A stretch of 64,000 nucleotides of DNA from Sulfurimonas sp. GTDB lineage: Bacteria > Campylobacterota > Campylobacteria > Campylobacterales > Sulfurimonadaceae. Made by a program: the position numbers and the translations under genes. Positions within the stretch are counted from its first letter, which is position 1. Each line of letters begins with the position of its first letter. Shown piece by piece: positions 1-64,000 of the stretch. Under the pieces are notes generated by a model. It was not told the DNA's origin. It searched no databases and saw only the letters and a list, made by a program, of their open reading frames with translations. The DNA lies in NCBI GenBank assembly GCA_011391635.1, contig JAABQD010000001.1, positions 186,001 through 250,000 on the forward strand, read 5' to 3'.

Positions 1-311
1 AGATTGTTGGCTCTGCCATTCCAAAATTGTTTGAAATTATATTTTGCATTAAAAACTGTTGGAGCTTGAATATTTCCTTTTTTGCCCTCAAACCCCTCTG
101 AAACCACTCTTGCATCTGCACCACCACTAGAAACATCATGGCAACTTACACATGCCGTAGAGCTGTCTTTTGATAACATCGTGTCAAAAAAAAGCTCCTT
201 CCCGAGTAAAGCTTTTTTTATATGCACTCCACGCTCCAAAGGAATAGGAGATATAGGCTCACTCGCATAAACAATTGTAATAATTAAAAGAGGTGTGAGA
301 TACTTCAACAT
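1..311 (-). CDS. Di-haem cytochrome c peroxidase, 5' part only
   Basis: The reverse strand carries an open frame from an ATG at 311 that runs off the left edge of the window, so only about 103 N-terminal residues are visible. It opens with a signal peptide (hydrophobic stretch ending near YAS), followed by LLGKELFFDTMLSKDSSTAC and the haem c motif CVSCH, then GR further on. This order is typical of the CCP/MauG di-haem peroxidases, periplasmic enzymes that reduce hydrogen peroxide with electrons from cytochrome c. The second haem site would lie outside the window. It reads away from mqnA on the same strand with a 23-base gap and may be co-transcribed with it. Confidence 0.85.
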   Translation of the reverse strand, partial: MLKYLTPLLIITIVYASEPISPIPLERGVHIKKALLGKELFFDTMLSKDSSTACVSCHDVSSGGADARVVSEGFEGKKGNIQAPTVFNAKYNFKQFWNGRANN

Positions 312-334
312 GTATCCATTTTAACTGAACGAAC

Positions 335-982
335 TTAAAAACTTACTTTTTTGTAGAACTTTTTGAGTCCTCGTTTGGCTTTTGTATCCAAATCGTATGA
401 AATAAATTCTAAATACTCTATAATGTCCTTTGATGCTATATTTGTTCTTGTTGCTGCCTGTTTTAGTATGTATTGTGGTATTTTTATTTTCTGTTTTAGA
501 AAGTTTTTTTGGATTTTTTTATAGAGATTTTTCTCTTTGTGATAACAAAGAAGAGCAAATACAAAAGGGAGTTTATATTTTTGATTCCACTCTTTTGCTA
601 AATCCACATGCCGCTTATTTTGAAGGTAGTATCGCAGTGCTTTATCACCGATAATCACTTCACCCTGCACACCCAAGATACGAGCAAGAACATTCGATGT
701 TGCAGAATCTTTATCTACGATATCTTTGGCATGTGGAATGACTAAAACACTCCGAACCTCTTTTTTTGCGATAATTCCCAAATCCACATGCCGATATTTT
801 TTAGCTGTGATACTTGAAATAAATGCAGCATCCACACGACGCGATGCAAATTTTTTATTTATGTTGGAAGGGACACCTTTTTTGTAGTGAATACTCATGC
901 TTTGTTGACTACTAGAGAGAAATCGCTTCATGAAAATATGAAAAGGTAAAAGATTCAGATACTCAATTTTTCCAAAAATCAT
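335..982 (-). CDS. mqnA: Chorismate dehydratase, menaquinone synthesis by the futalosine route
   Basis: A 215-residue protein opening with GKIEYLNLLPF, the substrate-pocket start typical of MqnA, a solute-binding-like fold that converts chorismate to 3-enolpyruvoyl-benzoate. Other family-like segments are RRVDAAFISSI and the GDKALRY stretch near residue 110. The futalosine route is the usual way to menaquinone in Campylobacterota. The gene is AT-rich in its C-terminal half and contains three perfect copies of the dispersed 10-mer, read as HVD and PHA. A TATAAT-type box upstream on the reverse strand (1012-1017) is divergent from the moaD promoter. Confidence 0.85.
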   Translation of the reverse strand: MIFGKIEYLNLLPFHIFMKRFLSSSQQSMSIHYKKGVPSNINKKFASRRVDAAFISSITAKKYRHVDLGIIAKKEVRSVLVIPHAKDIVDKDSATSNVLARILGVQGEVIIGDKALRYYLQNKRHVDLAKEWNQKYKLPFVFALLCYHKEKNLYKKIQKNFLKQKIKIPQYILKQAATRTNIASKDIIEYLEFISYDLDTKAKRGLKKFYKKVSF

Positions 983-1011
983 CTCACTACTCCAACAAAT
1001 TTGTTAGAGGA

Positions 1012-1017
1012 ATTATA
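1012..1017 (-). promoter_or_regulatory. -10 box for mqnA
   Basis: The reverse strand reads TGTATAAT about 30 bases upstream of the mqnA ATG, a perfect TATAAT hexamer preceded by TG. It is back to back with the + strand -10 box at 1038, making a compact divergent promoter region. Confidence 0.55.
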
Positions 1018-1037
1018 CATTGATTAGCTTATTTTGA

Positions 1038-1043
1038 TATAAT
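1038..1043 (+). promoter_or_regulatory. -10 box for moaD-moaE-moeA
   Basis: A perfect TATAAT 33 bases before the moaD start codon in an AT-rich stretch. The likely transcript start is near 1050. Confidence 0.6.
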
Positions 1044-1075
1044 CATCCTCATAATATAGTGCATGAGGAGCCATT

Positions 1076-1297
1076 TTGGTACGCGTAGATTTTTTAGGTC
1101 CTATTCAAAAAGCACCACTCGAATTAGAGATTACAAATTTAAGTGAGTTAGCTCTCATTTTACAAAAAGATACAGAGTTATCGCAGTGGCTGAGCAACTC
1201 TGCAGTAGCTCTCAATGATACTCTTGTCAATTCATTGGATGTTGCTCTAAAAGATGGGGATAGAATCTCTTTACTCCCTCCAGTTTGTGGAGGCTGA
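1076..1297 (+). CDS. moaD: Molybdopterin synthase small subunit (sulfur carrier)
   Basis: A 73-residue ubiquitin-fold protein that ends in the diagnostic double glycine (LPPVCGG), which is thiocarboxylated and donates sulfur to precursor Z in molybdopterin synthesis. The start is a TTG, chosen because an AGGAG site lies 5 bases upstream and no ATG gives a better length. The usual family length is 75-85 residues. moaE follows after four bases, and the GGAGG that codes for the last residues also serves as the moaE ribosome-binding site. Confidence 0.85.
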   Translation: MVRVDFLGPIQKAPLELEITNLSELALILQKDTELSQWLSNSAVALNDTLVNSLDVALKDGDRISLLPPVCGG

Positions 1298-1301
1298 AAA
1301 A

Positions 1302-1748
1302 GTGTTAAGCCTCTATGATGGTGCATTAAATGTCCCTAAAATTTTACAAGATTGGTATGAAGAAGAAGCAAAAAGCAACTACGGTGCTTATATCCCTTTT
1401 GTAGGGACTGTACGCGATGAAGATGGTATCGAGGGGCTAAGCTTCGACATCTATGAACCTATCCTTGAGAGCTGGTTCAAAACATGGCAAACAAAAGCCA
1501 AAGAGAGTGGCGCAATCATCAAAATGGCACATAGTCGTGGAGATGTTCTTTTACACGAATCTTCTTATATCGCAGCAGTTTTTTCTCCTAAACGCCGTGT
1601 AGCACTTGAGTTTATAGAAAAATTTGTAGAAGATTTTAAAGCCTCCGCACCTATATGGAAATATGATTTAAGAGACGGAGCAAGAATTTACGCACTCTCT
1701 CGTTCTACAGCCATCCAAGGAAGCGGTATTTTAGGAGTAAAAAATTGA
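1302..1748 (+). CDS. moaE: Molybdopterin synthase catalytic subunit
   Basis: A 148-residue protein from a GTG start placed 9 bases after a GGAGG within the end of moaD; a longer in-frame extension overlapping moaD adds residues not expected for the family. The segment GAYIPFVGTVRDED resembles the MoaE GA-x-FxGxVR motif. The tail KYDLRDGARIYALSRS also fits. MoaE binds the thiocarboxylated MoaD tail and inserts both sulfurs into the pterin. Its end overlaps the start of moeA by three bases, so the three genes form one operon. Confidence 0.85.
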   Translation: MLSLYDGALNVPKILQDWYEEEAKSNYGAYIPFVGTVRDEDGIEGLSFDIYEPILESWFKTWQTKAKESGAIIKMAHSRGDVLLHESSYIAAVFSPKRRVALEFIEKFVEDFKASAPIWKYDLRDGARIYALSRSTAIQGSGILGVKN

Positions 1749-2956
1749 ATATGCTCTCATATGAAACAAGTATCAATATGCTCGATTTGCTCCATGTCGG
1801 AGCAGTCAGAACAGAGAATGTTCCACTTAGTAGCTCTTTGGGAAGAGTTCTTGCAGAGGACATTATCGCAAAGTACAATGACCCGCAATTTCCAACGGCT
1901 TCCATGGATGGCTATGCCATTATTGCCTCCGATCAAGAGTTAGAATCTCTCACAATCTTAGGTATAAATCCAGCAGGAACGAATGAGCAAAGAGTCATAA
2001 CAACAGGTGAATGTATCAAAACTTTTACAGGTTCAAAAATGCCCCAAGGAAGCGATACACTTATCCAAATTGAGAATGTAACTGTTGCAGAGGGAACGAT
2101 TCTCATCAACCAAAAAGTTCTCAAAGGCTCTTCGGTGCGTCCCATTGGCGAAGGATACAAGGCGGGAGATACGCTTATCAAACAGGGAACCAAAATAGGT
2201 TTTGCTCAGATTGGTGTTATGGCAGCTCTGGGTATTGTCATGGTCAAAGTTGCACTTCGTCCACGCGTAGCAATCCTTGCAACAGGAAGTGAAATTTTGG
2301 ATTTGGGTGTCATGAGCGACAACCCTGCACAAATCAGAAGCTCCAACAACTACACACTCGCTGCACTCTTTGAATCAGCGGGAGCAGAAGCAATTCAGCT
2401 TGGAGTCGTAGCAGATGACAGAGCCTCTATCCTCCAAGCCCTCAGTAATGCTTTTCGTTGTGCAGATATTATCGTTAGCACTGGCGGTGTGAGTGTTGGC
2501 GATTATGATTTTGTCAAAGATATTGTTCCACGATTGGGTGCTGAAATAGTATTCAAAGGTGTAGCAATCAAACCAGGGAAACATCTGCTTGTGGCAAGTA
2601 AAGAGGATAAATTTGTCATAGCACTCCCTGGATTTGCCTACTCATCGACTGTCACAGCTATACTTTATGTACTTCCTTTGGTCGCGAAAATGCTAGGCAA
2701 AGAGAAACCCTACAAAATAGTAGAAGCAAAATTGAGTGAAGATTTCCATAAGAGAAGTAATTTACGAGAGTTTAGTGCATGTAATGTACGCATTGAAGAG
2801 GGTGAATATTTTATAGATTTTAAAAACAAAAAAGTAGGAAGCTCCGCGATTCTCACAAATCTTTTAGAAAACAGTGCTTTGATGATTAGTGGGGAAGAGG
2901 ATGGAGATTTGCCTGAAGGAACTTTCGTCAATGTAATCTTGCTTGAGAACTTTTAA
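1745..2956 (+). CDS. moeA: Molybdopterin molybdotransferase
   Basis: A 403-residue protein with the MoeA hallmarks: PTASMDGYA near residues 50-58, TGSKMPQGSDT, the nucleotide-handling stretch ATGSEI near 180, and STGGVSVGDYDFVKD near 250. It inserts molybdate into adenylylated molybdopterin. The segment that is normally LPGNPVS reads LPGFAYSST, a departure from the common family sequence. The TTG start overlaps the moaE stop and sits 8 bases after a GGAG; an ATG two codons later is an alternative. It ends facing the DUF475 gene across a hairpin. Confidence 0.9.
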   Translation: MNMLSYETSINMLDLLHVGAVRTENVPLSSSLGRVLAEDIIAKYNDPQFPTASMDGYAIIASDQELESLTILGINPAGTNEQRVITTGECIKTFTGSKMPQGSDTLIQIENVTVAEGTILINQKVLKGSSVRPIGEGYKAGDTLIKQGTKIGFAQIGVMAALGIVMVKVALRPRVAILATGSEILDLGVMSDNPAQIRSSNNYTLAALFESAGAEAIQLGVVADDRASILQALSNAFRCADIIVSTGGVSVGDYDFVKDIVPRLGAEIVFKGVAIKPGKHLLVASKEDKFVIALPGFAYSSTVTAILYVLPLVAKMLGKEKPYKIVEAKLSEDFHKRSNLREFSACNVRIEEGEYFIDFKNKKVGSSAILTNLLENSALMISGEEDGDLPEGTFVNVILLENF

Positions 2957-2967
2957 CAGATGTTACA

Positions 2968-2995
2968 CACTCAAACGAAAAAATCCGTTTGAGTG
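2968..2995. terminator. Hairpin between convergent moeA and DUF475 genes
   Basis: CACTCAAACG and CGTTTGAGTG form a perfect 10-bp stem around an A-rich loop in the short gap between two convergent genes. There is no clean T-run directly after it on either strand, so termination is inferred from position and stem strength. Confidence 0.6.
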
Positions 2996-3012
2996 GCAAA
3001 GTTTTTCGAGAA

Positions 3013-4044
3013 TTATTCGATTCTAAATCTATTATATTTCACAGATGACCAGACAGAAATAGCGATAAATGCTATCCCCACAAGTCCAGTGATTACCTCT
3101 GGAATATGAAATTTAATACTCATAAGCATAATTACTGCCAAAGCACCTATCGCATAGTGTGCACCATGTTCTAGGAAAACATACTCCGCCAAAGTTCCTT
3201 TTTCTACAAGATAGATAGTAATAGAACGAACGAACATCGCTCCAATTCCTAAACCTATCATAATAACTACGATATCTTTCGTAATAGCAAAAGCTCCTAT
3301 AACCCCATCAAAAGAAAAAGATGCATCTAACACTTCTAAATATAAAAATCCACCGATGCTCCCTTTTTTGACTAAATCGCCAATGTCGGCACTCTGCTCC
3401 TCTGTCTCAAGTATCTTACCAACTAAATCGACACCTAGATAAACAAGAATACCCCATATGCCAGAGACTAAAACAACAAACTGCTGTTTCTCATCCACTA
3501 AAGAGAGAGAAGCCATCAAAGCACTCAACGCTACAAAAATAGAGATAGCATTGATTTTGCCAAGCAAACCTAATTTTTGCTCAATCACACCAAGCCAATG
3601 GAGTTCTTTTTCCTCATCGAAAAAGAAGTTAAGAAATACAAGCATCAAAAACATACTTCCAAAAGCAGAAACTTCCGCATGATGTGCAGTTAATTTAGAT
3701 GAATATTCATCAGGTGCGTTGATTGCAAGTGTCCAAACCTCCAACATTCCCATATCCGCTGTTTGTGCAACAATCACGATTGGAAAAAGTAATCGCATCC
3801 CAAAAACAGCAACAAGAATCCCCACTGTCAAAAAGAGTGTTCTCCAATAGTGATCCCATGTTTTTAAAATAGAAGCGTTCACAACTGCATTATCAAAAGA
3901 TAATGAAACCTCCATCACTGCCAAAATCAATGCCAACCAGACCATGCTCAGAGCCAAAGTCATCCCACCACCAACATATCCCCACCAACCAGCACCAAGA
4001 AGTGCAAGAACAGAGATAATCAAAGAAAATCTAAAGTGTTCCAT
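3013..4044 (-). CDS. DUF475-family membrane protein (TerC-like)
   Basis: About 343 residues with eight or more hydrophobic segments and two repeated acidic membrane motifs, LSFDNAVVNA near residue 50 and VLDASFSFDGVIGA near 240. The paired SFDN/SFDG motifs are the signature of the TerC/DUF475 superfamily of inner-membrane proteins, some linked to tellurite or metal-ion handling; the substrate here is unknown. The start was set at the second ATG because GGAT lies five bases upstream of it, whereas the first ATG overlaps that site. Confidence 0.8.
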   Translation of the reverse strand: MEHFRFSLIISVLALLGAGWWGYVGGGMTLALSMVWLALILAVMEVSLSFDNAVVNASILKTWDHYWRTLFLTVGILVAVFGMRLLFPIVIVAQTADMGMLEVWTLAINAPDEYSSKLTAHHAEVSAFGSMFLMLVFLNFFFDEEKELHWLGVIEQKLGLLGKINAISIFVALSALMASLSLVDEKQQFVVLVSGIWGILVYLGVDLVGKILETEEQSADIGDLVKKGSIGGFLYLEVLDASFSFDGVIGAFAITKDIVVIMIGLGIGAMFVRSITIYLVEKGTLAEYVFLEHGAHYAIGALAVIMLMSIKFHIPEVITGLVGIAFIAISVWSSVKYNRFRIE

Positions 4045-4197
4045 ATTCATCCAATATAGTAAATTTTACAACCCATTGCATCCGTGGCATGAAGTCATTT
4101 GGGTGGATTGTAACATGATTTCATTAACAATGCATCTCCACTTTCCACATGCCACAATTAATTTTAAATTTTAAATTTTTGTTTTTATTTTGTATGA

Positions 4198-4203
4198 TAT
4201 AAT
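4198..4203 (+). promoter_or_regulatory. -10 box for the 68-residue protein
   Basis: TATAAT in the context TGATATAATTTTT, 27 bases before the start codon at 4230. Confidence 0.55.
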
Positions 4204-4229
4204 TTTTACAAACGAAAAAGGAGGATATT

Positions 4230-4436
4230 ATGGAAATTACTCAATATACATTCCAATCACCTTATTCTAGCCAGATTCAAATCGGTAAACCTGATACTAG
4301 CAGTATAAAAAGTGATACGGAACTTCCAAAAAATACAGATGAGTTACAACAAAAAGCACAAAGTTTTCAAGCGACACAAATAAAAGAGGTTACTCCAAAA
4401 GTTGAAGCTGAGGCTCCACTCGATTTGTACGCATAA
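4230..4436 (+). CDS. Small hypothetical protein, 68 residues
   Basis: A short frame preceded by a near-ideal AAAGGAGG seven bases before the ATG, a TATAAT box and followed by a good terminator, so it is very likely expressed as a single gene. The protein is polar, rich in Gln, Thr, Pro and Lys, without Cys, membrane segment or recognisable domain, and ends LDLYA. I do not recognise the family. It may be a small cytoplasmic, largely disordered protein. Confidence 0.65.
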   Translation: MEITQYTFQSPYSSQIQIGKPDTSSIKSDTELPKNTDELQQKAQSFQATQIKEVTPKVEAEAPLDLYA

Positions 4437-4449
4437 AAATCTACTGCTC

Positions 4450-4480
4450 CATGGATGAAGTTCTGCTTCGTTCATGTTTT
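4450..4480 (+). terminator. Rho-independent terminator after the 68-residue gene
   Basis: CATGGATGAAG and CTTCGTTCATG pair over 11 positions (two G-T) around the loop TTCTG, followed directly by TTTTC. The stem plus T-run is a standard intrinsic terminator 14 bases after the stop codon. Confidence 0.75.
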
Positions 4481-4596
4481 CTTTCCCTTCTTCTGTGCCA
4501 ATTTTTATCTCTATCTTAAAATATATTTCACACCGACTCACTAAGCATAAAGAAAGATGCTTTTGCTACTATTTCAAAAATTTCAAAGGATATAAA

Positions 4597-4839
4597 ATGT
4601 TTAAAATAGTAGTAGAAAAAGAGTGTGGATGTTTTAAAAGAAGCGATTTGAAAAACAATATCGAAATTGCGTCCAAAGATGATGCTCTCTCAAAATCAAT
4701 CGAAATAAGAGATTATATGAATGATGAATTTTGTGGTAAACACGAATTTAAAGTGCAAGAAGTAGGAAATGATTTCGTAATCGCAATGAGTGATTCAAAA
4801 AGTAATGGCTGTTGTGGCGGTGGATGTGGTTCTCACTAA
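4597..4839 (+). CDS. Small Cys-rich protein with CCGGGCG tail
   Basis: An 80-residue protein beginning MFKIVVEKECGCFKRS. The ATG at 4597 was chosen because AAAGGA lies six bases upstream; the longer frame has a leader overlapping the terminator. Cysteines are at the N-terminus (CGC), in the middle (FCGKHEF) and clustered at the C-terminus (NGCCGGGCGSH). The pattern suggests metal or cluster binding, but I do not recognise a named family. It stands between two other short genes, each apparently with its own promoter. Confidence 0.65.
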   Translation: MFKIVVEKECGCFKRSDLKNNIEIASKDDALSKSIEIRDYMNDEFCGKHEFKVQEVGNDFVIAMSDSKSNGCCGGGCGSH

Positions 4840-4879
4840 TTATCATAAAATTTATTTTCTAAAGTTACTAAATTTCTAG

Positions 4880-4885
4880 TATAAT
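4880..4885 (+). promoter_or_regulatory. -10 box for the small secreted protein
   Basis: TATAAT in CTAGTATAATTTTT, 28 bases upstream of the start codon at 4913. Confidence 0.55.
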
Positions 4886-4912
4886 TTTTAAAATTGAAGA
4901 AAAGGATTCCAA

Positions 4913-5215
4913 ATGAAAACAAGTAAAATCATTCTCTCCCTCCTTGCAACAACAATGGTTGCCACGCTCCTCAGTGCTGAGAATAATGCAACTGTTCCAG
5001 CACCAGAAGCTCCAGCTCCAAAAGCTGGAAAAAAAGAGCTTCCACTCGAAGAGATGAAAGCTAAAATGAATGCGTCAATAGACAAAAGAATTGCAAACCT
5101 AAAAATCATTCAAGAGTGTGCAAACAAAGCAACAACAAAAGATGAATTTAAAGCATGTAAACCGAAGAAAAAATCTGCACCAGCAAATGGACCTCTTCCT
5201 GAGCCGATGAGCTAG
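4913..5215 (+). CDS. Small secreted protein, 100 residues
   Basis: A Sec-type signal peptide (basic MKTSK, hydrophobic core, cleavage near LLSAEN) leads a Pro/Ala-rich linker (VPAPEAPAPKAGKK) and a helical, basic segment with two cysteines (IQECANKATTKDEFKACK) before a Pro-rich end. The spacing of the two cysteines suggests a disulfide-linked helical hairpin in the periplasm. I do not recognise the family. A promoter box and AAAGGATTCCA before the ATG support expression. A 10-bp stem (5238-5263) follows. Confidence 0.65.
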   Translation: MKTSKIILSLLATTMVATLLSAENNATVPAPEAPAPKAGKKELPLEEMKAKMNASIDKRIANLKIIQECANKATTKDEFKACKPKKKSAPANGPLPEPMS

Positions 5216-5237
5216 GAAGTAGGAATATTTTTTGCTC

Positions 5238-5263
5238 CTCTTTGTAATCACATTTACAAAGAG
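5238..5263 (+). terminator. Hairpin between small secreted protein and WGR gene
   Basis: CTCTTTGTAA and TTACAAAGAG make a perfect 10-bp stem with a six-base loop. It lacks a following T-run, and its right arm ends only nine bases before the next start codon, so it could attenuate or shield that gene instead of ending transcription. Confidence 0.4.
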
Positions 5264-5272
5264 CGAGAAAAT

Positions 5273-5497
5273 ATGATTTTATTCAGAAATGCAAAAGAGA
5301 AAGTAAGTTACTACAAAATCAACATTTACCCTACCCTGTTTGGAGATTTTTTAATCCAAAAAGAGTATGGCATGATGCACAACAAAAAACCCACAAATAT
5401 CATCAAAGAGTATGCCAACAGTAGCAAAGAGGCTCTTTTAATCATGCTCAATATCGCAGTTGATAAAAAAAATGTAGGATATTTAAGAGCGAGTTAA
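5273..5497 (+). CDS. WGR-domain-like small protein
   Basis: A 74-residue protein with the pattern YYKINIYPTLFGDFLIQKEYG, a variable loop, then SSKEALLIML and a final KKNVGY. This matches the outline of the WGR domain, a small fold found in PARP enzymes and bacterial MolR-type proteins and thought to bind nucleic acid. The conserved WGR triplet itself is EYG here. The protein is a stand-alone domain. The stop codon lies inside a hairpin shared with the convergent NnrS gene. Confidence 0.6.
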   Translation: MILFRNAKEKVSYYKINIYPTLFGDFLIQKEYGMMHNKKPTNIIKEYANSSKEALLIMLNIAVDKKNVGYLRAS

Positions 5498-5507
5498 ATG
5501 CTCTTAA
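5483..5507. terminator. Hairpin between convergent WGR and NnrS genes
   Basis: TTAAGAGC and GCTCTTAA pair across a nine-base loop that contains the WGR stop codon. Its place between converging genes suggests a two-way terminator; no strong T-run is seen. Confidence 0.45.
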
Positions 5508-5513
5508 GTGTGT

Positions 5514-6713
5514 TTATCTTTTCACTCCAAAAATAAGAACCTTCGCATATCTGCCGCTCCAAACCAAAAAGAGAATGAGCCACAAACTCAAAGAGATATC
5601 AAACAAAAAGCTCCATTCCAGCCCAAAAGCAACACTCATACTATACAAAGCTCTCATAAGTACAACAATCTGAATCAACCAAAAAAGATTTGTAGTCACT
5701 CTATCGGCATGTGGACTTTGCCCAGAGTGTCCGAGTGTGACGCGTGTTCCAAAGCCAATGAGAATCGTTGTCAAGAAACCAATGGAGAGGAGATGATTAT
5801 TGAAAAAATAAAAATCCATTCCAAAAAAGAGTTCGCCACTCACACTCAAAGCAGATAAAAACAGACCAAGAGGAAGCCACAAGAGTGCCAGATGAAGCAC
5901 CCACAAAATCGCAGGGGCGTGAAATGGAGAGAGTTTCCATCTCCTAAACTCTTGCAACAAATAGATGCCAAGCAAAATATCCACTAGAATTTCAACAGCT
6001 TTGATTTCCAAGGCACTCGCAACAGATTTCAAAAGAAAAAGGGCAAAAACAATCTTCATAAACTGCTCATTTTTGGGTGCATGTGCGTGTGAGAAAAAGG
6101 GAACCATCCTCTGAGCAACACTCAACCCTAAAAATACCAGATACATATAAAAAGAGAGACTCACGGCACTGCCAAAAAGTTGCGTTTGTATTTCCACATG
6201 CCGAGTTAGTTCAATAACGATAAAAAGAAGATGCCCTAAAAGTCCAAAATAGTTGGCGGTTAAAATCCAAAAAGGGTCTTGCTTCTGAGGCATCGCACCT
6301 GTGCGATAGATATGTTGTAGCTTGAGAACAACAAAAATTTGCGATACAAAAAGGAGCGTCATCCCAAGAATCAAAAGTGAATGATTCCAAAAAGAGCCTC
6401 CTATAAAGAGGAGCGTTCCTACGATATTTGCATAAAAAATCTTTGTATAAAACTGCTTAGGTATCACTTGGCATTGGCAAAATTTTGGAAATGTGGTAAA
6501 CAAAAATCCTGTAAAAAAGTTTGAAAATACAATAAAAATAAGAGAGTATGCGTGAAAATTCACACTCCACATATTGAGCCAAATAACGCCTTTGTAGCTA
6601 AGTCCAAAAAGAAGCATCATTACCAAAGAGGTTACGACGCCAAAGAGAAAAAATGGCTGATGTGGCTGAGATAAAAAATAGTTGTCCTGTTTTGCTTGGG
6701 TTTGAAACTTCAT
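5514..6713 (-). CDS. nnrS: NnrS family haem/copper membrane protein
   Basis: About 399 residues, almost entirely hydrophobic, with around 12 membrane segments. The family outline is clear: QPFFLFG near the start, FHAYSLIFIVFSNFFTGFL, a histidine pair in FSHAHAPKNE near the middle, and FGTRVTLGHSGQ near the end. NnrS proteins are haem- and copper-containing membrane proteins linked to resistance to nitric oxide. The start is placed at the ATG seven bases after an AGGA site; the TTG two codons upstream is less likely. It follows the radical SAM gene after nine bases and is probably co-transcribed. Confidence 0.85.
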   Translation of the reverse strand: MKFQTQAKQDNYFLSQPHQPFFLFGVVTSLVMMLLFGLSYKGVIWLNMWSVNFHAYSLIFIVFSNFFTGFLFTTFPKFCQCQVIPKQFYTKIFYANIVGTLLFIGGSFWNHSLLILGMTLLFVSQIFVVLKLQHIYRTGAMPQKQDPFWILTANYFGLLGHLLFIVIELTRHVEIQTQLFGSAVSLSFYMYLVFLGLSVAQRMVPFFSHAHAPKNEQFMKIVFALFLLKSVASALEIKAVEILVDILLGIYLLQEFRRWKLSPFHAPAILWVLHLALLWLPLGLFLSALSVSGELFFGMDFYFFNNHLLSIGFLTTILIGFGTRVTLGHSGQSPHADRVTTNLFWLIQIVVLMRALYSMSVAFGLEWSFLFDISLSLWLILFLVWSGRYAKVLIFGVKR

Positions 6714-6722
6714 ATCCAATTC

Positions 6723-7973
6723 CTAAAATAAATAATCTCTACCGATTTTTTTGCAGTATGCACCGAGCATTGCTCTCTCAAAATCGTTGTTGGTCGCATA
6801 CTCATACCCAAACGCCTCTTTCCACATGCCATGATCTTCCATGCATAAGTAAAAAAATACATCTCTATGCCAAGGTGCAAAACTCTCATACGCTGACTTA
6901 AACATCTCTAACTTTGTGGCATGTGGATAGGAACTTTTGCCACTTGCATCGGCATGTGGAATCTGCGTGATTTTTGTTCTAAACTCTCGCTCTCGAAGTT
7001 TTTTTATAACTGGTTTTATAAAAGTGAGTGTTCCAAAACTCACAAGTGCGACCTCGCTAGGGTCGAATTTTAGTAGGAGTTCGTTATAAACTGCTTGATA
7101 CTCATCAAGATAACCTTCGTACTCGACAATCGGATGAAAGTGAAAACCGACTTTTACACCTTTATCCGCCAAGGCTCTTGCGGCATTTATGCGTTTATCA
7201 AGCGAAGCTGTAAGATGCTCCTCATTTTCGATAATGGTCGGCGTGTTGAGTGACCATGTGCAAAAAATATTTTTTGGAACATCATTTTGCAAAAAATATT
7301 TGATGTTGTCGGACTTGGTTTTAAACTCCAAAATGACATGTGGATTTTCTCGTGCAAAAAGAAAAAGAGCATCTAAAATCCCTTCACGATTTCCCCACAT
7401 AAGCGAATCTGAACTCTGTCCAGTACCGATGTGGTAGGATTTGTTTTTATCGAGGTTGAGATTTTTAAGTTTCTGGGCAAAACCGCTGTCAAAAGTAATG
7501 GTATTTTGCTTGTAAAAACTCTGGATAGAGCAGTAAGAACAATCAAATCCGCAACTCTCCACAGCGTCAAGTGTGAGAAGATTACAGCATCTGGTTTTCT
7601 CACTCGCCACAGGACAAAGCCCCAAACCAAACCCCTCTTTTTGCACCGTTGTAAAGGAGTATTTTTGCTCTTGCGGCATATTTTTGAGCGTAAAATTTTT
7701 ATAGGAGTTAGGAGCATTTCGTATCGCTTCATACGCTTTTTTGAGCCTAGTAAAAACCACTTTTTTCTGCTCATGCTCAGGGAATATTTCGATGATACTT
7801 TTCTCATTCCACATGCCAAGGTCACGAGCCATATCAACTATCTGCTTGAGTTCTTGATGTGAAAAGCCAAACCGATGTGCTTTTTCTTTTATAAACTCCT
7901 GTTCGGCATGTGGAAGTTTTTCAAACAATGTATTTATAGTTGCGTTGTTAAATTTATCTGTATAGGAATTCAT
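6723..7973 (-). CDS. SplB-like radical SAM protein (spore photoproduct lyase family)
   Basis: A 416-residue protein with the radical SAM cluster motif CGFDCSYC (CX3CX2C) near residue 139, preceded by the Cys-rich NPCPVASEKTRCCN-like stretch (residues 119-131) and followed by the HIGTGQSSDSLMW and FHFHPIVEYEGY segments seen in SplB-type DNA repair enzymes and their relatives in non-spore formers. Its substrate here is unknown; a DNA lesion is possible by family. Five perfect copies and one near copy of the dispersed 10-mer lie in this single gene, the densest cluster in a non-cobalamin gene. Confidence 0.8.
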   Translation of the reverse strand: MNSYTDKFNNATINTLFEKLPHAEQEFIKEKAHRFGFSHQELKQIVDMARDLGMWNEKSIIEIFPEHEQKKVVFTRLKKAYEAIRNAPNSYKNFTLKNMPQEQKYSFTTVQKEGFGLGLCPVASEKTRCCNLLTLDAVESCGFDCSYCSIQSFYKQNTITFDSGFAQKLKNLNLDKNKSYHIGTGQSSDSLMWGNREGILDALFLFARENPHVILEFKTKSDNIKYFLQNDVPKNIFCTWSLNTPTIIENEEHLTASLDKRINAARALADKGVKVGFHFHPIVEYEGYLDEYQAVYNELLLKFDPSEVALVSFGTLTFIKPVIKKLREREFRTKITQIPHADASGKSSYPHATKLEMFKSAYESFAPWHRDVFFYLCMEDHGMWKEAFGYEYATNNDFERAMLGAYCKKIGRDYLF

Positions 7974-7989
7974 AGGCGAATTTTAGCAG

Positions 7990-8020
7990 AATTGGGGCTG
8001 TTTGGGAGTATGGATTTTTT
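7990..8020 (+). repeat. 31-bp direct repeat, copy 1
   Basis: Thirty-one bases starting AATTGGGGCTGTTTGGGAG are repeated without mismatch at 9901-9931. Copy 1 lies in the gap upstream of the SplB-like gene; copy 2 touches the right end of the first REPIN-like element. It may be a target or flank for these elements, or the trace of a duplication. Confidence 0.75.
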
Positions 8021-8116
8021 GCTTGATTGTAAAAATAAGGCATCTCTAAAAAAACATTTTCACTTCGCAAAAAGCGGTATCCTTGTTTTGGAAATATCTT
8101 GGCATGTGGAAATGTA

Positions 8117-8202
8117 TTCTTGCTCCCAAGCTCTAGCTTGGAAGTTTATATCGCGGATTGTAGTTCTTGTATGCATTCCCATCGGGGACAATGGGAACGA
8201 GG
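8117..8202 (+). repeat. Divergent REPIN-like element
   Basis: Two hairpins in opposite orientation: CCAAGC-TCTA-GCTTGG (8126-8141) and TTCCCA with TGGGAA (8176-8197). The right arm keeps the outer frame GCATTCC...GGAACGAG found in the two 180-bp elements at 9721 and 15618, while the inner stem bases differ but still pair. A perfect copy of the dispersed 10-mer (8101-8110) stands directly to its left. The 315-base gap from 7974 to 8287 holds only this element, the 31-bp repeat and the promoter region of the flanking genes. Confidence 0.6.
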
Positions 8203-8287
8203 ATAATACTATCAATATTTTCTCTCACTTCTTCTATTGAATTGCATTCATTATTTTGCATTTTAAAATCCTCTTTGTGTCGTTGTA

Positions 8288-8734
8288 TTAGGTTAATTTT
8301 ACAAATAGTTCATTTAAAACTATTCTCTCATCATCACTAAGTTTTGAGAAAAAGACTCTATCAACATCCTCAACGATTTGTACTGCTTGGATTGCAATAA
8401 TTTTACCTCGATCTGTCAAGATAATAGTTTTAGCTCTAGTATCTAACTCATTTTCAAATCTACTGACCAACCCTTGAGACACAAGAGTTTTGAGGCTTTT
8501 TGATACTGTCATTTTGTCAAGTTTTGTGTGATTGATGATAGTTGTTTGTGTTGGCTCAATTTGTTGCTCATCAAACCATAGCAACGAAGCCAAAATCACA
8601 AATGCCGAATGGCTAAGCTCCAGGCTTTCAAGTGCTTTTTTTATCTCTCTTTGCCACAGTGTCGTGACCTGCCAAAGCAAAAAACCACTGCTATCCTCTG
8701 CTTTTTTTACACTAAAATGACTCTGTTTTTCCAT
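8288..8734 (-). CDS. MarR family transcriptional regulator
   Basis: A 148-residue winged-helix protein: QTTIINHTKLDKMTVSKSLKTLVSQGL is the recognition helix region (about residues 62-88), followed by the wing DTRAKTIILTDRGK, and helices for dimerisation at both ends. It is translated with the SRPBCC gene upstream (23-base overlap), so it probably controls this small operon and responds to a small ligand, as is usual for MarR proteins. The ligand cannot be read from sequence. Confidence 0.85.
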   Translation of the reverse strand: MEKQSHFSVKKAEDSSGFLLWQVTTLWQREIKKALESLELSHSAFVILASLLWFDEQQIEPTQTTIINHTKLDKMTVSKSLKTLVSQGLVSRFENELDTRAKTIILTDRGKIIAIQAVQIVEDVDRVFFSKLSDDERIVLNELFVKLT

Positions 8735-9149
8735 TTTTTACCAACTCTATCAGGCTATTTATATCATCTTCCATTTTGTCTGCGACATGCTGTGCGACCA
8801 ATCTTTTCCACAAAAACGATAACACTCCATCTATTTTGATGGTTGCTGTGAGTGTGATTTTATTATTTTCTTGCACGATTTCGTGGATACCGTACATTTT
8901 GGCTAACGGAAATTTGGTCATATCTGTAAAGCTTTTATCGGTTGTAACTTCTGTGAGCATGAGACTGACTTCACGACCTTCAGGAAGCCCCAAAACAAAG
9001 CTACTTCCCACTACAAACTCCCCATCTAATCTTGCATACTTGATACCATGATTGAACTTGTGCCAGTTGTTAACATCTACCCACACGGCAAACACCGCTT
9101 TGGCACTCACACCTTCTACTGTTTTTGAAATACTACCTACGGTTTGCAT
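8712..9149 (-). CDS. SRPBCC (START/polyketide cyclase-like) protein
   Basis: A 145-residue protein with the SRPBCC ligand-binding outline: an early VFAVWVDVNNWHKFNHGI segment, a central run of beta strands, and a long C-terminal helix (DKMEDDINSLIELVKN). Such folds bind hydrophobic ligands in a deep cavity; no catalytic residue is evident. It overlaps both neighbours, MarR downstream and the EVE gene upstream, so the three are one transcript. Confidence 0.75.
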   Translation of the reverse strand: MQTVGSISKTVEGVSAKAVFAVWVDVNNWHKFNHGIKYARLDGEFVVGSSFVLGLPEGREVSLMLTEVTTDKSFTDMTKFPLAKMYGIHEIVQENNKITLTATIKIDGVLSFLWKRLVAQHVADKMEDDINSLIELVKNGKTESF

Positions 9150-9594
9150 TGATATTCTCCTTGATTTGATTTAAAATATTTTCATTTACCATTTGTGAAG
9201 CTATAAGTAAAAAATCTTTTTCGTTGATTTCTAAATGCCCAAAACGAAATGGATAGCCCCATTGCTTTTTATTTTGGATAAACGAGAGTTCTGCGATAAG
9301 TGGTATTATTGGGTATTCTAAACATTCAAAAAAGCTAACATTTTTTCTATATGGAAAAAATCCCTCAAACATCTCTACTTGATACACTACATCATCTCTC
9401 ATCTTCCCAATAGCTGTGAACATTTGATATGCTAACTTATCTTGCATCTGCTTTTTAGATGAATAGTAGATGATAAAATCACCTTTTTTCATCCGTTTGA
9501 GTGGAGCTGATTTACCATGACATAGTTGGCAAAATCCACCTTTTTCCCCTATCTTGACATGCTCCTGCGAAGCTACCCCAATCCAAAATTTCAT
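9133..9594 (-). CDS. EVE domain protein
   Basis: A 153-residue protein starting MKFWIGVASQEHVKIGEKGG, with FCQLCHGKSAPLKRMKKGDFIIYYS following. This matches the EVE/PUA-like fold, which reads modified bases in DNA or RNA and is often met in defence-linked loci. The ATG at 9594 was chosen because AAAGGA stands before it and it matches the family start; the frame extends 34 codons further upstream without family character. It overlaps the SRPBCC gene by 17 bases. Confidence 0.8.
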   Translation of the reverse strand: MKFWIGVASQEHVKIGEKGGFCQLCHGKSAPLKRMKKGDFIIYYSSKKQMQDKLAYQMFTAIGKMRDDVVYQVEMFEGFFPYRKNVSFFECLEYPIIPLIAELSFIQNKKQWGYPFRFGHLEINEKDFLLIASQMVNENILNQIKENINANRR

Positions 9595-9720
9595 CTTAAA
9601 TCCTTTGATAAACTTAAATATAATATGCAAGTTTACTGTATCTATCTTAAAAATCCTTTTATTTAATGATAGCTTGTATATCAATTTTCGAAGCAATCTG
9701 GAAAATTATGTATCATCTTT

Positions 9721-9900
9721 TTCTCGTTCCACCTTTCCCAAGGTGGAATGCATATCGCAAGTAAAATTGCCAAAAATTTTCAATCTGTTCAATTATGGCA
9801 TTATTCACATATGCCGAGATGTTCGATTTATTGGCATGTGGAAGTTTTATAAAATAGTAGTTTAAGTAGGCATTCCACCTTGGGAAAGGTGGAACGAGAA
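9721..9900 (+). repeat. REPIN-like element, copy 1 (180 bp)
   Basis: A 180-bp element with perfect 31-bp inverted ends (9721-9751 and 9870-9900; two more outer bases also pair). Each end is itself a hairpin, TTCCACCTT-TCCC-AAGGTGGAA, so the element is two palindromes in opposite orientation, as in REPINs. The middle holds a perfect copy of the dispersed 10-mer (9833-9842). A near-identical element lies at 15618. No coding capacity is seen. It fills most of the gap between the EVE and AbiEii genes. Confidence 0.85.
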
Positions 9901-9931
9901 AATTGGGGCTGTTTGGGAGTATGGATTTTTT
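9901..9931 (+). repeat. 31-bp direct repeat, copy 2
   Basis: Identical to 7990-8020. It begins at the base after the right end of REPIN copy 1. Confidence 0.75.
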
Positions 9932-9954
9932 TCTTTCAACTCATTTTATTGCCA

Positions 9955-10851
9955 TTAAAATACTTGTTTTACATTCATATTTTCAATAACAGTTATAAAA
10001 AACTCTTTCGACCAAAGTTCTATCTCTCGTAAATCTTTGATAAATGGCTGAACATCATTTTTTGCTTTGGCGATATCCAATGTTTCCACTCTTTTCAAAA
10101 GCAAAATTTTTAAATTTTCTTTTGTCAAAGCTTGAGAGATTTCTATACTATTCTCTTGCAAATATTTGCAACTTTGACTTAGTCTCGCTTGTAAATGGTG
10201 TAAATCAAGCTCTGCGTCATTGGCGACATACCAAACCAAATCGTACCAATCTCGCCCTTTTGGTCTAGTACTCCAAGCTCTACAAAGGATGGCGTGCATT
10301 TTCCCAGCATAGAGGGATGGTAAAGTAAAAGCATTGATTGAAAATGGTCTTGGGATGAGTCGAATTATATTTTCAGTCTGAAAGTTTAGTGGTGGATTTG
10401 TATCTACTTCCAATTTAATTTTTACCGTTTGATCTTTGTGAAGTTTGTTTGTAATATCTTTTGGAGCATTGATATTTAACAGATGCTCGATTGTATTTCC
10501 TTTTATAAATGCTGATGCTATGGCACTTGTGGAATTTTTTTCTTTTATCTCGATACTTACATCAAAGCCAAATGATTTTAAAGTGGCGATGATGGCTTCT
10601 TCGTAGGGTTTTAAGTCAAAATTTGGGTTTGATTCATGAAGTGAAAAATCCAAATCCTCAGAAAATCTAGGGAGATTATGCAAAATTCTAAGTGCTGTTC
10701 CGCCATAAAAAGAGGCATATTTAAAAAATCCTGCATCATAAAGTCCCAAAAGAACTATCTCTTGGAGTATTTCCCTGAGTGCATCGTAGCTACTATTTGC
10801 ATTTGATAAATCATACTTTTGGAGCATTTTAAGAAGTGCTGGATGTGTCAT
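9955..10851 (-). CDS. AbiEii-type nucleotidyltransferase toxin
   Basis: A 298-residue protein with YGGTALRILHNLPRFSEDLDF (residues about 48-70), the nucleotidyltransferase motif GGxxL...RxSxDLDF of the AbiEii/AbiGii family, and later KGRDWYDLVWY near 198. These are the toxin halves of type IV abortive-infection systems, which act by transferring nucleotides to RNA. It overlaps its partner gene by the four bases ATGA, so the two are translated together. Confidence 0.85.
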   Translation of the reverse strand: MTHPALLKMLQKYDLSNANSSYDALREILQEIVLLGLYDAGFFKYASFYGGTALRILHNLPRFSEDLDFSLHESNPNFDLKPYEEAIIATLKSFGFDVSIEIKEKNSTSAIASAFIKGNTIEHLLNINAPKDITNKLHKDQTVKIKLEVDTNPPLNFQTENIIRLIPRPFSINAFTLPSLYAGKMHAILCRAWSTRPKGRDWYDLVWYVANDAELDLHHLQARLSQSCKYLQENSIEISQALTKENLKILLLKRVETLDIAKAKNDVQPFIKDLREIELWSKEFFITVIENMNVKQVF

Positions 10852-11489
10852 AAAAGTTTTCCTTTTTCCAAAATTGTTGCTAATGTTTTGAGATTTCTTG
10901 ATTTGTATGCGGTTGCTATTTGGGCTATGAGATTGCTATTTAAATTTTGTGAAATATCGAGCCTTAAATCGTATTTGAGATATTCACGCATTGCATTTTG
11001 TGTGAGTGTGCCAATGCCTCTGTCGTAGCGTATTTTGTCACACAAAGCTTTTTCAGGGGTGGCTATAAATCTTCCACCTTCAACATCATCATACAACCAA
11101 TCAACTCCCAAAGAGTAAGCTTGTAGCGGTATTTTTTTATAGCTAAATCTACCAAGTGGCGTGTCAAAAAGTTTTTCATTTTTACTTGTCGCCGATGTTA
11201 TCTCACTCACTCTCTCGGGTATCATTGCGTAGTAACTTAAAGCATAGTCAAAAGAAACATAAGAGGGTGCATAAAGCATATTTGCTACACTTACAAAATC
11301 TATGGGTCGCGTGAGATAGGGTTTTGAAAAGGTATAAAAACCTTTTTTGAGCCTTACCAACTCGCCATTTTTTACTAGGTTTGATATTTTTTCATTGACA
11401 TTGCTAACTGATTTTTCAAGAAGTGCATAGAGCATCTCATGTGAAAATGCAGACAGTGGCAAAGCATTTCTTAATTCTATTGTTTTCAT
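10848..11489 (-). CDS. AbiEi-type antitoxin / regulator
   Basis: A 213-residue protein with an N-terminal winged helix (LYALLEKSVSNVNEKISNLVKNGELVRLKKGFYTF, residues 20-54) and the AbiEi-like segment RPIDFVSVANMLYAPSYVSFDYALSYY. The family antitoxins repress their own promoter and counter the nucleotidyltransferase. It stands first in the operon with AbiEii, the standard order. The pair may act in phage defence or in stabilising the region. Confidence 0.8.
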   Translation of the reverse strand: MKTIELRNALPLSAFSHEMLYALLEKSVSNVNEKISNLVKNGELVRLKKGFYTFSKPYLTRPIDFVSVANMLYAPSYVSFDYALSYYAMIPERVSEITSATSKNEKLFDTPLGRFSYKKIPLQAYSLGVDWLYDDVEGGRFIATPEKALCDKIRYDRGIGTLTQNAMREYLKYDLRLDISQNLNSNLIAQIATAYKSRNLKTLATILEKGKLL

Positions 11490-11623
11490 GAGATTGAGTA
11501 TAACATAAAGTTTATTATTTTATATAGATAATCCAATTTAATCATATTTTATATGTGTTAATAATGATTTTTTATTTGCTGTAACCAGCAAATATCTTGG
11601 CATGTGGAAATATTTTTTAGCTC

Positions 11624-12607
11624 CTATTCCTTGTTAGCTTTTTTTCTATTTTTTATTAACTCCGTTAAAGGTGAATGACTAGGATAAAGAACTTTAGCTG
11701 ATGGAATATCCATTGAAGCTAAATCTAAATGAGAATCTTGATCATCAAAAAATATGTGTGGCTTGAAGGCTTTTAAAAAACGACTTTTTTCTAGTCCACC
11801 GAGAAAAAATGCTTCATCAACATATACATCCCAATCTCTAAGTGTTTTAATTACTCTCATTTCCGCTGGAGAATTTCGTGCTGTCATAATGGCTAATCGA
11901 ACAGGTGAAAATTCTTTACGACCAGGAAGGCGTTCTTGCATTTTTGACAATTTTATTAATAGATTGGCATGTGGACCTCTACTGAGCGGAGTGTCTTGCT
12001 TCTCATCTTCATTTTTATGAAATTCAGATAAACCTTCTGTTTGATTTATGATTTCACTCTCTTCATTGAAAATAACTGCATCTGCATCAAATGCAAAACG
12101 AACTTGATTTTCATTTAAATAATCACTCGATTTAGGAGGTGCTTTTACAATCGCTGCGGCACAAACATTACTATCCACTATTTTTTGGGCATCCTCTTCA
12201 TTTGTTGTTAAGAATAAATCAACATAAAATGCTTCAAGATAATCTACATTTGATTCACCAGCAGTAAAGGCTGACCTTGAAATTTTCAATCCTCTTCTTC
12301 TGATTTCTTTGAGCACTCTAAATCCTGTTTCTGGACTATTTCTAGACATTACAATTACTTCAACAATGGGACTTTCTCCATCTTTTTGAAATTCATTTAG
12401 TTTTAGCAATGCTTGAACTAATGGCATTCCCGTACCATCTTTTAAGGGTTTATCTTCATTTTCAAGCATATATTTTCTGTACTCTTCAATAGCTGTATCA
12501 CGATCTTGTTTATGTGTTTCTTGAAATATTTTATCTGCTTCTGACAAATCAAATAAAGCAGTTGCAGATATTCCGATGACTAATGATTCTGATAAATCTA
12601 ATGCCAT
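11624..12607 (-). CDS. 5'-nucleotidase (cytosolic NT5C1-like)
   Basis: A 327-residue protein that fits the cytosolic 5'-nucleotidase I family: LVIGISATALFDLSEADKIF near the start, EVIVMSRNSPETGFRV near 85, and the late HAD-like stretch EAFFLGGLEKSRFLKAFKPHIFFDDQD. These enzymes dephosphorylate nucleoside monophosphates. It stands alone, with the dispersed 10-mer at 11599 just after its end. The 164-base gap upstream holds the divergent promoter of the DUF1538 operon. Confidence 0.75.
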   Translation of the reverse strand: MALDLSESLVIGISATALFDLSEADKIFQETHKQDRDTAIEEYRKYMLENEDKPLKDGTGMPLVQALLKLNEFQKDGESPIVEVIVMSRNSPETGFRVLKEIRRRGLKISRSAFTAGESNVDYLEAFYVDLFLTTNEEDAQKIVDSNVCAAAIVKAPPKSSDYLNENQVRFAFDADAVIFNEESEIINQTEGLSEFHKNEDEKQDTPLSRGPHANLLIKLSKMQERLPGRKEFSPVRLAIMTARNSPAEMRVIKTLRDWDVYVDEAFFLGGLEKSRFLKAFKPHIFFDDQDSHLDLASMDIPSAKVLYPSHSPLTELIKNRKKANKE

Positions 12608-12745
12608 TGTCTTCCTTTTTTAATTCTCTTGATAACTATTTGTTCTTTTCTGATTATAGTAAACTAAGACTGAATGTTAATCATTAAAACACATCAATGA
12701 CTTTTCAAGATAAATCATTTTAAGCAATCTTTTTGAAAGAGACGC

Positions 12746-12751
12746 TACAAT
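12746..12751 (+). promoter_or_regulatory. -10 box for the DUF1538 operon
   Basis: GCTACAAT context, the same form as the boxes before rpsU and the Tsx-like gene. It lies 64 bases before the preferred start at 12810. Confidence 0.45.
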
Positions 12752-12809
12752 GCACATATAAAATTTCTTTATGAAGTTTTTTATAAAAATTCAAGATTTA
12801 GGACAGAAA

Positions 12810-14303
12810 ATGCGTGCTCTTTTACATATATTTTTTTCTGACCTAATCAACTCTTTGAAAGACCTTTTACCAATTGTTATTGTGGTTGGTCTCTTTCAAG
12901 TTTTCGTGATTCAATCTGTTCCCATGAATATCACAAGTATTATTTTGGGATTTGCGATTGTTGCGTTTGGATTAGCTGTTTTTATCCGTGGGCTTGAGGT
13001 TGGGATTTTTCCTATTGGTGAGAACTTGGCACATGATTTTGCCGCAAAAGGTTCGTTGGTATGGTTGCTTCTTTTTGCTTTTATGCTCGGTTTTTCGACG
13101 ACGATTGCAGAACCTGCTCTTATCGCCATTGCAAACAAAGCGTCTGTCATTAGTTCTGGACAAATCGATGCTTTTTGGTTGCGTGTCACTGTGGCTCTGT
13201 CGGTGGGTTGTGCTATTGCCCTTGGAGCGTACAGAATTGTTGCGGGTCACCCTATCCACTACTATATTATTGCTGGATATATTCTAGTCGTAATTGTAAC
13301 TTTTTTTACTCCTAAAGAGATTATAGGTCTTGCGTATGACAGCGGTGGAGTAACGACTTCGACGGTTACAGTTCCTCTTGTTGCGGCACTCGGAATCGGT
13401 TTGGCATCCAGTATCAAAGGGCGAAACCCGATGATTGATGGCTTTGGTCTTATCGCATTTGCATCTTTGACACCGATGATATTTGTTCAGGTATATGGAA
13501 TTGTTGTTTACTCTTTTGGAGGAGATGCATCGCTCCTACCTGTGGCTAAAGTTGCGGCGGCAGAAGCTTTTGTTTTTGATCCTCAAAAAATTATTATGGA
13601 GCTAGTCGGTGTCATTCAAGATATTCTTCCTATTTTAGGTGTTATCGCCTTTTTTCAGCTTCTCATCATCAAAAAACCGATTCCCCGCCTTCGACAAACT
13701 ATTGTTGGAATAGTTTTGGTCGTTATTGGTCTTTATTCCTTTATCATCGGGCTGGAAATGGGGCTTTTTCCTATTGGAGAGAGTTTGGCACTTTCGTTGA
13801 CGCAGACGAATAACCATGCCCTGATTTACCTTTTCGGATTTATGATAGGTTTTGCTACAACAATGGCGGAACCAGCACTTATTGCAATCGCAATGAAGGC
13901 ACAAGAGGTAAGTAAAACTCTTATCAATGAAAAAATTCTTCGTCTGAGCGTAGCCTTTGGAGTCGGAGTTGGAATTGCTCTGGGATCGTATAGAATAGTT
14001 CAGGGTGACCCCATTCACTACTATATCATTGTAGGTTATATCTTTGTTATTATTTTTACCTATTTTGCACCACGCTATATCGTCCCCATTGCGTATGATA
14101 GTGGCGGAGTGACGACTTCGACTGTTACTGTTCCCCTTGTGGCGGCACTAGGGTTAGGATTGGCGTCCAATATTGATGGGAGAAATCCTATGATAGATGG
14201 ATTTGGACTCATTGCTTTTGCTTCGCTTTTTCCGATGCTGACTGTCATGGGTTATGGAATTTATGCTCAAAAACAAGTTAATAAAATCACACCAAAGGAG
14301 TAA
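12810..14303 (+). CDS. DUF1538 membrane protein, internally duplicated
   Basis: About 497 residues with two similar halves. Each half carries [14 protein letters not shown] or [14 protein letters not shown], then T(T)[10 protein letters not shown], GAYRIVxGx[27 protein letters not shown] and [17 protein letters not shown]. The duplication and the many membrane segments suggest a transporter or channel with pseudo-twofold symmetry; the substrate is unknown. The start at 12810 follows AGGA by six bases; an ATG at 12771 has no ribosome-binding site. It is directly followed by a PII-like and a CBS gene. Confidence 0.8.
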
Positions 14304-14306
14304 AAA

Positions 14307-14657
14307 ATGACCTTTATCGCATTAATCGCCATTGTTTCTAAAAACGATGAAGAAAAAGCTATAGATGTTGCTAAAAAAGCTGGAGCAGGAGGGGTGACTA
14401 TCCTTGAAGGTCGCAGTATTGGGCTAAAAGAGAAAAAAATCTTTTTTGGATTAACCCTCGAAGAGAATGTATCGGCGTTACTATTTGTACTTCCAAAGCG
14501 TCTCTCCATGACTGTTCTCAAAGCATTGAAAAATGAGATTGATTTTAGTAGTAAAAATGAGTTTAACATGGCGTTTACCTTTCCGATATCTCATATAATC
14601 GGTCTGGATATTGAAGAGATTCACAAGTTCGAAAGAGAGATTGAACAAACTATTTAA
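14307..14657 (+). CDS. PII-like regulator
   Basis: A 116-residue ferredoxin-like fold protein: AIDVAKKAGAGGVTILEGRSIG matches the segment of PII proteins that leads into the T-loop, and the beta strand FGLTLEENVSALLFVLPKR follows. The loop tyrosine of GlnB/GlnK is absent, so it is a PII relative with unknown effector. AAAGGAG precedes the ATG by six bases, three bases after the DUF1538 stop. By analogy with GlnK-AmtB, a role in gating the membrane protein is plausible. Confidence 0.75.
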   Translation: MTFIALIAIVSKNDEEKAIDVAKKAGAGGVTILEGRSIGLKEKKIFFGLTLEENVSALLFVLPKRLSMTVLKALKNEIDFSSKNEFNMAFTFPISHIIGLDIEEIHKFEREIEQTI

Positions 14658-14667
14658 AGGATATAAC

Positions 14668-15066
14668 ATGCTCGTAGCTGACATCATGACAAAAACAAAT
14701 CTCACTACCATTTCGCCTCTGGCAAGTGTTCGTGAGGCTCTCAATAAAATGAGAGAAACAAAGGTAAAATCGCTTATAGTTGAGAAGCTCAGTCCCTCAG
14801 ATGCGTATGGCATTATGACATTTAAAAATATTTTGCAATCCATTGTTGCTGAGGACGGAGATATCGACATGCTGAATGTTTATGATATCTGTTCCAAACC
14901 TGCAATTCAGATTTCCAAAGAACTCAATGTAAAATATGCTGCTCAAATGATGGTAAATCAAAGCATCAAAAGAGTCCTCGTTATCGATAACAACGAGCTT
15001 GAAGGAATCCTTACCATGACCAATATTTTAGATGTATTGATGAAACAAGTACAAGAGGGCAAATAG
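14668..15066 (+). CDS. Tandem CBS domain protein
   Basis: A 132-residue protein made of two CBS domains: VADIMTKTNLTTISPLASVREALNKM to GIMTFKNIL, and VYDICSKPAIQISKELNVKYAAQMM to GILTMTNILDVL. CBS pairs bind adenine nucleotides and sense energy state. The ATG after AAAGGA was chosen over a longer frame that overlaps the PII gene. As third gene after DUF1538 and PII-like, it probably adds nucleotide control to the same membrane system. Confidence 0.8.
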   Translation: MLVADIMTKTNLTTISPLASVREALNKMRETKVKSLIVEKLSPSDAYGIMTFKNILQSIVAEDGDIDMLNVYDICSKPAIQISKELNVKYAAQMMVNQSIKRVLVIDNNELEGILTMTNILDVLMKQVQEGK

Positions 15067-15108
15067 AGCTCTCTTGAGAGTTTGTACTGCGAAGAGAGGT
15101 TAGTTGGC

Positions 15109-15573
15109 ATGTGGAAATCTTTTACTCTTTATATCGATGCGGATGCTCTTCCAAATCTACTCAAACCTGTCCTCGTACGCACCATTGAAAAATTAAATAT
15201 TTCTACTTTTGTCGTTTCAAACAAAAGAGTGGAAATCGGCAAATCAAAACATATAAAGTACATTATAGTCGAAGCAGGGGCGGATGAAGCGGACAATAAA
15301 ATCGTAGAACTCATACAAGAGAATGACCTCACCATCACCGCCGATATCCCCCTCGCAGACAGAGTCATCAGCAAAAATGCACATGCCATAGACCACAGAG
15401 GCGAACTCTACAGCGTAGACAATATCAAGCAGTATCTCGCAATGCGAAATCTTATGGAAACCATACGAGACAGCGGTGAAATCACAAAAGGTCCACCACC
15501 CTTCACGCAAAAAGATGTAGAAAAGTTCGCAAATCAGCTTAATATGTTTGTGCAGAAGTATTATCGAGTTTAA
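15109..15573 (+). CDS. YaiI/YqxD family (DUF188) protein
   Basis: A 154-residue protein with the family opening LYIDADALPN, the stretch VVSNKR, GADEADNKIVELIQENDLTITADIPLADRVISKNAHAIDHRGELY and the tail GPPPFTQKDVEKFANQLN. It is a PIN-like fold of unknown function. The start codon is the ATG inside a perfect copy of the dispersed 10-mer (15106-15115), nine bases after GAGAGG; a TTG nine codons upstream is less likely because the family begins close to the YIDAD strand. Confidence 0.8.
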   Translation: MWKSFTLYIDADALPNLLKPVLVRTIEKLNISTFVVSNKRVEIGKSKHIKYIIVEAGADEADNKIVELIQENDLTITADIPLADRVISKNAHAIDHRGELYSVDNIKQYLAMRNLMETIRDSGEITKGPPPFTQKDVEKFANQLNMFVQKYYRV

Positions 15574-15617
15574 GTAGTTTTAGGGAGTAGGCTATTCCCC
15601 GTAGTGTGTTCACATTC

Positions 15618-15797
15618 TTCTCGTTCCACCTTTCCCAAGGTGGAATGCATATCACAGGTAGAATTACCAAAATTATTCAGCTCATTCAATCATAGCACTA
15701 TTCACACATGTCGAGATGTTTGATTTATTGGCATGTGGAAGTTTTATAAGATACTAGGTTAAGTAGGCATTCCACCTTGGGAAAGGTGGAACGAGAA
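15618..15797 (+). repeat. REPIN-like element, copy 2 (180 bp)
   Basis: Same length and same 31-bp inverted ends as the element at 9721 (ends 15618-15648 and 15767-15797), in the same orientation. The inner part has scattered substitutions, yet the dispersed 10-mer at 15730-15739 is intact. Its right end stops one base before the stop codon of the HIRAN gene. The two copies bracket 5.7 kb. Confidence 0.85.
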
Positions 15798-15798
15798 G

Positions 15799-16530
15799 TT
15801 ATGAACCTTTTGTTAGTTTTTTGTGAAGTCGCTCTTTGCGTTTATTAATTGAATCTTGGTCAGTTTTTACTAACCCACATTTATCATTAAAGGACTCATA
15901 TTCAATTATGGAATTATAGGCGGCTTCAAATTCTTGTTGTTTTTCAAGTAGTAAGCTTAGGCGATTTATAGGGTGTCTCGCTCTACGCCAAGATGCTGCA
16001 AGAATACCTTGAGAATCCATTTCAACAATCATATTGATGGCTTTATTATAATGCTTTATTGCTTGGTCAGGTTTAGTTGCTTCGAGCTTTTTAGCTTTAA
16101 CTAGAATTTTCTCTATTTCTTGACTTTCTTCTAGAAATAGGTTTACGATTGACCAATTGTAGTCACCTTTTGTAATCAGTAAAACACAGCCATAACTCTT
16201 GCCTGATTTCTTTAAAAGTTTTTCAAAAAATGATGGTCCGCCGATAATGGATTTAATCTTTGCAGTAACTATGCCGCCAGAGTCAATGTGCCGAGCAAGT
16301 CTGTCCCCTTTTGGTAAATATCCTAGCTGCTCACCTTTGCTATTGAAAATGGCGACGGCATCACTATCAAATTCATTGTCATATTCTCGAACAAGTTTGA
16401 CAATCTCGCCTGGCTTGGAACGAGAGAGAATAACCTGCCGATCAGTACCGTCACTATTAGAATAAGTCACGCCAACAACTGAAACTAAAAATTCTCTGCT
16501 TTCCACATTCGTTTGAAATGTAATTTCCAT
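15799..16530 (-). CDS. HIRAN domain protein
   Basis: A 243-residue protein. Residues 10-105 match the HIRAN domain (FLVSVVGVTY, VKLVREYDNEFDSDAVAIFN, GEQLGYLPKGDRLARHID), known from HLTF helicases, where it binds DNA 3' ends. The rest is helical with TPR-like spacing (DQAIKHYNKAINMI, EFEAAYNSIIEYESF). No helicase or nuclease domain is attached. The gene's 3' end touches a REPIN-like element, pointing to an accessory region. Confidence 0.75.
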   Translation of the reverse strand: MEITFQTNVESREFLVSVVGVTYSNSDGTDRQVILSRSKPGEIVKLVREYDNEFDSDAVAIFNSKGEQLGYLPKGDRLARHIDSGGIVTAKIKSIIGGPSFFEKLLKKSGKSYGCVLLITKGDYNWSIVNLFLEESQEIEKILVKAKKLEATKPDQAIKHYNKAINMIVEMDSQGILAASWRRARHPINRLSLLLEKQQEFEAAYNSIIEYESFNDKCGLVKTDQDSINKRKERLHKKLTKGS

Positions 16531-16737
16531 TACTTACTACCTAATTATCTCACAACAGGGACTTATTTGTTTAAATTATAGTTAATTAAGACTTAATATA
16601 AATAACAGAACACAAAAAAGTAGAACCAAAACTTTTCTAGTTCCCATGTGGAAATATCTTGGCATGAGACGGCGAAAATAAGCTGAATGAGTTCAGGTTA
16701 TTTTTGACTATGATATCTTGGCATGTGGAAACATCTT

Positions 16738-16766
16738 GGCTGAAACTAACAAGTTAGCTTTCAGCC
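16738..16766 (-). terminator. Hairpin after the AlkC-like gene
   Basis: GGCTGAAACTAA pairs with TTAGCTTTCAGCC with one bulged base, eight bases after the stop codon. The gap from 16531 to 16773 otherwise holds one perfect (16720) and two degenerate copies of the dispersed 10-mer; no gene is seen. Confidence 0.55.
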
Positions 16767-16773
16767 ATCTAAA

Positions 16774-17862
16774 TTAAAATTCAGATGCGTTATCTACCAC
16801 AAACTCCCCTCGCACTTTTTCCTCCCCATTTATCAAAACAGAGATAAAGTGTTGCCCGATGTAATGCTTTCTTGTGGTCATATCTTTAAAACTCTGTTTT
16901 TTGGTAAAGGTTTTATGAGTGGTCTCAAGGCGTCCTTGGGTGAGCATAAACACTTTTTTATTGTGGCGGTTGTTTGCTTTGAGGTACTCTATTGCGTACT
17001 CTATGCGGATATTTTCGATGGGTTCTTTTGCGTTTAGCTCAAATGAAAAGTGCAACGCATTGCCTATTTTTACCGCCTTGCCACAAACAAAATTTTCGAT
17101 GCTTACATGGGGTAAACTTTGCAGATTAAAAAGCTTTAGTATCGCACTGTCGCCTTTTTTGAGCAAGGTTCGTGAGGCGTGTTTGCATATCCAGTCAAGC
17201 TCTTTGGAGAAACCTTGATTGTTTTTGACAAACTGAATGAGTGTTTGCGGATGGTCTTTTGAGATGTCGTTGAGACTATTTGCGACCGATTTTCGTACAT
17301 AGAGGCTTGGGTCGTTTTTGAGTAGTTCTATGATTAGTAAAACTTTTGAAGGCTCTTTTTTAAACTTCGGCAGTGCCACCGCCCATGGAAGTCTAGGGCG
17401 ACACCCCTCACAGGCGAGTCGTCTGAGATGTTCGTTGTCACTTTTTGCCCATGCAATCATCTGCTCTAAAGTCTGCTCTTCATATTTGAGGATAAATTGT
17501 CGCACTGCAAATTCACTGCTTGAACCAATCGTAAAAACCTCCAAAGCCTCCATCGATAATTCAAAATCATCCAGCCCGAAAACCTCTACAAAATCCTGAA
17601 AAAACATCGCTTCAAAAGAGCCAAAATCTTTTGAAGTGGTTTTTAAAATAGTCAGTTGTTCAGCATACGAGAGTGGCAAAAAGCGGTGAAGTTGCAGGGC
17701 GATATGCCTCATTCTTGCCTTGAGTTCCAAGCTCTCCCAAACATCACAAAAAACCGACGCACGAAAGTTTTGCTCATCAAAATCGGTGTAATGGACTTTG
17801 ACTTTGTTCGCTAAGTTTGCGATATATGCGTGCGTATAGCTGTTTTTGAGCGGTTCTGGCAT
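16774..17862 (-). CDS. DNA alkylation repair protein, AlkC-like HEAT repeat
   Basis: A 362-residue protein starting MPEPLKNSYTHAYIANLANK, then FDEQNFRASVFCDVWESLELKARMRHIALQLHRFLP, which follows the AlkC family closely, and HEAT-like helices (EHLRRLACEGCRPRLPWA, PSLYVRKSVANSLNDISKDHP). AlkC/AlkD glycosylases remove alkylated bases. The start codon is the ATG inside a dispersed 10-mer (17858-17867) and has AAGGAAG eight bases upstream; the frame is open 44 codons further but lacks family sequence there. The C-terminal 100 residues form an extra beta-rich domain. Confidence 0.8.
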   Translation of the reverse strand: MPEPLKNSYTHAYIANLANKVKVHYTDFDEQNFRASVFCDVWESLELKARMRHIALQLHRFLPLSYAEQLTILKTTSKDFGSFEAMFFQDFVEVFGLDDFELSMEALEVFTIGSSSEFAVRQFILKYEEQTLEQMIAWAKSDNEHLRRLACEGCRPRLPWAVALPKFKKEPSKVLLIIELLKNDPSLYVRKSVANSLNDISKDHPQTLIQFVKNNQGFSKELDWICKHASRTLLKKGDSAILKLFNLQSLPHVSIENFVCGKAVKIGNALHFSFELNAKEPIENIRIEYAIEYLKANNRHNKKVFMLTQGRLETTHKTFTKKQSFKDMTTRKHYIGQHFISVLINGEEKVRGEFVVDNASEF

Positions 17863-17995
17863 GTGGATACTTCCTTTTGTTTTTTCGTCCATTTGTTGTT
17901 GTTTCGTTTGTGTCTGCTTGAATTTTAGCAAAAATTGAAAATTTGTGATTTTTTTAGAGTTGAAATTTTTTAAATTTTTTTGTGCTACAATCAAA

Positions 17996-18001
17996 TTTCA
18001 T
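17996..18001 (+). promoter_or_regulatory. -10 box for the Tsx-like porin gene
   Basis: TGTGCTACAAT, 20 bases before the start codon at 18021. Confidence 0.5.
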
Positions 18002-18020
18002 ACAAAATATTGGAGTAAAT

Positions 18021-18716
18021 ATGAGAAAAATTTTCCTGTTCTTATTTTTGAGTAGCCTCACATTGGTTGCATTCGAGACGACAAATGTACAGTTGCTTTA
18101 TGGCGAAAATTTCAAGGGTGATTCATTCGTGTTTGATACGCTTGATGGTAAAAAAACAACGATAACTTTTGAGCATTTTAGAACTTTCACATACGGGGAT
18201 TTCTATATGTTTGTGGATATGCTCGATGGGAAAAAATTTGATGGAACACAGCAAGAGGTATATGCAGAAATCGCACCTCGTCTTTCACTCTCAAAAATCT
18301 CTGGAAGTAACCTCTCTGTTGGGGTACTCAAAGATGTTTTTATAGCGACACAAATCAATAAAGGCAAAGAGTATGTTGCTTATCTTGGAGGGATTGGAGC
18401 TGATTTTGAAGTTCCAGGTTTCAATGTTTTTTCACTCAATCTTTACTACAAATCAGAAAATATTGAGGATGACTCCTTCCAATTCACACCTGTTTACAGC
18501 ACAAAAGAGTTCTATGGTGTGCATTTTGAGGGATTTGTGGATGTAACTTCCAGAGACATTAGCACACAAAATCAACTCCTTTATAATTTAGATGCACTTT
18601 TGGGCATGAAAGAGAAGGTATATGTGGGTGCAGAATGGGTTTTTTATAACTACGACCACAACAGAGTTCGAGCAAATACTACCGCAACACAAGTAATGGT
18701 GAAATATCAATTTTAA
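18021..18716 (+). CDS. Tsx/OmpK-like outer membrane channel
   Basis: A 231-residue protein with a signal peptide (MRKIFLFLFLSSLTLVAF) and alternating beta strands throughout, ending VMVKYQF with the terminal Phe of outer membrane barrels. The strand pairs NVQLLYGENFKGD, TTITFEHFRTFTYGDFYMFVDMLDG and VYAEIAPRLSLSKI match the nucleoside-specific channel (Tsx/OmpK) family. The start follows GGAG by six bases. The natural solute is uncertain. Confidence 0.75.
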   Translation: MRKIFLFLFLSSLTLVAFETTNVQLLYGENFKGDSFVFDTLDGKKTTITFEHFRTFTYGDFYMFVDMLDGKKFDGTQQEVYAEIAPRLSLSKISGSNLSVGVLKDVFIATQINKGKEYVAYLGGIGADFEVPGFNVFSLNLYYKSENIEDDSFQFTPVYSTKEFYGVHFEGFVDVTSRDISTQNQLLYNLDALLGMKEKVYVGAEWVFYNYDHNRVRANTTATQVMVKYQF

Positions 18717-18790
18717 AAAATATTGCAAATTGTCATCTTTTTTTATTCTCGTAAATATTTATATTACTATTGCTAGAAAAAGAGAAAAAG

Positions 18791-19135
18791 ATGACTTTAG
18801 GCAAATGTCCCTATTGTAGTGATGGACTTATTGAGATACGAGACAAAGAGGTGCAAGGCAAAAAAGTAAAACTTTACGCCTGTACAAATGCTTCATGGCA
18901 AACAGAAGATGGAGAGTTTTTTGAACTCACCAACAGTTCCACATGCCACTTCAAAATTTGGCAAAATGCTCTGGGCAAATATGGAAAGTGGCTCTCATAC
19001 AAAGAGATAAGAGAATTACTCACGCAAGAGTCCATAGAAGTAGAGCTCATCAGTAAAAAATATGCCACAAAAATATCTTATACCAAACACATAACACTCA
19101 ATTCAGAGTATGGCGTCAGTGTCATTTGGGATTAA
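18791..19135 (+). CDS. Zinc-ribbon-like hypothetical protein
   Basis: A 114-residue protein starting MTLGKCPYCSDGLIEIRDKEVQGKKVKLYACTNA; the CPYC pair, the later C in YACTN, and a C in SSTCHFK could form a C4 zinc site like those at the C-terminus of topoisomerase I. The remainder is helical, then beta. The SSTC segment is encoded by a copy of the dispersed 10-mer. A TTG seven codons upstream is an alternative start. Confidence 0.6.
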   Translation: MTLGKCPYCSDGLIEIRDKEVQGKKVKLYACTNASWQTEDGEFFELTNSSTCHFKIWQNALGKYGKWLSYKEIRELLTQESIEVELISKKYATKISYTKHITLNSEYGVSVIWD

Positions 19136-19213
19136 TATGGATAAATTTAACTTAAAATCTTATAAAATAGAAGAAAATAGTTACACTTAATAAAATTTTT
19201 ACATTTATTTGTG

Positions 19214-19219
19214 TACAAT
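19214..19219 (+). promoter_or_regulatory. -10 box before the ribosomal protein operon
   Basis: GTGTACAAT in the 215-base gap before rpmJ, with no convincing -35 box. The long leader (about 125 bases) has no infA gene, although infA often stands here in other bacteria. Confidence 0.4.
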
Positions 19220-19349
19220 CCTCCTCCGCTTTGCTGTTTTAACAAAAAAGTTGAGTGTTTTTATCTGTATATTTATATATAGTTAAAAGTATTGGTATGT
19301 TCAAGACTACCTAAATACAGCAAGCGAAAAGTTAAAATAGGAGCTTTCA

Positions 19350-19463
19350 ATGAAAGTGCGTGCTTCAGTTAAGAAGATGTGTGACGATTGTATAGTTGTC
19401 AAAAGAAAAGGCATTGTAAGAGTAATCTGCAAAGTTAAAAAACATAAACAGAGACAAGGATAA
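19350..19463 (+). CDS. rpmJ: Ribosomal protein bL36
   Basis: A 37-residue protein, [20 protein letters not shown] and onward, with the zinc ligands CxxC, C and H of the C+ form of L36. It follows an AGGAG site and ends two bases before the rpsM start, in the usual order rpmJ-rpsM-rpsK-rpsD-rpoA-rplQ. Confidence 0.95.
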
Positions 19464-19465
19464 CC

Positions 19466-19828
19466 ATGGCTCGTATATCAGGTGTTGATTTACCAAAGAA
19501 AAAAAGAATAGAATATGGTCTAACATATGTCTATGGGATTGGTCTTCATGCTTCTCGTCTAATTTTAGACGCTACAGGTATTGACTATAACAAAAGAGTT
19601 TATGAATTAAACGAAGATGAAGTAGCAGCAATTACAAACGAAATCCGTGCTAACCATATGGTAGAGGGAGATCTTCGTAAAAAAGTTGCTATGGATATTA
19701 AGGCACTTATGGATTTAGGTTCATACCGTGGTCTTCGTCACCGTCGTGGTCTTCCATGCCGTGGTCAAAAAACTAAGACAAATGCGCGTACTCGTAAAGG
19801 TAAACGCAAAACTGTCGGCGCAGCATAA
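19466..19828 (+). CDS. rpsM: Ribosomal protein uS13
   Basis: A 120-residue protein with [20 protein letters not shown] at the start and the conserved basic tail [20 protein letters not shown]. It sits in the head of the small subunit and touches the P-site tRNA through its tail. Normal length; no dispersed 10-mer is found in this operon. Confidence 0.97.
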
Positions 19829-19838
19829 GGATTAGCAG

Positions 19839-20231
19839 ATGGCAAAAAGAAAAGCTGTAAGAAAAAAAGTAATTAAAAAGAATATTGCTCGTGGTGTTGT
19901 ACATATTTCTGCATCATTCAACAATACGCTTGTAACTATTACAGATGAAATGGGTAACATGATTGCTTGGAGTTCTGCTGGTAGCCTTGGTTTTAAAGGT
20001 TCAAAAAAATCTACTCCATTCGCTGCTCAAGCGGCTGTTGAAGATGCAGTAGCAAAAGCACAAGTACATGGTATAAAAGAACTTGGTATTAGAGTTCAAG
20101 GTCCTGGTTCTGGTCGTGAGACTGCAACTAAGGCAGTAGGTGGAATTGAAGGTATCCGTGTTACATTTATGAAAGATGTTACACCATTACCACACAACGG
20201 TTGTCGCGCACCTAAGCGTCGTAGAGTTTAA
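19839..20231 (+). CDS. rpsK: Ribosomal protein uS11
   Basis: A 130-residue protein with [22 protein letters not shown] and the closing [12 protein letters not shown] typical of S11, which lines the platform of the small subunit. It starts ten bases after rpsM. Confidence 0.97.
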
Positions 20232-20242
20232 GGAGATTACTG

Positions 20243-20869
20243 ATGGCAAGATATAGAGGTCCAGTAGAAAAAATCGAAAGAAGATTTGGAGTAAGCCTTA
20301 ACCTTAAGGGTGAGCGTCGTTTAGCAGGTAAATCTGCATTAGATAAGCGTCCTTATGCTCCTGGTCAACATGGTCAGCGTCGTAAGAAAGTATCTGAGTA
20401 CGGCTTACAGTTAAATGAAAAGCAAAAAGCAAAATTCATGTATGGTGTTTCTGAGAAACAATTCCGTGCGTTATTCGTTGAAGCGAAGCGTCGTGATGGA
20501 AATACAGGAACAAACCTTGTTACATTAATCGAGCAAAGACTTGACAATGTTGTTTACAGAATGGGATTTGCATCGACTCGTCGTTTTGCTCGTCAACTTG
20601 TAACACATGGTCACTTTTTAGTGGATGGAAGCAAAGTTAATATTCCTTCATACCGTGTAAAACCTGGTCAAAAAATTGAAGTTCGTGAATCAAGCAAGAA
20701 AAATGTTCAAATTGTTCGTGCTATCGAATTAACAAATCAAACAGGTTTAGCTCCATGGGTTGATATTGATGCTGAAAAAGTGTTTGGTATTTTTACTCGT
20801 TTACCAGAGCGTGAAGAAGTTATTATTCCAGTTGAAGAACGCTTAATCGTTGAGCTTTACTCGAAATAA
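20243..20869 (+). CDS. rpsD: Ribosomal protein uS4
   Basis: A 208-residue protein with the start [15 protein letters not shown], the motif [13 protein letters not shown] and an S4 RNA-binding domain ([39 protein letters not shown]). It is a primary binder of 16S rRNA and often represses its own operon. It lacks the N-terminal zinc cysteines, so it is the C- form. Confidence 0.97.
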
Positions 20870-20890
20870 TCATTAAATAAAGGCGTTTGA

Positions 20891-21889
20891 ATGAAGAAAA
20901 TTAAAACTACTCCGCTTGCTCCTCAAGAATTTGAGGTAGAACAGCTTAGTGATAATGAAGCGAATATAATTGCATTTCCATTTGAAACTGGATATGCAAT
21001 CTCATTGGCTCATCCACTTCGCCGCTTTTTATTAAGTAGCTCAGTTGGTTATGCACCTGTCGCTATCAAAATCGAAGGTGCTAAACATGAGTTCGACTCT
21101 GTTCGTGGTATGCTTGAAGATATTTCAGACTTTATATTAAATCTTAAAGAGATTCGTTTCAAATTGAATGGTGGTGTTACAGAAACTGAGGTGAACTATA
21201 GTTTTGCTGGTCCATGCATTATCAAAGGTTCTGACCTTTCTAATGATGAAGTAGAGATTATGACACCAGAAGCTCCTTTAGCAACACTCAATGAAGATTC
21301 AACTCTTAACTTTAAAATTAAGATTGCTCAAGGTATCGGGTATGTTGCAAGTGAAGAGACAAACGATGAATTAGAAGATGGTTATATTGCACTTGATGCA
21401 TATTTCACTCCTGTTCGTAGTGCGACTTACAAAATTGAAAATGTACTTGTTGAAGACAATCCTAACTTTGAAAGAGTTATCATAAACATTAAAACTGATG
21501 GACAAATTTCTCCATTAGATGCGTTTAGAAACTCTCTTGAAGTTATGTATGCTCAACTTGCAGTGTTCAATAGCGAAATCAGCATCAAAGCTCCAAAAAC
21601 AATAGAAAGAGTTGAAGAAAACCCTGATCTAAAAAGATTAAGTACAAATATTGATAGTTTAGGATTAAGCGCTCGTAGTTTTAACTGCCTTGACCGTTCA
21701 AATATTAAACTAATAGGCGAAATAGTACTCATGAGTATTAATGACCTAAAAAATGTGAAAAACTTAGGTAAAAAATCATATGATGAAATCGTAGAAAAAG
21801 TGCAAGAGTTTGGTTTTGCAGTTGGTGCGGATCTCTCAGATGATGTTGTGATAGCATTAAAAAAGAAAATAGAAGCTAAAGAAGCTTAA
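20891..21889 (+). CDS. rpoA: RNA polymerase alpha subunit
   Basis: A 332-residue protein. The N-terminal dimerisation domain shows [21 protein letters not shown] and [22 protein letters not shown] motifs; the C-terminal domain (about 255-320) has [22 protein letters not shown] and [15 protein letters not shown], the helices that bind UP elements and activators. Normal length and standard position before rplQ. Confidence 0.97.
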
Positions 21890-21904
21890 TAAGAGGAATT
21901 ACAG

Positions 21905-22255
21905 ATGAGACATCGTCATGGATACCGTAAACTAGGTCGTACAAGTGCACACCGTGCTGCTTTACTTAAGAACCTAAGTATTTCGTTAATCGAACACGGT
22001 AAAATTGAAACTACTATTGAAAAAGCAAAAGAACTTCGTTCTTATGTTGAAAAACTTATCACTATAGCTGGTAAGAATGATTCTAACGCTCACAAAGCAG
22101 TTTTTGCTGCGCTTCAAAGTAAAGAAGCTACAAAAACTCTAGTGAATGAAATAGCTCCTAAGTATGTTGATCGTGCTGGTGGTTATACAAGAATAAACAG
22201 AACTAGAATTCGCCGTGGTGATGCTACTACTATGGCATTTATTGAATTAGTATAA
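21905..22255 (+). CDS. rplQ: Ribosomal protein bL17
   Basis: A 116-residue protein starting [20 protein letters not shown] and ending [12 protein letters not shown], all standard. It stands next to the polypeptide exit tunnel of the large subunit and ends the operon, followed by a strong hairpin. Confidence 0.97.
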
Positions 22256-22270
22256 TTATTCAATAAACTT

Positions 22271-22290
22271 TTTTGGGCTTTTGCCCAAAA
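22271..22290. terminator. Hairpin at the end of the rplQ operon
   Basis: TTTTGGGC-TTTT-GCCCAAAA, a perfect 8-bp stem with a four-base loop 15 bases after rplQ. No T-run follows, so termination is inferred from position. Confidence 0.6.
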
Positions 22291-22372
22291 TCTCCGAAAT
22301 CCCCCAAAATTTATTTCCACATGCCAAACTATTTTGAGCATGAAACTATTACAACTGATTAGGATTGGTATA

Positions 22373-23590
22373 ATGAGTAATTTCGCATTTGGAACATACA
22401 GAATAAGTGATTATAATCCACAACATATTGAAGCCATTAAAGAAGCTGTGGCATGTGGAATAACAATGATTGACACCTCATCCAACTATATGGATGGTGG
22501 AGCAGAGAGAGCTATTGCTCTAGCACTCCGAGATTTTGACAATGAGACAAAGTCACAAATAGAGATAGTTAGTAAATTTGGATATATCCAAAACTCTAAC
22601 ATGCAACTCCATCTTGATGAACCTTTTGAAGAGGTAGTTGAATATAGCCCAGATTGCTACCACTCTATCTCAAAATCTTTTATACATCATCAACTTACCG
22701 ACTCTCTCAAACGATTAGAGATGGAGAGTATCGGTTGCTATCTTGTGCACAATCCTGAATACTATCTTTTAGATGCTATCAACAAAGGTATTCAAAAGGA
22801 TGAAAGGCTCGATGAGATGTACAGACGATTGCAAGAGGCATTTGAAGCTCTCGAAGAAGAGGTACAACAAGGAAGAATCCTCTCCTATGGTATAAGCTCT
22901 AACAGCTTCTCAAAACCTCACAACAGTGATGAGTTTCTCCCCTATGAAGATTTACTCACACTTGCAGAAAATGCTTCAAAACAGATAGGAAACAAAATAC
23001 ACAGTTTTACAACTATCCAACTTCCAATCAATTTACTAGAACACGATGGATTCAAATGTGCAGAATGGGCAAAAGAAAATGGACTCCGCGTCTTGGTCAA
23101 TCGTCCCCTCAATGCACAATATGAAAATAGTATGCATAGACTTTGTGACTATCCAGAGAGTAAAGATTACTATCATCATCTCAATGAACTTTTAGATGTA
23201 TGTGACAATAAGCCCCTCCGACCACTCCATACTCTTCTTGAACAGCTCGATGCAAATAAGCATAAATTTGGCTGGATTGGGGACTATGACTCATTTCTTT
23301 ATGCTCAAATAGTGCCAAACATCAAAAAATTTGTTCAAATCATTAAAGAAGAGAACAAAGAGCATTTTGTTCACTTCGTTGACCTCTTTTTGCAAGAGTA
23401 TAGAAAAATGGTGCTTTTTGAATGTTCCAATAACACAAAAACAAAATTTAAAGATTTATTTCAAGAGTGTGGTAGCACAATGCAAGAGTGTGCTTTGAAA
23501 TTTCTAATGAAAAATGAGAACATAGACTTTATACTCATTGGTATGAGAAAACCATCGTATGTGCATGAAATCGTTGCCCTCAAAGATTAA
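22373..23590 (+). CDS. Aldo/keto reductase family protein
   Basis: About 405 residues. The first 220 follow the aldo/keto reductase barrel: FAFGTYRISDYNPQ, GITMIDTSSNYMDGGAERAIALAL (catalytic Asp and Tyr), SKFGYI, LKRLEMESIGCYLVHNPE, GRILSYGISSNSF. A catalytic His is plausible in VHNPE. The C-terminal part is longer than usual and helical, closing with LKFLMKNENIDFILIGMRKP. The ATG at 22373 fits the family start and follows AGGATTGG. Substrate unknown; carbonyl reduction with NADPH by family. Confidence 0.75.
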   Translation: MSNFAFGTYRISDYNPQHIEAIKEAVACGITMIDTSSNYMDGGAERAIALALRDFDNETKSQIEIVSKFGYIQNSNMQLHLDEPFEEVVEYSPDCYHSISKSFIHHQLTDSLKRLEMESIGCYLVHNPEYYLLDAINKGIQKDERLDEMYRRLQEAFEALEEEVQQGRILSYGISSNSFSKPHNSDEFLPYEDLLTLAENASKQIGNKIHSFTTIQLPINLLEHDGFKCAEWAKENGLRVLVNRPLNAQYENSMHRLCDYPESKDYYHHLNELLDVCDNKPLRPLHTLLEQLDANKHKFGWIGDYDSFLYAQIVPNIKKFVQIIKEENKEHFVHFVDLFLQEYRKMVLFECSNNTKTKFKDLFQECGSTMQECALKFLMKNENIDFILIGMRKPSYVHEIVALKD

Positions 23591-23672
23591 AAGAAAAAGA
23601 TGCTTTTAATTTTTAGGACAAGTTAAGCGTTTTTGTCATATTTTATGTTCAAATAAAAAAAGGAAAAATTGT

Positions 23673-23948
23673 ATGATTCCATTTTCTGATGAAGAGTTAC
23701 TAGCACCCGTGCGAAATGTTATAGAAAAAGTTCGCCCGTCATTAGCACTTGATGGTGGTGATATAGCTTTTATAACTGTTAAAAATTCCGTCGTGTATGT
23801 TCAATTAAAAGGTGCATGTATAGGGTGTTCTAGCAGTGGAAATACACTGAAATATGGGGTAGAAAGACAACTTCGCATGGATATTCACCCTGAACTGTGT
23901 GTAATAAATGTACCAATAGGTATGGAAAACGATATAGATAATTTATAA
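23673..23948 (+). CDS. NifU-like (Nfu) iron-sulfur scaffold protein
   Basis: A 91-residue stand-alone NifU C-terminal domain: VRPSLALDGGDIAFI, then KGACIGCSSSGNTLKYGVERQL. The CxxC binds a 4Fe-4S cluster that is passed to target enzymes. It leads a run of core genes that continues with a TPR-like gene and murE. Confidence 0.9.
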   Translation: MIPFSDEELLAPVRNVIEKVRPSLALDGGDIAFITVKNSVVYVQLKGACIGCSSSGNTLKYGVERQLRMDIHPELCVINVPIGMENDIDNL

Positions 23949-23976
23949 CTAGATTAATACAAGTGATAGTAAAAAA

Positions 23977-24561
23977 ATGAGCAGTATAAGTAAATACAAA
24001 ATATTAACAAAAGCAAAAGAGAGTTTTTCAAAAGCGGATTTCAAAAATGCTTTAGATCAATTCGCATCTGTTTTGCAAAGCTATCCAAACTCAAAAGAGG
24101 CGTACAATGGTGTTATCCTCTCTGAAATGGCGATGAGTGGCGAAGGTGGAGCAGAAGCTCTTTTTGAGTACTATGAAATGCTCAAAGAAGAGGACAAAGA
24201 ACAAGCAGACGAAATTATGGGCGATATATTGCAAAATATTGATGGCACATTAGAAAAACTCAGTGAAGTCTTTGCGACACCTCTTCGTGAAAGATTGGAG
24301 TTTGAAGATGGTATTCTCTATCAAGACTTCAAAAACATTGTTGAACGCGGAGAAGGTTTTAGAGAAACTTTTGAGAACATAATGTTTTCAACAAAAGTTA
24401 TCATTACAAAAAAAGAGGATTTCGTAGATTTTTTGGATAATCTCATCGAAAATGGTTTCTCAGAAATGGCACTCTCTTACTTAGAAAATGCCTTGAGTTC
24501 CTATCCAAGTGATGAGCCCTTAAGAAAACTTCTCAAAAAACTAGTTATCAAAGGCAAATGA
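23977..24561 (+). CDS. TPR-like helical protein
   Basis: A 194-residue soluble, acidic, helical protein. The first 45 residues fit a TPR unit (AKESFSKADFKNALDQFASVLQSYPNSKEAY) and a second one is near the end (NGFSEMALSYLENALSSYPSDEPL). No enzymatic motif is seen. It lies one base before murE, so co-translation is likely, and may serve as a binding scaffold; its partner is unknown. Confidence 0.65.
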   Translation: MSSISKYKILTKAKESFSKADFKNALDQFASVLQSYPNSKEAYNGVILSEMAMSGEGGAEALFEYYEMLKEEDKEQADEIMGDILQNIDGTLEKLSEVFATPLRERLEFEDGILYQDFKNIVERGEGFRETFENIMFSTKVIITKKEDFVDFLDNLIENGFSEMALSYLENALSSYPSDEPLRKLLKKLVIKGK

Positions 24562-24562
24562 A

Positions 24563-25855
24563 GTGAAAATTGAATTGCCAAACCAAGATTTTTTATATGT
24601 AACAGAGAACTCTGCGGAATGTGATAAAAATACAGCCTTTGTTCAGACAACACAAAATGAAAAGTATAGACAAAACGCTTTAGATAACCATGCACACTCT
24701 ATTATAAAAATCGAAGAGATTGCAGAACTTTTTGGAATAAATAAAATCAAAATTGTTGGTATTACTGGCACAAATGGCAAAACCACAACTGCAAGTGCCA
24801 TCTACTCTTTTTTGCTTGATTTGGGTTATAAAGCTGCTATGCAAGGAACGCGTGGTTTTTTTATGAATGATACAATTGTAGAGGGAAAATCTCTAACAAC
24901 ACCAAGCGTTTTAAATACCTATAAACACATCTATCAAGCGGTCGAAGCTGGATGTGATTTTTTTATTATGGAAGTCAGTTCCCATGCCATCGTGCAAAAA
25001 AGAGTTGAAGGGCTTAATTTTGCACTCAAAATACTTACAAATATCACAAGGGATCATCTCGATTTTCACAAAACTATAGAAGAGTATATTGCAGTAAAAA
25101 ATAGTTTTTTTGCAGATGAAAGTAAAAAACTCATCAACAAAGACGAACCAAAAGCACAATTTAACATGAAAAATGCCTTTGCATACGGTATTGAAAATCC
25201 TGCTACCTATAAACTCATGGCATATTCTCTCAATGATGCGACAAGCGGAATCATCCAACATTTTCAAGAGATAGTTCCTTTTACTGCATCTTTGCATGGC
25301 TTTTTTAATCTGTACAATTTGATGGCAGCCATCGGTGCAGTTCATATTCTCACTGGTAAAAAACTAGAGGAAGTTGTAGCTGTTGTAGACAATTTCGCAG
25401 GTGTGAGTGGAAGAATGGAGCAAGTGAGTGAAACACCAAATGTCATAGTAGATTTTGCTCACACTCCTGATGGAATGCAACAAGTTCTCAATGCACTCAA
25501 AGAAAAAGAGCTTTTAGTAGTTTTTGGAGCAGGAGGCGATAGAGACAGAGAAAAACGCCCTCTCATGGGAAGAGTTGCTGCGAGTTTGGCAAAAAAAATC
25601 TATGTTACAAGCGATAATCCAAGACATGAAGACCCTGATGCTATTATAGAAGATATCCTCAGAGGCATAGAAGATAAAAGTAGTACCATTGTCGAGCCAA
25701 ACAGAAAAAAAGCGATACAAATGGCACTGAACGACCAAAAAGAGTCACAAGTTGTTGTTATTTTAGGAAAAGGTGATGAAGCATATCAGATTATCTATGA
25801 TGAGATGCTGCCATTTGATGATAGAGAAGTTGTTAGAGAACTCTTAAAAATATAA
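24563..25855 (+). CDS. murE: UDP-MurNAc-tripeptide synthetase
   Basis: A 430-residue Mur ligase: ATP-binding GITGTNGKTTT near residue 68, EVSSHAI near 140, NITRDHLDFH, and the DNPRHEDP motif near 350 that selects meso-diaminopimelate. It adds the third amino acid to the peptidoglycan stem in the cytoplasm. The GTG start lies directly after the preceding stop codon. The N-terminal substrate domain is shorter than in E. coli, common in Campylobacterota. Confidence 0.93.
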   Translation: MKIELPNQDFLYVTENSAECDKNTAFVQTTQNEKYRQNALDNHAHSIIKIEEIAELFGINKIKIVGITGTNGKTTTASAIYSFLLDLGYKAAMQGTRGFFMNDTIVEGKSLTTPSVLNTYKHIYQAVEAGCDFFIMEVSSHAIVQKRVEGLNFALKILTNITRDHLDFHKTIEEYIAVKNSFFADESKKLINKDEPKAQFNMKNAFAYGIENPATYKLMAYSLNDATSGIIQHFQEIVPFTASLHGFFNLYNLMAAIGAVHILTGKKLEEVVAVVDNFAGVSGRMEQVSETPNVIVDFAHTPDGMQQVLNALKEKELLVVFGAGGDRDREKRPLMGRVAASLAKKIYVTSDNPRHEDPDAIIEDILRGIEDKSSTIVEPNRKKAIQMALNDQKESQVVVILGKGDEAYQIIYDEMLPFDDREVVRELLKI

Positions 25856-25896
25856 ACTTATTCTTATATATGAGTTTATAATAGTTATATTTTCGC

Positions 25897-25902
25897 TATA
25901 AT
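25897..25902 (+). promoter_or_regulatory. -10 box for the ferredoxin-panD-ybaB group
   Basis: CGCTATAATTTCG, a perfect TATAAT 29 bases before the start at 25931, in the 75-base gap after murE. Confidence 0.6.
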
Positions 25903-25930
25903 TTCGCCAAAAATTCAAGGATTATGTTTT

Positions 25931-26305
25931 ATGGGAATCCCACAACCAGCGTTTTATATCTTCAAATGTGAACAATCGGCTCCTCCGGGTATGCCAAAAC
26001 CATCATGTGTTACACCACAGACACAGGATGTATTTCAATATTTAGCTCAAAAGTTAATGCAAGAGGGGATTATGGGAACCGTACAACCTATCCGCACTGC
26101 TTGTCTTAATCGTTGTAATGTTGGTCCTGTTATGTTAGTTGAGCCAGGACATACAATGTACACAAGGCTTACAAAAGAAAAAATTGATAGAATTATAACA
26201 GAACATATAATTGGCGGGAAAGTTGTAGATGAGTTTGTAATCGACTCTGAACTTTGGGATGCTCCGATATCCCCTTCAGATATGCAAAAACAGATGGGTA
26301 GATAA
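25931..26305 (+). CDS. Thioredoxin-like [2Fe-2S] ferredoxin
   Basis: A 124-residue protein: FYIFKCEQSAPPGMPKPSC, then a second pair in RTACLNRCNVGPVMLVEP. The C-X(12)-C ... C-X3-C spacing is that of the thioredoxin-like 2Fe-2S ferredoxins. It donates or relays electrons in the cytoplasm; its partner is not evident. It directly abuts panD. Confidence 0.85.
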   Translation: MGIPQPAFYIFKCEQSAPPGMPKPSCVTPQTQDVFQYLAQKLMQEGIMGTVQPIRTACLNRCNVGPVMLVEPGHTMYTRLTKEKIDRIITEHIIGGKVVDEFVIDSELWDAPISPSDMQKQMGR

Positions 26306-26671
26306 ATGACTATTGAAATGCTATACAGTAAAATCCACCGTGCTACAGTGACGGATGCCAACCTTAATTATGTTGGTTCTATTACTATAGATGAAGAGTT
26401 GATGGAAGCTGCAAAGATGAGAGTTGGACAAAAAGTTGAAATACTCAATGTCAACAATGGTGAGCGATTTTCAACCTATGTTATCTTAGGAGAAAGAGGC
26501 AAAAGAGATATCTGCCTCAATGGAGCAGCAGCTCGAAAAGTTCACAAAGGGGACAAAATCATCATTGTTGCTTATGCAACTTATGATGAAAAAGAGCTTG
26601 AAAACTATAAGCCTAAAGTCGTTATTGTCGATGATAATAACGATATCGACTATATCACAGAGAGCATCTAA
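26306..26671 (+). CDS. panD: Aspartate 1-decarboxylase
   Basis: A 121-residue protein with [20 protein letters not shown]; self-cleavage between Gly24 and Ser25 creates the pyruvoyl group. [20 protein letters not shown] is also conserved. It makes beta-alanine for pantothenate and coenzyme A. Start immediately after the ferredoxin stop. Confidence 0.95.
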
Positions 26672-26674
26672 GCC

Positions 26675-26989
26675 ATGTTTGACCTCGGCAATTTGAACGA
26701 AATGAATAAGATGCTTGAGAGTATGCAAGCAAATACCGCGAAACTTCAAGCCGAGTTAGAATCCAAAACTTTCAGTGTTAAAAGTGGTGGTGGCTTAGTA
26801 GAAGTCAGCATCAGTGGCAAAGGTGAAGTTGTCGATTTAACTATTGATGACTCTCTTTTATCTGACAAAAATACACTTCAAATTTTGCTTATCGGTGCTA
26901 TCAATGATGCATACAAGATGGTACAACAAAATCAACAAAATAGTGCGATGAGTATGCTCGGTGGCATCAATCCATTTGGAACAAAATAG
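26675..26989 (+). CDS. YbaB/EbfC nucleoid-associated protein
   Basis: A 104-residue protein: LNEMNKMLESMQANTAKLQAE, a charged helix, then VEVSISGKGEVVDLTID and a C-terminal helix. This is the YbaB/EbfC fold, a dimer that binds DNA without strong sequence choice. It abuts the PDZ lipoprotein gene without a gap. Confidence 0.88.
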   Translation: MFDLGNLNEMNKMLESMQANTAKLQAELESKTFSVKSGGGLVEVSISGKGEVVDLTIDDSLLSDKNTLQILLIGAINDAYKMVQQNQQNSAMSMLGGINPFGTK

Positions 26990-28009
26990 ATGCTTCGCTC
27001 TTTTGTACTCTTCAATCTTGTTGGCTTAAGCCTTCTGGCATGTGGAACTGAATATAGTTCATGTAAACAAAAAGCGGTTGATTCCAACGCTATACAAGCA
27101 CAAACACTTCAAATTCCTGTCTCTGATAACAAACGATTGATTTATTCTACAAAAGCACCAACCACCAAAATTCTCAAAAGTGACCCTTTCCTAAATCTCT
27201 ATCTTGTAGAAGATGCAACAAATTTTGCTTACCCTTTCAAAATGAATGTAGGCACATCTTCAGAAGTTGCTGCTATTAGCAACGGTTCCATACAAAAAGG
27301 AAAAATAACTAAAAAACAAGTAGGTGTCACAACCCTTGCTATTTTTGATAAAAAAGTTTCAGCTCCTAGTATTCTTACAAATAGCTGTTGTTCTCTTGAA
27401 GGTATTGTTACTCCAAATGGTGTTATTGAGAAAGAGTACATTGAGAGATTTTTAAACTGTGACGATACATCTTATGCGGATATCGGCATCAGCACAAACG
27501 ATACAAACAAAGGCGTTGCAGTCGTAGCATTCAATCCATTTATCAAAAATAATCCTTTCAATGAAGGCGACATCATTTTGTCTATGGATGGTGAACCAGT
27601 CAAAAATAGTGCAACTCTTATGAAAGACATTCTCTTCTCAAAAATTGGGACTTCACATAAGTTCAAAATCAAACGAGGTGCAAAAGAGCTAACCCTTGAT
27701 GTTGCAGGTCAAAAAAAGGAGCTTGTGGAGTTTAAAAAAGCACCAGCTTCTACTTCTGCAAAAATAGAACAAAAAGTTGATGCAGAAACTCAACTCTATG
27801 GATTCTCTTTTGATAAAAATTTAAAAATTACAAAAATTGATGAAAAAAGTAATAAATATGGCTTAAAAGTTGGAGATAAACTCCTCCAAGCGAATGGAAT
27901 GGTCATCACAAATGCTCAAGATTTATCAAAAAAACTCTCAGATACAAAAAAAGGTGCTTCACTCCTCTTTGATAGAAATGATTTTCAGTTTTTTGTGAAT
28001 GTAAATTAG
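26990..28009 (+). CDS. PDZ-domain lipoprotein
   Basis: A 339-residue protein with a lipoprotein signal (LVGLSLLACGTE, lipobox LLAC), a Cys pair in TNSCCSLEG, and two PDZ-like units: GVAVVAFNPFIKNNPFNEGDIILSMDG near 165-200 and KITKIDEKSNKYGLKVGDKLLQANGM near 280-310. No protease domain is present, so it likely binds periplasmic peptides or partners at the membrane. The lipobox codons are supplied by a copy of the dispersed 10-mer. Confidence 0.75.
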   Translation: MLRSFVLFNLVGLSLLACGTEYSSCKQKAVDSNAIQAQTLQIPVSDNKRLIYSTKAPTTKILKSDPFLNLYLVEDATNFAYPFKMNVGTSSEVAAISNGSIQKGKITKKQVGVTTLAIFDKKVSAPSILTNSCCSLEGIVTPNGVIEKEYIERFLNCDDTSYADIGISTNDTNKGVAVVAFNPFIKNNPFNEGDIILSMDGEPVKNSATLMKDILFSKIGTSHKFKIKRGAKELTLDVAGQKKELVEFKKAPASTSAKIEQKVDAETQLYGFSFDKNLKITKIDEKSNKYGLKVGDKLLQANGMVITNAQDLSKKLSDTKKGASLLFDRNDFQFFVNVN

Positions 28010-28021
28010 ATAAAATTCCAT

Positions 28022-28867
28022 ATGCAGAAGTTTGAGAATTTTTTATTAGATAATTTACCCACATCCAAAAGTATTCATCCCACTTATGAGAAAGCCCTCC
28101 AGCAGATGCTAGTCGCTGGTGGTAAACGATTTCGCCCTGCTCTTTTGCTTGGTGTGGTCAATGCGTGTAATACGCTCTTGGAAGAGAGTGCAATGCACGC
28201 AGCCCTAGCGATTGAGCTTCTTCACACCTATTCACTTATCCATGATGATTTACCTGCTATGGATAACTCACCACTTCGCAGAGGAAACCCAACTCTGCAT
28301 GTAGCGTTTGATGAAGTGACAGCCATTTTAGTTGGAGATGCTCTGAATACTTACGCTTTTGAAGTTTTAAGTAATGCCCCTTTTTCGGACTATACAAGAG
28401 TGGAACTCATCAGAGAGTTGGCATCCAATGGCGGACTGGGTGGAATGGTTTTGGGTCAAGCGATTGACTGTTATTTTGAGAACAGACCCCTTGGTATTGA
28501 AGATATCAAATTTCTTCACACCAATAAAACTGCAAAACTTATAGCTGCCTCACTCAAAATGGGTGCAATTATAGTTGGTCAAGAAAAACTAGGTGAAAAA
28601 CTCTACGATTTTGGAATTAAACTCGGGCTTTTGTTTCAGATTCAAGATGATATTTTGGATGTGACACAAAGTTCAGAAGAAGCGGGTAAACTCACAAATA
28701 ATGATGAAGCTAAAAATAGCTTCGTGACTATTTTGGGACTTGGTGAAGCGATGCGTGAAGCCAACTCTTTGGCAGATGCACTCATAAGTGAGCTCAATAG
28801 TTTTGATGAAAATCTTAAAAATGAACTTTCAGAACTTCTTATAAAATATATCAACAGACATAAGTAA
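28022..28867 (+). CDS. ispA: Geranyl/farnesyl diphosphate synthase
   Basis: A 281-residue polyprenyl synthase: GGKRFRP near residue 33, first aspartate-rich motif DDLPAMD near 80, and second DDILD near 213, in the normal order. It condenses isopentenyl and allylic diphosphates for quinone tails and undecaprenol. It precedes tkt by 17 bases. Confidence 0.9.
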   Translation: MQKFENFLLDNLPTSKSIHPTYEKALQQMLVAGGKRFRPALLLGVVNACNTLLEESAMHAALAIELLHTYSLIHDDLPAMDNSPLRRGNPTLHVAFDEVTAILVGDALNTYAFEVLSNAPFSDYTRVELIRELASNGGLGGMVLGQAIDCYFENRPLGIEDIKFLHTNKTAKLIAASLKMGAIIVGQEKLGEKLYDFGIKLGLLFQIQDDILDVTQSSEEAGKLTNNDEAKNSFVTILGLGEAMREANSLADALISELNSFDENLKNELSELLIKYINRHK

Positions 28868-28884
28868 ACTAAACAAGGAATAAT

Positions 28885-30804
28885 ATGAGTAATCAGATGC
28901 GTCAAAAAATGGCAAACACAATTAGGTTCTTAGCAGCAGATATGGTTCAAGCGGCAAATTCTGGACACCCAGGTGCACCAATGGGTCTGGCAGACATTGC
29001 AGTAGTTTTAAGCGAACACCTGAACCATAACCCAAAAAATCCCTCTTGGCTTAACCGCGACAGATTGGTTTTCTCAGGTGGACACGGCACAGGACTTATC
29101 TATTCACTCTACTATCTTTGGGGGTACGGCTTAGAGATTAGCGACCTCAAAAACTTTCGCCAACTCGATTCAAAAACTCCAGGGCATCCAGAGTTTGGTC
29201 ATACGGCAGGTGTTGAGATTACAACAGGACCTCTTGGTCAGGGGATTGCAAATGCTGTTGGTTTTGCAATGGCTTCAAAATTTGTAGGCTCTGCGGTAAA
29301 CTCTGAAACTGCAGCGTTGATTGACCATAATGTTTACTGTTTGTGTGGGGATGGCGACTTAGAAGAGGGAATCTCTTATGAGGCATGTTCTATCGCAGGA
29401 CACAACAAGCTTGACAATCTTATTCTTATTTATGATTCAAACCGTATCACTATTGAAGGTTCAACAGATTTAAGTATCAGCGAGAACATTCGTGGCAGAT
29501 TTGAGTCTCAGGGATGGGATGTTTTAGCATGTGATGGGCATGATTTTGATGCAATTGACACAGCAATTACAACCGCAAAAGCAAATAAAAAACCGACTAT
29601 CATCATTGCAAACACAATCATCGCAAAAGGTGCTGGAAAACTCGAAGGTTCTCACCACTCTCACGGTGCACCACTCGGTGCAGATGTGATAGCTGATGCG
29701 AAAGCGGCATGTGGATTTGACGCTACAAAATCGTTTCATGTAGATGAAGATGTGTTGGTGCGTTTTAGATGTGCAATTGAAGAGGGAGATTTACTCGAGC
29801 GAGAGTGGATTCACAGACAAAAAACTCTTCCATTGATGGAGCAAAATGAAGCTCTTTATGCACTTCAAAATCCTGATTTCTCCCGTATTGAATATCCATC
29901 GTTTGAAAAAGCAGATGCGACAAGAAACACAAATGGCAAAATCATGAACGCAATCGCAAAAGCTCTTCCAAGCTTTTTAGGTGGAAGTGCAGATTTAAGC
30001 CCATCGAACAAAACGGAACTTGTTGACATGGGCGTTTATCCAAAAGGACGCAATATTTACTTCGGTATCCGTGAACATGCTATGGCTTCGATTGTGAATG
30101 CGATGGCTCTTTATGGACCTTTGATGCCTTTTAGTGCAACTTTTTTTGTTTTCTCAGATTATCTCAAACCAGCGGCTCGAATTGCGGCACTTACTGGAAT
30201 CCAGCAGTTTTTCATCTGGACACATGACAGTATCGGCGTAGGCGAAGATGGACCGACACACCAGCCAATAGAGCATTTAAGCCAGTTCCGTGCCTTACCA
30301 AACTTCTATGTATGGCGTCCAGCAGATGGTGCTGAGAACATCGAAGCTTGGAAAACAGCACTGCAAATGCGTAAATCTCCCTCAGCTTTTGTATGTTCAA
30401 GACAAAATCTTGCAGTGCTTCCACATGCCATAACTGGAAGTGCAAATCGTGGTGGATATTTACTCGCAAGTGATGCAGATGCAACAATAACTTTGATGGC
30501 TTCAGGAAGTGAAGTAGAACTTGCTCTCAAATCAAAAGAGGCTCTAAATGCAAAAGGAATCAATGTGAATGTTGTCTCTGTTCCTTGTTTTGACCTCTTC
30601 ATAGAGCAAGAAAAATCTTACATCGATTCTATTATCCTTCCAAATACAAAAAAAGTGGCTATCGAAGCTGCTAGAGGTTTAGAGTGGTACAAACTAGCAA
30701 GCGAAGTTATCGGTATAGATACATTTGGTGCATCCGCTCCAGCAGAGAAACTTTTTGTCAAATTTGGCTTCACAGTCGAGAATGTTTTAGCAAAAATTCT
30801 ATAA
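28885..30804 (+). CDS. tkt: Transketolase
   Basis: A 639-residue thiamine-diphosphate enzyme: SGHPGAPMG near the start, the ThDP motif CGDGDLEEGISYEA near 150-165 ending in NxIxI-type sequence, HDSIGVGEDGPTHQP near 450 and REHAM. It moves two-carbon units in the pentose phosphate route. In an autotroph-like organism it would serve carbon cycling as well. It contains two dispersed 10-mers, one per strand, and ends before a motif-pair hairpin. Confidence 0.95.
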   Translation: MSNQMRQKMANTIRFLAADMVQAANSGHPGAPMGLADIAVVLSEHLNHNPKNPSWLNRDRLVFSGGHGTGLIYSLYYLWGYGLEISDLKNFRQLDSKTPGHPEFGHTAGVEITTGPLGQGIANAVGFAMASKFVGSAVNSETAALIDHNVYCLCGDGDLEEGISYEACSIAGHNKLDNLILIYDSNRITIEGSTDLSISENIRGRFESQGWDVLACDGHDFDAIDTAITTAKANKKPTIIIANTIIAKGAGKLEGSHHSHGAPLGADVIADAKAACGFDATKSFHVDEDVLVRFRCAIEEGDLLEREWIHRQKTLPLMEQNEALYALQNPDFSRIEYPSFEKADATRNTNGKIMNAIAKALPSFLGGSADLSPSNKTELVDMGVYPKGRNIYFGIREHAMASIVNAMALYGPLMPFSATFFVFSDYLKPAARIAALTGIQQFFIWTHDSIGVGEDGPTHQPIEHLSQFRALPNFYVWRPADGAENIEAWKTALQMRKSPSAFVCSRQNLAVLPHAITGSANRGGYLLASDADATITLMASGSEVELALKSKEALNAKGINVNVVSVPCFDLFIEQEKSYIDSIILPNTKKVAIEAARGLEWYKLASEVIGIDTFGASAPAEKLFVKFGFTVENVLAKIL

Positions 30805-30810
30805 TTTTCT

Positions 30811-30838
30811 TTGCACATGCCGATCTTGGCATGTGAAA
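30811..30838. terminator. Motif-pair hairpin between tkt and AEC permease
   Basis: CACATGCC (30814-30821), a six-base loop, and GGCATGTG (30828-30835), with flanking T and A runs that extend the pairing. Both arms are one-mismatch copies of the dispersed 10-mer in inverted orientation. It lies between two convergent genes, so it can end transcription from both sides. Confidence 0.75.
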
Positions 30839-31747
30839 CTACAAAAATCCCAAAAACCAAACCCCAAGAAAAATAAATCCCAAAAACATTACAGAAGAGA
30901 TAAGTACAAGGGCTGTAACAACTCTTGGGTTACAGTCATACAAAGATGCCAGATTTACATTTGCGACAGCCAGAGGCATCATAAGCTCAATAAAAACTAT
31001 CCCTTTTATCATCTTATCCATCTCCAAAAATGAGAGAATAACAAACGCCATTATTGGCAAGAGTAAAAATTTTATCCCCATAATCCACAAAGTCAATCTT
31101 TTGCTTATCTCATTTATCTTTGTTCCGTAGAGATAAATTCCAAATAAAAAGAGTTGCATACTCATCGAAGCATATGCTCCCATCATAAGAGTATCGAGTA
31201 CAACTTTAGAGGGTTCATAGTGATTCACACTGAGTAGGATGGCAATAATAGCTGCCCAAAGAATAGGAAGCTTGAGAATGTTAATAAGTGAAGTTTTTGT
31301 ATCAAAGTTACCACGAGAGTAATAAAAAACACCAAAAGTATAAACAACAAATACATTGACCAGATTAACAACCGTTGTGTAGGGAATCGACTCTGCACCG
31401 AATATGGCTATATTGATTGGTATGCCTAAATTTCCTGTGTTGCCTATGATGGCTGCGACAGTGGCAATCGAATACTCTTTGTTATCCTCAAAGAGCTTTT
31501 TAGCAAGAAATGCAGAGATAATAAGTACCAGCACGACAATCACCATATAAACGCTCGGAGCGTACAGAAGTGTGATATCGATAGGACGAATCAAAAGCCC
31601 CCAAAAAGTGAGAAAAACTTGTAAAAAATAGACATTAATGATAGTGATAGTCTTGTCGTCTATCTCCTCTTTAAAGCTCATCTTTGCGATAAAGCCAAGA
31701 ACGATAAAAATATAAACGCTAAGAACTGAAAATAGGATTGCACTCAT
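30839..31747 (-). CDS. AEC family permease
   Basis: About 302 residues with ten hydrophobic segments. IGNTGNLGIPINIAIFG near residue 105-120 matches the auxin efflux carrier (AEC/MleP) family, which exports or imports small organic acids. The start MSAILFSVL was chosen because it begins the first membrane helix; the frame extends 27 codons upstream into the promoter region of the divergent thioredoxin gene. Substrate unknown. Confidence 0.8.
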   Translation of the reverse strand: MSAILFSVLSVYIFIVLGFIAKMSFKEEIDDKTITIINVYFLQVFLTFWGLLIRPIDITLLYAPSVYMVIVVLVLIISAFLAKKLFEDNKEYSIATVAAIIGNTGNLGIPINIAIFGAESIPYTTVVNLVNVFVVYTFGVFYYSRGNFDTKTSLINILKLPILWAAIIAILLSVNHYEPSKVVLDTLMMGAYASMSMQLFLFGIYLYGTKINEISKRLTLWIMGIKFLLLPIMAFVILSFLEMDKMIKGIVFIELMMPLAVANVNLASLYDCNPRVVTALVLISSVMFLGFIFLGVWFLGFL

Positions 31748-31799
31748 CTTGAAATTATATCCAAAAGGGTACAATTGCACTTTTAATACGAGGTATTTT

Positions 31800-32120
31800 A
31801 TGCAAACTATAGAAGAGATACAAACCACAATCCAAGAGAATCCAGCCGTGATGCTTTACTTCTCCGCTCCCACTTGTAATGTCTGCCATGCACTCAAACC
31901 AAAACTTCTCGAAGCCATTGAAAAAAACTTTGAAGCTTTTGAAGTTGTGAGTATAGACACTTCCACATGCCAAGAGATTGCTGCAAACTTTAGTGTTTTT
32001 GCTATTCCTACTGTTTTGGTATTTTTAGATGGAAGAGAATTTTTAAGAAAATCTCGTCATATGAGCATTGATGAAGTAGTTAGAGAGATACAAAGACCGT
32101 ATGAAATTATGATGTCTTGA
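31800..32120 (+). CDS. Thioredoxin family protein
   Basis: A 106-residue thioredoxin fold with active site APTCNVCHALKP near residue 25 (CNVC in place of CGPC), followed by SIDTSTCQEIAANFSVFAIPTVLVFLDG with the cis-proline. No signal peptide, so it is cytoplasmic. The STCQ segment is written by a dispersed 10-mer. It is divergent from the AEC gene and convergent with the CNNM gene. Confidence 0.85.
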   Translation: MQTIEEIQTTIQENPAVMLYFSAPTCNVCHALKPKLLEAIEKNFEAFEVVSIDTSTCQEIAANFSVFAIPTVLVFLDGREFLRKSRHMSIDEVVREIQRPYEIMMS

Positions 32121-32132
32121 TGCAGAAATGAT

Positions 32133-32160
32133 TTGCACATGCCACTTTGGCATGTGGAAA
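32133..32160. terminator. Motif-pair hairpin between thioredoxin and CNNM genes
   Basis: CACATGCC (32136-32143), loop ACTTT, and GGCATGTG (32149-32156), flanked by TTTG on the left and GAAA on the right. The right arm is a perfect dispersed 10-mer, the left has one mismatch. The gene pair is convergent, and the hairpin occupies almost the whole gap. Confidence 0.8.
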
Positions 32161-33234
32161 CTATTTTGTAGCTGTTCGCTCGAGTCTTTTTTTGTCGAGG
32201 AGCATTCTATCTTGAAAAATTTTACTTTTATCTTTTGCAAATGCTTGCATATCTTCTACTTCATCCATTTCATCCACGATTTCAACACCCAAAAGTGCTT
32301 CAATCGCATCTTCTAATGTTACAACTCCGCTTGTTTGTCCATAACTGTCATGCACGATAAAAAGGTGTGTTTTCTTTTTGATAAAAATATCTATAATCGC
32401 AGAGACAGGAACATTTTCCGAAACTTTATGAATAGGAAACGCTATCGAACTTAGTTTTTTGTCATCATTCTCTTCGAGACTCTCTTCAAGAACATTTTGA
32501 TTAAATATGATGCCACTGATATGGTCAATCGATTCATCATAAATTGGAATACGAGAGTGAATATAGAGCTTATCTTCTTCTATAGCTTCACCGACAAGCA
32601 TGTTTGAAGGAAGTGCAAACACAACACTTCTTGGTGTCATAATATCTTTGGCTTTAATATGCTTGAGCTTTAAAAGATTTTCTATCAGATAACTCTCTCT
32701 ACTGAGAATCGAACCCTCTTTCTCTCCCATGGTAACAATCGCCATAATCTCATCACGAGAAAAGTTGGAGTGTTTCCCTTTACCTTTGGAGATAAAATTG
32801 GTAACAATTGATGAAAACCATACTAATGGATAAGTGATTTTAATCAAAAATGCAATTAAATACGCAGATGGAATGAGTAATGATTTCCAATACAACGCAC
32901 CAATTGTTTTAGGTACAATCTCCGAAATATACAAAATAAGAAGTGTGAGTACGAAAGCTATCGCAGTTTGCCACTCTGCACCAAACAAGATTTGAGCTTG
33001 TGCTCCAACCCCAGCAGCTCCCATCGTATGTGCAAATGTATTGAAAGTTAAAATTGAAGCAATTGGTTTATCAATGTTTGATTTAAGATCCTTAAGAATC
33101 GCTATCGTATTTTCATTTGTTTTTGGTAATGTTTCTATATAAGAATTTGTACTTGAAAGCAAAACAGCTTCTAGGACAGAACATATAAAAGAGACTGCTA
33201 AAGCAAGAAGAAGGTAAGTAAGTAAAAGTGTCAT
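32161..33234 (-). CDS. CNNM/CBS membrane protein (HlyC/CorC-like)
   Basis: A 357-residue protein: four hydrophobic segments forming a CNNM (DUF21) domain (residues about 1-140), then two CBS domains (DIMTPRSVVFALPSNMLVGEAIE; VPVSAIIDIFIKKKTHLFIVHD with SGVVTLEDAIEALLGVEIVDE). The family exports or controls magnesium or other divalent ions. The usual C-terminal CorC domain is missing. Its start overlaps the stop codon of a 21-codon upstream frame by ATGA. Confidence 0.85.
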   Translation of the reverse strand: MTLLLTYLLLALAVSFICSVLEAVLLSSTNSYIETLPKTNENTIAILKDLKSNIDKPIASILTFNTFAHTMGAAGVGAQAQILFGAEWQTAIAFVLTLLILYISEIVPKTIGALYWKSLLIPSAYLIAFLIKITYPLVWFSSIVTNFISKGKGKHSNFSRDEIMAIVTMGEKEGSILSRESYLIENLLKLKHIKAKDIMTPRSVVFALPSNMLVGEAIEEDKLYIHSRIPIYDESIDHISGIIFNQNVLEESLEENDDKKLSSIAFPIHKVSENVPVSAIIDIFIKKKTHLFIVHDSYGQTSGVVTLEDAIEALLGVEIVDEMDEVEDMQAFAKDKSKIFQDRMLLDKKRLERTATK

Positions 33235-33296
33235 AAAGCACTTCCAGTGGTTTTTTTGAAGTTATAACGCCTGTCACCACAATGGTGTGAATTCAT
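33231..33296 (-). CDS. Putative 21-residue leader peptide of the CNNM gene
   Basis: A short frame, MNSHHCGDRRYNFKKTTGSA plus L, preceded by AAGGA nine bases before its ATG and ending in TGA that overlaps the CNNM start codon as ATGA. The peptide is rich in His, Cys and basic residues. The position and tight overlap suggest translational coupling and perhaps ion-dependent control. The ribosome-binding site and overlap are seen directly; the regulatory role is inference. Confidence 0.5.
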   Translation of the reverse strand: MNSHHCGDRRYNFKKTTGSAL

Positions 33297-33332
33297 TTAA
33301 GATTATCCTTTATTTTTTAAAATTAAGATGCC

Positions 33333-33338
33333 ATTATA
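33333..33338 (-). promoter_or_regulatory. Extended -10 box for leader peptide and CNNM gene
   Basis: The reverse strand reads TTTTTGCTATAATGG, an extended -10 (TGCTATAAT) about 37 bases before the leader ATG. The same TTTTGCTATAAT form precedes purT. The remainder of the 340-base gap to 33574 shows no gene and no riboswitch I can recognise. Confidence 0.65.
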
Positions 33339-33573
33339 GCAAAAATATTATTAAAACGCTGGTGGCTTTATGACAAGACGATTACAAAAACTTTAGGCAA
33401 GTCTAAAAAATTTGCGTAGCTTTATTACCCTTTCGCCTTTTGTTGTGATGCCACGATGTTGCATATTTATTTTTTATTAAAGAAAGTATTGTTACCATGT
33501 ATGCTGATAGAGATTGCTTGGGTGCAAATTTATCTTACTCATTTAAAAGTCTGTTCAATCAAAAAGGGAAGTG

Positions 33574-35922
33574 ATGTTTGCTCTACGAAAAATTATTTTT
33601 TATCTCTATTTTATAGCTCTCCTTGCCACTGTTTTAAATGCGAAGAGTGATTTAGAAAAAGTAAGTATTCAACTAAAATGGTTTTATCAATATCAATTTG
33701 CTGGTGTTATGGTTGCAAAAGAGAAAGGTTTTTATGAGGATGTTGGCTTAGATGTGAGCATAAAAGAGCGAGATCCAAAAAAAAATAATATCACTCAGGT
33801 AGTCAATGGTGACTCTGAATATGGCGTGGCTGACTCAGTTATACTCCGCTACAGAGCTGAGGGGCATCCTGTAAAAGTAATTGCTACAATTTTTCAACAC
33901 AATGCGATGGTACTCATGTCTAAAAAAGAGAGTGGTATTGTAAGTCCATACGAAATGAAAGGAAAAAATATTTCATTTCAAGAGGGACTTGATGATAGTA
34001 TTATCTCCAGCTTATTAGCATTTGCACATTTAGACCAAGATGACTATGTAAAAAAACCTATGGATTTTACACATATGAATTTTGTAAGAGGTGAGATTGA
34101 TATCAGTGAAGCTTATATTAGTATAGAGCCTTACTGGCTCAAGAAAAGACATAACATTGATGTCAATATTATTGATCCTAAAAATTATGGAATTGATTTT
34201 TATGGAGATCTCATTTTTACGACACAAAAAGAGATTCAAGAGCATCCACAAAGAGTAAAAAATTTCAAAGAAGCAACACTCAAAGGGTGGGAATACGCAC
34301 TACAAAATCCAGATGAAACTATAAAAATTATTTTAGAGAAGTACAATACCCGTGCACTCACTTACGAGCAATTATTATATGAAGCTCGTATAACTGAAAA
34401 TCTTATTGCAACAAAATTTATTCCGCTTGGAGATGTAAAAAAAGAGCGTTTTCAAATTCTTGCAGACTTGTATCAAGGGCGTGGCTTGTCAAAAGAAAAA
34501 CTTGATGAGGCAGTTACGACTCTCATTTATGACCCAAACAAGAGAGAAAACATATTTGAAAAATATGTCTATTGGATTCTATCAGGTGGACTTTTTCTAT
34601 TTCTTTTAGTTTTGCTTCTTATATTCAACAATAGACGATTAAACTTTCTTGTAAGAGAAAAAACAAAAAAAGTAGCACTCTATGCTGATATTATAGATAA
34701 AAATGTTCTCTCATCCGTCACAGACTTAGATGGTCGTATTCTTGAAGCTTCAGAAGCATTTTGTATCTTAACTGGCTATACCAGAGAAGAGTTTCTTGGA
34801 AAAAATCATAATATTTTAAAACATACGGATGCAAAAAAAAGTGATTATAAACCGATGTGGGATTCAATCACTGACAATAAAATATGGAGTGGCGAAGTAA
34901 AAAATATAAAAAAAGATGGTTCTGTATATTGGGTAAATGCTACAATATTTCCTCTCTTTGATGATGAAAATGTAAAAATAGGTTATATGGCGATTAGACA
35001 AGATATTACAGATAAAAAAGCTATTGAAGCACAGCAATTAGAGATTCTTAAAAGCCAAGAAAAGTTGGAAAAACTTTTTAATCACCAAAGAAATATTATT
35101 GTCATCTCTGATGGTAAAAAATTAAAAATGACAAATAAAGCAATGCTTCATTTTTTTGGGATTGAAAAAGTTGAAGAGTTTACTCAATTTTACTCCGATA
35201 TAAGTGATAAATTTATGGGAATAAACAACTACTTTAGCTTAGATAAAGTTCCACAAGGTGCAAACTGGATAAAAATTCTAGAGCCACTCATGGGGGATGA
35301 GAGAATAGTTGCTATGCATGATTCAGAAAATATTCCACACGCTTTTAGTGTCTCTATTAGTCCATTTGACGAAAAAGATTTCATTGTTTCACTCACAGAT
35401 ATCAGCTCCACAATGATAGAAAAAATTCATTTGAGCAATAAAGTGACACATGACAAACTCACAGGTGCCTTGAACAGAGAATTTTTAGATAACAATCTGC
35501 CTCACATTGTCAACAAAATAGGAGAATCAAATCATTTAGGATTAGCTATCGTAGATATCGATTTTTTCAAAAAAGTAAATGATACTTATGGTCATATTGT
35601 TGGGGATATGATTTTAAAAGAGATAACAAAATTGGTCGTTTCATCTATCCGAAACGAAGATTTTTTCATTCGATGGGGTGGGGAAGAGTTTATTCTTTTG
35701 ATTGAATGTGAATCTATACAAACTTTAACAAGAGCCTTAGAACATGTCAGACAAAGGATTGAACACAGCCCTTTTAGTGACATTGGAACAATCACATGCA
35801 GTTTTGGAGCAACTCTTCATTTAGCTGAAGAGAGCATAGATACAACAATCCACAGAGCAGATATAGCACTCTATCGAGCAAAACAAAATGGAAGAAATCA
35901 GGTTCAAGTGGAATTTATTTAA
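33574..35922 (+). CDS. Diguanylate cyclase with periplasmic NMT1-like sensor and PAS domain
   Basis: About 782 residues: a signal or anchor helix, a periplasmic solute-binding domain of the NMT1/THI5 type (VSIQLKWFYQYQFAGVMVAKEKGFYEDVGL, residues about 30-300), a membrane helix near 333-352, a PAS domain (DIIDKNVLSSVTDLDGRILEAS to ITDKK), a second PAS-like part, and GGDEF with an intact GGEEF near 703. It should make c-di-GMP in response to a small ligand in the periplasm, possibly a pyrimidine- or thiamine-like compound. GTG one codon upstream is an alternative start. Confidence 0.88.
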   Translation: MFALRKIIFYLYFIALLATVLNAKSDLEKVSIQLKWFYQYQFAGVMVAKEKGFYEDVGLDVSIKERDPKKNNITQVVNGDSEYGVADSVILRYRAEGHPVKVIATIFQHNAMVLMSKKESGIVSPYEMKGKNISFQEGLDDSIISSLLAFAHLDQDDYVKKPMDFTHMNFVRGEIDISEAYISIEPYWLKKRHNIDVNIIDPKNYGIDFYGDLIFTTQKEIQEHPQRVKNFKEATLKGWEYALQNPDETIKIILEKYNTRALTYEQLLYEARITENLIATKFIPLGDVKKERFQILADLYQGRGLSKEKLDEAVTTLIYDPNKRENIFEKYVYWILSGGLFLFLLVLLLIFNNRRLNFLVREKTKKVALYADIIDKNVLSSVTDLDGRILEASEAFCILTGYTREEFLGKNHNILKHTDAKKSDYKPMWDSITDNKIWSGEVKNIKKDGSVYWVNATIFPLFDDENVKIGYMAIRQDITDKKAIEAQQLEILKSQEKLEKLFNHQRNIIVISDGKKLKMTNKAMLHFFGIEKVEEFTQFYSDISDKFMGINNYFSLDKVPQGANWIKILEPLMGDERIVAMHDSENIPHAFSVSISPFDEKDFIVSLTDISSTMIEKIHLSNKVTHDKLTGALNREFLDNNLPHIVNKIGESNHLGLAIVDIDFFKKVNDTYGHIVGDMILKEITKLVVSSIRNEDFFIRWGGEEFILLIECESIQTLTRALEHVRQRIEHSPFSDIGTITCSFGATLHLAEESIDTTIHRADIALYRAKQNGRNQVQVEFI

Positions 35923-35925
35923 GTG

Positions 35926-36013
35926 TGGTGGACAAGGAGGGATTCGAACCCTCGGTACCGTTAAGTACGGCCGCGTTCCAGGCGACTGGATTCAACCACT
36001 CTCCCACTTGTCC
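35926..36013 (-). tRNA. tRNA-Ser (anticodon GGA)
   Basis: The reverse strand folds as an 88-base class II tRNA: acceptor GGACAAG with CTTGTCC, anticodon stem GTCGC/GCGGC around loop CTGGAAC (anticodon GGA), a long variable arm, T-arm GAGGGTTCGAATCCCTC, and an encoded CCA end. It reads UCC and UCU codons. It lies four bases after the diguanylate cyclase stop, on the other strand. Confidence 0.95.
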
Positions 36014-36072
36014 ACGAATGAAGGCTAAAATTGTACCAAAGCCGTACTTAATCTTTGGCAATATTAGATATT

Positions 36073-36642
36073 TTATATCTCTTTTGTTTCACTAAAGCTT
36101 TTTTGCGTGCTATCATAAACTCTATAAGAAGCATGAGGAACAGCTATGTTAAAAGCCTCTTCAAGGCTTAGATTAAGCACTACACTCATAAAAACCCGTA
36201 TCACTCCGGCATGTGTAACTACCAAAATATTTTCCTCTTTGAGCGATGGCAAATAGTCCAAAAAAAACTCCTCGACTCTTAGTATAAAGCTCTCATACGC
36301 TTCGCCATCCAGAGCATTTATCCACTGCAAAAAATTTTCATATTCCAAACCATCTTGAGCAATGATTGCATCAAAACTCATCCCTTCATGTCTTCCCCAT
36401 GATTTTTCTCTGAGTTTTTGCGTATAAATCGCTTTTTTGGCATGTGGAAAGTTTACGAGTGTCTCTTTTGCACGGAGTAAATCTGAGCAAAAAATTTTGT
36501 CAAATTTAGAGTTGCTAAAATGCTCTGCCAACATTTTTGCGGAGGCGTACCCTTTTTCTGAGAGTCCGATATCCACATGCCCATTATATTTGCCATGATA
36601 CGCCTCATCCACCTCGGCATGACGCACAAGTGTTATCTTCAT
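36073..36642 (-). CDS. cobC: Histidine phosphatase, probable alpha-ribazole phosphatase
   Basis: A 189-residue protein from the ATG of MKITLVRHAEVDEAYHGKYNG, with the RHA catalytic motif, EKGYASAKMLAEHF, SWGRHEGMSFDAI and THAGVIRVFMSV carrying the second histidine. This is the phosphoglycerate mutase-like family; the operon with cobS and cobU points to CobC, which removes phosphate from alpha-ribazole phosphate or cobalamin phosphate. The start overlaps cobS by four bases. Confidence 0.8.
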   Translation of the reverse strand: MKITLVRHAEVDEAYHGKYNGHVDIGLSEKGYASAKMLAEHFSNSKFDKIFCSDLLRAKETLVNFPHAKKAIYTQKLREKSWGRHEGMSFDAIIAQDGLEYENFLQWINALDGEAYESFILRVEEFFLDYLPSLKEENILVVTHAGVIRVFMSVVLNLSLEEAFNIAVPHASYRVYDSTQKSFSETKEI

Positions 36643-37376
36643 GAGAGAGCCACAACAAGGAGAGTATTGAGCAAAACAAGCTCCGTGACTTCGATAGTAA
36701 ATCCGTAAATATCGCCTGTAAAACCGCCATATTTTTTTACAAAATAGAGCTGGATAACAAACAAAACTAACATACTCACAAACATCAATAACAAGTTCCA
36801 CATGCCAAATATCCACATGCCAAAGGCTATAACATAAAAAATTGCTACCACAACTTGAAACCCTTTTAGCTCCTCTTTTGCAAAACTGCTCATTCCGTTT
36901 GGACTCACATACGGGTAAAAATATATCGCTAAAACAGCGTTCAAACGAGAAAGCATCAAAACCAAAGGAAGCAGATAAAATGCATCAAAAACTGCCAAAG
37001 ATGAAGCTTTGAGAAGTAAAAATGAAACTGTAAATATCATCCCCATCGCACCCACATGTGGGTCTTTCATCACTTCGAGTGCTTTTTCTTTTGGGGCGTG
37101 CATGCCATCGATTGTGTCACTTAGTCCATCGAGATGCAATGCACCCGTGAGCAATATCCACATGCCAAAAATAAGAATACCTAAATGGGCATGTGGAAGA
37201 TAAGGGCTTAAAAGTTCGTGCATTCCCCACAAAATCAAACCCACAATAAAACCTATAAGAGGATAAAACATCACCGCATAACCATTTATTCCCTTGCTAA
37301 AATCATGCACACGAAAAAATGGGAGTGTGGTAAGCATAGAGAGTGCGAGAGCAAAACCTTTGAAAACTTCTCTCAT
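36639..37376 (-). CDS. cobS: Adenosylcobinamide-GDP ribazoletransferase
   Basis: A 245-residue membrane enzyme with LSMLTTLPFFRV near the start, GALHLDGLSDTIDGMHAPKEKALEVMKDPHVGAMG (residues about 78-112) with the Asp-rich active site, and GFTGDIYGFTIEVTE near the end. It joins the lower base to adenosylcobinamide-GDP. Four perfect dispersed 10-mers lie in it, one pair inverted. It overlaps both neighbours by four bases. Confidence 0.92.
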   Translation of the reverse strand: MREVFKGFALALSMLTTLPFFRVHDFSKGINGYAVMFYPLIGFIVGLILWGMHELLSPYLPHAHLGILIFGMWILLTGALHLDGLSDTIDGMHAPKEKALEVMKDPHVGAMGMIFTVSFLLLKASSLAVFDAFYLLPLVLMLSRLNAVLAIYFYPYVSPNGMSSFAKEELKGFQVVVAIFYVIAFGMWIFGMWNLLLMFVSMLVLFVIQLYFVKKYGGFTGDIYGFTIEVTELVLLNTLLVVALS

Positions 37377-37867
37377 TTGATTCTCGTAGCGATACCAGCG
37401 ATAGTGTGATACACCTCATCACAAGAAGCACCAACTATCTGAGATAATTTTCCGCTGATATCGATATACTCTCTTGCAAGGGCATTATCAGGAATGACCC
37501 CTGAGCCAACATCATTAATAACAAACACGATGTTTTGTTTGAGTTTTAGGATGTTTGTTAGCTCCTCTTTCATATGCTCAAAATCAAATCCGTGATAGAG
37601 CATATTATTAATCCACATGCCAAGACACTCCACCAAAACATCATCTTGGCATGTGGAAATCGTTTCATAAAGCTTTAAAGGCTCTTCGATGGTTGTAAAA
37701 CTCTCTTCTCTTTGCTGTTTGTGTATTTTTATCCGCTGAAACATCTCCTCATCTATAAACTCAGTTGTTGCCAGATAGTAGGGCTTTGTCTTTGAATGTT
37801 TGAGTATATAGTTTTGTGCATGGAGAGATTTTCCACTTTTTACACCGCCGATAAAGAGTGTTTTCAT
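37373..37867 (-). CDS. cobU: Adenosylcobinamide kinase / guanylyltransferase
   Basis: A 164-residue protein with P-loop GGVKSGKS at residues 7-14, YYLATTEFIDEEMFQRIKIH with the GMP-accepting histidine region, and VFVINDVGSGVIPDNALARE. It activates cobinamide for cobalamin assembly. It is first in the cobU-cobS-cobC operon. No cobalamin riboswitch could be recognised in the 106 bases upstream. Confidence 0.92.
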   Translation of the reverse strand: MKTLFIGGVKSGKSLHAQNYILKHSKTKPYYLATTEFIDEEMFQRIKIHKQQREESFTTIEEPLKLYETISTCQDDVLVECLGMWINNMLYHGFDFEHMKEELTNILKLKQNIVFVINDVGSGVIPDNALAREYIDISGKLSQIVGASCDEVYHTIAGIATRIK

Positions 37868-37973
37868 AGAGTGCCTTTGAGTTGTATTTTAGTGATAAAA
37901 GAGTATCATAATCGAATCGCTAATTTGGTACTTTATTTCCAACTTATCCCATTTTTCACTCCGAGGGGACAAA

Positions 37974-39263
37974 ATGACATACAATTTTTCTAACTTTTTT
38001 CATAGTCACAGCGATGAGATGCTGAGTGATTTTATTGAACAATATACACCCTACATGAGTATTGCAGAAGACAATCTTGAAGAAATGTCCGAGCTGATTG
38101 AATACTACAAAAAAGTTTTGCATACTTTTCAGGGTAGTTTTACAGAAGAAGAGATACTCGATTATTTTAAAAAAATAGCCAAAATAAAAGTTTCAGATGA
38201 TATTCCCTATATCGCAACAATCAATGAAATTTTGGGATTAAAAAATATTTTGCTCTCAAAAATGATAGATGATAATACGACAACCAATATTCTCAGCTTG
38301 TTCAAACTTTTTCAAATCATCAACAACCAAATTGCTTACACTTATTTTGTAGAACATATCAACAAACTTCTCTCCATCAACAACATACGCATCAATTCGA
38401 TGTCTGATTTGATAGACAAAGATATTATAGGACACTATGAAGCACATCTTGTGTGGCTCACAGACTTAGCTAAATGTGTAAGAGACGATAAAACTGACTC
38501 TTTTCCAGAATTGGACGATGTTGCATGTAATTTTGGCAAATGGCTCAAAGATGATGCTAAAAAACTTATTTCTAATAACTCAAAATATAAGGCTATTGTC
38601 AAACTTCACTCCAATTTACATCTTTTTGGTAAAAAAATATACACTCAGATTGGTAAAAATGACTACCATTTGATGATAACTTATCTTGAAAAATGTGAAC
38701 TTATCTCTTTAAGTATTGGCACAGAATTAGCACTCATAGATAACATACTTATCAACAAAAGAGTAACAAAAGATGCATTGACAGGGGCACTCAATCGTCA
38801 AAGCCTCAAATCAATATTTGAGAGCCAGTACGAGTTGGCTCAAGCAACAAATAACCCTTTTATTCTGGCGATGTGTGATTTAGATTACTTCAAAAACATC
38901 AATGATACTTATGGACATGTTGCAGGTGATTATATGCTCAAACTCTTTGTGGACACCATAAAAGAGCATCTACGAAACTCAGATATTATTATCAGATATG
39001 GTGGAGAAGAGTTTATCATTATGCTTCCCGCGATTAACAAAGAGAAAGCCTTTAGCGTTTTAGAAAAAATTCGTATCAGCTTTCAAAGCAAAGAATTAGT
39101 ATATCAAGATTTTAAAATCAGTACCACGGTTAGTATAGGCATGATGGAGATAAACACAAATGAGTTTTATCAGCATACTTTCTTAGATGACTATATAAAC
39201 ATCGTAGATCAAAAATTATATCTGGCAAAAAAAAGTGGTCGAAACCGCACAGAAATGCGATAG
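37974..39263 (+). CDS. CZB-domain diguanylate cyclase (DgcZ-like)
   Basis: A 429-residue protein. Residues 1-145 are helical and unassigned. Residues about 150-220 match the chemoreceptor zinc-binding domain: H154/H158 in HYEAHLVWL, C185 in ACNFGKW, H212/H216 in LHSNLH. The GGDEF domain follows with GGEEF at 343-347. In E. coli DgcZ, zinc on this domain turns the cyclase off. GAGGGG stands before the ATG. It starts the + strand signalling block. Confidence 0.85.
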   Translation: MTYNFSNFFHSHSDEMLSDFIEQYTPYMSIAEDNLEEMSELIEYYKKVLHTFQGSFTEEEILDYFKKIAKIKVSDDIPYIATINEILGLKNILLSKMIDDNTTTNILSLFKLFQIINNQIAYTYFVEHINKLLSINNIRINSMSDLIDKDIIGHYEAHLVWLTDLAKCVRDDKTDSFPELDDVACNFGKWLKDDAKKLISNNSKYKAIVKLHSNLHLFGKKIYTQIGKNDYHLMITYLEKCELISLSIGTELALIDNILINKRVTKDALTGALNRQSLKSIFESQYELAQATNNPFILAMCDLDYFKNINDTYGHVAGDYMLKLFVDTIKEHLRNSDIIIRYGGEEFIIMLPAINKEKAFSVLEKIRISFQSKELVYQDFKISTTVSIGMMEINTNEFYQHTFLDDYINIVDQKLYLAKKSGRNRTEMR

Positions 39264-39367
39264 TTTCTCTACTTTTTCATCTATCTTTTCTCATCTAAAG
39301 CTTTTTTAATATATCTAGGAGTAACATGTTTACTACACATTAAAAATAACTTCAACAAAAGATAATA

Positions 39368-40435
39368 ATGCCAGAGAAAAACATCAACGAAATTATGCCT
39401 CTTATCTACTCTACTGAAATGAGAGATGCCTATACGCAGGGTCACTCTGAGCATGTCGCTCATTATGCAAAAGAATTGGCGTATGCATCTGGTCTCTCAG
39501 AAGAGGAGTGTGAAGATGTTTATATTGCTGGACTACTCCATGATATAGGTAAAATTGGTATTCCTGATAGTGTCTTGCTTAAACCTGGACAATTGGAAAA
39601 TCAAGAGTTTGTTCTCATTAAACTCCACAGTCAGATTAGTGGTCAGATTGTCCAAAAACTTGAAAACTACTCCTACTTATATACTGCGGTCAGACATCAT
39701 CATGAAAACTATGACGGCAGTGGATACCCCGATGGTCTTAAGGGTGAGGAGATTCCACTCTATGCAAGAATTTTATCCATAGTTGATGTTTTTGATGCAC
39801 TCACAACAGGGCGTATTTACCGTGGTTCTATGAACTTTACAAAAGCTATCAGCATTATGGATGAGATGCAAAAGCAAAATAAATTTGACCCTCATTTTTA
39901 TGCTATTTTTATGAACATGATAGAAAAAATTGGCATTATTATCGAAGATGACTCTAAAAAACTCAAATTTCAAGAGCTTGAAACACAAAGAAACAGCTTC
40001 TTTTTTACAGACTCTTTGACAAAACTTTTAAATAGAGACGCTATTTTAGGGCTATTACGAAAAAGCCACGATTATGGATATAAAATTTCACTGCTTGGAT
40101 GCAATATAAAAAACTTTAAAGCATACAACAGAATACATGGTCTCGTAAAGGGCGATATAGTATTAAAGCAAGTTGCTTCCGTACTGCTTCAAAACTTGAA
40201 TGCGATAACCTATATAAAAGAGCCTACTGAAAAAGATCTGTTTTTATTTCGTTTGAGTGGTGATAAATTTGCTCTACTCTACATTGGGCAAAGAAGCGAA
40301 TTTCTAACCTACAAACTTGAAAAAATAAGAGAAGAAATTGCAAACACTATGAGCCTTGCATTTGAGTTTCAATTTATCATCAAAAATGCCATCGCATCAA
40401 GAAATATAGAACAAGATGTCGGTTATCTGCTATGA
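39368..40435 (+). CDS. HD-GYP phosphodiesterase with degenerate GGDEF
   Basis: A 355-residue protein. The HD-GYP domain is intact: HDIGKIGIP at 58-66, HHHENYDGSGYP at 110-121 and the metal-binding residues between. It should hydrolyse c-di-GMP. The C-terminal third is GGDEF-like (FFTDSLTKLLNRDAI) but its signature reads LSGDKF near 298, so it is unlikely to be a cyclase. The end overlaps the next gene by four bases. Confidence 0.85.
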   Translation: MPEKNINEIMPLIYSTEMRDAYTQGHSEHVAHYAKELAYASGLSEEECEDVYIAGLLHDIGKIGIPDSVLLKPGQLENQEFVLIKLHSQISGQIVQKLENYSYLYTAVRHHHENYDGSGYPDGLKGEEIPLYARILSIVDVFDALTTGRIYRGSMNFTKAISIMDEMQKQNKFDPHFYAIFMNMIEKIGIIIEDDSKKLKFQELETQRNSFFFTDSLTKLLNRDAILGLLRKSHDYGYKISLLGCNIKNFKAYNRIHGLVKGDIVLKQVASVLLQNLNAITYIKEPTEKDLFLFRLSGDKFALLYIGQRSEFLTYKLEKIREEIANTMSLAFEFQFIIKNAIASRNIEQDVGYLL

Positions 40436-41415
40436 AAATTATTGACAAGTTTAAAATACATAATAACTCTGATATTATTTATGCAAAAACAACCTTAAGT
40501 AATTTACTCAAAATCAGAGAAAATTTAGACAAAAATTTTCTCGTTTTTTCTCTTATGGAACTCTCGACAAATCTTATCAAACACGCAGATAAAGGCGAAA
40601 TTTTAGTATTGGAATCTAAAGAGCAACTCCTCTTATGTGCTTTAGATTATGGGCATGGGATAGAAGATGTAGCGTGGTCTTTACAAAATGGAACAACTGG
40701 TATGGAGAACTCTCTTGGTCTTGGTTTGTACCAAATGAACAGTAATGCGAATTATGAGATTGAAGTATGCACCATGAGAGCGAGTCAAACACACGGCACA
40801 ATCGTTCTGCTCAAACCAAAACATTTTAATCCAGATATTATCTCTTTGCAAATTCCACATGCCACAGAAGAGATTTGTGGAGACTTATTTGCCAAAAAAG
40901 GAAAATTTTTACTCCTTGCAGATGGAAGCGGTCATGGCAAAAAAGCAAATAAAAGTGCCGAACTTGCCAAAACACTTTTTTATAACCGCCCGTTTTCATG
41001 TATGCTTGTCGATGAATTTTTTCTCGATATTGACAAAGAACTCAAAGAGAAAAAGATGCGAGGTTTAGCGCTAAGCATCTTTGAAATTTCTAAATGCAAT
41101 ATTCAAGTTTGTGGTATAGGAAATATCTCTTTTTGGGTACAAGATGGGGATAATTATAAGTATGTATCTCAAAAAGATGGGATATTGGGTGAACACTACT
41201 CTACAAGTGATAAATTTCTCTTTGAGCTTTCTTACAATCAAAAGTTTATCACCGCGACAGATGGGGTTGATGTAGGAAAATTTAATCAACTGCTTCTGTG
41301 TTTAGACAAAGATAGCAGTAACATATTGATGGCTTTGAGTGCCATGCACTTTGCGTCTCTCGCACACGATGATAAAACAATCGTAGTAATCACAACACAA
41401 AAGGAGTTCACATGA
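40432..41415 (+). CDS. RsbT/RsbW-like kinase fused to a PP2C (SpoIIE/RsbX-like) phosphatase
   Basis: A 327-residue protein with two opposing activities. Residues 1-130 are a GHKL ATPase of the anti-sigma/RsbT type: N-box ELSTNLIKHA (43-52), G1 DYGHGI (72-77), G2 GLGL (96-99). Residues 145-327 are a PP2C phosphatase: GDLF, ADGSGHG (163-169), CGIGNISFWV, ATDGVD and DDKT (near 313), all metal ligands kept. It may phosphorylate and dephosphorylate the STAS protein encoded next to it, with which it overlaps by four bases. Confidence 0.8.
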   Translation: MKIIDKFKIHNNSDIIYAKTTLSNLLKIRENLDKNFLVFSLMELSTNLIKHADKGEILVLESKEQLLLCALDYGHGIEDVAWSLQNGTTGMENSLGLGLYQMNSNANYEIEVCTMRASQTHGTIVLLKPKHFNPDIISLQIPHATEEICGDLFAKKGKFLLLADGSGHGKKANKSAELAKTLFYNRPFSCMLVDEFFLDIDKELKEKKMRGLALSIFEISKCNIQVCGIGNISFWVQDGDNYKYVSQKDGILGEHYSTSDKFLFELSYNQKFITATDGVDVGKFNQLLLCLDKDSSNILMALSAMHFASLAHDDKTIVVITTQKEFT

Positions 41416-42209
41416 ATGAAGTATTTAAAAAAGCCCTACTAGAGATAGTACAAAATAGCTCTCAAGAGCTGACACAACACTGGCTAGAGTATTTTGAGGA
41501 TGAATATAAAGATGATGAGTATCGCCGCTATGATGATTTTCTAGGTTTTTTTGAAGAGTGTGTCGAATCAGATCTCAACCCCCTCAGTGATGAGGCGGGT
41601 GCATTAAAACACTTTTTGAAAAAAGTTGTAGATATTATTGGAGAAGATTACTTTTTCCACTTTCACAACTCAGTTTACACATGTTTTTTAAAGTTCCCAC
41701 TTCTCAAAGTTATCGAACAAAAAGGGTTATTCACTTATGAAAACATCAAGCCTATCACAGCGTTTTTTGAGTCATTAACATCTACCATCATTGTTGATTT
41801 GCTCCAACACCACAAATCTATTACACTCTCTTCTACCCAAGAGTTAGCAGAAAGAGAAGCCCCTATCAGTGAGATTTGGGATGGTGTTTTGATGGTATCT
41901 ATCGTAGGGACACTTGATTCTTTTAGAATCCTACAAATTATCGATAAAGTGCTCAAGCATTTAGAAAAAAAAGAGTATGCACATGCCATCGTAGATATCA
42001 GTGCCATCTATGATATGAACTCAGAAGTTGCAAATCAAATCATAAAACTCAATAACACGATTCATTACATGGGTGTCACTCCTTATATCACAGGAATCAC
42101 TTCAAACATCGCCAAAAGTTTAACACACCTCAACATCAATCTAGGGGAAGTCAGAACCTATGTTACAACCAAAAAAGCAATGAAAGTGATTTTAGGACAT
42201 ACCAATTGA
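41412..42209 (+). CDS. RsbR-like STAS domain protein
   Basis: A 265-residue protein: a helical N-terminal half (about 1-140) of the RsbRD/globin-like type (QNSSQELTQHWLEYFEDEY) and a C-terminal STAS domain (EIWDGVLMVSIVGTLDS to VTTKKAMKVILG). The loop that carries the phosphorylated Ser/Thr in stressosome proteins reads SAIYDMNSEVANQII, with a serine available. It would be the partner switched by the kinase/phosphatase. It overlaps both neighbours. Confidence 0.75.
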   Translation: MNEVFKKALLEIVQNSSQELTQHWLEYFEDEYKDDEYRRYDDFLGFFEECVESDLNPLSDEAGALKHFLKKVVDIIGEDYFFHFHNSVYTCFLKFPLLKVIEQKGLFTYENIKPITAFFESLTSTIIVDLLQHHKSITLSSTQELAEREAPISEIWDGVLMVSIVGTLDSFRILQIIDKVLKHLEKKEYAHAIVDISAIYDMNSEVANQIIKLNNTIHYMGVTPYITGITSNIAKSLTHLNINLGEVRTYVTTKKAMKVILGHTN

Positions 42210-42994
42210 TATTTGATATCGTAAAAAACCTCTATGCGAGTGTTACTGTTATTGACAATACCAATGGAAATATCATCTATAGTCATAACAAACACCCTTT
42301 TACGGATATGCAAATCCAAACAAAAGAGCAATTAGAGGCTTTTTTAAAAAAATATTACAATGCGACTTCCATCCCTATTTTTGACAAAATTATTATCGAT
42401 GGAAGCTCCTATTGGATTTACAGAAAATATCAAAACAACCATATCTACTATTTGATTCAAGAGTGTAGATACTGGGATGTTATGCTCGAAAAAGCAGAAT
42501 CACAATCTATCATAGACGGATTGACAGGATGTTATACTAAAACAGAGACAGAAACTCTCATAAACAATCTTTTATTCACTTTCCTCAGATATCAGACAAA
42601 TCCTTTCTCAATTATCATGTTTGATATAGATTTTTTTAAAAAAGTGAATGATACTTATGGGCATTTAGCAGGAGATTATATTCTAAAACAACTCTCTGCT
42701 CTTGTAAAAACCCATTTGAGAGAGAGTGATTTGTTTGGAAGATTTGGCGGAGAGGAGTTTATCATCGTCCTCCCTCAAACAAAAGTCAATGGAGCGATGC
42801 GATTAGCCAATAGACTCAAAGAGAGTTGCCAAAGCCACAACTTCACTTTTGGTGGAAGCAAAATAGAGACAACTATCAGTCTTGGCGTCACTTCCGTGAG
42901 CATTACCGACTCGCTCCTCTCTCTCATAGACAGATGTGATAATGCACTCTATGACGCGAAAAAAAATGGAAGAAACAAAGTAGAATATAGATAA
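42206..42994 (+). CDS. Diguanylate cyclase, last gene of the partner-switch cassette
   Basis: A 262-residue soluble protein: an N-terminal PAS-like sensor (residues 1-95) and a GGDEF domain with GGEEF at 181-185, complete and probably active. The TTG start overlaps the STAS stop codon, so the four genes from 39368 are translationally coupled. The likely output of the cassette is its c-di-GMP synthesis. Confidence 0.85.
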   Translation: MIFDIVKNLYASVTVIDNTNGNIIYSHNKHPFTDMQIQTKEQLEAFLKKYYNATSIPIFDKIIIDGSSYWIYRKYQNNHIYYLIQECRYWDVMLEKAESQSIIDGLTGCYTKTETETLINNLLFTFLRYQTNPFSIIMFDIDFFKKVNDTYGHLAGDYILKQLSALVKTHLRESDLFGRFGGEEFIIVLPQTKVNGAMRLANRLKESCQSHNFTFGGSKIETTISLGVTSVSITDSLLSLIDRCDNALYDAKKNGRNKVEYR

Positions 42995-42995
42995 G

Positions 42996-43640
42996 CTACA
43001 GCATATCGCTATAGTCATATTTTACAGGATCTATATACTGCTTTTTCCCAATCATAATAACTCTTTTATCATCTTTTGCTAAATTTTTAAATCTTTTTTT
43101 GATTTTTTCTTGCTTAGCCTCTGAAAAATCGCTGTTTTTGAGATATTTTTTGACAGATATAAGCTGACTCTCCTCTTTTTTACTGTGTTGGATATCTTCT
43201 ATCACCGCCTCGACATGTGGCTCTTTAAGACTCTCTTGCATGGGTGTACCCAACATAAATTGCGAAGAGATTGTACTTAATATATTTTTGAGTTGCTCAT
43301 CTTTTTGTCTATAAATATCTTCGATTTTGATTCGCTCTTCTATGAGCATCTGCTCTTTTTGGTCTCGAAGTGTTCTTGTCTCTGTTTCTAATTTTTCTAC
43401 TTTTTCTTGGAGTTTACTGTTTTGTTCTTCTAAAAATTTATAGTATTTATCACTTGAAAAACCATCTGTTTTTTTGCTTTGTGTCTTGTGTGTGGCATGT
43501 GGAAGATTATTATCAATCTCTACAAATTTGACACCACCCTCTACAACGCTCTCTAGTGAACCTCTTCTGATTCTATTGTGAATAGCTTCTTTTGATACCC
43601 CAAAATGCGTCGCAGCATCTTCAATGCTCATCTTTGGCAT
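42996..43640 (-). CDS. Helix-turn-helix and coiled-coil DNA-binding protein
   Basis: A 214-residue protein: MSIEDAATHFGVSKEAIHNRIRRGSLESV is a helix-turn-helix of the excisionase/MerR-like type, then a long coiled coil (about 70-125, LEEQNSKLQEKVEKLETETRTL) and a basic C-terminus. The first ATG lies in a dispersed 10-mer (43636-43645), five bases after the yajQ stop; the second ATG three codons on is possible. Its operator is unknown. It stops one base after the end of the convergent cyclase gene. Confidence 0.65.
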   Translation of the reverse strand: MPKMSIEDAATHFGVSKEAIHNRIRRGSLESVVEGGVKFVEIDNNLPHATHKTQSKKTDGFSSDKYYKFLEEQNSKLQEKVEKLETETRTLRDQKEQMLIEERIKIEDIYRQKDEQLKNILSTISSQFMLGTPMQESLKEPHVEAVIEDIQHSKKEESQLISVKKYLKNSDFSEAKQEKIKKRFKNLAKDDKRVIMIGKKQYIDPVKYDYSDML

Positions 43641-43645
43641 GTGGA

Positions 43646-44143
43646 TTATCTCATGTTTTCAAAAACAAGTGGAGCTTCCCATTCCATACCGCGGATTGCA
43701 GCAATTACAGCTTGTAAATCATCAAGTTTTGCACCTTTTACTCGTATAGAATCCCCCTCTATTTGGGCATTTACTTTGAGTTTGAGATTTTTGATTTCAG
43801 CGGTTATCTTTTTTGCCTCTTTTGATTCGATGTAATCCACGATTTTAAAAGTTGCTTTTCTTGTTCCGCCACTTGCATCTTCCACTTTTTGCTCATCCAA
43901 TACTTTTGATGAAAGCCCTTGTCTCAATAGTTTTGCAATAACTACATCTTTGAGAGCATCAAGTTTGTTATCACTTGAAGCTATCAAAACAAGTAATTTA
44001 TCTTTTTCTTTATAACTCACTTCATAGTTTGTACCCTTGAAGTCATAGCGATTTGCAACCTCTTTATCCACGGAGTTGATTGCATCTTTAAAGCTCTGCA
44101 TATTTATTTTTGCACTAATATCAAATGAATACTCTTTTGCCAT
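43646..44143 (-). CDS. yajQ: YajQ family nucleotide-binding protein
   Basis: A 165-residue protein starting AKEYSFDISAKINMQSFKDAI and carrying NRYDFKGTNYEVSY and GLSSKVLDEQKVEDASGGT, all typical of YajQ. Members bind c-di-GMP in Xanthomonas and Pseudomonas and RNA or ribosomes elsewhere. It lies next to four c-di-GMP genes, which favours a role as a c-di-GMP receptor. Confidence 0.9.
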   Translation of the reverse strand: MAKEYSFDISAKINMQSFKDAINSVDKEVANRYDFKGTNYEVSYKEKDKLLVLIASSDNKLDALKDVVIAKLLRQGLSSKVLDEQKVEDASGGTRKATFKIVDYIESKEAKKITAEIKNLKLKVNAQIEGDSIRVKGAKLDDLQAVIAAIRGMEWEAPLVFENMR

Positions 44144-44214
44144 TATTTAACCCTTTTTTTATATTAATTGAAAATGATTATAACACATTTCAAATGTTAG
44201 TTTTGTGAGTTGTT

Positions 44215-44913
44215 TTAAAAACTAGGACTTCCATCGAAACCAAAACCGCCGCCAAAGTTCGCAAAACTTGGGTCAGAGTAGCCTTGTATTGCAGACTTTG
44301 AACGAAGTTTTTCTATATCTGCTTTGCTTGAAATTCCTTGCGGACAAACCACTGTGCATGCACTGCACAGAGTACAATCCCAAACACCGTTTGTTTGAAT
44401 AGTATCTATTTTTGCACTGACACCCGCTTCTCTTGCATCACTCACATAACGCCAAACGCGTGTGAGTGCAAAAGGTCCTAAAAACTCCTCATTGACCGCA
44501 TAAACAGGACAGGCACTATAACAAGAGCCACAAAGGATGCAGTCACTTTGGACTTCATTTCTCTTCTCATCTTCTTGAGTTAAAGCGATATTGCTCTCAT
44601 TCGTTTGCCACGCTTTTGCTTTTTGATTGAACTCATACGCTCTCTCCATATCCACAACCAAATCACGAAGCACAGATACATTTTGCAGAGGTTCAACCAA
44701 ATCTCCCTCTTGCACTTTATATCCACATGCCAAGACTTCTTTACCATTGACCCGCACAGAACAGCTTCCACACACACTACTTCTGCATCCGCTTGAGTAT
44801 GTCAGCGTTGCATCCTGCTTTGTTTTTATCTCATTTAAGAGTTCTAAAAGTGTCGCATTTTCAAGTGCAACTTCATATTCTGTAACTTCTTCTCTTTGAA
44901 TTTTAATCTTCAT
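44215..44913 (-). CDS. Succinate dehydrogenase/fumarate reductase iron-sulfur subunit
   Basis: A 232-residue protein with the plant-type 2Fe-2S motif SGCRSSVCGSCSVRVNG (residues 41-57) and a second C in VLACGYK, then two cluster motifs CILCGSCYSACP and CTLCSACTVVCPQG. It passes electrons between flavin and quinone. The A subunit lies four bases upstream. No membrane subunit gene is next to it: yajQ follows. Confidence 0.88.
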   Translation of the reverse strand: MKIKIQREEVTEYEVALENATLLELLNEIKTKQDATLTYSSGCRSSVCGSCSVRVNGKEVLACGYKVQEGDLVEPLQNVSVLRDLVVDMERAYEFNQKAKAWQTNESNIALTQEDEKRNEVQSDCILCGSCYSACPVYAVNEEFLGPFALTRVWRYVSDAREAGVSAKIDTIQTNGVWDCTLCSACTVVCPQGISSKADIEKLRSKSAIQGYSDPSFANFGGGFGFDGSPSF

Positions 44914-44916
44914 AGC

Positions 44917-46536
44917 CTACTCCATAAAGTCTGCACATAGCACACTATCCTCTTTCCAAGTTATCGTATGTGCCTTGTACGCCATATCATTTTCTTGCGG
45001 TATGTCAGCTCTAAAATGTGCACCTCGGCTCTCGTTTCGGCTTATGGCACACACCAAAATAATCTCGCAAAGCTCCACCATATTTCCAAACTCTATAAAC
45101 TCGACAAGGTTTGTGTTATACACTTTTGATTTGTCTTTTGGTCCCATAAATGGAATCTCTTTTTGGATTTGTCTGATTGCACCCAAAACTGCTTTTAAGC
45201 CCATTTCATCTCTGCTTATTCCCGCATTGTTATAAAAAATATTGCCAATAAACTCTCGTTTTTGATAAAAATCTATCTGGTTCGTAAAATATTTCACACC
45301 TGTTATAAAGTTGTTAGCACTCTTTGTTTGGAGTGTTATATCAATTGATTTTGTAAACTTTTTTGCATACTCTGCTGCACTCTCTCCTGCTTGTTTGCCA
45401 AAAACGACAAGTTCCAAAAGCGAGTTTCCGCCAAGGCGATTTGCACCATGGACTCTATGGTTTGCACATTCGCCAACGGCAAACAAACCTCTGAGTTTGG
45501 TTTGGGAGTTTGCATCCACTTCGATACCGCCCATGGTGTAGTGTGCAACTGGTTTTACGGGGATTAAATCATAAACTGGGTCAACATTTTCATAAAGCTT
45601 TGCAAGTTTTCTCTCTTGTGGAAGTTCCTCATCTATGAAGGTTTCACCCAAATGGCGAATATCTAAAAAAATATCTTCACCCTTTTCTATCTCATTGTGA
45701 ATGGCACGAGCAACTTCATCCCGAGGTGCTAACTCATTTGTAAATCGCTCGCCCTTTGAGTTTAAAAGATGTCCACCCGCACCTCTGGCACTCTCAGAGA
45801 TTAAAATAGAGGAGTTTTTGAGAGCCGTCGGATGAAACTGGATAAACTCCATGTCGCTGAGTCTAGCCCCCGCACGGATTGCCGCGGCTATGCCATCGCC
45901 TGTTGTGCCGACTGCGTTAGTGGAGTGTTTGTCGTAAATTCTACTGTAACCACCCGTTGCTACGATAACTGAAGCACTTTCATAGCTTTCCACTTCACCC
46001 GTACGAATATTGAGAACCGTTGCTCCACACGCGTAGGGTTTGTTATACTCGTCTGTGTTTGTTATAAAGTTGAGGAGATACCGCTCACTCAAAATTTCAA
46101 TTCCACATGCCAAGACTCTGTCATAAAGTGTGTGAAGAATTTTTAAACCTGTGTAGTCTTGAGCGTAACAAGCCCGTGGAGCTGAAGCACCGCCTAAAGT
46201 TCTTTGAGCGATTTTTGCATCTTTTGTTCGGCTGAAACAGACCCCAATGCTATCGAGCCAATTTACGGCTACTGGTGCTTGTTCACACATAAATCGAACC
46301 ATCTCTTCGTTTGCTAAACCGTGAGCCGATTTGAGCGTGTTTTGCACATGTGCTTCGATACTGTCAACACTTGCATTGCCAAGAGCTGCGTTAATTCCGC
46401 CTTGTGCCATACTTGTCTGACTTCGTGTTGGGTACTCTTTTGTGATAATTCTCACTTTAGCACCTGATTCGTGGGCATTTATGGCGGCGACTAAACCTGC
46501 GCCACCCGCTCCGATGATTAAAACATCACTTCTCAT
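44917..46536 (-). CDS. Succinate dehydrogenase/fumarate reductase flavoprotein subunit
   Basis: About 539 residues: FAD-binding IIGAGGAGLVAA, SQTSMAQGGINAALG with the region of flavin attachment, ATGGYSRIY, QFHPTAL, HYTMGGIEVD and the late ESRGAHFRADIP. It oxidises succinate or reduces fumarate. The ATG with AAAGG seven bases upstream was preferred to the TTG two codons earlier. Whether the enzyme works forwards or backwards cannot be read here. Confidence 0.88.
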   Translation of the reverse strand: MRSDVLIIGAGGAGLVAAINAHESGAKVRIITKEYPTRSQTSMAQGGINAALGNASVDSIEAHVQNTLKSAHGLANEEMVRFMCEQAPVAVNWLDSIGVCFSRTKDAKIAQRTLGGASAPRACYAQDYTGLKILHTLYDRVLACGIEILSERYLLNFITNTDEYNKPYACGATVLNIRTGEVESYESASVIVATGGYSRIYDKHSTNAVGTTGDGIAAAIRAGARLSDMEFIQFHPTALKNSSILISESARGAGGHLLNSKGERFTNELAPRDEVARAIHNEIEKGEDIFLDIRHLGETFIDEELPQERKLAKLYENVDPVYDLIPVKPVAHYTMGGIEVDANSQTKLRGLFAVGECANHRVHGANRLGGNSLLELVVFGKQAGESAAEYAKKFTKSIDITLQTKSANNFITGVKYFTNQIDFYQKREFIGNIFYNNAGISRDEMGLKAVLGAIRQIQKEIPFMGPKDKSKVYNTNLVEFIEFGNMVELCEIILVCAISRNESRGAHFRADIPQENDMAYKAHTITWKEDSVLCADFME

Positions 46537-46546
46537 ATACAAACCT

Positions 46547-46951
46547 TTACAATATTTGAGCTAAAAAATAGTATCTTAAAACCCTTAAACTTCCCGCAAT
46601 TATAACAAACCAAACAAACCTGAGCCTTATAACACCCGCAACAAGTGTGAGTGGATCGCCGATGAGTGGAAGCCAAGAAAAGGGCAAAATAAAGTAACCA
46701 TACTTATTTCCACATGCCAAACCTCTCGTGCCGATTTTTGATTTTGTGAGTTTTGTTTTTGTTTTTTCATAGAGCCAGAAGCCTAGCCAGTAATTGAGTG
46801 TGATGGCTAAAATATTTCCGCTTGAAGCAGAAATCATGGCATGTGGAAGTGTCATTCCATCAGAGAGTGCAAGTAAAAAAGTGGCTTCAGAGCTGAGAGG
46901 AAAAATGGTTGCCGCAAGAAAAGCGGAGAGAAAAAGCGCTAGTTCTGGCAT
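46547..46951 (-). CDS. YqaA family (SNARE-associated) membrane protein
   Basis: A 134-residue membrane protein: FPLSSEATFLLALSDG near the start, SASSGNILAITLNYWLGF, and FSWLPLIGDPLTLVAGVIRL in the third segment, the outline of the YqaA/DedA-like family. The start ATG sits inside a dispersed 10-mer (46947-46956) and has no clear ribosome-binding site. Function unknown; related proteins affect membrane lipid turnover and envelope homeostasis. Confidence 0.78.
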   Translation of the reverse strand: MPELALFLSAFLAATIFPLSSEATFLLALSDGMTLPHAMISASSGNILAITLNYWLGFWLYEKTKTKLTKSKIGTRGLACGNKYGYFILPFSWLPLIGDPLTLVAGVIRLRFVWFVIIAGSLRVLRYYFLAQIL

Positions 46952-46975
46952 GTGGATTGAAACTATAACAACGAA

Positions 46976-46996
46976 AAAGACGCTTTACGCGTCTTT
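46976..46996 (-). terminator. Intrinsic terminator of purT
   Basis: On the reverse strand, AAAGACGC and GCGTCTTT pair around a five-base loop that includes the stop codon, then TTTTT follows. This is a complete intrinsic terminator between purT and yqaA. Confidence 0.75.
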
Positions 46997-48148
46997 AACT
47001 TTTTTGATGAGTTCTCTTGCTTTTGCGAGTGCAACATCAACCTTGTCAAAAACAAGAGCAACTGCCAAACGACGCCCTTTGTGTGCTTCTGGTTTTGAGA
47101 ATATTCTCACAAAACTGTTTTGGCTGAAGAGGCTTTCATCAACCTCAACAACAGGAGCAAAATTATGTGCTTCTGATTTAAAAGCGGCACTCGCTCCATC
47201 GCCGTAAAATGTAAATCCTAAAGGAAGACCTAGAACCGCTCGTAAATGAAGTGCAAATTCACTCTGAGATTGAGTAATAAGCGTTACCATTCCCGTATCA
47301 TGTGGACGTGGAGAAACTTCTGAAAAATAGACCTCATCGCCTTTTATAAAAAGCTCAACACCAAAAAGGCCTTGACCGCCAAGCCCATCTGTGATTTTCT
47401 TCGCCATATCCTGAGCTTTTTGTTTTGCGACTTCACTCATCGCCATTGGTTGCCATGAAAAAACATAGTCTCCATCTTTTTGCTCATGTCCTATCGGCTC
47501 ACAAAAAACTGTCTCTTTGCCGTTTCTTGCAGTTAAAAGTGCAATCTCATAGTCAAAATCTACAAAAGCTTCCACGATAAGCTCACTCGAATCGCCTCTT
47601 GCTTCCTTCGCCATCTCCCATGATTTTTCAATATCACCAGCACTTTTTGCGACACTTTGACCATGCCCAGAAGAACTCATAACAGGTTTGATAACACAAG
47701 GAAATCCCATGCGTTGTGCCGCGGCTTTTAACTCATCAAGCGTTTTTACAAACTCATAGTTACCAGTTTTAAGTCCCAACTCTTCTGCTGCAAAACGGCG
47801 AATATTTTTACGGTTCATCGTCTTGTTGACCGCTTCAGCATTTGGGATAACATTAAATCCCTCCGCCTCCGCTTCAAAAAGAGCAGCGATACTGATAGCT
47901 TCGATTTCAGGCAAGATATAGTCAGGCTTTTCACGACGGATAATCTCCAAAATAGCCTCTTTGTCCTGCATATTTACCACATACGAGCGGTGTGCAACAT
48001 GATGTGCTGGAGCATTTTGGTATCTGTCCACTGCGACAACTTCAAGACCTAGTCTTTGAGCTTCGATTACAACTTCTTTACCTAGTTCACCAGAGCCAAG
48101 TAACATGATTTTTTTAGAATTTGATTTGAGGGGAGCGGAGAATTGCAT
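46985..48148 (-). CDS. purT: Formate-dependent GAR transformylase
   Basis: About 387 residues of the ATP-grasp family: [67 protein letters not shown]. It makes formyl-GAR from formate and ATP in purine synthesis. The start MQFSAPLKS was preferred since AAGGAA lies six bases upstream; another ATG five codons earlier overlaps that site. A promoter with extended -10 box lies directly upstream. Confidence 0.93.
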
Positions 48149-48150
48149 AC

Positions 48151-48181
48151 ATAATTCCTTCATAAATAATGAAGGAATTAT
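48151..48181. repeat. 13-bp inverted repeat over the purT ribosome-binding site
   Basis: ATAATTCCTTCAT and ATGAAGGAATTAT form a perfect 13-bp palindrome with a five-base loop. The left part contains the purT AAGGAA site, the right part contains its TATAAT box. It could be an operator for a dimeric repressor, or a late terminator from flgE; the sequence alone does not decide. Confidence 0.6.
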
Positions 48182-48182
48182 A
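48177..48182 (-). promoter_or_regulatory. Extended -10 box for purT
   Basis: Reverse strand TTTTTGCTATAATTCC, 29 bases before the start codon at 48148. It overlaps the right arm of the 13-bp inverted repeat. Confidence 0.65.
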
Positions 48183-48198
48183 GCAAAAATGGATTAAA

Positions 48199-50349
48199 CT
48201 AGTTTTTCAATCCAATTAAAGTTTGAAGAAGCTGATCTGAAGTGGTAATCGTTTTACCATTTGCTTGATATCCTCTTTGGATAATAATTAACTGTGTCAA
48301 TGCACGAGACAAGTCCACATTCGAAGCTTCAAGTGCCGCTGATTGGATAAATCCACGCCCTGCAGTTGCTGCTGTACCGATAATAGGCTCACCTGAGTTG
48401 GCAGACTGAACAAATACATTTCCACCCTCTGTTCCAAGTCCCTCATTATTTGTAAATTTAGCCATTGCTATTTGAGCCAAACCAAAAGAGCGACCGTTTG
48501 AGAATGAACCGATTAGAGTACCACTTTGATCAATTCTTATCCCTACTAAATCCCCACCCGTATAACCATCTTGGGAGATACCTGATGTTGAAGATTTAGA
48601 GTCAAAACTTGTCATACCATCAAATGCATTTGCAGTACCAAAACTCAGACTTATCTGCTGATCTGGTGCCGAACCGTTGTTTCCAGAAAAAGAGACATTC
48701 GGTGGATTATATGTTGCCAATGAACCATCATTATTGAAACGAATAGAACCCACTTTTTCATTTGTAGGTGCTACGGTATTAATTGATGCCGGTGGTGGGA
48801 CACTTATTTTTAAATCCCATGTACTACCTGTACTCGCATCAACCGCAGTTTTTCTAAACTCCATTCTTAGTGTATGTTTTGAACCAAGTGAATCAAAAAC
48901 ATCAATAGAACTTGAGTGTGTTGCTGCATTAAAAGCTTGTGAATACGCCGTTCCACCGCTTCCAGCTGGTAGTACGGAGTTTAATGCTTCCATATTTCTT
49001 GTAAAACGCGTATTTTCACTGATGCCATTTCCACTAATAGAAGTAATTTTAAGATTCATATCGTAGTCACCATCTTGTGAACCACCTGGATTTTTTATCT
49101 CTAATTTCCCTTGTGCATTCACACTGATAGATATATTGTTTTCATCAAAAATTGTATCTGCATCCCCATCCCCAACGGAACGAGCTTGAAGTTCCATCGC
49201 ATATCTCAAATCAGACATAGTTGTAAATCTTTTATCAGCTCCTGTAGCAGTAGCAGTAGCTGCAGGATCATATTGATATTTATATGCTGTTGTCACCGTA
49301 CCAGTTGATATACCACTATTTGCATTTCCAACCGCAGATACATTAATGTTATGCGATGCTGCAGCACTTCCATTCGTATTAACTAAATTGATTTTATTAT
49401 TAATTGCATCATATGTTGCACTGATACCTGTGATAGATGTTTGTGCATTAATAGCAGATACATATCTATTTCCATTTGTAGCGATAGTATCTGCGGCTGT
49501 TCCACCTGTTGTTGTAATCTGTTTTGTACTTCCATCATCAAGTGTAAATGTAATATCAAGCTCTACCGCACCAGCAACAACTGCACCACCATCCGTTTTT
49601 TGAGCGCTTAAAAATGAGATCCACACACCTTGGTCTTTTTGTAATGAGAATCCTTCTCCTATCTCATTAAACATAACACCCAAATCTCCAGCTGGAACTG
49701 GATTTCCATTCGAATCAATTCCATCATAAGCACCAGGGGTCGTAATACTCGGTGGAATTCCACTCGCAACCTCATACGCTGGAGAAAAACTATCTACAAG
49801 TGGACCAGAACAGAGATTTGCTTTAAGGACAACTTCAGCACTTGGATTTGCCGGAGTTGTAAGCCCTGGTGCTATGTTGATATTTTCAATTGGAGCTGTT
49901 GAATCTACTTTATTTGTTACAGGGTCTCTTAGCCATCCTTGTGTAATAAAGCCATTATTATCAACAAAATTTCCACCCGCATCAAATTTAAAATCTCCTG
50001 CACGGGTATATTTATAAGTATTCCCACCATCTGGGGAGATAATGAAAAAACCATCCCCTTGGATTGCAACATCCGTATTTTTGTCAGAGTTTTGAACCGA
50101 ACCTTGTGAAAAAATACGAGTCATTGAGCTTACACCAGCACCAAGCCCTACTTGCACAGCATTTTTACCACCTAATGCACCTTGTGGAGCAGTAGCAATT
50201 GCTTGAGTTTGAGCCAAAAGATCTGAAAAGTTCGCACGAGAATATTTAAAACCTGTCGTATTTACATTGGCAATATTGTTTGACTCTATGTCCATCGCAA
50301 CTTGGTGCGATTGTAGTCCGGAAACACCGGAAAAAAGTGATTTTAACAT
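48199..50349 (-). CDS. flgE: Flagellar hook protein (long form)
   Basis: A 716-residue hook protein. The N-terminus MLKSLFSGVSGLQSHQVAMD with NNIANVNTTGFK is the shared rod/hook domain, and the C-terminus closes with SNVDLSRALTQLIIIQRGYQANGKTITTSDQLLQTLIGLKN-type sequence. The long variable centre is usual in Campylobacterota, where hooks exceed 700 residues. It forms the universal joint of the flagellum. It has its own sigma-54-like promoter upstream. Confidence 0.93.
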   Translation of the reverse strand: MLKSLFSGVSGLQSHQVAMDIESNNIANVNTTGFKYSRANFSDLLAQTQAIATAPQGALGGKNAVQVGLGAGVSSMTRIFSQGSVQNSDKNTDVAIQGDGFFIISPDGGNTYKYTRAGDFKFDAGGNFVDNNGFITQGWLRDPVTNKVDSTAPIENINIAPGLTTPANPSAEVVLKANLCSGPLVDSFSPAYEVASGIPPSITTPGAYDGIDSNGNPVPAGDLGVMFNEIGEGFSLQKDQGVWISFLSAQKTDGGAVVAGAVELDITFTLDDGSTKQITTTGGTAADTIATNGNRYVSAINAQTSITGISATYDAINNKINLVNTNGSAAASHNINVSAVGNANSGISTGTVTTAYKYQYDPAATATATGADKRFTTMSDLRYAMELQARSVGDGDADTIFDENNISISVNAQGKLEIKNPGGSQDGDYDMNLKITSISGNGISENTRFTRNMEALNSVLPAGSGGTAYSQAFNAATHSSSIDVFDSLGSKHTLRMEFRKTAVDASTGSTWDLKISVPPPASINTVAPTNEKVGSIRFNNDGSLATYNPPNVSFSGNNGSAPDQQISLSFGTANAFDGMTSFDSKSSTSGISQDGYTGGDLVGIRIDQSGTLIGSFSNGRSFGLAQIAMAKFTNNEGLGTEGGNVFVQSANSGEPIIGTAATAGRGFIQSAALEASNVDLSRALTQLIIIQRGYQANGKTITTSDQLLQTLIGLKN

Positions 50350-50383
50350 TTTAAATCCTTTTGTATCTTATGTATAAATTATT

Positions 50384-50401
50384 GAGCATTTAGTGTTCCA
50401 A
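50384..50401 (-). promoter_or_regulatory. Sigma-54-type promoter for flgE
   Basis: Reverse strand TTGGAACACTAAATGCTC: GG and GC are separated by exactly ten bases, as the -24/-12 rule demands. It stands 35 bases before the flgE ATG. In Campylobacterota, hook and rod genes are known to be RpoN-dependent. Confidence 0.7.
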
Positions 50402-50410
50402 GTTTAACAC

Positions 50411-51670
50411 TTATTTATGCATACTCAGTGCTTTTTGTATCATCTGATCGGCCGTAGTTACACATTTTGAATTTGCATCAAAAGATTTTTGATACACTAT
50501 CAATTCTGTTAAGCCCACATCCATTCTTACATTGGAACTCTCTAACCTAAAATTAGTAATATCCGACCCAACAATATTTTTGCCAGTTGCATCTTTATAA
50601 AACATTGCTTCTCCACTATTACTTGATTCTGTGAATCTTGTTCCGGTAATTCTATTGAGTCCTTGATCATTTTGAAAATGGTACACTGCAACTTTACCTA
50701 CACTACTTTGCATACCATTTGTAAATGTTGCTATAACTTCTCCATTTTTATTGATAGAATAACCTTCTAAATCGCCACCAACTGTTCCATCTGCAACACT
50801 TGAACCAGATTCATATGGTCTATTGATAGATACTATACCACTATATTGTGCACCTAAATTCATTTGGATAGATGCCCCATTGTTATCTATGGTTGAGAGT
50901 GTACTTGAAAGTAGTTCACCGCTTGGACCAAATTCTACTCTGCCCGTTTGAGTATCATATGTTGTCAATCCATCTAAAGTTTCTGTAGTTGCTACAACAT
51001 CCCATTGACTTCCAGGAGGGGTTTGTACAGCATTTTTTGTAAACACTAATTTTAAATTATTTTTATTTCCATTTGGATCTACCACTCCTGCACCTACTGA
51101 AATAGGTTCATTACCTACGCCAATATTCGCATAAAATTTTGCATTTGTTGTAGCTTCTGCAGGATATGCTAAATATTTAGGAAAGCGTAATTTTTCTTGA
51201 GTATTTACATCATTCAATGGAACTTCATTTAATGTTGCAGTAAGTACATTGCCAGTAATATTACCACCCATCGTACCTAAAACATGATAGCCATCATTTG
51301 CAACTAAATTATCATTCGCATCAAATGTAAAAGCTCCATCACGAGTGTACACTGGCTTATCAGACGATTGTAAACCAAACCAACCATTTCCTTGGATAGC
51401 TAAGTCAGTACTTCTATCAGAAAGAGCCAGTGAACCATTTTGTGTATTCATTGTTGTAGCTTGTACTCTTGATCCAATACCAATTTGATTATCACCACTC
51501 GCTCCAACAGAAGTAGCATTCAGAGTTTTATCAAAAAGTGATGAAAACTCAGAACTGTACCCACGAAACCCATTCGTGCTTACATTTGCCAAATTATCAG
51601 ATATCACATCTATCGCCGTCTGATTAGATTTTAATCCCGATATCCCAGTATAAAAAGCTTGCGTCATCAT
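50411..51670 (-). CDS. Second FlgE-like flagellar hook/basal-body protein
   Basis: A 419-residue paralogue of FlgE: TQAFYTGISGLKSNQTAIDVISDNLANVSTNGFRG at the start and SNVRMDVGLTELIVYQKSFDANSKCVTTADQMIQKAL at the end. Between lie D1-like domains. It follows flgD by 12 bases, the usual place for hook genes. It may be the proximal hook piece or a second hook subunit; C. jejuni also has two FlgE-type proteins. The first two codons are both ATG. Confidence 0.88.
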   Translation of the reverse strand: MMTQAFYTGISGLKSNQTAIDVISDNLANVSTNGFRGYSSEFSSLFDKTLNATSVGASGDNQIGIGSRVQATTMNTQNGSLALSDRSTDLAIQGNGWFGLQSSDKPVYTRDGAFTFDANDNLVANDGYHVLGTMGGNITGNVLTATLNEVPLNDVNTQEKLRFPKYLAYPAEATTNAKFYANIGVGNEPISVGAGVVDPNGNKNNLKLVFTKNAVQTPPGSQWDVVATTETLDGLTTYDTQTGRVEFGPSGELLSSTLSTIDNNGASIQMNLGAQYSGIVSINRPYESGSSVADGTVGGDLEGYSINKNGEVIATFTNGMQSSVGKVAVYHFQNDQGLNRITGTRFTESSNSGEAMFYKDATGKNIVGSDITNFRLESSNVRMDVGLTELIVYQKSFDANSKCVTTADQMIQKALSMHK

Positions 51671-51682
51671 AATAAGTTCCTT

Positions 51683-52372
51683 TTAGTAAACTTCTAGAAC
51701 ATTACTCAGTGGAACATAACTTGAGCCAAGTTTTACCAAAGTTTCACCCTTCTCAAATCTTACAGACTCTATTGGATATGCACCAAGTCTTGTTGTCTGT
51801 TTATTTCCCGATGGATCTACATATGTCGAATTTACATGATATACTCCACTGGCTGCATTATGTCCATTTTGGTCCAATCCATCCCATGCGAATTTGTAAA
51901 CTCCTGCATTTAACTTATCTACAGCTTCTCCATTTTCTTTCATTTCTATATTTATGGTTGCTACTTTTTTACCATCATTATCGGTAAGTTCTACTGTTCC
52001 ATTTTTTATATCTTCTGGAAAATATACTTCAAACTCTGACTTACTGCCTTGGTCATGTGCTATGGCATCACTCCCTAAATCAGCCCTTTTTCCAATAGCT
52101 GAAATAGTAGAAAACTGCTGCGTGTTTCCTAAAGATGCCGCCAACTCCGCTAAAGCTTTATTTGTGTTTTCTGCTGATTCCAAACCTGCTAACTGAGAAG
52201 TTTGTGTCAAAATTTTCTCACTATCCATTGGTTCTGTTGGATCTTGATACTGAAGCTCTACCAAAAGTAGCTTCATAAAGTCATCTTTTCCCAAAGCACT
52301 TTTATCTTTTGCTACTGTTGCTGCTGCTGCTTTTGCTGTAGCAGCATTTTCGCCTGTTGCTGTAATTGCCAT
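51683..52372 (-). CDS. flgD: Flagellar hook cap protein
   Basis: A 229-residue protein with KDDFMKLLLVELQYQDPTEPMDSEKILTQTSQLAGLES-type N-terminal export/cap segment (residues 30-68) and a C-terminal domain with GVYKFAWDGLDQNGHNAASGVYHV. It caps the growing hook and is later replaced by hook-filament junction proteins. It is second in the fliK-flgD-flgE2 operon. Confidence 0.93.
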   Translation of the reverse strand: MAITATGENAATAKAAAATVAKDKSALGKDDFMKLLLVELQYQDPTEPMDSEKILTQTSQLAGLESAENTNKALAELAASLGNTQQFSTISAIGKRADLGSDAIAHDQGSKSEFEVYFPEDIKNGTVELTDNDGKKVATINIEMKENGEAVDKLNAGVYKFAWDGLDQNGHNAASGVYHVNSTYVDPSGNKQTTRLGAYPIESVRFEKGETLVKLGSSYVPLSNVLEVY

Positions 52373-52408
52373 TGTTTACTCCTTAATTGTATTATGCATT
52401 CACAAAGA

Positions 52409-53971
52409 TTAAATATATCTCGGAACAACTATCTCTAAAGAGCTTAAAATCTCTTCATTTTTCTCTTCACTCTCAAAGTAATTATACTCTTTATGTGCTT
52501 CTTTTTCTTGTCGTTTTTGCCCTTGGTTTTGCTGCTGATTTGTACCAGCATTATCCGAACTGCTATTGAAGTTCAGAGTAGCATTATTTATACCATTATT
52601 ATTCAACTGTGTTTTTAACTCCGCTGCATTCACTGCCAAGGTATTAATCGCAGTTGTATTTGAACTAATATTCACATGCAAATTTTTGCCTCTTTGAACA
52701 ATTGTCAACTCTACCTCACCTAATTGTTGTGGATTAAGCTGTACTTTAACTCTTGTAAATGGTGCTTTATACTCTTCTATAGCAGTTCTCACATCCGCTG
52801 AGAGATAACGAATCATCTGTTTTGCTTCATTAAGTTTGACTTCAAAACTATCTGCTTTTAATGTTGTAACACCCTCTACTTTAGAATTTTTCGTACTCTC
52901 ACTTTTTGTTTCTGTATCTCCATAAAGAAGTTTGTCAAAAGCATTTGCAATCCCTTTGTCATTCTCAGAGTTACTAGCTTCTATTGCATTCGAAGCAACT
53001 ACAGAAACATTGCTTGCAAGTGCAGAGACGCTCTGCGATGGTTTTTCACCATGAAGAAGTGATTTGAGTGTCTCATCTGCTCTATTTTTTGTTGCTTTTT
53101 CTTCCGCTTTTAATAATCCGCTTGTTTTAGAATGAACTAATTGCTCTGTCGTATGTTCTAAAGATTCTTGAGCTTTAAAAAGTGGTGTAGCTTTTACCTC
53201 TTTTGTTTTCAACTCTTCAGCATTGATTACTTTTTTAAGTTCAATCGCTTCTTTATCAAATGTTTCTACTTTTATCTCTTTATTGGCATGTGGAACTTCT
53301 GCTTTTGCCTCTTTTAGCTGTGAAACTTCTGTTTTACTCTCTTTGTTGGCATGTGGAACTTCTGCTTTTGCCTCTTTTAGCTGTGAAGTTTCCGTTTTAG
53401 TCTCTTTATTGGCATGTGGAACTTCTGCTTTTTTTTGTTGCACATCTTCTATGCTGATTTTGCTCACATCAATATTAAACTTTTTCGCTAACTCCGCTAA
53501 TCCTTTGAGTGTTTTTGGAAGCTCCCCAGTTTCTGCTTTTTTATACTCTTCACTACTCAAAATTTTAGATTTTAGATACTCTTTTGCATTTGCGATGAGA
53601 GTTTTTAATTCGCTTGGACTCATCATAGAAGCTAATTTAGGATTCAGCTCTAGTGACTCTTGCATCTGAGAGGAAGTTTTATCACTATTTTTGAGGAGTG
53701 TCATAAGTGATTCAGTTTTTGAAACTGCTTTTGAAGCTGTTTTTGAGACTTTTTCTTCACTGTTGAGGGCTAAGACAACAGCACCATTTTGCACTGTTTT
53801 ACTCTCTTTTTTCTCTTGTGATAATGCGATTGCTGCTTTGGTATCTTTTTTTTCACTCGCACCTTTGAGGAGTTCTGCAAAAGAGAGGGTTGGCTCTTTT
53901 TCTGATGTTTTTGAGGCTTTTGCCCCAGACGAAGTTGGAGCTGATTCTGGTTTTATATCAAATGAAATCAT
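52409..53971 (-). CDS. fliK: Hook-length control protein, FliK-like
   Basis: A 520-residue, mostly disordered protein rich in Lys, Glu, Ser. The C-terminal domain near 395-470 shows the FliK pattern VKLNPQQLGEVELTIVQRGKNLHVNI, which switches export from hook to filament. The middle has a tandem repeat of 21 residues (unit KAEVPHANKE and following) encoded by 63-bp repeats, each with a dispersed 10-mer. Repeat number would alter ruler length. A sigma-54-like promoter precedes it. Confidence 0.85.
   Translation of the reverse strand: MISFDIKPESAPTSSGAKASKTSEKEPTLSFAELLKGASEKKDTKAAIALSQEKKESKTVQNGAVVLALNSEEKVSKTASKAVSKTESLMTLLKNSDKTSSQMQESLELNPKLASMMSPSELKTLIANAKEYLKSKILSSEEYKKAETGELPKTLKGLAELAKKFNIDVSKISIEDVQQKKAEVPHANKETKTETSQLKEAKAEVPHANKESKTEVSQLKEAKAEVPHANKEIKVETFDKEAIELKKVINAEELKTKEVKATPLFKAQESLEHTTEQLVHSKTSGLLKAEEKATKNRADETLKSLLHGEKPSQSVSALASNVSVVASNAIEASNSENDKGIANAFDKLLYGDTETKSESTKNSKVEGVTTLKADSFEVKLNEAKQMIRYLSADVRTAIEEYKAPFTRVKVQLNPQQLGEVELTIVQRGKNLHVNISSNTTAINTLAVNAAELKTQLNNNGINNATLNFNSSSDNAGTNQQQNQGQKRQEKEAHKEYNYFESEEKNEEILSSLEIVVPRYI
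53279..53430. repeat. 63-bp tandem repeat inside fliK
   Basis: Two full units and a partial third, with perfect 10-mers at 53285, 53348 and 53411, exactly 63 bases apart. The first two units differ at only a few positions. The unit is a multiple of three, so repeat number can change without a frameshift. Confidence 0.85.
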
Positions 53972-54021
53972 CTAGTTCTCCTATTTTTCCTTCTCAATTA
54001 ATGAAAGGATTTTTATAAAAC

Positions 54022-54039
54022 TAGCACTTACTATTCCAT
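54022..54039 (-). promoter_or_regulatory. Sigma-54-type promoter for fliK-flgD-flgE2
   Basis: Reverse strand TATGGAATAGTAAGTGCTAG: GG and GC are ten bases apart. The -24 element TGGAAT is weaker than that of flgE. It lies about 50 bases before the fliK ATG. Confidence 0.55.
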
Positions 54040-54051
54040 ATCTTTACGAAA

Positions 54052-55029
54052 CTATAATACAGCGAATGGTTTGACATCCTCTCTCGAAGCAAATGGTGCA
54101 CTACTCATCTGAACTTCATCTATCGAAACCATATAACTCTCATGAATATTCGTTTTGCAATAGGTTAAAATAATCTTTACAGCCAACTCTCTATCTGCTT
54201 GTGTGGCATTTGCACTGAGCATGGCATGTGGACCAACTAACCCTACGGTGGAGAGATGAAAATATTTATCATTCATAATATTTTGTAAATGTGCATTTTC
54301 TGCTTGGTCTCTTCCTACAACAAGTTTTGCCCCATCGCTCAAGCGAAAATGGCGTCCGTACTTCATCAATGGAATATCTCTGACTTCAAATGTATCATAT
54401 TTGATAAAGTCAAACATCTTTTTCCCAAAATGCTCATCTGTCAAAAGACAGCCACCACCTGGACTTTCAAAATCTTCAAGCCCTATCTCTTTTGCCAACT
54501 CCATCTGTCTATCACGGCTTCTTCCCGTAATGCCTTCGAGTTTTTCTCTATCCACCCACCCATTTGTTTCGGCGATTGTGGGTGCCAATCTTTTTGCACT
54601 TAAGGGACGAAGCAAAAGTCCATTACAATTGCTCTCATTCAAAACTGTTTGGAGTGCATCTTTATTTTGGCTCATTGGGCGTTGTCCCATCACTTCACCG
54701 CTTATAAGAAATGAAGCACCTTCTGCTTCCATGATTCTTTTTGCAACTGCAAACATTTTTGCATGACAATCGATGCAGGGATTAAAATTTTTTCCATATC
54801 CATATTTTGGGTCAAAAAGAACATCCTGAAGATATTCGCTCTGAATATCTATGATTTTGAGTTCTGCTCCAACTTGGTCGCACATACTCTGCATATGCGT
54901 CAGTCTATCTTTTGTACTTCCAAAACCTGTGTTGATATTTACAGCCAACACTTCTATACCTTGGTCAATAATAAGTTTTATAGCCAGAGTCGAATCTAAT
55001 CCACCGCTAAAGAGTGCGATTGCTTTCAT
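54052..55029 (-). CDS. PP-loop ATP pyrophosphatase, probable tRNA-modifying enzyme
   Basis: About 325 residues with the N-type ATP pyrophosphatase motif ALFSGGLDSTLA at residues 4-15, then NPCIDCHAKMFAVAKRIMEAEGASFLISGEVMGQRPMSQ near 85-125, and a second Cys in SPGGGCLLTD near 205. The PP-loop, CxxC and later Cys resemble ThiI/MnmA-type sulfur transferases. A tRNA thiolation role is inferred; the exact base is unknown. The start was set at the ATG of MKAIALFSGG, as the upstream eight codons do not fit. Confidence 0.75.
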   Translation of the reverse strand: MKAIALFSGGLDSTLAIKLIIDQGIEVLAVNINTGFGSTKDRLTHMQSMCDQVGAELKIIDIQSEYLQDVLFDPKYGYGKNFNPCIDCHAKMFAVAKRIMEAEGASFLISGEVMGQRPMSQNKDALQTVLNESNCNGLLLRPLSAKRLAPTIAETNGWVDREKLEGITGRSRDRQMELAKEIGLEDFESPGGGCLLTDEHFGKKMFDFIKYDTFEVRDIPLMKYGRHFRLSDGAKLVVGRDQAENAHLQNIMNDKYFHLSTVGLVGPHAMLSANATQADRELAVKIILTYCKTNIHESYMVSIDEVQMSSAPFASREDVKPFAVL

Positions 55030-55071
55030 GTTGTTTTTCCTTTGTTGAAGCACAAGAGTGGCATGTGGAAA

Positions 55072-56724
55072 TTAATCTCCAAAAGCTACCAGTTCACCTC
55101 GTTTTAATTTTGCAATTTTACCACGAAATTTTCTGATGTAAAAAGCTTTCTCTTCATATGGCATGTGGATTTGTAGCTGTACTTTTTTGTATTCTCTCTC
55201 GTAATGTTTGGAGAGAAAAGCTATGAGCTCCTGCTTAAGGGCTTCTTCATCTTGGAGAGCGTTAATATTATCATCCACCATAATCGCCATGAGCTGTGGA
55301 GCATCACGATGCCCTTGAAGAGCTAAAGAAAACTCTGATGCGTGAAACTGCAAAAGTGAAGGGTCAAGCACATCTAAAATCTGGTCTATAAAGTGCGGAT
55401 ATTCCAAAACTGTTTTAATAAGACTAAGTTCCCACATATCTTTATGCAAACTTTTTTGGACTAACGGAGCGTTTTGTTTGATGTTAGTTTGGTTTGTTAG
55501 TTTGATATATGAAGGATTAATGCCAAGTCTCTGAGCAAAATAATTTTTATATTTATCTTGTAAAATTGCAGAAAGTGTTTTGATGTAGGCTATCCCTTCG
55601 TGCATCGAACTCTCTTTTGCTTTTGGGTCATTGAGATTATAACTTGCGAGTAACTCATCCAGCACAAATTCGATAAAGGGCTGAGGCTTTCTAAAAATTT
55701 CCGCCAACTCAAGCACAGCACCTTTTGCAACCATATCGGCAGGGTCTAGTCCTCCGCCAAAGATAACAACACCACCAGAAAAGCCTGACACGCTGAGAAG
55801 TTTTGCAGCTTTGAGTGCGGCTGCACGACCTGCTTTATCTCCATCATACGCCATAATAACTTTTGCTTCGCCCTTTCTTAGAAGTGGTAAATGTTCAGGG
55901 GTAAGTGCCGTACCAAGTGTCGCAACTGCATTTGTAAACCCCGCTTGATGGAGCATAATAACATCAAGATACCCTTCGGTGATGATGATTTCTCGCTGTT
56001 TATAAATCTCCTGTTTTGCATGATGATACGCGTACAAAAGACGAGATTTGTTAAAAAATGGCGTCTCTGGAGAGTTTACATATTTGGCTTGATGCCCCGT
56101 GATAGTTCTTCCGCCAAACCCCACAATCGTGCCATTTGCCGAATGAATAGGGAAAGTAATCCGCTCAATAAATCTGGCAAAATATCTTCCTCCATCATAT
56201 CCGACCACGCCCATCTCTATGGCTTCACTTATATTAAAGAGCTGTGATTTAATGAAGTTGATGGTTGCATTGGAGTCAGGTGCATATCCTACACCAAACT
56301 TCTCAATACTGCTCTCATAAATTCCTCTTTGGCTCAAGTATTCTTGTGCGATATTATTGGAAGTAAGAAGATTTTTGTACCAATCATTGACTCTGTCCAT
56401 GAGGTGTGAGCGAGGTTTGTTTTGTTTGTTATCACTATAACCAAGGGAAAAGTTATAAGTTGAAGCAAGTTTTTCAAGAGCTTCTGGATAATTGAGTTTT
56501 TCATACTCCATCACAAATTTGACACTATCGCCACCCACGCCACAGCCAAAACAGTGATAAATCTGTTTTTGCGGACTCACAGTAAATGAGGCAGTTTTTT
56601 CACCATGAAAAGGGCAAGGTGCTTTGAAATTTGCACCTGACTTTTTGAGTTCCAAATAGGAGCCAACAACATCAACAATATCAAGTCGTGCTTTTAAAGC
56701 TTCTATGGAGTCTTGGGTTATCAT
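55072..56724 (-). CDS. dnaG: DNA primase
   Basis: A 550-residue protein: CHC2 zinc finger (CPFHGEKTASF, then HCFGCGVGGD; residues 37-66), the primase core with GFGGRTI near 205, TOPRIM motif ITEGYLDV near 250 and MAYDGDKAGRAA near 300. The C-terminal helicase-binding domain is short. It lays RNA primers at the replication fork. Normal for Campylobacterota. Confidence 0.95.
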   Translation of the reverse strand: MITQDSIEALKARLDIVDVVGSYLELKKSGANFKAPCPFHGEKTASFTVSPQKQIYHCFGCGVGGDSVKFVMEYEKLNYPEALEKLASTYNFSLGYSDNKQNKPRSHLMDRVNDWYKNLLTSNNIAQEYLSQRGIYESSIEKFGVGYAPDSNATINFIKSQLFNISEAIEMGVVGYDGGRYFARFIERITFPIHSANGTIVGFGGRTITGHQAKYVNSPETPFFNKSRLLYAYHHAKQEIYKQREIIITEGYLDVIMLHQAGFTNAVATLGTALTPEHLPLLRKGEAKVIMAYDGDKAGRAAALKAAKLLSVSGFSGGVVIFGGGLDPADMVAKGAVLELAEIFRKPQPFIEFVLDELLASYNLNDPKAKESSMHEGIAYIKTLSAILQDKYKNYFAQRLGINPSYIKLTNQTNIKQNAPLVQKSLHKDMWELSLIKTVLEYPHFIDQILDVLDPSLLQFHASEFSLALQGHRDAPQLMAIMVDDNINALQDEEALKQELIAFLSKHYEREYKKVQLQIHMPYEEKAFYIRKFRGKIAKLKRGELVAFGD

Positions 56725-56758
56725 GGCGAAATTATACCAAACTCATGACTCCTAGTTA

Positions 56759-58387
56759 TTAGTTTTTGCAAAACTTCAATTTATCTCCTAACTCTTGAGA
56801 AAGCTGACCAAGATGAATGATTTTTTGATCTACGCGTTGCATAACTTCTATGTTAGACATGGAGTCACTCTCTATGTATTTCATTTTTTCTGACGCCGAA
56901 CTTCCATGTGTAAGTAGATCCGCATACTCTTTTTGTGCTTGATTCATTGCATCTATAGCATTATGCATAGCCTTTGAAGCATGAGAAATAAAATTTTGAG
57001 AGACTTCAGAATTCATAGCTAATGCATTCATCTCTTCAGAACTTTTGAGTGTTTGCTCTGCGATTTCTCCTACAGATTGCACAATAATCTCTGTTGTTGC
57101 TCGAATTTCAACTAGGCTTGATTGTGTTTTTTCTGCTAACTTACGCACTTCATCTGCTACAACTGCGAAACCTCTTCCATGTTCTCCGGCACGTGCTGCT
57201 TCGATAGCAGCATTGAGTGCAAGCAGATTTGTTTGATCTGCAATACCACCTATAATGGTAAGAATCTCACGGATTTGTGATGCTTCTTGCTCCAATAAAC
57301 GAAGTTTTGTAGAGATTATTTCGCTATTCACAACACTCTCTTTCGTATTTTCGACAACAGTATAAATACTTTTATTTGTTTGTTCAAGTTCATTATCAGC
57401 TTTGCTCAAAGACGCAACAACCTGATGTGTCATCTCAGACATAGCATGCAACTGTGTACTAATAATACCAATGACTTGAAGATTTTCTTGTACTAATACT
57501 CTCGTATTTGAAATCTTTTTAGTTATATTACCCGCATCTTGTGCTGTTTCATTTGCAAGCGAGATATTCTCTTTTGAGACACTGAGCGTTTGTAAAATCA
57601 CACTACGCATAGCCTCTAAAAAATTCCCAAGTGAAATCGATAAACGAGCTATTTCATCATTTCCTTTATGATCAAAAAGCATACGCAAATCAAGATTTTT
57701 AGACATTGTCTCTACTTTTGAAGTCAGGGCTATAAGACGACTTGCAATTGCAGATGAGATAAACCATGAAATAATTATGGCAAGAAGAAAAATAATACCA
57801 AAAACACCCAAACTTTTCATCAACAAAGAGTACAGCTCTTCTTCAATTTTATTTATTTCAATATCTGCACCCATCATATAAAGCTTACCACCCTCAGAAC
57901 GATTCACTTGCAAATAGGAGCGAAATGTTCCATATTTATCTACCGTATCTTCATAAAACTTATTTCCCTCTCGAAAACCGCTCTGAATTCCTTGGCTTGC
58001 TTCATACTCTGTATAGAATGTATCTTGCTCATTTTTTTCAAGCTCTTGCGAAGTAGCACTGCTTAAAATCGTATAAATTTTATCGCCCTCTTTTACCATC
58101 ATATAAATATACTGTACACCATTTTGCTGTGCATATTGACTCAGTTTTTTTAAAAGACTCAAGTGCTCCTGCTCATCCATTGGATTTGTTTGGTTATATT
58201 GGTCAACAAGAGAGTTACCCAAATACAAAGCTCCTGCTTGTGCGACATTCTTAAGCTTCTCATCTATATTTTGCATGGCACTTTTTTTTTGAACATCATA
58301 AATAAAAAAGACAAACACCAAGCTAGCAATCATGGCAACACTAAGTGTTCCTGCCATTATTTTTATACGCAAACTATCAAAATTCAT
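56759..58387 (-). CDS. Methyl-accepting chemotaxis protein
   Basis: A 542-residue receptor: membrane helix at about 9-30, periplasmic ligand domain about 31-190 (a Cache-like sensor: [20 protein letters not shown]), second helix near 191-213, HAMP ([16 protein letters not shown]), and the signalling hairpin [21 protein letters not shown] near 390. It controls CheA. The ligand is unknown. It stands alone, after dnaG on the same strand. Confidence 0.9.
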
Positions 58388-58527
58388 TTTTTATCCTCTG
58401 TAAAATTTTATCTAAGGGCTAGACTATACCATACTCCAACTAAAAAATATTTGTCTTGATTCAACCCAAGACTATACGATAGAAAATTAAAAAATCATTA
58501 AAAAGTTTTATTTTTAGTGATTTATGC

Positions 58528-58533
58528 TACAAT
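58528..58533 (+). promoter_or_regulatory. -10 box for rpsU
   Basis: TTATGCTACAATTTCG, an extended -10 (TGCTACAAT), 39 bases before the rpsU ATG. Confidence 0.55.
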
Positions 58534-58572
58534 TTCGTTTCCAAAAATCTTAAAGAAAGTGGGTGATGTGAT

Positions 58573-58785
58573 ATGCCTGGTATTATACTACGAAGCGATG
58601 ACAATTTTGACGCTTCTTACCGCCGTTTCAAAAAGCAGACTGACCGTAATTTAATCGTTACTGAAGCTCGTGCTCGCCGTTTCCACGAAACAGCAACTGA
58701 AAAGCTTAAGAAGTTCAAAATAGCATCTCGTAAAAAAATGCTTAAACGTCTCTATATGATGAGACGTTACGAATCACGCCTCTAA
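58573..58785 (+). CDS. rpsU: Ribosomal protein bS21
   Basis: A 70-residue basic protein, [20 protein letters not shown], then [22 protein letters not shown]. It binds the small subunit near the anti-Shine-Dalgarno end. It is a single gene with its own promoter and hairpin. Confidence 0.95.
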
Positions 58786-58789
58786 TAAC

Positions 58790-58807
58790 CAAAGCCTTCG
58801 GGCTTTG
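58790..58807 (+). terminator. Hairpin after rpsU
   Basis: CAAAGCC-TTCG-GGCTTTG: a perfect 7-bp stem with a stable UUCG tetraloop, five bases after the stop. No long T-run follows. A copy of the dispersed 10-mer (58832) lies further on. Confidence 0.7.
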
Positions 58808-58903
58808 ATTATCTTCCTCTAAAAATAAATTTCCACATGCCAAACATTCAAAAATAATTCTATTTTCAACCAAACAAACTTATTCCCAGTTGTCAAACGC
58901 AAA

Positions 58904-60001
58904 CTACAACTTCCCGTACATCTCATTATAAAAAGAGAGGGCGTGTCTGTCGCTCATGTTGGCTATGTAATCCGCTACAACTCTATGCTTATTTCGAACA
59001 TCTAACTGCTTATAATAAAACTCAGGGAGCATTTTTTCTTCTTCCATAAGCCCTTTATAAAGCCCTTTTATCGCCTGTTTTCCTGCAAACATTTTTACAA
59101 CAATATTTTTATGTTGATAGAGTTTATTGAAGAGGAGTTTTTTGAGCTTTTTGATTTTTGTCTCTAACTCTGGTGCAAAACCGATAGGAATTTCACTCTT
59201 GCTCTCCATCGTTGCACTCAAAATTTCGCCTGTTTGCACTTTTGCTTTGGAGTACTCCAAAAGTGAATAGACAAGATAATTTATGAGATGGGAACTAAAA
59301 CGGTAGCGGAACATCTCATCATTCTCAAATCCGACTCCTTCGTGTGCAACTTTTTGTAAAATCTCTTGAACTAGCTCACTCTCTTTTAAATCATCAAAAT
59401 GAATCAGTCCTGAGTTCACACCATCGTCTATATCGTGGCTTATGTAGGCTATCTCATCAGCACGGTCAACCACCATCGCCTCTATGGATGGGTGCGATTC
59501 AAGATTAAACTGTTCGTGGATTTGTGCTGGAAGAAAACTTTTTTTGTAAGGATAGGAGTGTTTTAAAATTCCCTCAAGCGTGGCAAAAGAGAGGTTCAGT
59601 CCATCGTATGCCTTGTACCTTTTTTCTAAACGGGAGACAACACGAAAACTTTGAAAGTTGTGTTCAAAGCCATTGATAAAACCATCCTCTTTTAAACACT
59701 CATCAAGTGCGTCACCACCGATGTGACCAAAGGGTGTGTGCCCCAAATCGTGTGCAAGAGCGATAGCTTCTGCCAAAGCTTCATTGAGTCCTAAGGAAGA
59801 GGTGATGGAACGGGCGATTTGTGAGACTTCTATGGAGTGGGTAAGGCGAGTGCGAAAAAAATCGCCCTCTTGGTTAAGAAAAACCTGAGTTTTATACTCA
59901 AGCTTTCTAAAACTGCCAGAGTGGATAATTCTGTCTCTGTCTCTCGCATAAGGAGAGCGAAAATCATCATCTATCTTGTAAAATCTTTCGTAAGGTTTCA
60001 T
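58904..60001 (-). CDS. dgt: Deoxyguanosine triphosphate triphosphohydrolase-like HD protein
   Basis: A 365-residue HD-domain protein: YARDRDRIIHSGSFRKLEYKTQVF, RLTHSIEVSQIARS (first His), AHDLGHTPFGHIGGDAL (HD), and VDRADEIAYISHDIDDGV. It removes triphosphate from dNTPs. The ATG overlaps the stop of phnA by one base (TAATG), so the two genes are coupled. Confidence 0.88.
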   Translation of the reverse strand: MKPYERFYKIDDDFRSPYARDRDRIIHSGSFRKLEYKTQVFLNQEGDFFRTRLTHSIEVSQIARSITSSLGLNEALAEAIALAHDLGHTPFGHIGGDALDECLKEDGFINGFEHNFQSFRVVSRLEKRYKAYDGLNLSFATLEGILKHSYPYKKSFLPAQIHEQFNLESHPSIEAMVVDRADEIAYISHDIDDGVNSGLIHFDDLKESELVQEILQKVAHEGVGFENDEMFRYRFSSHLINYLVYSLLEYSKAKVQTGEILSATMESKSEIPIGFAPELETKIKKLKKLLFNKLYQHKNIVVKMFAGKQAIKGLYKGLMEEEKMLPEFYYKQLDVRNKHRVVADYIANMSDRHALSFYNEMYGKL

Positions 60002-60555
60002 TATACTTTTTTCAAAAACTCTGTTTTGAGGAAGATTTTAGTACCATTTACTCTTCCTTCGATATGGTCGTCAATGTCTGCTGGAAGTGCAATTCGTGTT
60101 ACAGTCGTTCCGCGTTTTGCAGTAAAACCAGCACCTTTAACTTCTAAATCTTTCAAGATAACTACGCTATCTCCAGCTTGAAGAATGACACCATTTGCAT
60201 CTTTATGGACGATTTTACTCGCGGTTGCATTCAGTGTGGAATCCGCCCATTTTTTCTCATCTTCTTCCAAATACATCATCTCAACCAAATCTTGACGACC
60301 TAGTTTGTTTAGTAAAATATAGCTCATAACTTTCACAGCAGGAACTTCACTCCACATGCTGTCATTTAAACAATTAAAGTGATTTTCATCCAATGTTTCA
60401 TTTTTGATTTGTTCTTGGCATGTGGAACATGCGTAGATGGATTGCTCAGAACTTCCATCTGAGGGTGCTACTTCTAAAATACCCAAACCTTCACTACTTC
60501 CGCAAAGTTCACACACTCCGCCACTTCTTGCAATTAACTCTTTTTCTGTATTCAT
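60001..60555 (-). CDS. PhnA/YjdM-like zinc-ribbon protein
   Basis: A 184-residue protein with a zinc ribbon of CELCGSS and CSTCQE (residues 14-17 and 43-46) and the C-terminal PhnA domain: VHKDANGVILQAGDSVVILKDLEVKGAGFTAKRGTTVTRI. Despite the name, the family function is not clearly phosphonate use. The CSTC codons are written by a dispersed 10-mer at 60417-60426. Confidence 0.85.
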   Translation of the reverse strand: MNTEKELIARSGGVCELCGSSEGLGILEVAPSDGSSEQSIYACSTCQEQIKNETLDENHFNCLNDSMWSEVPAVKVMSYILLNKLGRQDLVEMMYLEEDEKKWADSTLNATASKIVHKDANGVILQAGDSVVILKDLEVKGAGFTAKRGTTVTRIALPADIDDHIEGRVNGTKIFLKTEFLKKV

Positions 60556-60607
60556 TCTTTTTACCTTCTCTTTTAATATTGAAATTGTAGCAAATCTACT
60601 CTAAAAC

Positions 60608-61906
60608 CTACTTATCACGATGTCTGTGCGACATGCCTCTTTGACTTGGTGCTTTTTTTCTTGGCTCTTTTTGGTTCGCATTTGGACCTAAATGTGACTT
60701 TGGAGCCTTAGATTGTTGCCCTCTTTGTTGCTGTCCTCTTTTTTGCACTATTGGTTCTGCTTTGATAGATGGGTCTGGTGCAAAGCCTTTGACTACAAAT
60801 TTGTGAATATCTTTTTTAATTAACTTCTCGATGTTTTCAAGAAACTCTTTTTCGTCGATACAAACAAGGGAGAGTGCTTCGCCTACATTCCCCGCACGAC
60901 CTGTTCTTCCGATGCGATGAACATAATCTTCAGGAACATTTGGAAGCTCGTAATTGACAACATGTGGAAGTTGGTCGATATCAATCCCCCGTGCTGCAAT
61001 ATCTGTTGCGACAAGAACTCTCACCGTTCCCGCTTTAAAGTCAGCCAATGCTTTTGTTCGTGCATTTTGGCTCTTATTTCCATGGATTGCAGTTGCCGTG
61101 ATGCCATCTTTTTCAAGCTGTTCTGAAAGGCGGTTTGCACCATGTTTTGTTCGAGTAAATACTAGCACCTGCTTCCAATCGCCCTCTTTAATGAGGTGTG
61201 CGAGTAATTCTCGTTTTCTCTCTTTGTCCACTGGATGAATGACTTGCTTGACCTGCTCTGAAGAGACATTTGGTCGTGCAACTTCTATGAGTTTTGGAGC
61301 ATTCAAAAGCGTATCTGCAAGTTTTTTTATCTCATCAGAAAAAGTAGCAGAAAAGAGAAGATTTTGTCTATTTTTTGGGAGTATCGCCAAAACTTTTCTG
61401 ATATCGTTGATAAATCCCATATCCAGCATTCTATCCGCTTCATCCAAAATCAAAAAATCTACTTTAGATAAATCTATAGTTTTTTGAGAGATGTGGTCTA
61501 AAAGTCGCCCTGGAGTGGCGATAACGATATCTACACCTTTTTTAAGAGCAACAAGTTGTGGATTAATTTTTACGCCACCAAAGATGACAGTCGATTTGAA
61601 AGGAAGATATTTTCCATACACATCGACACTTTCGGCAACTTGCGTTGCCAACTCTCTTGTTGGTGTTAAAATCAATGCACGAATAAGCGGTTTTTCACCT
61701 ACCTGCTTATGTTGGCTCAGAAGTTGAAGCATTGGCAGGGTAAAACCAGCTGTTTTTCCTGTGCCTGTTTGTGCACCTGCAAGAATATCTTTTTTAGCTA
61801 AAATGACCGGTATCGCCTGTTTTTGAATAGGTGTTGGTTCAGTATAACCTTGTTCTTTGAGTGCTTTGAGAAGTGGCTCAATGAGCCCGAGTTGTTTAAA
61901 TGACAT
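60608..61906 (-). CDS. rhlE: DEAD-box RNA helicase, RhlE type
   Basis: A 432-residue helicase: Q motif [23 protein letters not shown] (motif I), DEAD (II), SAT (III), [22 protein letters not shown] (V) and [10 protein letters not shown] (VI), then a basic tail ([21 protein letters not shown]). It unwinds RNA, in ribosome assembly or RNA decay. It is divergent from a gene that resembles its own second lobe. Confidence 0.92.
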
Positions 61907-61948
61907 TAAGTACCTTTTGTATTAGCCAAAAAAGGCTAAATTTGGGGC

Positions 61949-61954
61949 ATTATA
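61949..61954 (-). promoter_or_regulatory. Extended -10 box for rhlE
   Basis: Reverse strand AATGCTATAATGCC, 43 bases before the rhlE ATG. A small hairpin (TTAGCC with GGCTAA, A6 loop) lies in its leader. Confidence 0.6.
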
Positions 61955-61986
61955 GCATTATTTCAACGCTCAAAGTACATTTACGC

Positions 61987-61992
61987 TATAAT
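61987..61992 (+). promoter_or_regulatory. -10 box for the helicase-lobe-like gene
   Basis: CGCTATAATTGTG, perfect TATAAT 48 bases before the ATG at 62040, divergent from the rhlE promoter. Confidence 0.6.
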
Positions 61993-62039
61993 TGTGTAAC
62001 TATTTTGCCGTATTACGAGCAAAGCACTCAAGGATTTTT

Positions 62040-62984
62040 ATGCCATCTACTTCACCAGCTCTCAAACGCCACAATCATCGTGTTCATCCATGCCAAACAG
62101 AAAAAAAACAAGAGCTTCTTCATTTGCTCCTTGAAAAACACAAAGAAAAAAATATTCTTGTTGTCACATGTGGCACTCCTGAAGATATTAAACTTTCAAA
62201 CAATGTAACTGTTATGAATGATGATGATTTACTCAAAACACCAGAACTTTTGGTAGAACTCCTTATCAGTTATGATTTACCACAAAAAGGCATAGAATAT
62301 ATGGCTCGTATCGCTCATGCGATGACTTATGCACTCATTTTACTTGATCAAGAAGAGGAAAAACTTCTCTATCCAATCGAAACACTTTTGGGGCGAACCA
62401 TTATGCAAGAACCTATTGATGGCTTCGGACCAGCAATTATTGTAAAAAAAGAGTTTGTTAAAAAAGAGTTCACTCCAAGAGATGAGAAAAAAGAGTATAA
62501 GCCAAGAAGCAATGACACTCGAGGTGAAAAGAAAAAATTTGGCGACAAACCATTCAGAGATGATAAACCTCGCTCGAACAAGCCTTATGACAAAGATAAA
62601 AAAGATGAGAAGTCAGGTTTTAAAAAACCTTACGATAGAGATAAAAAAGAGGATAAGTTTGGTGCTAAAAAACCGTGGGACAAAGAGAAAAAAGATGGCA
62701 AATCTGACTTCAAAAAACCTTACGATAAAGATAAAAAAGAGACAAAGTCCGATTTTAAAAAGCCTTATGACAAAAATGCCAAACCTGATTTTAAAAAGCC
62801 TTACGACAGAGATAAAAAAGATTCAAAATTTTTAGGCAAAGATGAGAATGGAAAAGCGATTTTTTCTGGCAAATCAGGTGAGCGAAACCACCGCTATGAT
62901 GGTTCTAAAAGAGAAGATACTCCTGTACTTAGTGGTAAAAAAATAAATGTAAAAGTATTTAAAAAACCTACAACTAAAGAGTAG
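62040..62984 (+). CDS. Lone helicase second-lobe-like protein with basic repeat tail
   Basis: A 314-residue protein. Residues about 14-135 align by eye with the second lobe of the adjacent RhlE: VHPCQTEKKQELLHLLLEKH versus [20 protein letters not shown], and YDLPQKGIEYMARIAHAMTYALILLDQEEEK versus [21 protein letters not shown] and onward. The RGRTGRAG arginines of motif VI are absent (ARIAHAMTYA), so ATPase activity is not expected. From about 145 on, it is a very basic, repetitive tail (units like DFKKPYDKDKKE). It may bind RNA. The start MPSTSPAL was chosen for promoter spacing. Confidence 0.65.
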   Translation: MPSTSPALKRHNHRVHPCQTEKKQELLHLLLEKHKEKNILVVTCGTPEDIKLSNNVTVMNDDDLLKTPELLVELLISYDLPQKGIEYMARIAHAMTYALILLDQEEEKLLYPIETLLGRTIMQEPIDGFGPAIIVKKEFVKKEFTPRDEKKEYKPRSNDTRGEKKKFGDKPFRDDKPRSNKPYDKDKKDEKSGFKKPYDRDKKEDKFGAKKPWDKEKKDGKSDFKKPYDKDKKETKSDFKKPYDKNAKPDFKKPYDRDKKDSKFLGKDENGKAIFSGKSGERNHRYDGSKREDTPVLSGKKINVKVFKKPTTKE

Positions 62985-62990
62985 AAATTT

Positions 62991-63209
62991 CTACTCTTTA
63001 TTATACTCGAGCGTCTCTTTTGATTCTGATTTTTCAGATGGTTTGAGCGATGCTTTTGCTGCCTCTTCTTCACTATATTTTACACACTCTTTTGGCATTG
63101 TGGCCTGTGGATCTGATGCTATCCTTTGACACATCTCTGCGTTAAATGTCATATTGGCACATCCCGCAAAAATGAGTGCGGATGCTACTAGAATAATCTC
63201 TTTTGGCAT
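62991..63209 (-). CDS. Small lipoprotein, 72 residues
   Basis: A lipoprotein signal (IILVASALIFAGCANM, lipobox FAGC) then a short chain with two more cysteines (EMCQRI, KECVKYS) and a charged end. The start ATG lies in a dispersed 10-mer (63205-63214), with AAAGGA six bases upstream. Family unknown. It lies between a convergent gene and thyX, with which it shares a strand. Confidence 0.7.
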   Translation of the reverse strand: MPKEIILVASALIFAGCANMTFNAEMCQRIASDPQATMPKECVKYSEEEAAKASLKPSEKSESKETLEYNKE

Positions 63210-63221
63210 GTGGAATCCTTT

Positions 63222-64000
63222 TTATATTTTCTTTTTAATAATTAAGTCTAAATATTTTGATGGAGTTACTCGCATCATCTCTCTTGCCAACCATTGTATC
63301 TGAAAATAAGCTGCACCGCTATCTCTGAGTGTAAAATAATTTTTTAAACTTCTGAGATTAAAGGTCACAATCATATCCACCTTCCAGTTATCAGTAACGA
63401 TATGCTTGAATGCATCTCCAACATTTCTTTTCTTTTTCCCAGCTTCAAGGGCTTCAAAAAGGGTAGATACACTGCCTTGAGAATTTTCTAAAAAGGTCAG
63501 AGAACTTTTTGCAACAGCCATCTCATAAAAATTTTCTACTTTTTGCAACTGAAATTCAAGTTTATCATACATTGCATTGATTTCAATTTTATTATACTCA
63601 TGATCAGTTGTTACAAACATATCAAAATTTAAAATTGTATTGATAAAAAAATCTCTATCTTTGCCCTGTTTTGAAGCTACAAAAGCGTTGATAACCGAAC
63701 TCATTGTGTAGCGGGTACTTCGTACAGAGATTGCTTGTATGCGATGTCTTGCGTGTTCTTGAAGAACACCTCTGGATGTGCCACGAACCAAAAAACTAAG
63801 ATTAGCATGTTCTAAAATACTGTGATGAAAATGTGTCCATGCCAAATCATTTAAAAGATTCGAGCCTTCTATGGCATTGATAACATCACAAGTATCCGCT
63901 TCTGGCATGTGGGTTTCAATGTATTGAATAGCTTCATTTTCACTGTTTGCAAAGGAGTCGTAGCAAGTTCGAGCTGCAGCTTCTGCCACGCCTATGCCAG
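63222..64000 (-). CDS. thyX: FAD-dependent thymidylate synthase, 5' end cut by the window
   Basis: About 259 residues visible; the frame remains open to the right edge and codes GIGVAEAAARTCYDS there, so the true start is outside. The flavin and dUMP motif RHRIQAISVRS (RHRX7S) is present, plus HHSILEHANLSFL and the tail LRDSGAAYFQIQWLAREMM. It makes dTMP with methylene-folate and NADPH. ThyX is the usual enzyme in Campylobacterota. Confidence 0.92.
   Translation of the reverse strand, partial: GIGVAEAAARTCYDSFANSENEAIQYIETHMPEADTCDVINAIEGSNLLNDLAWTHFHHSILEHANLSFLVRGTSRGVLQEHARHRIQAISVRSTRYTMSSVINAFVASKQGKDRDFFINTILNFDMFVTTDHEYNKIEINAMYDKLEFQLQKVENFYEMAVAKSSLTFLENSQGSVSTLFEALEAGKKKRNVGDAFKHIVTDNWKVDMIVTFNLRSLKNYFTLRDSGAAYFQIQWLAREMMRVTPSKYLDLIIKKKI

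What the first reader, a model, noticed from the sequence alone, without database searches (positions are those of the whole stretch)
603..63214. A dispersed 10-base motif with the behaviour of a DNA uptake sequence
GGCATGTGGA occurs about 52 times without mismatch in 64 kb (32 on one strand, 20 on the other). From base composition I expect about 0.05-0.1. The copies lie in unrelated genes, in gaps, on both strands and in several reading frames, so protein coding does not explain them; copies in gaps often share a longer form, ATCTTGGCATGTGGAAA. Density near one per 1.2 kb and inverted pairs at gene ends are the known traits of DUS in Neisseria (GCCGTCTGAA) and USS in Haemophilus (AAGTGCGGT). 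Campylobacter uptake is known to rely on a methylated RAATTY site, and I know of no DUS-like repeat in this phylum. The function is inference; the enrichment is seen.
Basis: partly seen in the sequence, partly recalled or inferred. Interest (0 to 1): 0.96.

Follow-up and report, generated by a model that had tools for sequence, protein, structure and literature searches.

The report
Self-DNA uptake tags in Sulfurimonas
A 10-letter DNA word is scattered about 1,300 times through the genome of a bacterium of the Sulfurimonas group and likely works as a self-label for taking up DNA; relatives carry other words at similar density, and a pilus protein is predicted to read them.

Summary
GGCATGTGGA occurs 52 times in the window (chance 0.10) and 1,298 times in the 2.35-Mb assembly, evenly on both strands, against 2 for the word read backwards. 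It is enriched in gaps and between convergent genes and has a rigid inner core. The genome belongs to the Sulfurimonas genus (Campylobacterota). Of 89 congeners, 6 share the word at full strength; others carry TAAACGCAG, CTCACGCAG or TTACATGTA, in non-overlapping sets of genomes. The three nearest relatives compared hold decaying relics. This is how DNA uptake sequences (DUS) and their dialects look in Neisseriaceae; my searches found no DUS report for this phylum. Candidate reader: a FimT/GspH-like minor pilin, whose tree follows the TAAACGCAG dialect against the gyrB tree and which was replaced in the relic lineage. Against it: two genomes failed a prediction, one word-bearing genome has another pilin type, and some drafts lack the gene. 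Uptake itself is untested.

The parts
603..612 (-). motif copy
728..737 (+). motif copy; inverted pair with 783-792
783..792 (-). motif copy; inverted pair with 728-737
4144..4153 (-). motif copy
5706..5715 (+). motif copy
6193..6202 (-). motif copy
6821..6830 (-). motif copy
6918..6927 (+). motif copy
6951..6960 (+). motif copy
7808..7817 (-). motif copy
7905..7914 (+). motif copy
8101..8110 (+). motif copy
9833..9842 (+). motif copy
11599..11608 (+). motif copy
11966..11975 (+). motif copy
15106..15115 (+). motif copy
15730..15739 (+). motif copy
16720..16729 (+). motif copy
17858..17867 (+). motif copy
18938..18947 (-). motif copy
22316..22325 (-). motif copy
22450..22459 (+). motif copy
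27037..27046 (+). motif copy
29706..29715 (+). motif copy
30420..30429 (-). motif copy
31962..31971 (-). motif copy
32149..32158 (+). motif copy
36439..36448 (+). motif copy
36572..36581 (-). motif copy
36797..36806 (-). motif copy
36812..36821 (-). motif copy
37157..37166 (-). motif copy; inverted pair with 37188-37197
37188..37197 (+). motif copy; inverted pair with 37157-37166
37612..37621 (-). motif copy; inverted pair with 37648-37657
37648..37657 (+). motif copy; inverted pair with 37612-37621
40854..40863 (-). motif copy
43494..43503 (+). motif copy
43636..43645 (+). motif copy
44722..44731 (-). motif copy
46102..46111 (-). motif copy
46709..46718 (-). motif copy
46838..46847 (+). motif copy
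46947..46956 (+). motif copy
53285..53294 (+). motif copy, one of three spaced 63 bases apart in a repeat
53348..53357 (+). motif copy, one of three spaced 63 bases apart in a repeat
53411..53420 (+). motif copy, one of three spaced 63 bases apart in a repeat
54223..54232 (+). motif copy
55060..55069 (+). motif copy
55160..55169 (+). motif copy
58832..58841 (-). motif copy
60417..60426 (+). motif copy
63205..63214 (+). motif copy

Best explanation
GGCATGTGGA is a 10-base tag present about 1,300 times in this Sulfurimonas-genus genome, likely a DNA uptake sequence by which competent cells would favour DNA of their own kind, probably read by a FimT/GspH-like minor pilin. [quoted passage not shown] the filament retracts them through the secretin, ComEC passes one strand to the cytoplasm and recombination fixes it. 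Because tagged alleles would be taken up more often, exact copies would accumulate and stay pure (biased uptake). When a lineage acquires a pilin with another globular domain, the old tags would lose their upkeep and decay while a new word builds up; this would give the dialects and relics seen across the genus. Shown here: the motif, its counts, placement, dialects, relics, the pilus/ComEC genes, and the gyrB-versus-pilin tree conflict. The confidence given is for the uptake-sequence reading; the pilin as its reader I hold at about 0.5.
For: Count, control and even strands. Enrichment in gaps (28.5% of copies in 10.4% of sequence), 4.8 copies per kb in convergent gaps, inverted pairs that fold at -14.8 to -23.7 kcal/mol. 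Rigid core: 270 exact copies but 15 single-mismatch sites at positions 2-8 (10.4 expected by a third-order Markov model), while position 9 tolerates C or T (31 sites). Dialects: GGCATGTGGA at 300 or more in 7 of 90 genus genomes incl. this one, TAAACGCAG at 80 or more in 16 of 100, CTCACGCAG at 200 or more in 5 of 100, TTACATGTA at 200 or more in 12 of 90; these four sets share no genome. Relics: the three nearest relatives among the genomes compared (gyrB 95%; of G161 only 277 residues) hold 226, 179 and 165 GGCATGTGG; in samples, G159 has 7 exact and 24 one-mismatch copies (3.9 expected) spread over all ten positions, G069 0 and 11 (1.4 expected). Machinery. Reader: pilin family whose model aligns to FimU, EpsH and FimT; 10 of 11 TAAACGCAG genomes' pilins fall in one starred clade of 13 although gyrB splits those genomes over distant branches, and each data set rejects the other's grouping (AU p 0.0005 and 0.0004). 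In the relic lineage the pilin is 51% identical to this genome's while gyrB is 95-96%, and 68-69% identical to that of G040, whose gyrB is 89%; its N-terminal helix is 88-92% like this genome's, the globular domain 39-40%. For all seven proteins of the dnaA-side pilus cluster tested, G000 is closest to the relic genomes, as by gyrB. The priA-linked pilin does not follow dialect in 12 genomes.
Against: No uptake or binding data. In the control two of seven cluster proteins are mixed: the GspI-like pilin and GspD of G163 or G165 are in some pairs closer to G172/G051 than to G000, as FimT is. Under the richer model the pilin clade had 84/94 support and held 9 TAAACGCAG rows. The calculated pI of 14 family members runs from 4.6 to 9.6, so charge alone does not mark it as DNA-binding. 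A near-full-length pilin is found in 62 of 100 genus genomes and not in several strong-dialect drafts, such as G056 with 859 copies; in 5 of 9 loci examined, all five from genomes of one or two contigs, the gene lies next to 16S rRNA, which drafts often lose, and 14 of 14 genomes listed with at most 10 contigs have it, but a true absence in G056 is not excluded. AU tests were named after seeing the trees. Many congeners are metagenome drafts.
Confidence: 0.82

Rival explanations
1. It is a DUS, but read by another pilus protein (for example the pilin beside priA, in the position of Cj0683 of C. jejuni, or a pseudopilin of the dnaA-side cluster); the FimT-like pilin varies for other reasons. 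(This rival lies inside the uptake-sequence reading.)
For: Cj0683 precedes priA and is essential for starting DNA uptake in C. jejuni (PMC10046745 passages); this genome has two pilins beside a priA-like gene (priA named by eye); the FimT-like gene is not found in G056 and other drafts; two genomes broke the FimT prediction; the GspI-like pilin of the dnaA side shows a mixed pattern.
Against: The priA-linked pilin does not follow dialect in 12 genomes (6 changes, shuffled mean 6.1, as low in 129 of 200); three of four dnaA-side pilins follow the species pattern in 8 genomes; only the FimT-like pilin shows the replacement coincident with relics.
Confidence: 0.32
2. It is a binding site of a chromosome-organising, replication or recombination factor (Chi-like, KOPS-like or nucleoid protein), kept by selection on chromosome upkeep.
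For: Genome-wide, frequent, rigid; words of this length are known for such factors (recalled).
Against: No strand polarity in the whole assembly (644/654) or in the three other pieces left of dnaA on contig 1 (18 plus, 20 minus; window 32/20); enrichment in gaps and as inverted pairs; change of word between close relatives with relics, which a conserved chromosome factor would not predict.
Confidence: 0.07
3. It is a transcription terminator or RNA-level element, or a small mobile repeat (REP/MITE-like).
For: Inverted pairs fold into hairpins; density peaks in convergent gaps.
Against: 186 of 270 copies lie wholly in genes, in all frames; flanks are near background beyond about 4 bases on the left and 3 on the right, which excludes spread of a longer element.
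Confidence: 0.04
4. It is a restriction-modification recognition site.
For: Campylobacter uptake depends on a methylated site (PMC10046745 passages).
Against: An asymmetric contiguous 10-base word is unusual for such enzymes, and their sites are usually not enriched (both recalled). Not tested: no methylase was sought and no methylation data were available.
Confidence: 0.03

Closest known systems
DNA uptake sequence (DUS) and its dialects in Neisseriaceae, read by the minor pilin ComP
   Same: Short word, very many copies, both strands, genes and gaps, inverted pairs at gene ends, rigid inner and looser outer bases, dialects in related species, a minor pilin as (here candidate) reader. Compared with passages of PMC3630211 and the abstract of PMC3868556.
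   Different: Other phylum, other word, and larger dialect differences: the words found here fall into at least two unlike groups (CATGT-type and ACGCA-type), whereas the abstract of PMC3868556 speaks of Neisseria commensal variants differing by one or two bases; dialect here conflicts with the gyrB tree, whereas a passage of PMC3630211 reports congruence of dialect and phylogeny. Function not tested.
Uptake signal sequence (USS) of Pasteurellaceae, receptor predicted to be ComN/PpdA
   Same: Genome-wide uptake word held to be of independent origin, with a minor pilin as predicted reader (PMC12616744: listing and one passage).
   Different: Word and phylum differ; no relation between ComN and the pilin here was tested.
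FimT of Legionella pneumophila (GspH/FimT minor pilin that binds DNA)
   Different: Legionella FimT binds through an arginine-rich, flexible C-terminal tail; the family here ends in a conserved EPETGYAHIL-like stretch and has two invariant cysteines. Pfam gives only the N-terminal methylation motif.
Campylobacter jejuni uptake (Cts T2SS/T4P system, methylated RAATTY, Cj0683)
   Same: Same phylum, T2SS/T4P-type machinery, a pilin-like gene beside priA (PMC10046745 passages).
   Different: Self-recognition there rests on methylation of a short degenerate site; here on a 10-base word whose methylation was not tested.

Membership tests
DUS/USS-type uptake sequence | short word strongly over-represented across the whole genome | tested here: met
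   1,298 copies, reversed control 2
DUS/USS-type uptake sequence | both strands, genes and gaps, no element-like flanks | tested here: met
   644/654; six frames, 28.5% in gaps, flanks near background
DUS/USS-type uptake sequence | inverted pairs at gene ends | tested here: met
   20 pairs within 60 bases in 438 kb, 6 between convergent genes, 6 inside genes
DUS/USS-type uptake sequence | rigid inner bases, looser periphery | tested here: met
   mismatch spectrum in 438 kb
DUS/USS-type uptake sequence | dialects in relatives | tested here: met
DUS/USS-type uptake sequence | competence machinery in the genome | tested here: met
   two strong T2SSE genes in pilus-type clusters, 7 pilins over the cut-off, a secretin, a ComEC part at a contig end; ComEA and DprA not searched, other gene names by eye
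DUS/USS-type uptake sequence | a cognate receptor | tested here: inconclusive
   FimT-like pilin follows one dialect against gyrB, with failures
DUS/USS-type uptake sequence | the word raises uptake or transformation | not testable with these tools
   needs experiment
Neisserial DUS itself | GCCGTCTGAA or a near variant | tested here: not met
   GGCATGTGGA is a different word by inspection
GspH/FimT minor pilins | N-terminal methylation motif plus GspH/FimT globular fold | tested here: inconclusive
   N_methyl over the cut-off, just under it (19.9 against 21.2 bits); AlphaFold model pLDDT 86.9 aligns to FimU, EpsH, FimT, but Foldseek gave no match at E 0.001 and no Pfam GspH hit appeared
ComP | sequence or fold match to ComP | tested here: inconclusive
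   not among the rows

The most novel reading that the evidence does not exclude
A third, independent origin of self-specific DNA uptake, in Campylobacterota, in which species swap 'languages' by horizontal exchange of the globular domain of one minor pilin: after a swap the old genome-wide vocabulary decays neutrally and a new, unrelated word builds up, so that genomes carry a readable record of past mating partners. The same device extends beyond the genus, with palindromic words (TTACATGTAA-type, at least 1,293 and 1,406 sites in two genomes of family f20) hinting at a symmetric reader.
Probability: 0.42. Interest if true: 0.93.

Novelty: new variant of a known kind. Interest (0 to 1): 0.86.

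Why it matters
In the papers seen, uptake sequences are described for two bacterial families, Neisseriaceae and Pasteurellaceae; how they arise and change is an open question. Here one genus outside them holds at least four words in full, fading and absent states on one tree, so gain, loss and replacement can be followed step by step, and the candidate reader can be tested by simple deletion, binding and swap assays. It would also predict which of these bacteria exchange genes with each other.

Tried and rejected
Rejected: mobile repeat, terminator-only, Chi/KOPS-like and protein-coding explanations (see rivals). Literature searches (open-licence PMC papers only): the 10-mer itself (54 papers, 20 listings seen, none on this group), 'uptake signal sequence' + Sulfurimonas (0), DNA uptake sequence + Campylobacter + Neisseria (30, 20 listings seen), Sulfurimonas + natural transformation + competence (4), DNA uptake sequence + Epsilonproteobacteria (1), and a six-term search (586 papers, 40 listings seen, none of the 40 with either uptake term). 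None of the listings reports a DUS in this phylum; unlisted papers were not seen. Papers: passages of PMC3630211, PMC8897410, PMC10046745 and PMC12616744 (one passage); abstract and outline of PMC3868556; others in listings only.

Did not work: Foldseek gave only meaningless matches for the pilin; ComP did not appear. The prediction on G019 and G149, written in a note before analysis, failed; G149 instead shows CTTCACC 28 times in 19 kb, unexplained. Words such as CAAAAGAG or AGATGCTA in other congeners were not pursued. An over-represented word in G097 proved to be mostly a regular array. The genome scan with GspE brought 22 named loci. Independent pairs were too few to test. Sampled motif-rich relatives can lack the word locally: G075 (721 copies) has none in 14 kb.

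Rows left out: gyrB tree (54 rows) omits G006 (no match), G160 (same genome as G069), G161, G027, G150 and G058 (fragments); the pilin/gyrB comparison uses the 38 genomes that had both among those fetched. TAAACGCAG in G163, G165 and G172 was judged from 61-kb samples, not counted genome-wide.

Errors found and mended: G160 and G069 are one genome, so an 18-kb piece was counted twice for G069; one search recounts. In one search a wrong ORF stood for G029; replaced. Searches were script errors; one search was a report of the wrong form.
Full report
What was checked. GGCATGTGGA occurs 52 times in the window, 32 on + and 20 on -, where shuffles give 0.10. In the whole assembly (G000, 2,345,822 bases, 84 contigs) there are 1,298 copies, 644 and 654 by strand, and the word read backwards occurs twice. 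In 437,675 bases (the window plus 20 other pieces, some chosen for pilus genes, no repeated 60-mers in register) it is the commonest of all 10-mers, 270 copies. The enrichment is a property of the genome, not of this stretch.

Placement. By simple ORF calls, 186 of 270 copies lie wholly in genes in all six sense/antisense frames, and 77 lie in gaps that make up 10.4% of the sample. Copies are densest between convergent genes, 4.8 per kb against 0.62 per kb overall, and 20 neighbouring opposite-strand pairs start within 60 bases of each other and would fold into hairpins; 6 of the 20 are inside called genes. A looser frame surrounds the core: T at -2 and -1, A at +1, T at +3. Pairs closer than 120 bases number 57 against 19 expected, seven of them within one tandem array on contig 8.

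Purity. Among single-mismatch sites, positions 2-8 yield 15 sites where a Markov model expects 10.4, against 270 exact copies; position 9 yields 31 G-to-C or G-to-T sites. The inner bases are thus held exact. The abstract of PMC3868556 says inner DUS bases are essential and peripheral ones less important in Neisseria.

Who has it. Of 89 other genomes of the same genus, 6 have 314 to 859 copies, 5 have 31 to 141, and 78 have at most 13; 59 genomes of other families of the order have at most 7. On the gyrB tree the full-strength genomes are scattered (6 changes, shuffled mean 7.5). The genus is Sulfurimonas by inference: 18 of 22 named relatives' records are titled so, and congener G051 has a contig of 558,538 bases, exactly the length of one from a record titled Sulfurimonas endosymbiont of Alviniconcha.

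Other words. Counts of 7-10-mers in samples of relatives showed other dispersed words, then counted genome-wide. TAAACGCAG: 82 to 782 copies in 16 of 100 genomes, next 51; G000 has 6. CTCACGCAG: 267 to 397 in 5 of 100, next 33. TTACATGTA: 209 to 1,029 in 12 of 90, with 100 to 157 in 5 more (a palindromic site TTACATGTAA counts twice). The four full-strength sets share no genome. Variants AAACGCCA and AAACGCGA appeared in samples only. Outside the genus, G108 and G138 (family f20) have 2,573 and 2,807 strand-hits of TTACATGTA, that is at least 1,293 and 1,406 sites; in 20 kb of G108 they are the palindrome TTACATGTAA, 11 sites. G129 (family f7) has about 16 dispersed ATCATGATA sites in 20 kb.

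Relics. The genomes nearest to G000 by gyrB among those compared (95%) are G069 (the Lake Pavin draft), G159 and G161. They hold 179, 226 and 165 GGCATGTGG, against 10 or fewer in 17 of the other 19 genomes of that search, 15 in one more and 915 in G180, itself motif-rich. In samples the copies are mostly broken: G159 7 exact and 24 single-mismatch, G069 0 and 11. In the one region aligned, sites face forms such as GGCATGCGGA and GGCATGTAGA; 6 of the 12 sites there had no alignment in G159 and G069. That is what loss of upkeep would leave.

Machinery. G000 has a T2SS-type cluster beside a dnaA-like gene, a T4P-type cluster with a secretin, two pilins beside a priA-like gene, a ComEC part at a contig end, and a separate FimT-like pilin at C52:124-771. 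T2SSE, T2SSG, N_methyl, Secretin and Competence are Pfam matches; other gene names are by eye. ComEA and DprA were not searched.

Candidate reader. The FimT-like pilin is found near full length in 62 of 100 genus genomes (G000 included) at 39-57% identity to that of G000. In 5 of 9 loci examined, all five from genomes of one or two contigs, a 16S rRNA gene lies next to it, a place where drafts break, and all 14 genomes listed with at most 10 contigs have it. The AlphaFold model (pLDDT 86.9) aligns best to FimU, EpsH and, lower, Legionella FimT. In 38 genomes with both genes, 10 of 11 TAAACGCAG pilins, the AAACGCCA one and two others form one starred clade (98/90; 84/94 under a richer model). 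gyrB puts these genomes on distant branches: G163, G165 and G016 lie inside the clade of GGCATGTGGA genomes, G155 near the CTCACGCAG clade. FimT data reject the species grouping (p 0.0005) and gyrB rejects the pilin grouping (p 0.0004). In the relic genomes the pilin is not that of G000: 51% identity against 95-96% for gyrB, and closest to that of G040, which carries TTACATGTA 157 times; holding G000, G069 and G159 together is rejected at p 0.015. The N-terminal helix stayed (88-92%), the globular domain changed (39-40%). G069 itself has TTACATGTA only 55 times (reversed control 26), so a new word is at most beginning to build up there.

Controls and failures. Of seven other proteins of the dnaA-side cluster, all put G000 closest to G069/G159, and five put G163/G165 closer to G000 than to G172/G051; GspD and the GspI-like pilin are mixed. 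The priA-linked pilin does not follow dialect in 12 genomes. G019 and G149 have pilins of the TAAACGCAG clade but no AAACGC-type word in 19-20 kb. G063 has the word and another pilin. TTACATGTA pilins need 3 changes for 3 rows. Independent pairs agree about 3 to 0 with ties, p 0.25. G056, with 859 GGCATGTGGA, shows no such pilin even by profile. Calculated pI in the family runs from 4.6 to 9.6.

Known and new. The traits match DUS as described in passages of PMC3630211, including inverted pairs at gene ends and a minor pilin as specific binder. What differs: phylum, the words, their unlikeness to each other, and that dialect here runs against gyrB, while PMC3630211 reports congruence with phylogeny. 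C. jejuni, the studied relative, uses a methylated RAATTY site (PMC10046745 passages). The searches named under Tried and rejected found no DUS report for this phylum.

Noticed in passing
L025 (G000:C8) 299-434: Eight GGCATGTGGA copies head to tail at 18-base spacing, read through by a 67-residue open frame on the other strand.
   Followed up: partly
window 53260-53440: Three motif copies 63 bases apart in a repeated stretch inside an open frame on the opposite strand.
   Followed up: no
L206 (G108), L210 (G129): Palindromic dispersed words TTACATGTAA and TATCATGATA in two other families of the order.
   Followed up: partly
L200 (G099): AAATTTAT is over-represented (37 in 20 kb, 5.8 expected) in a family f11 genome; it contains an RAATTY site, the methylated uptake site known from C. 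jejuni.
   Followed up: no
L275 (G149): CTTCACC occurs 28 times in 19 kb (about 2.8 expected), 26 of them in genes; unexplained.
   Followed up: partly
L017 (G000:C19) 5015-7873: Two pilins beside a priA-like gene, the position of the competence gene cj0683 in C. jejuni, which PMC10046745 calls unique to Campylobacter.
   Followed up: partly
L018 (G000:C52) 124-4044: FimT-like pilin gene beside what look like ATP-citrate lyase genes (by eye) and, in five relatives of one or two contigs, next to 16S rRNA.
   Followed up: yes
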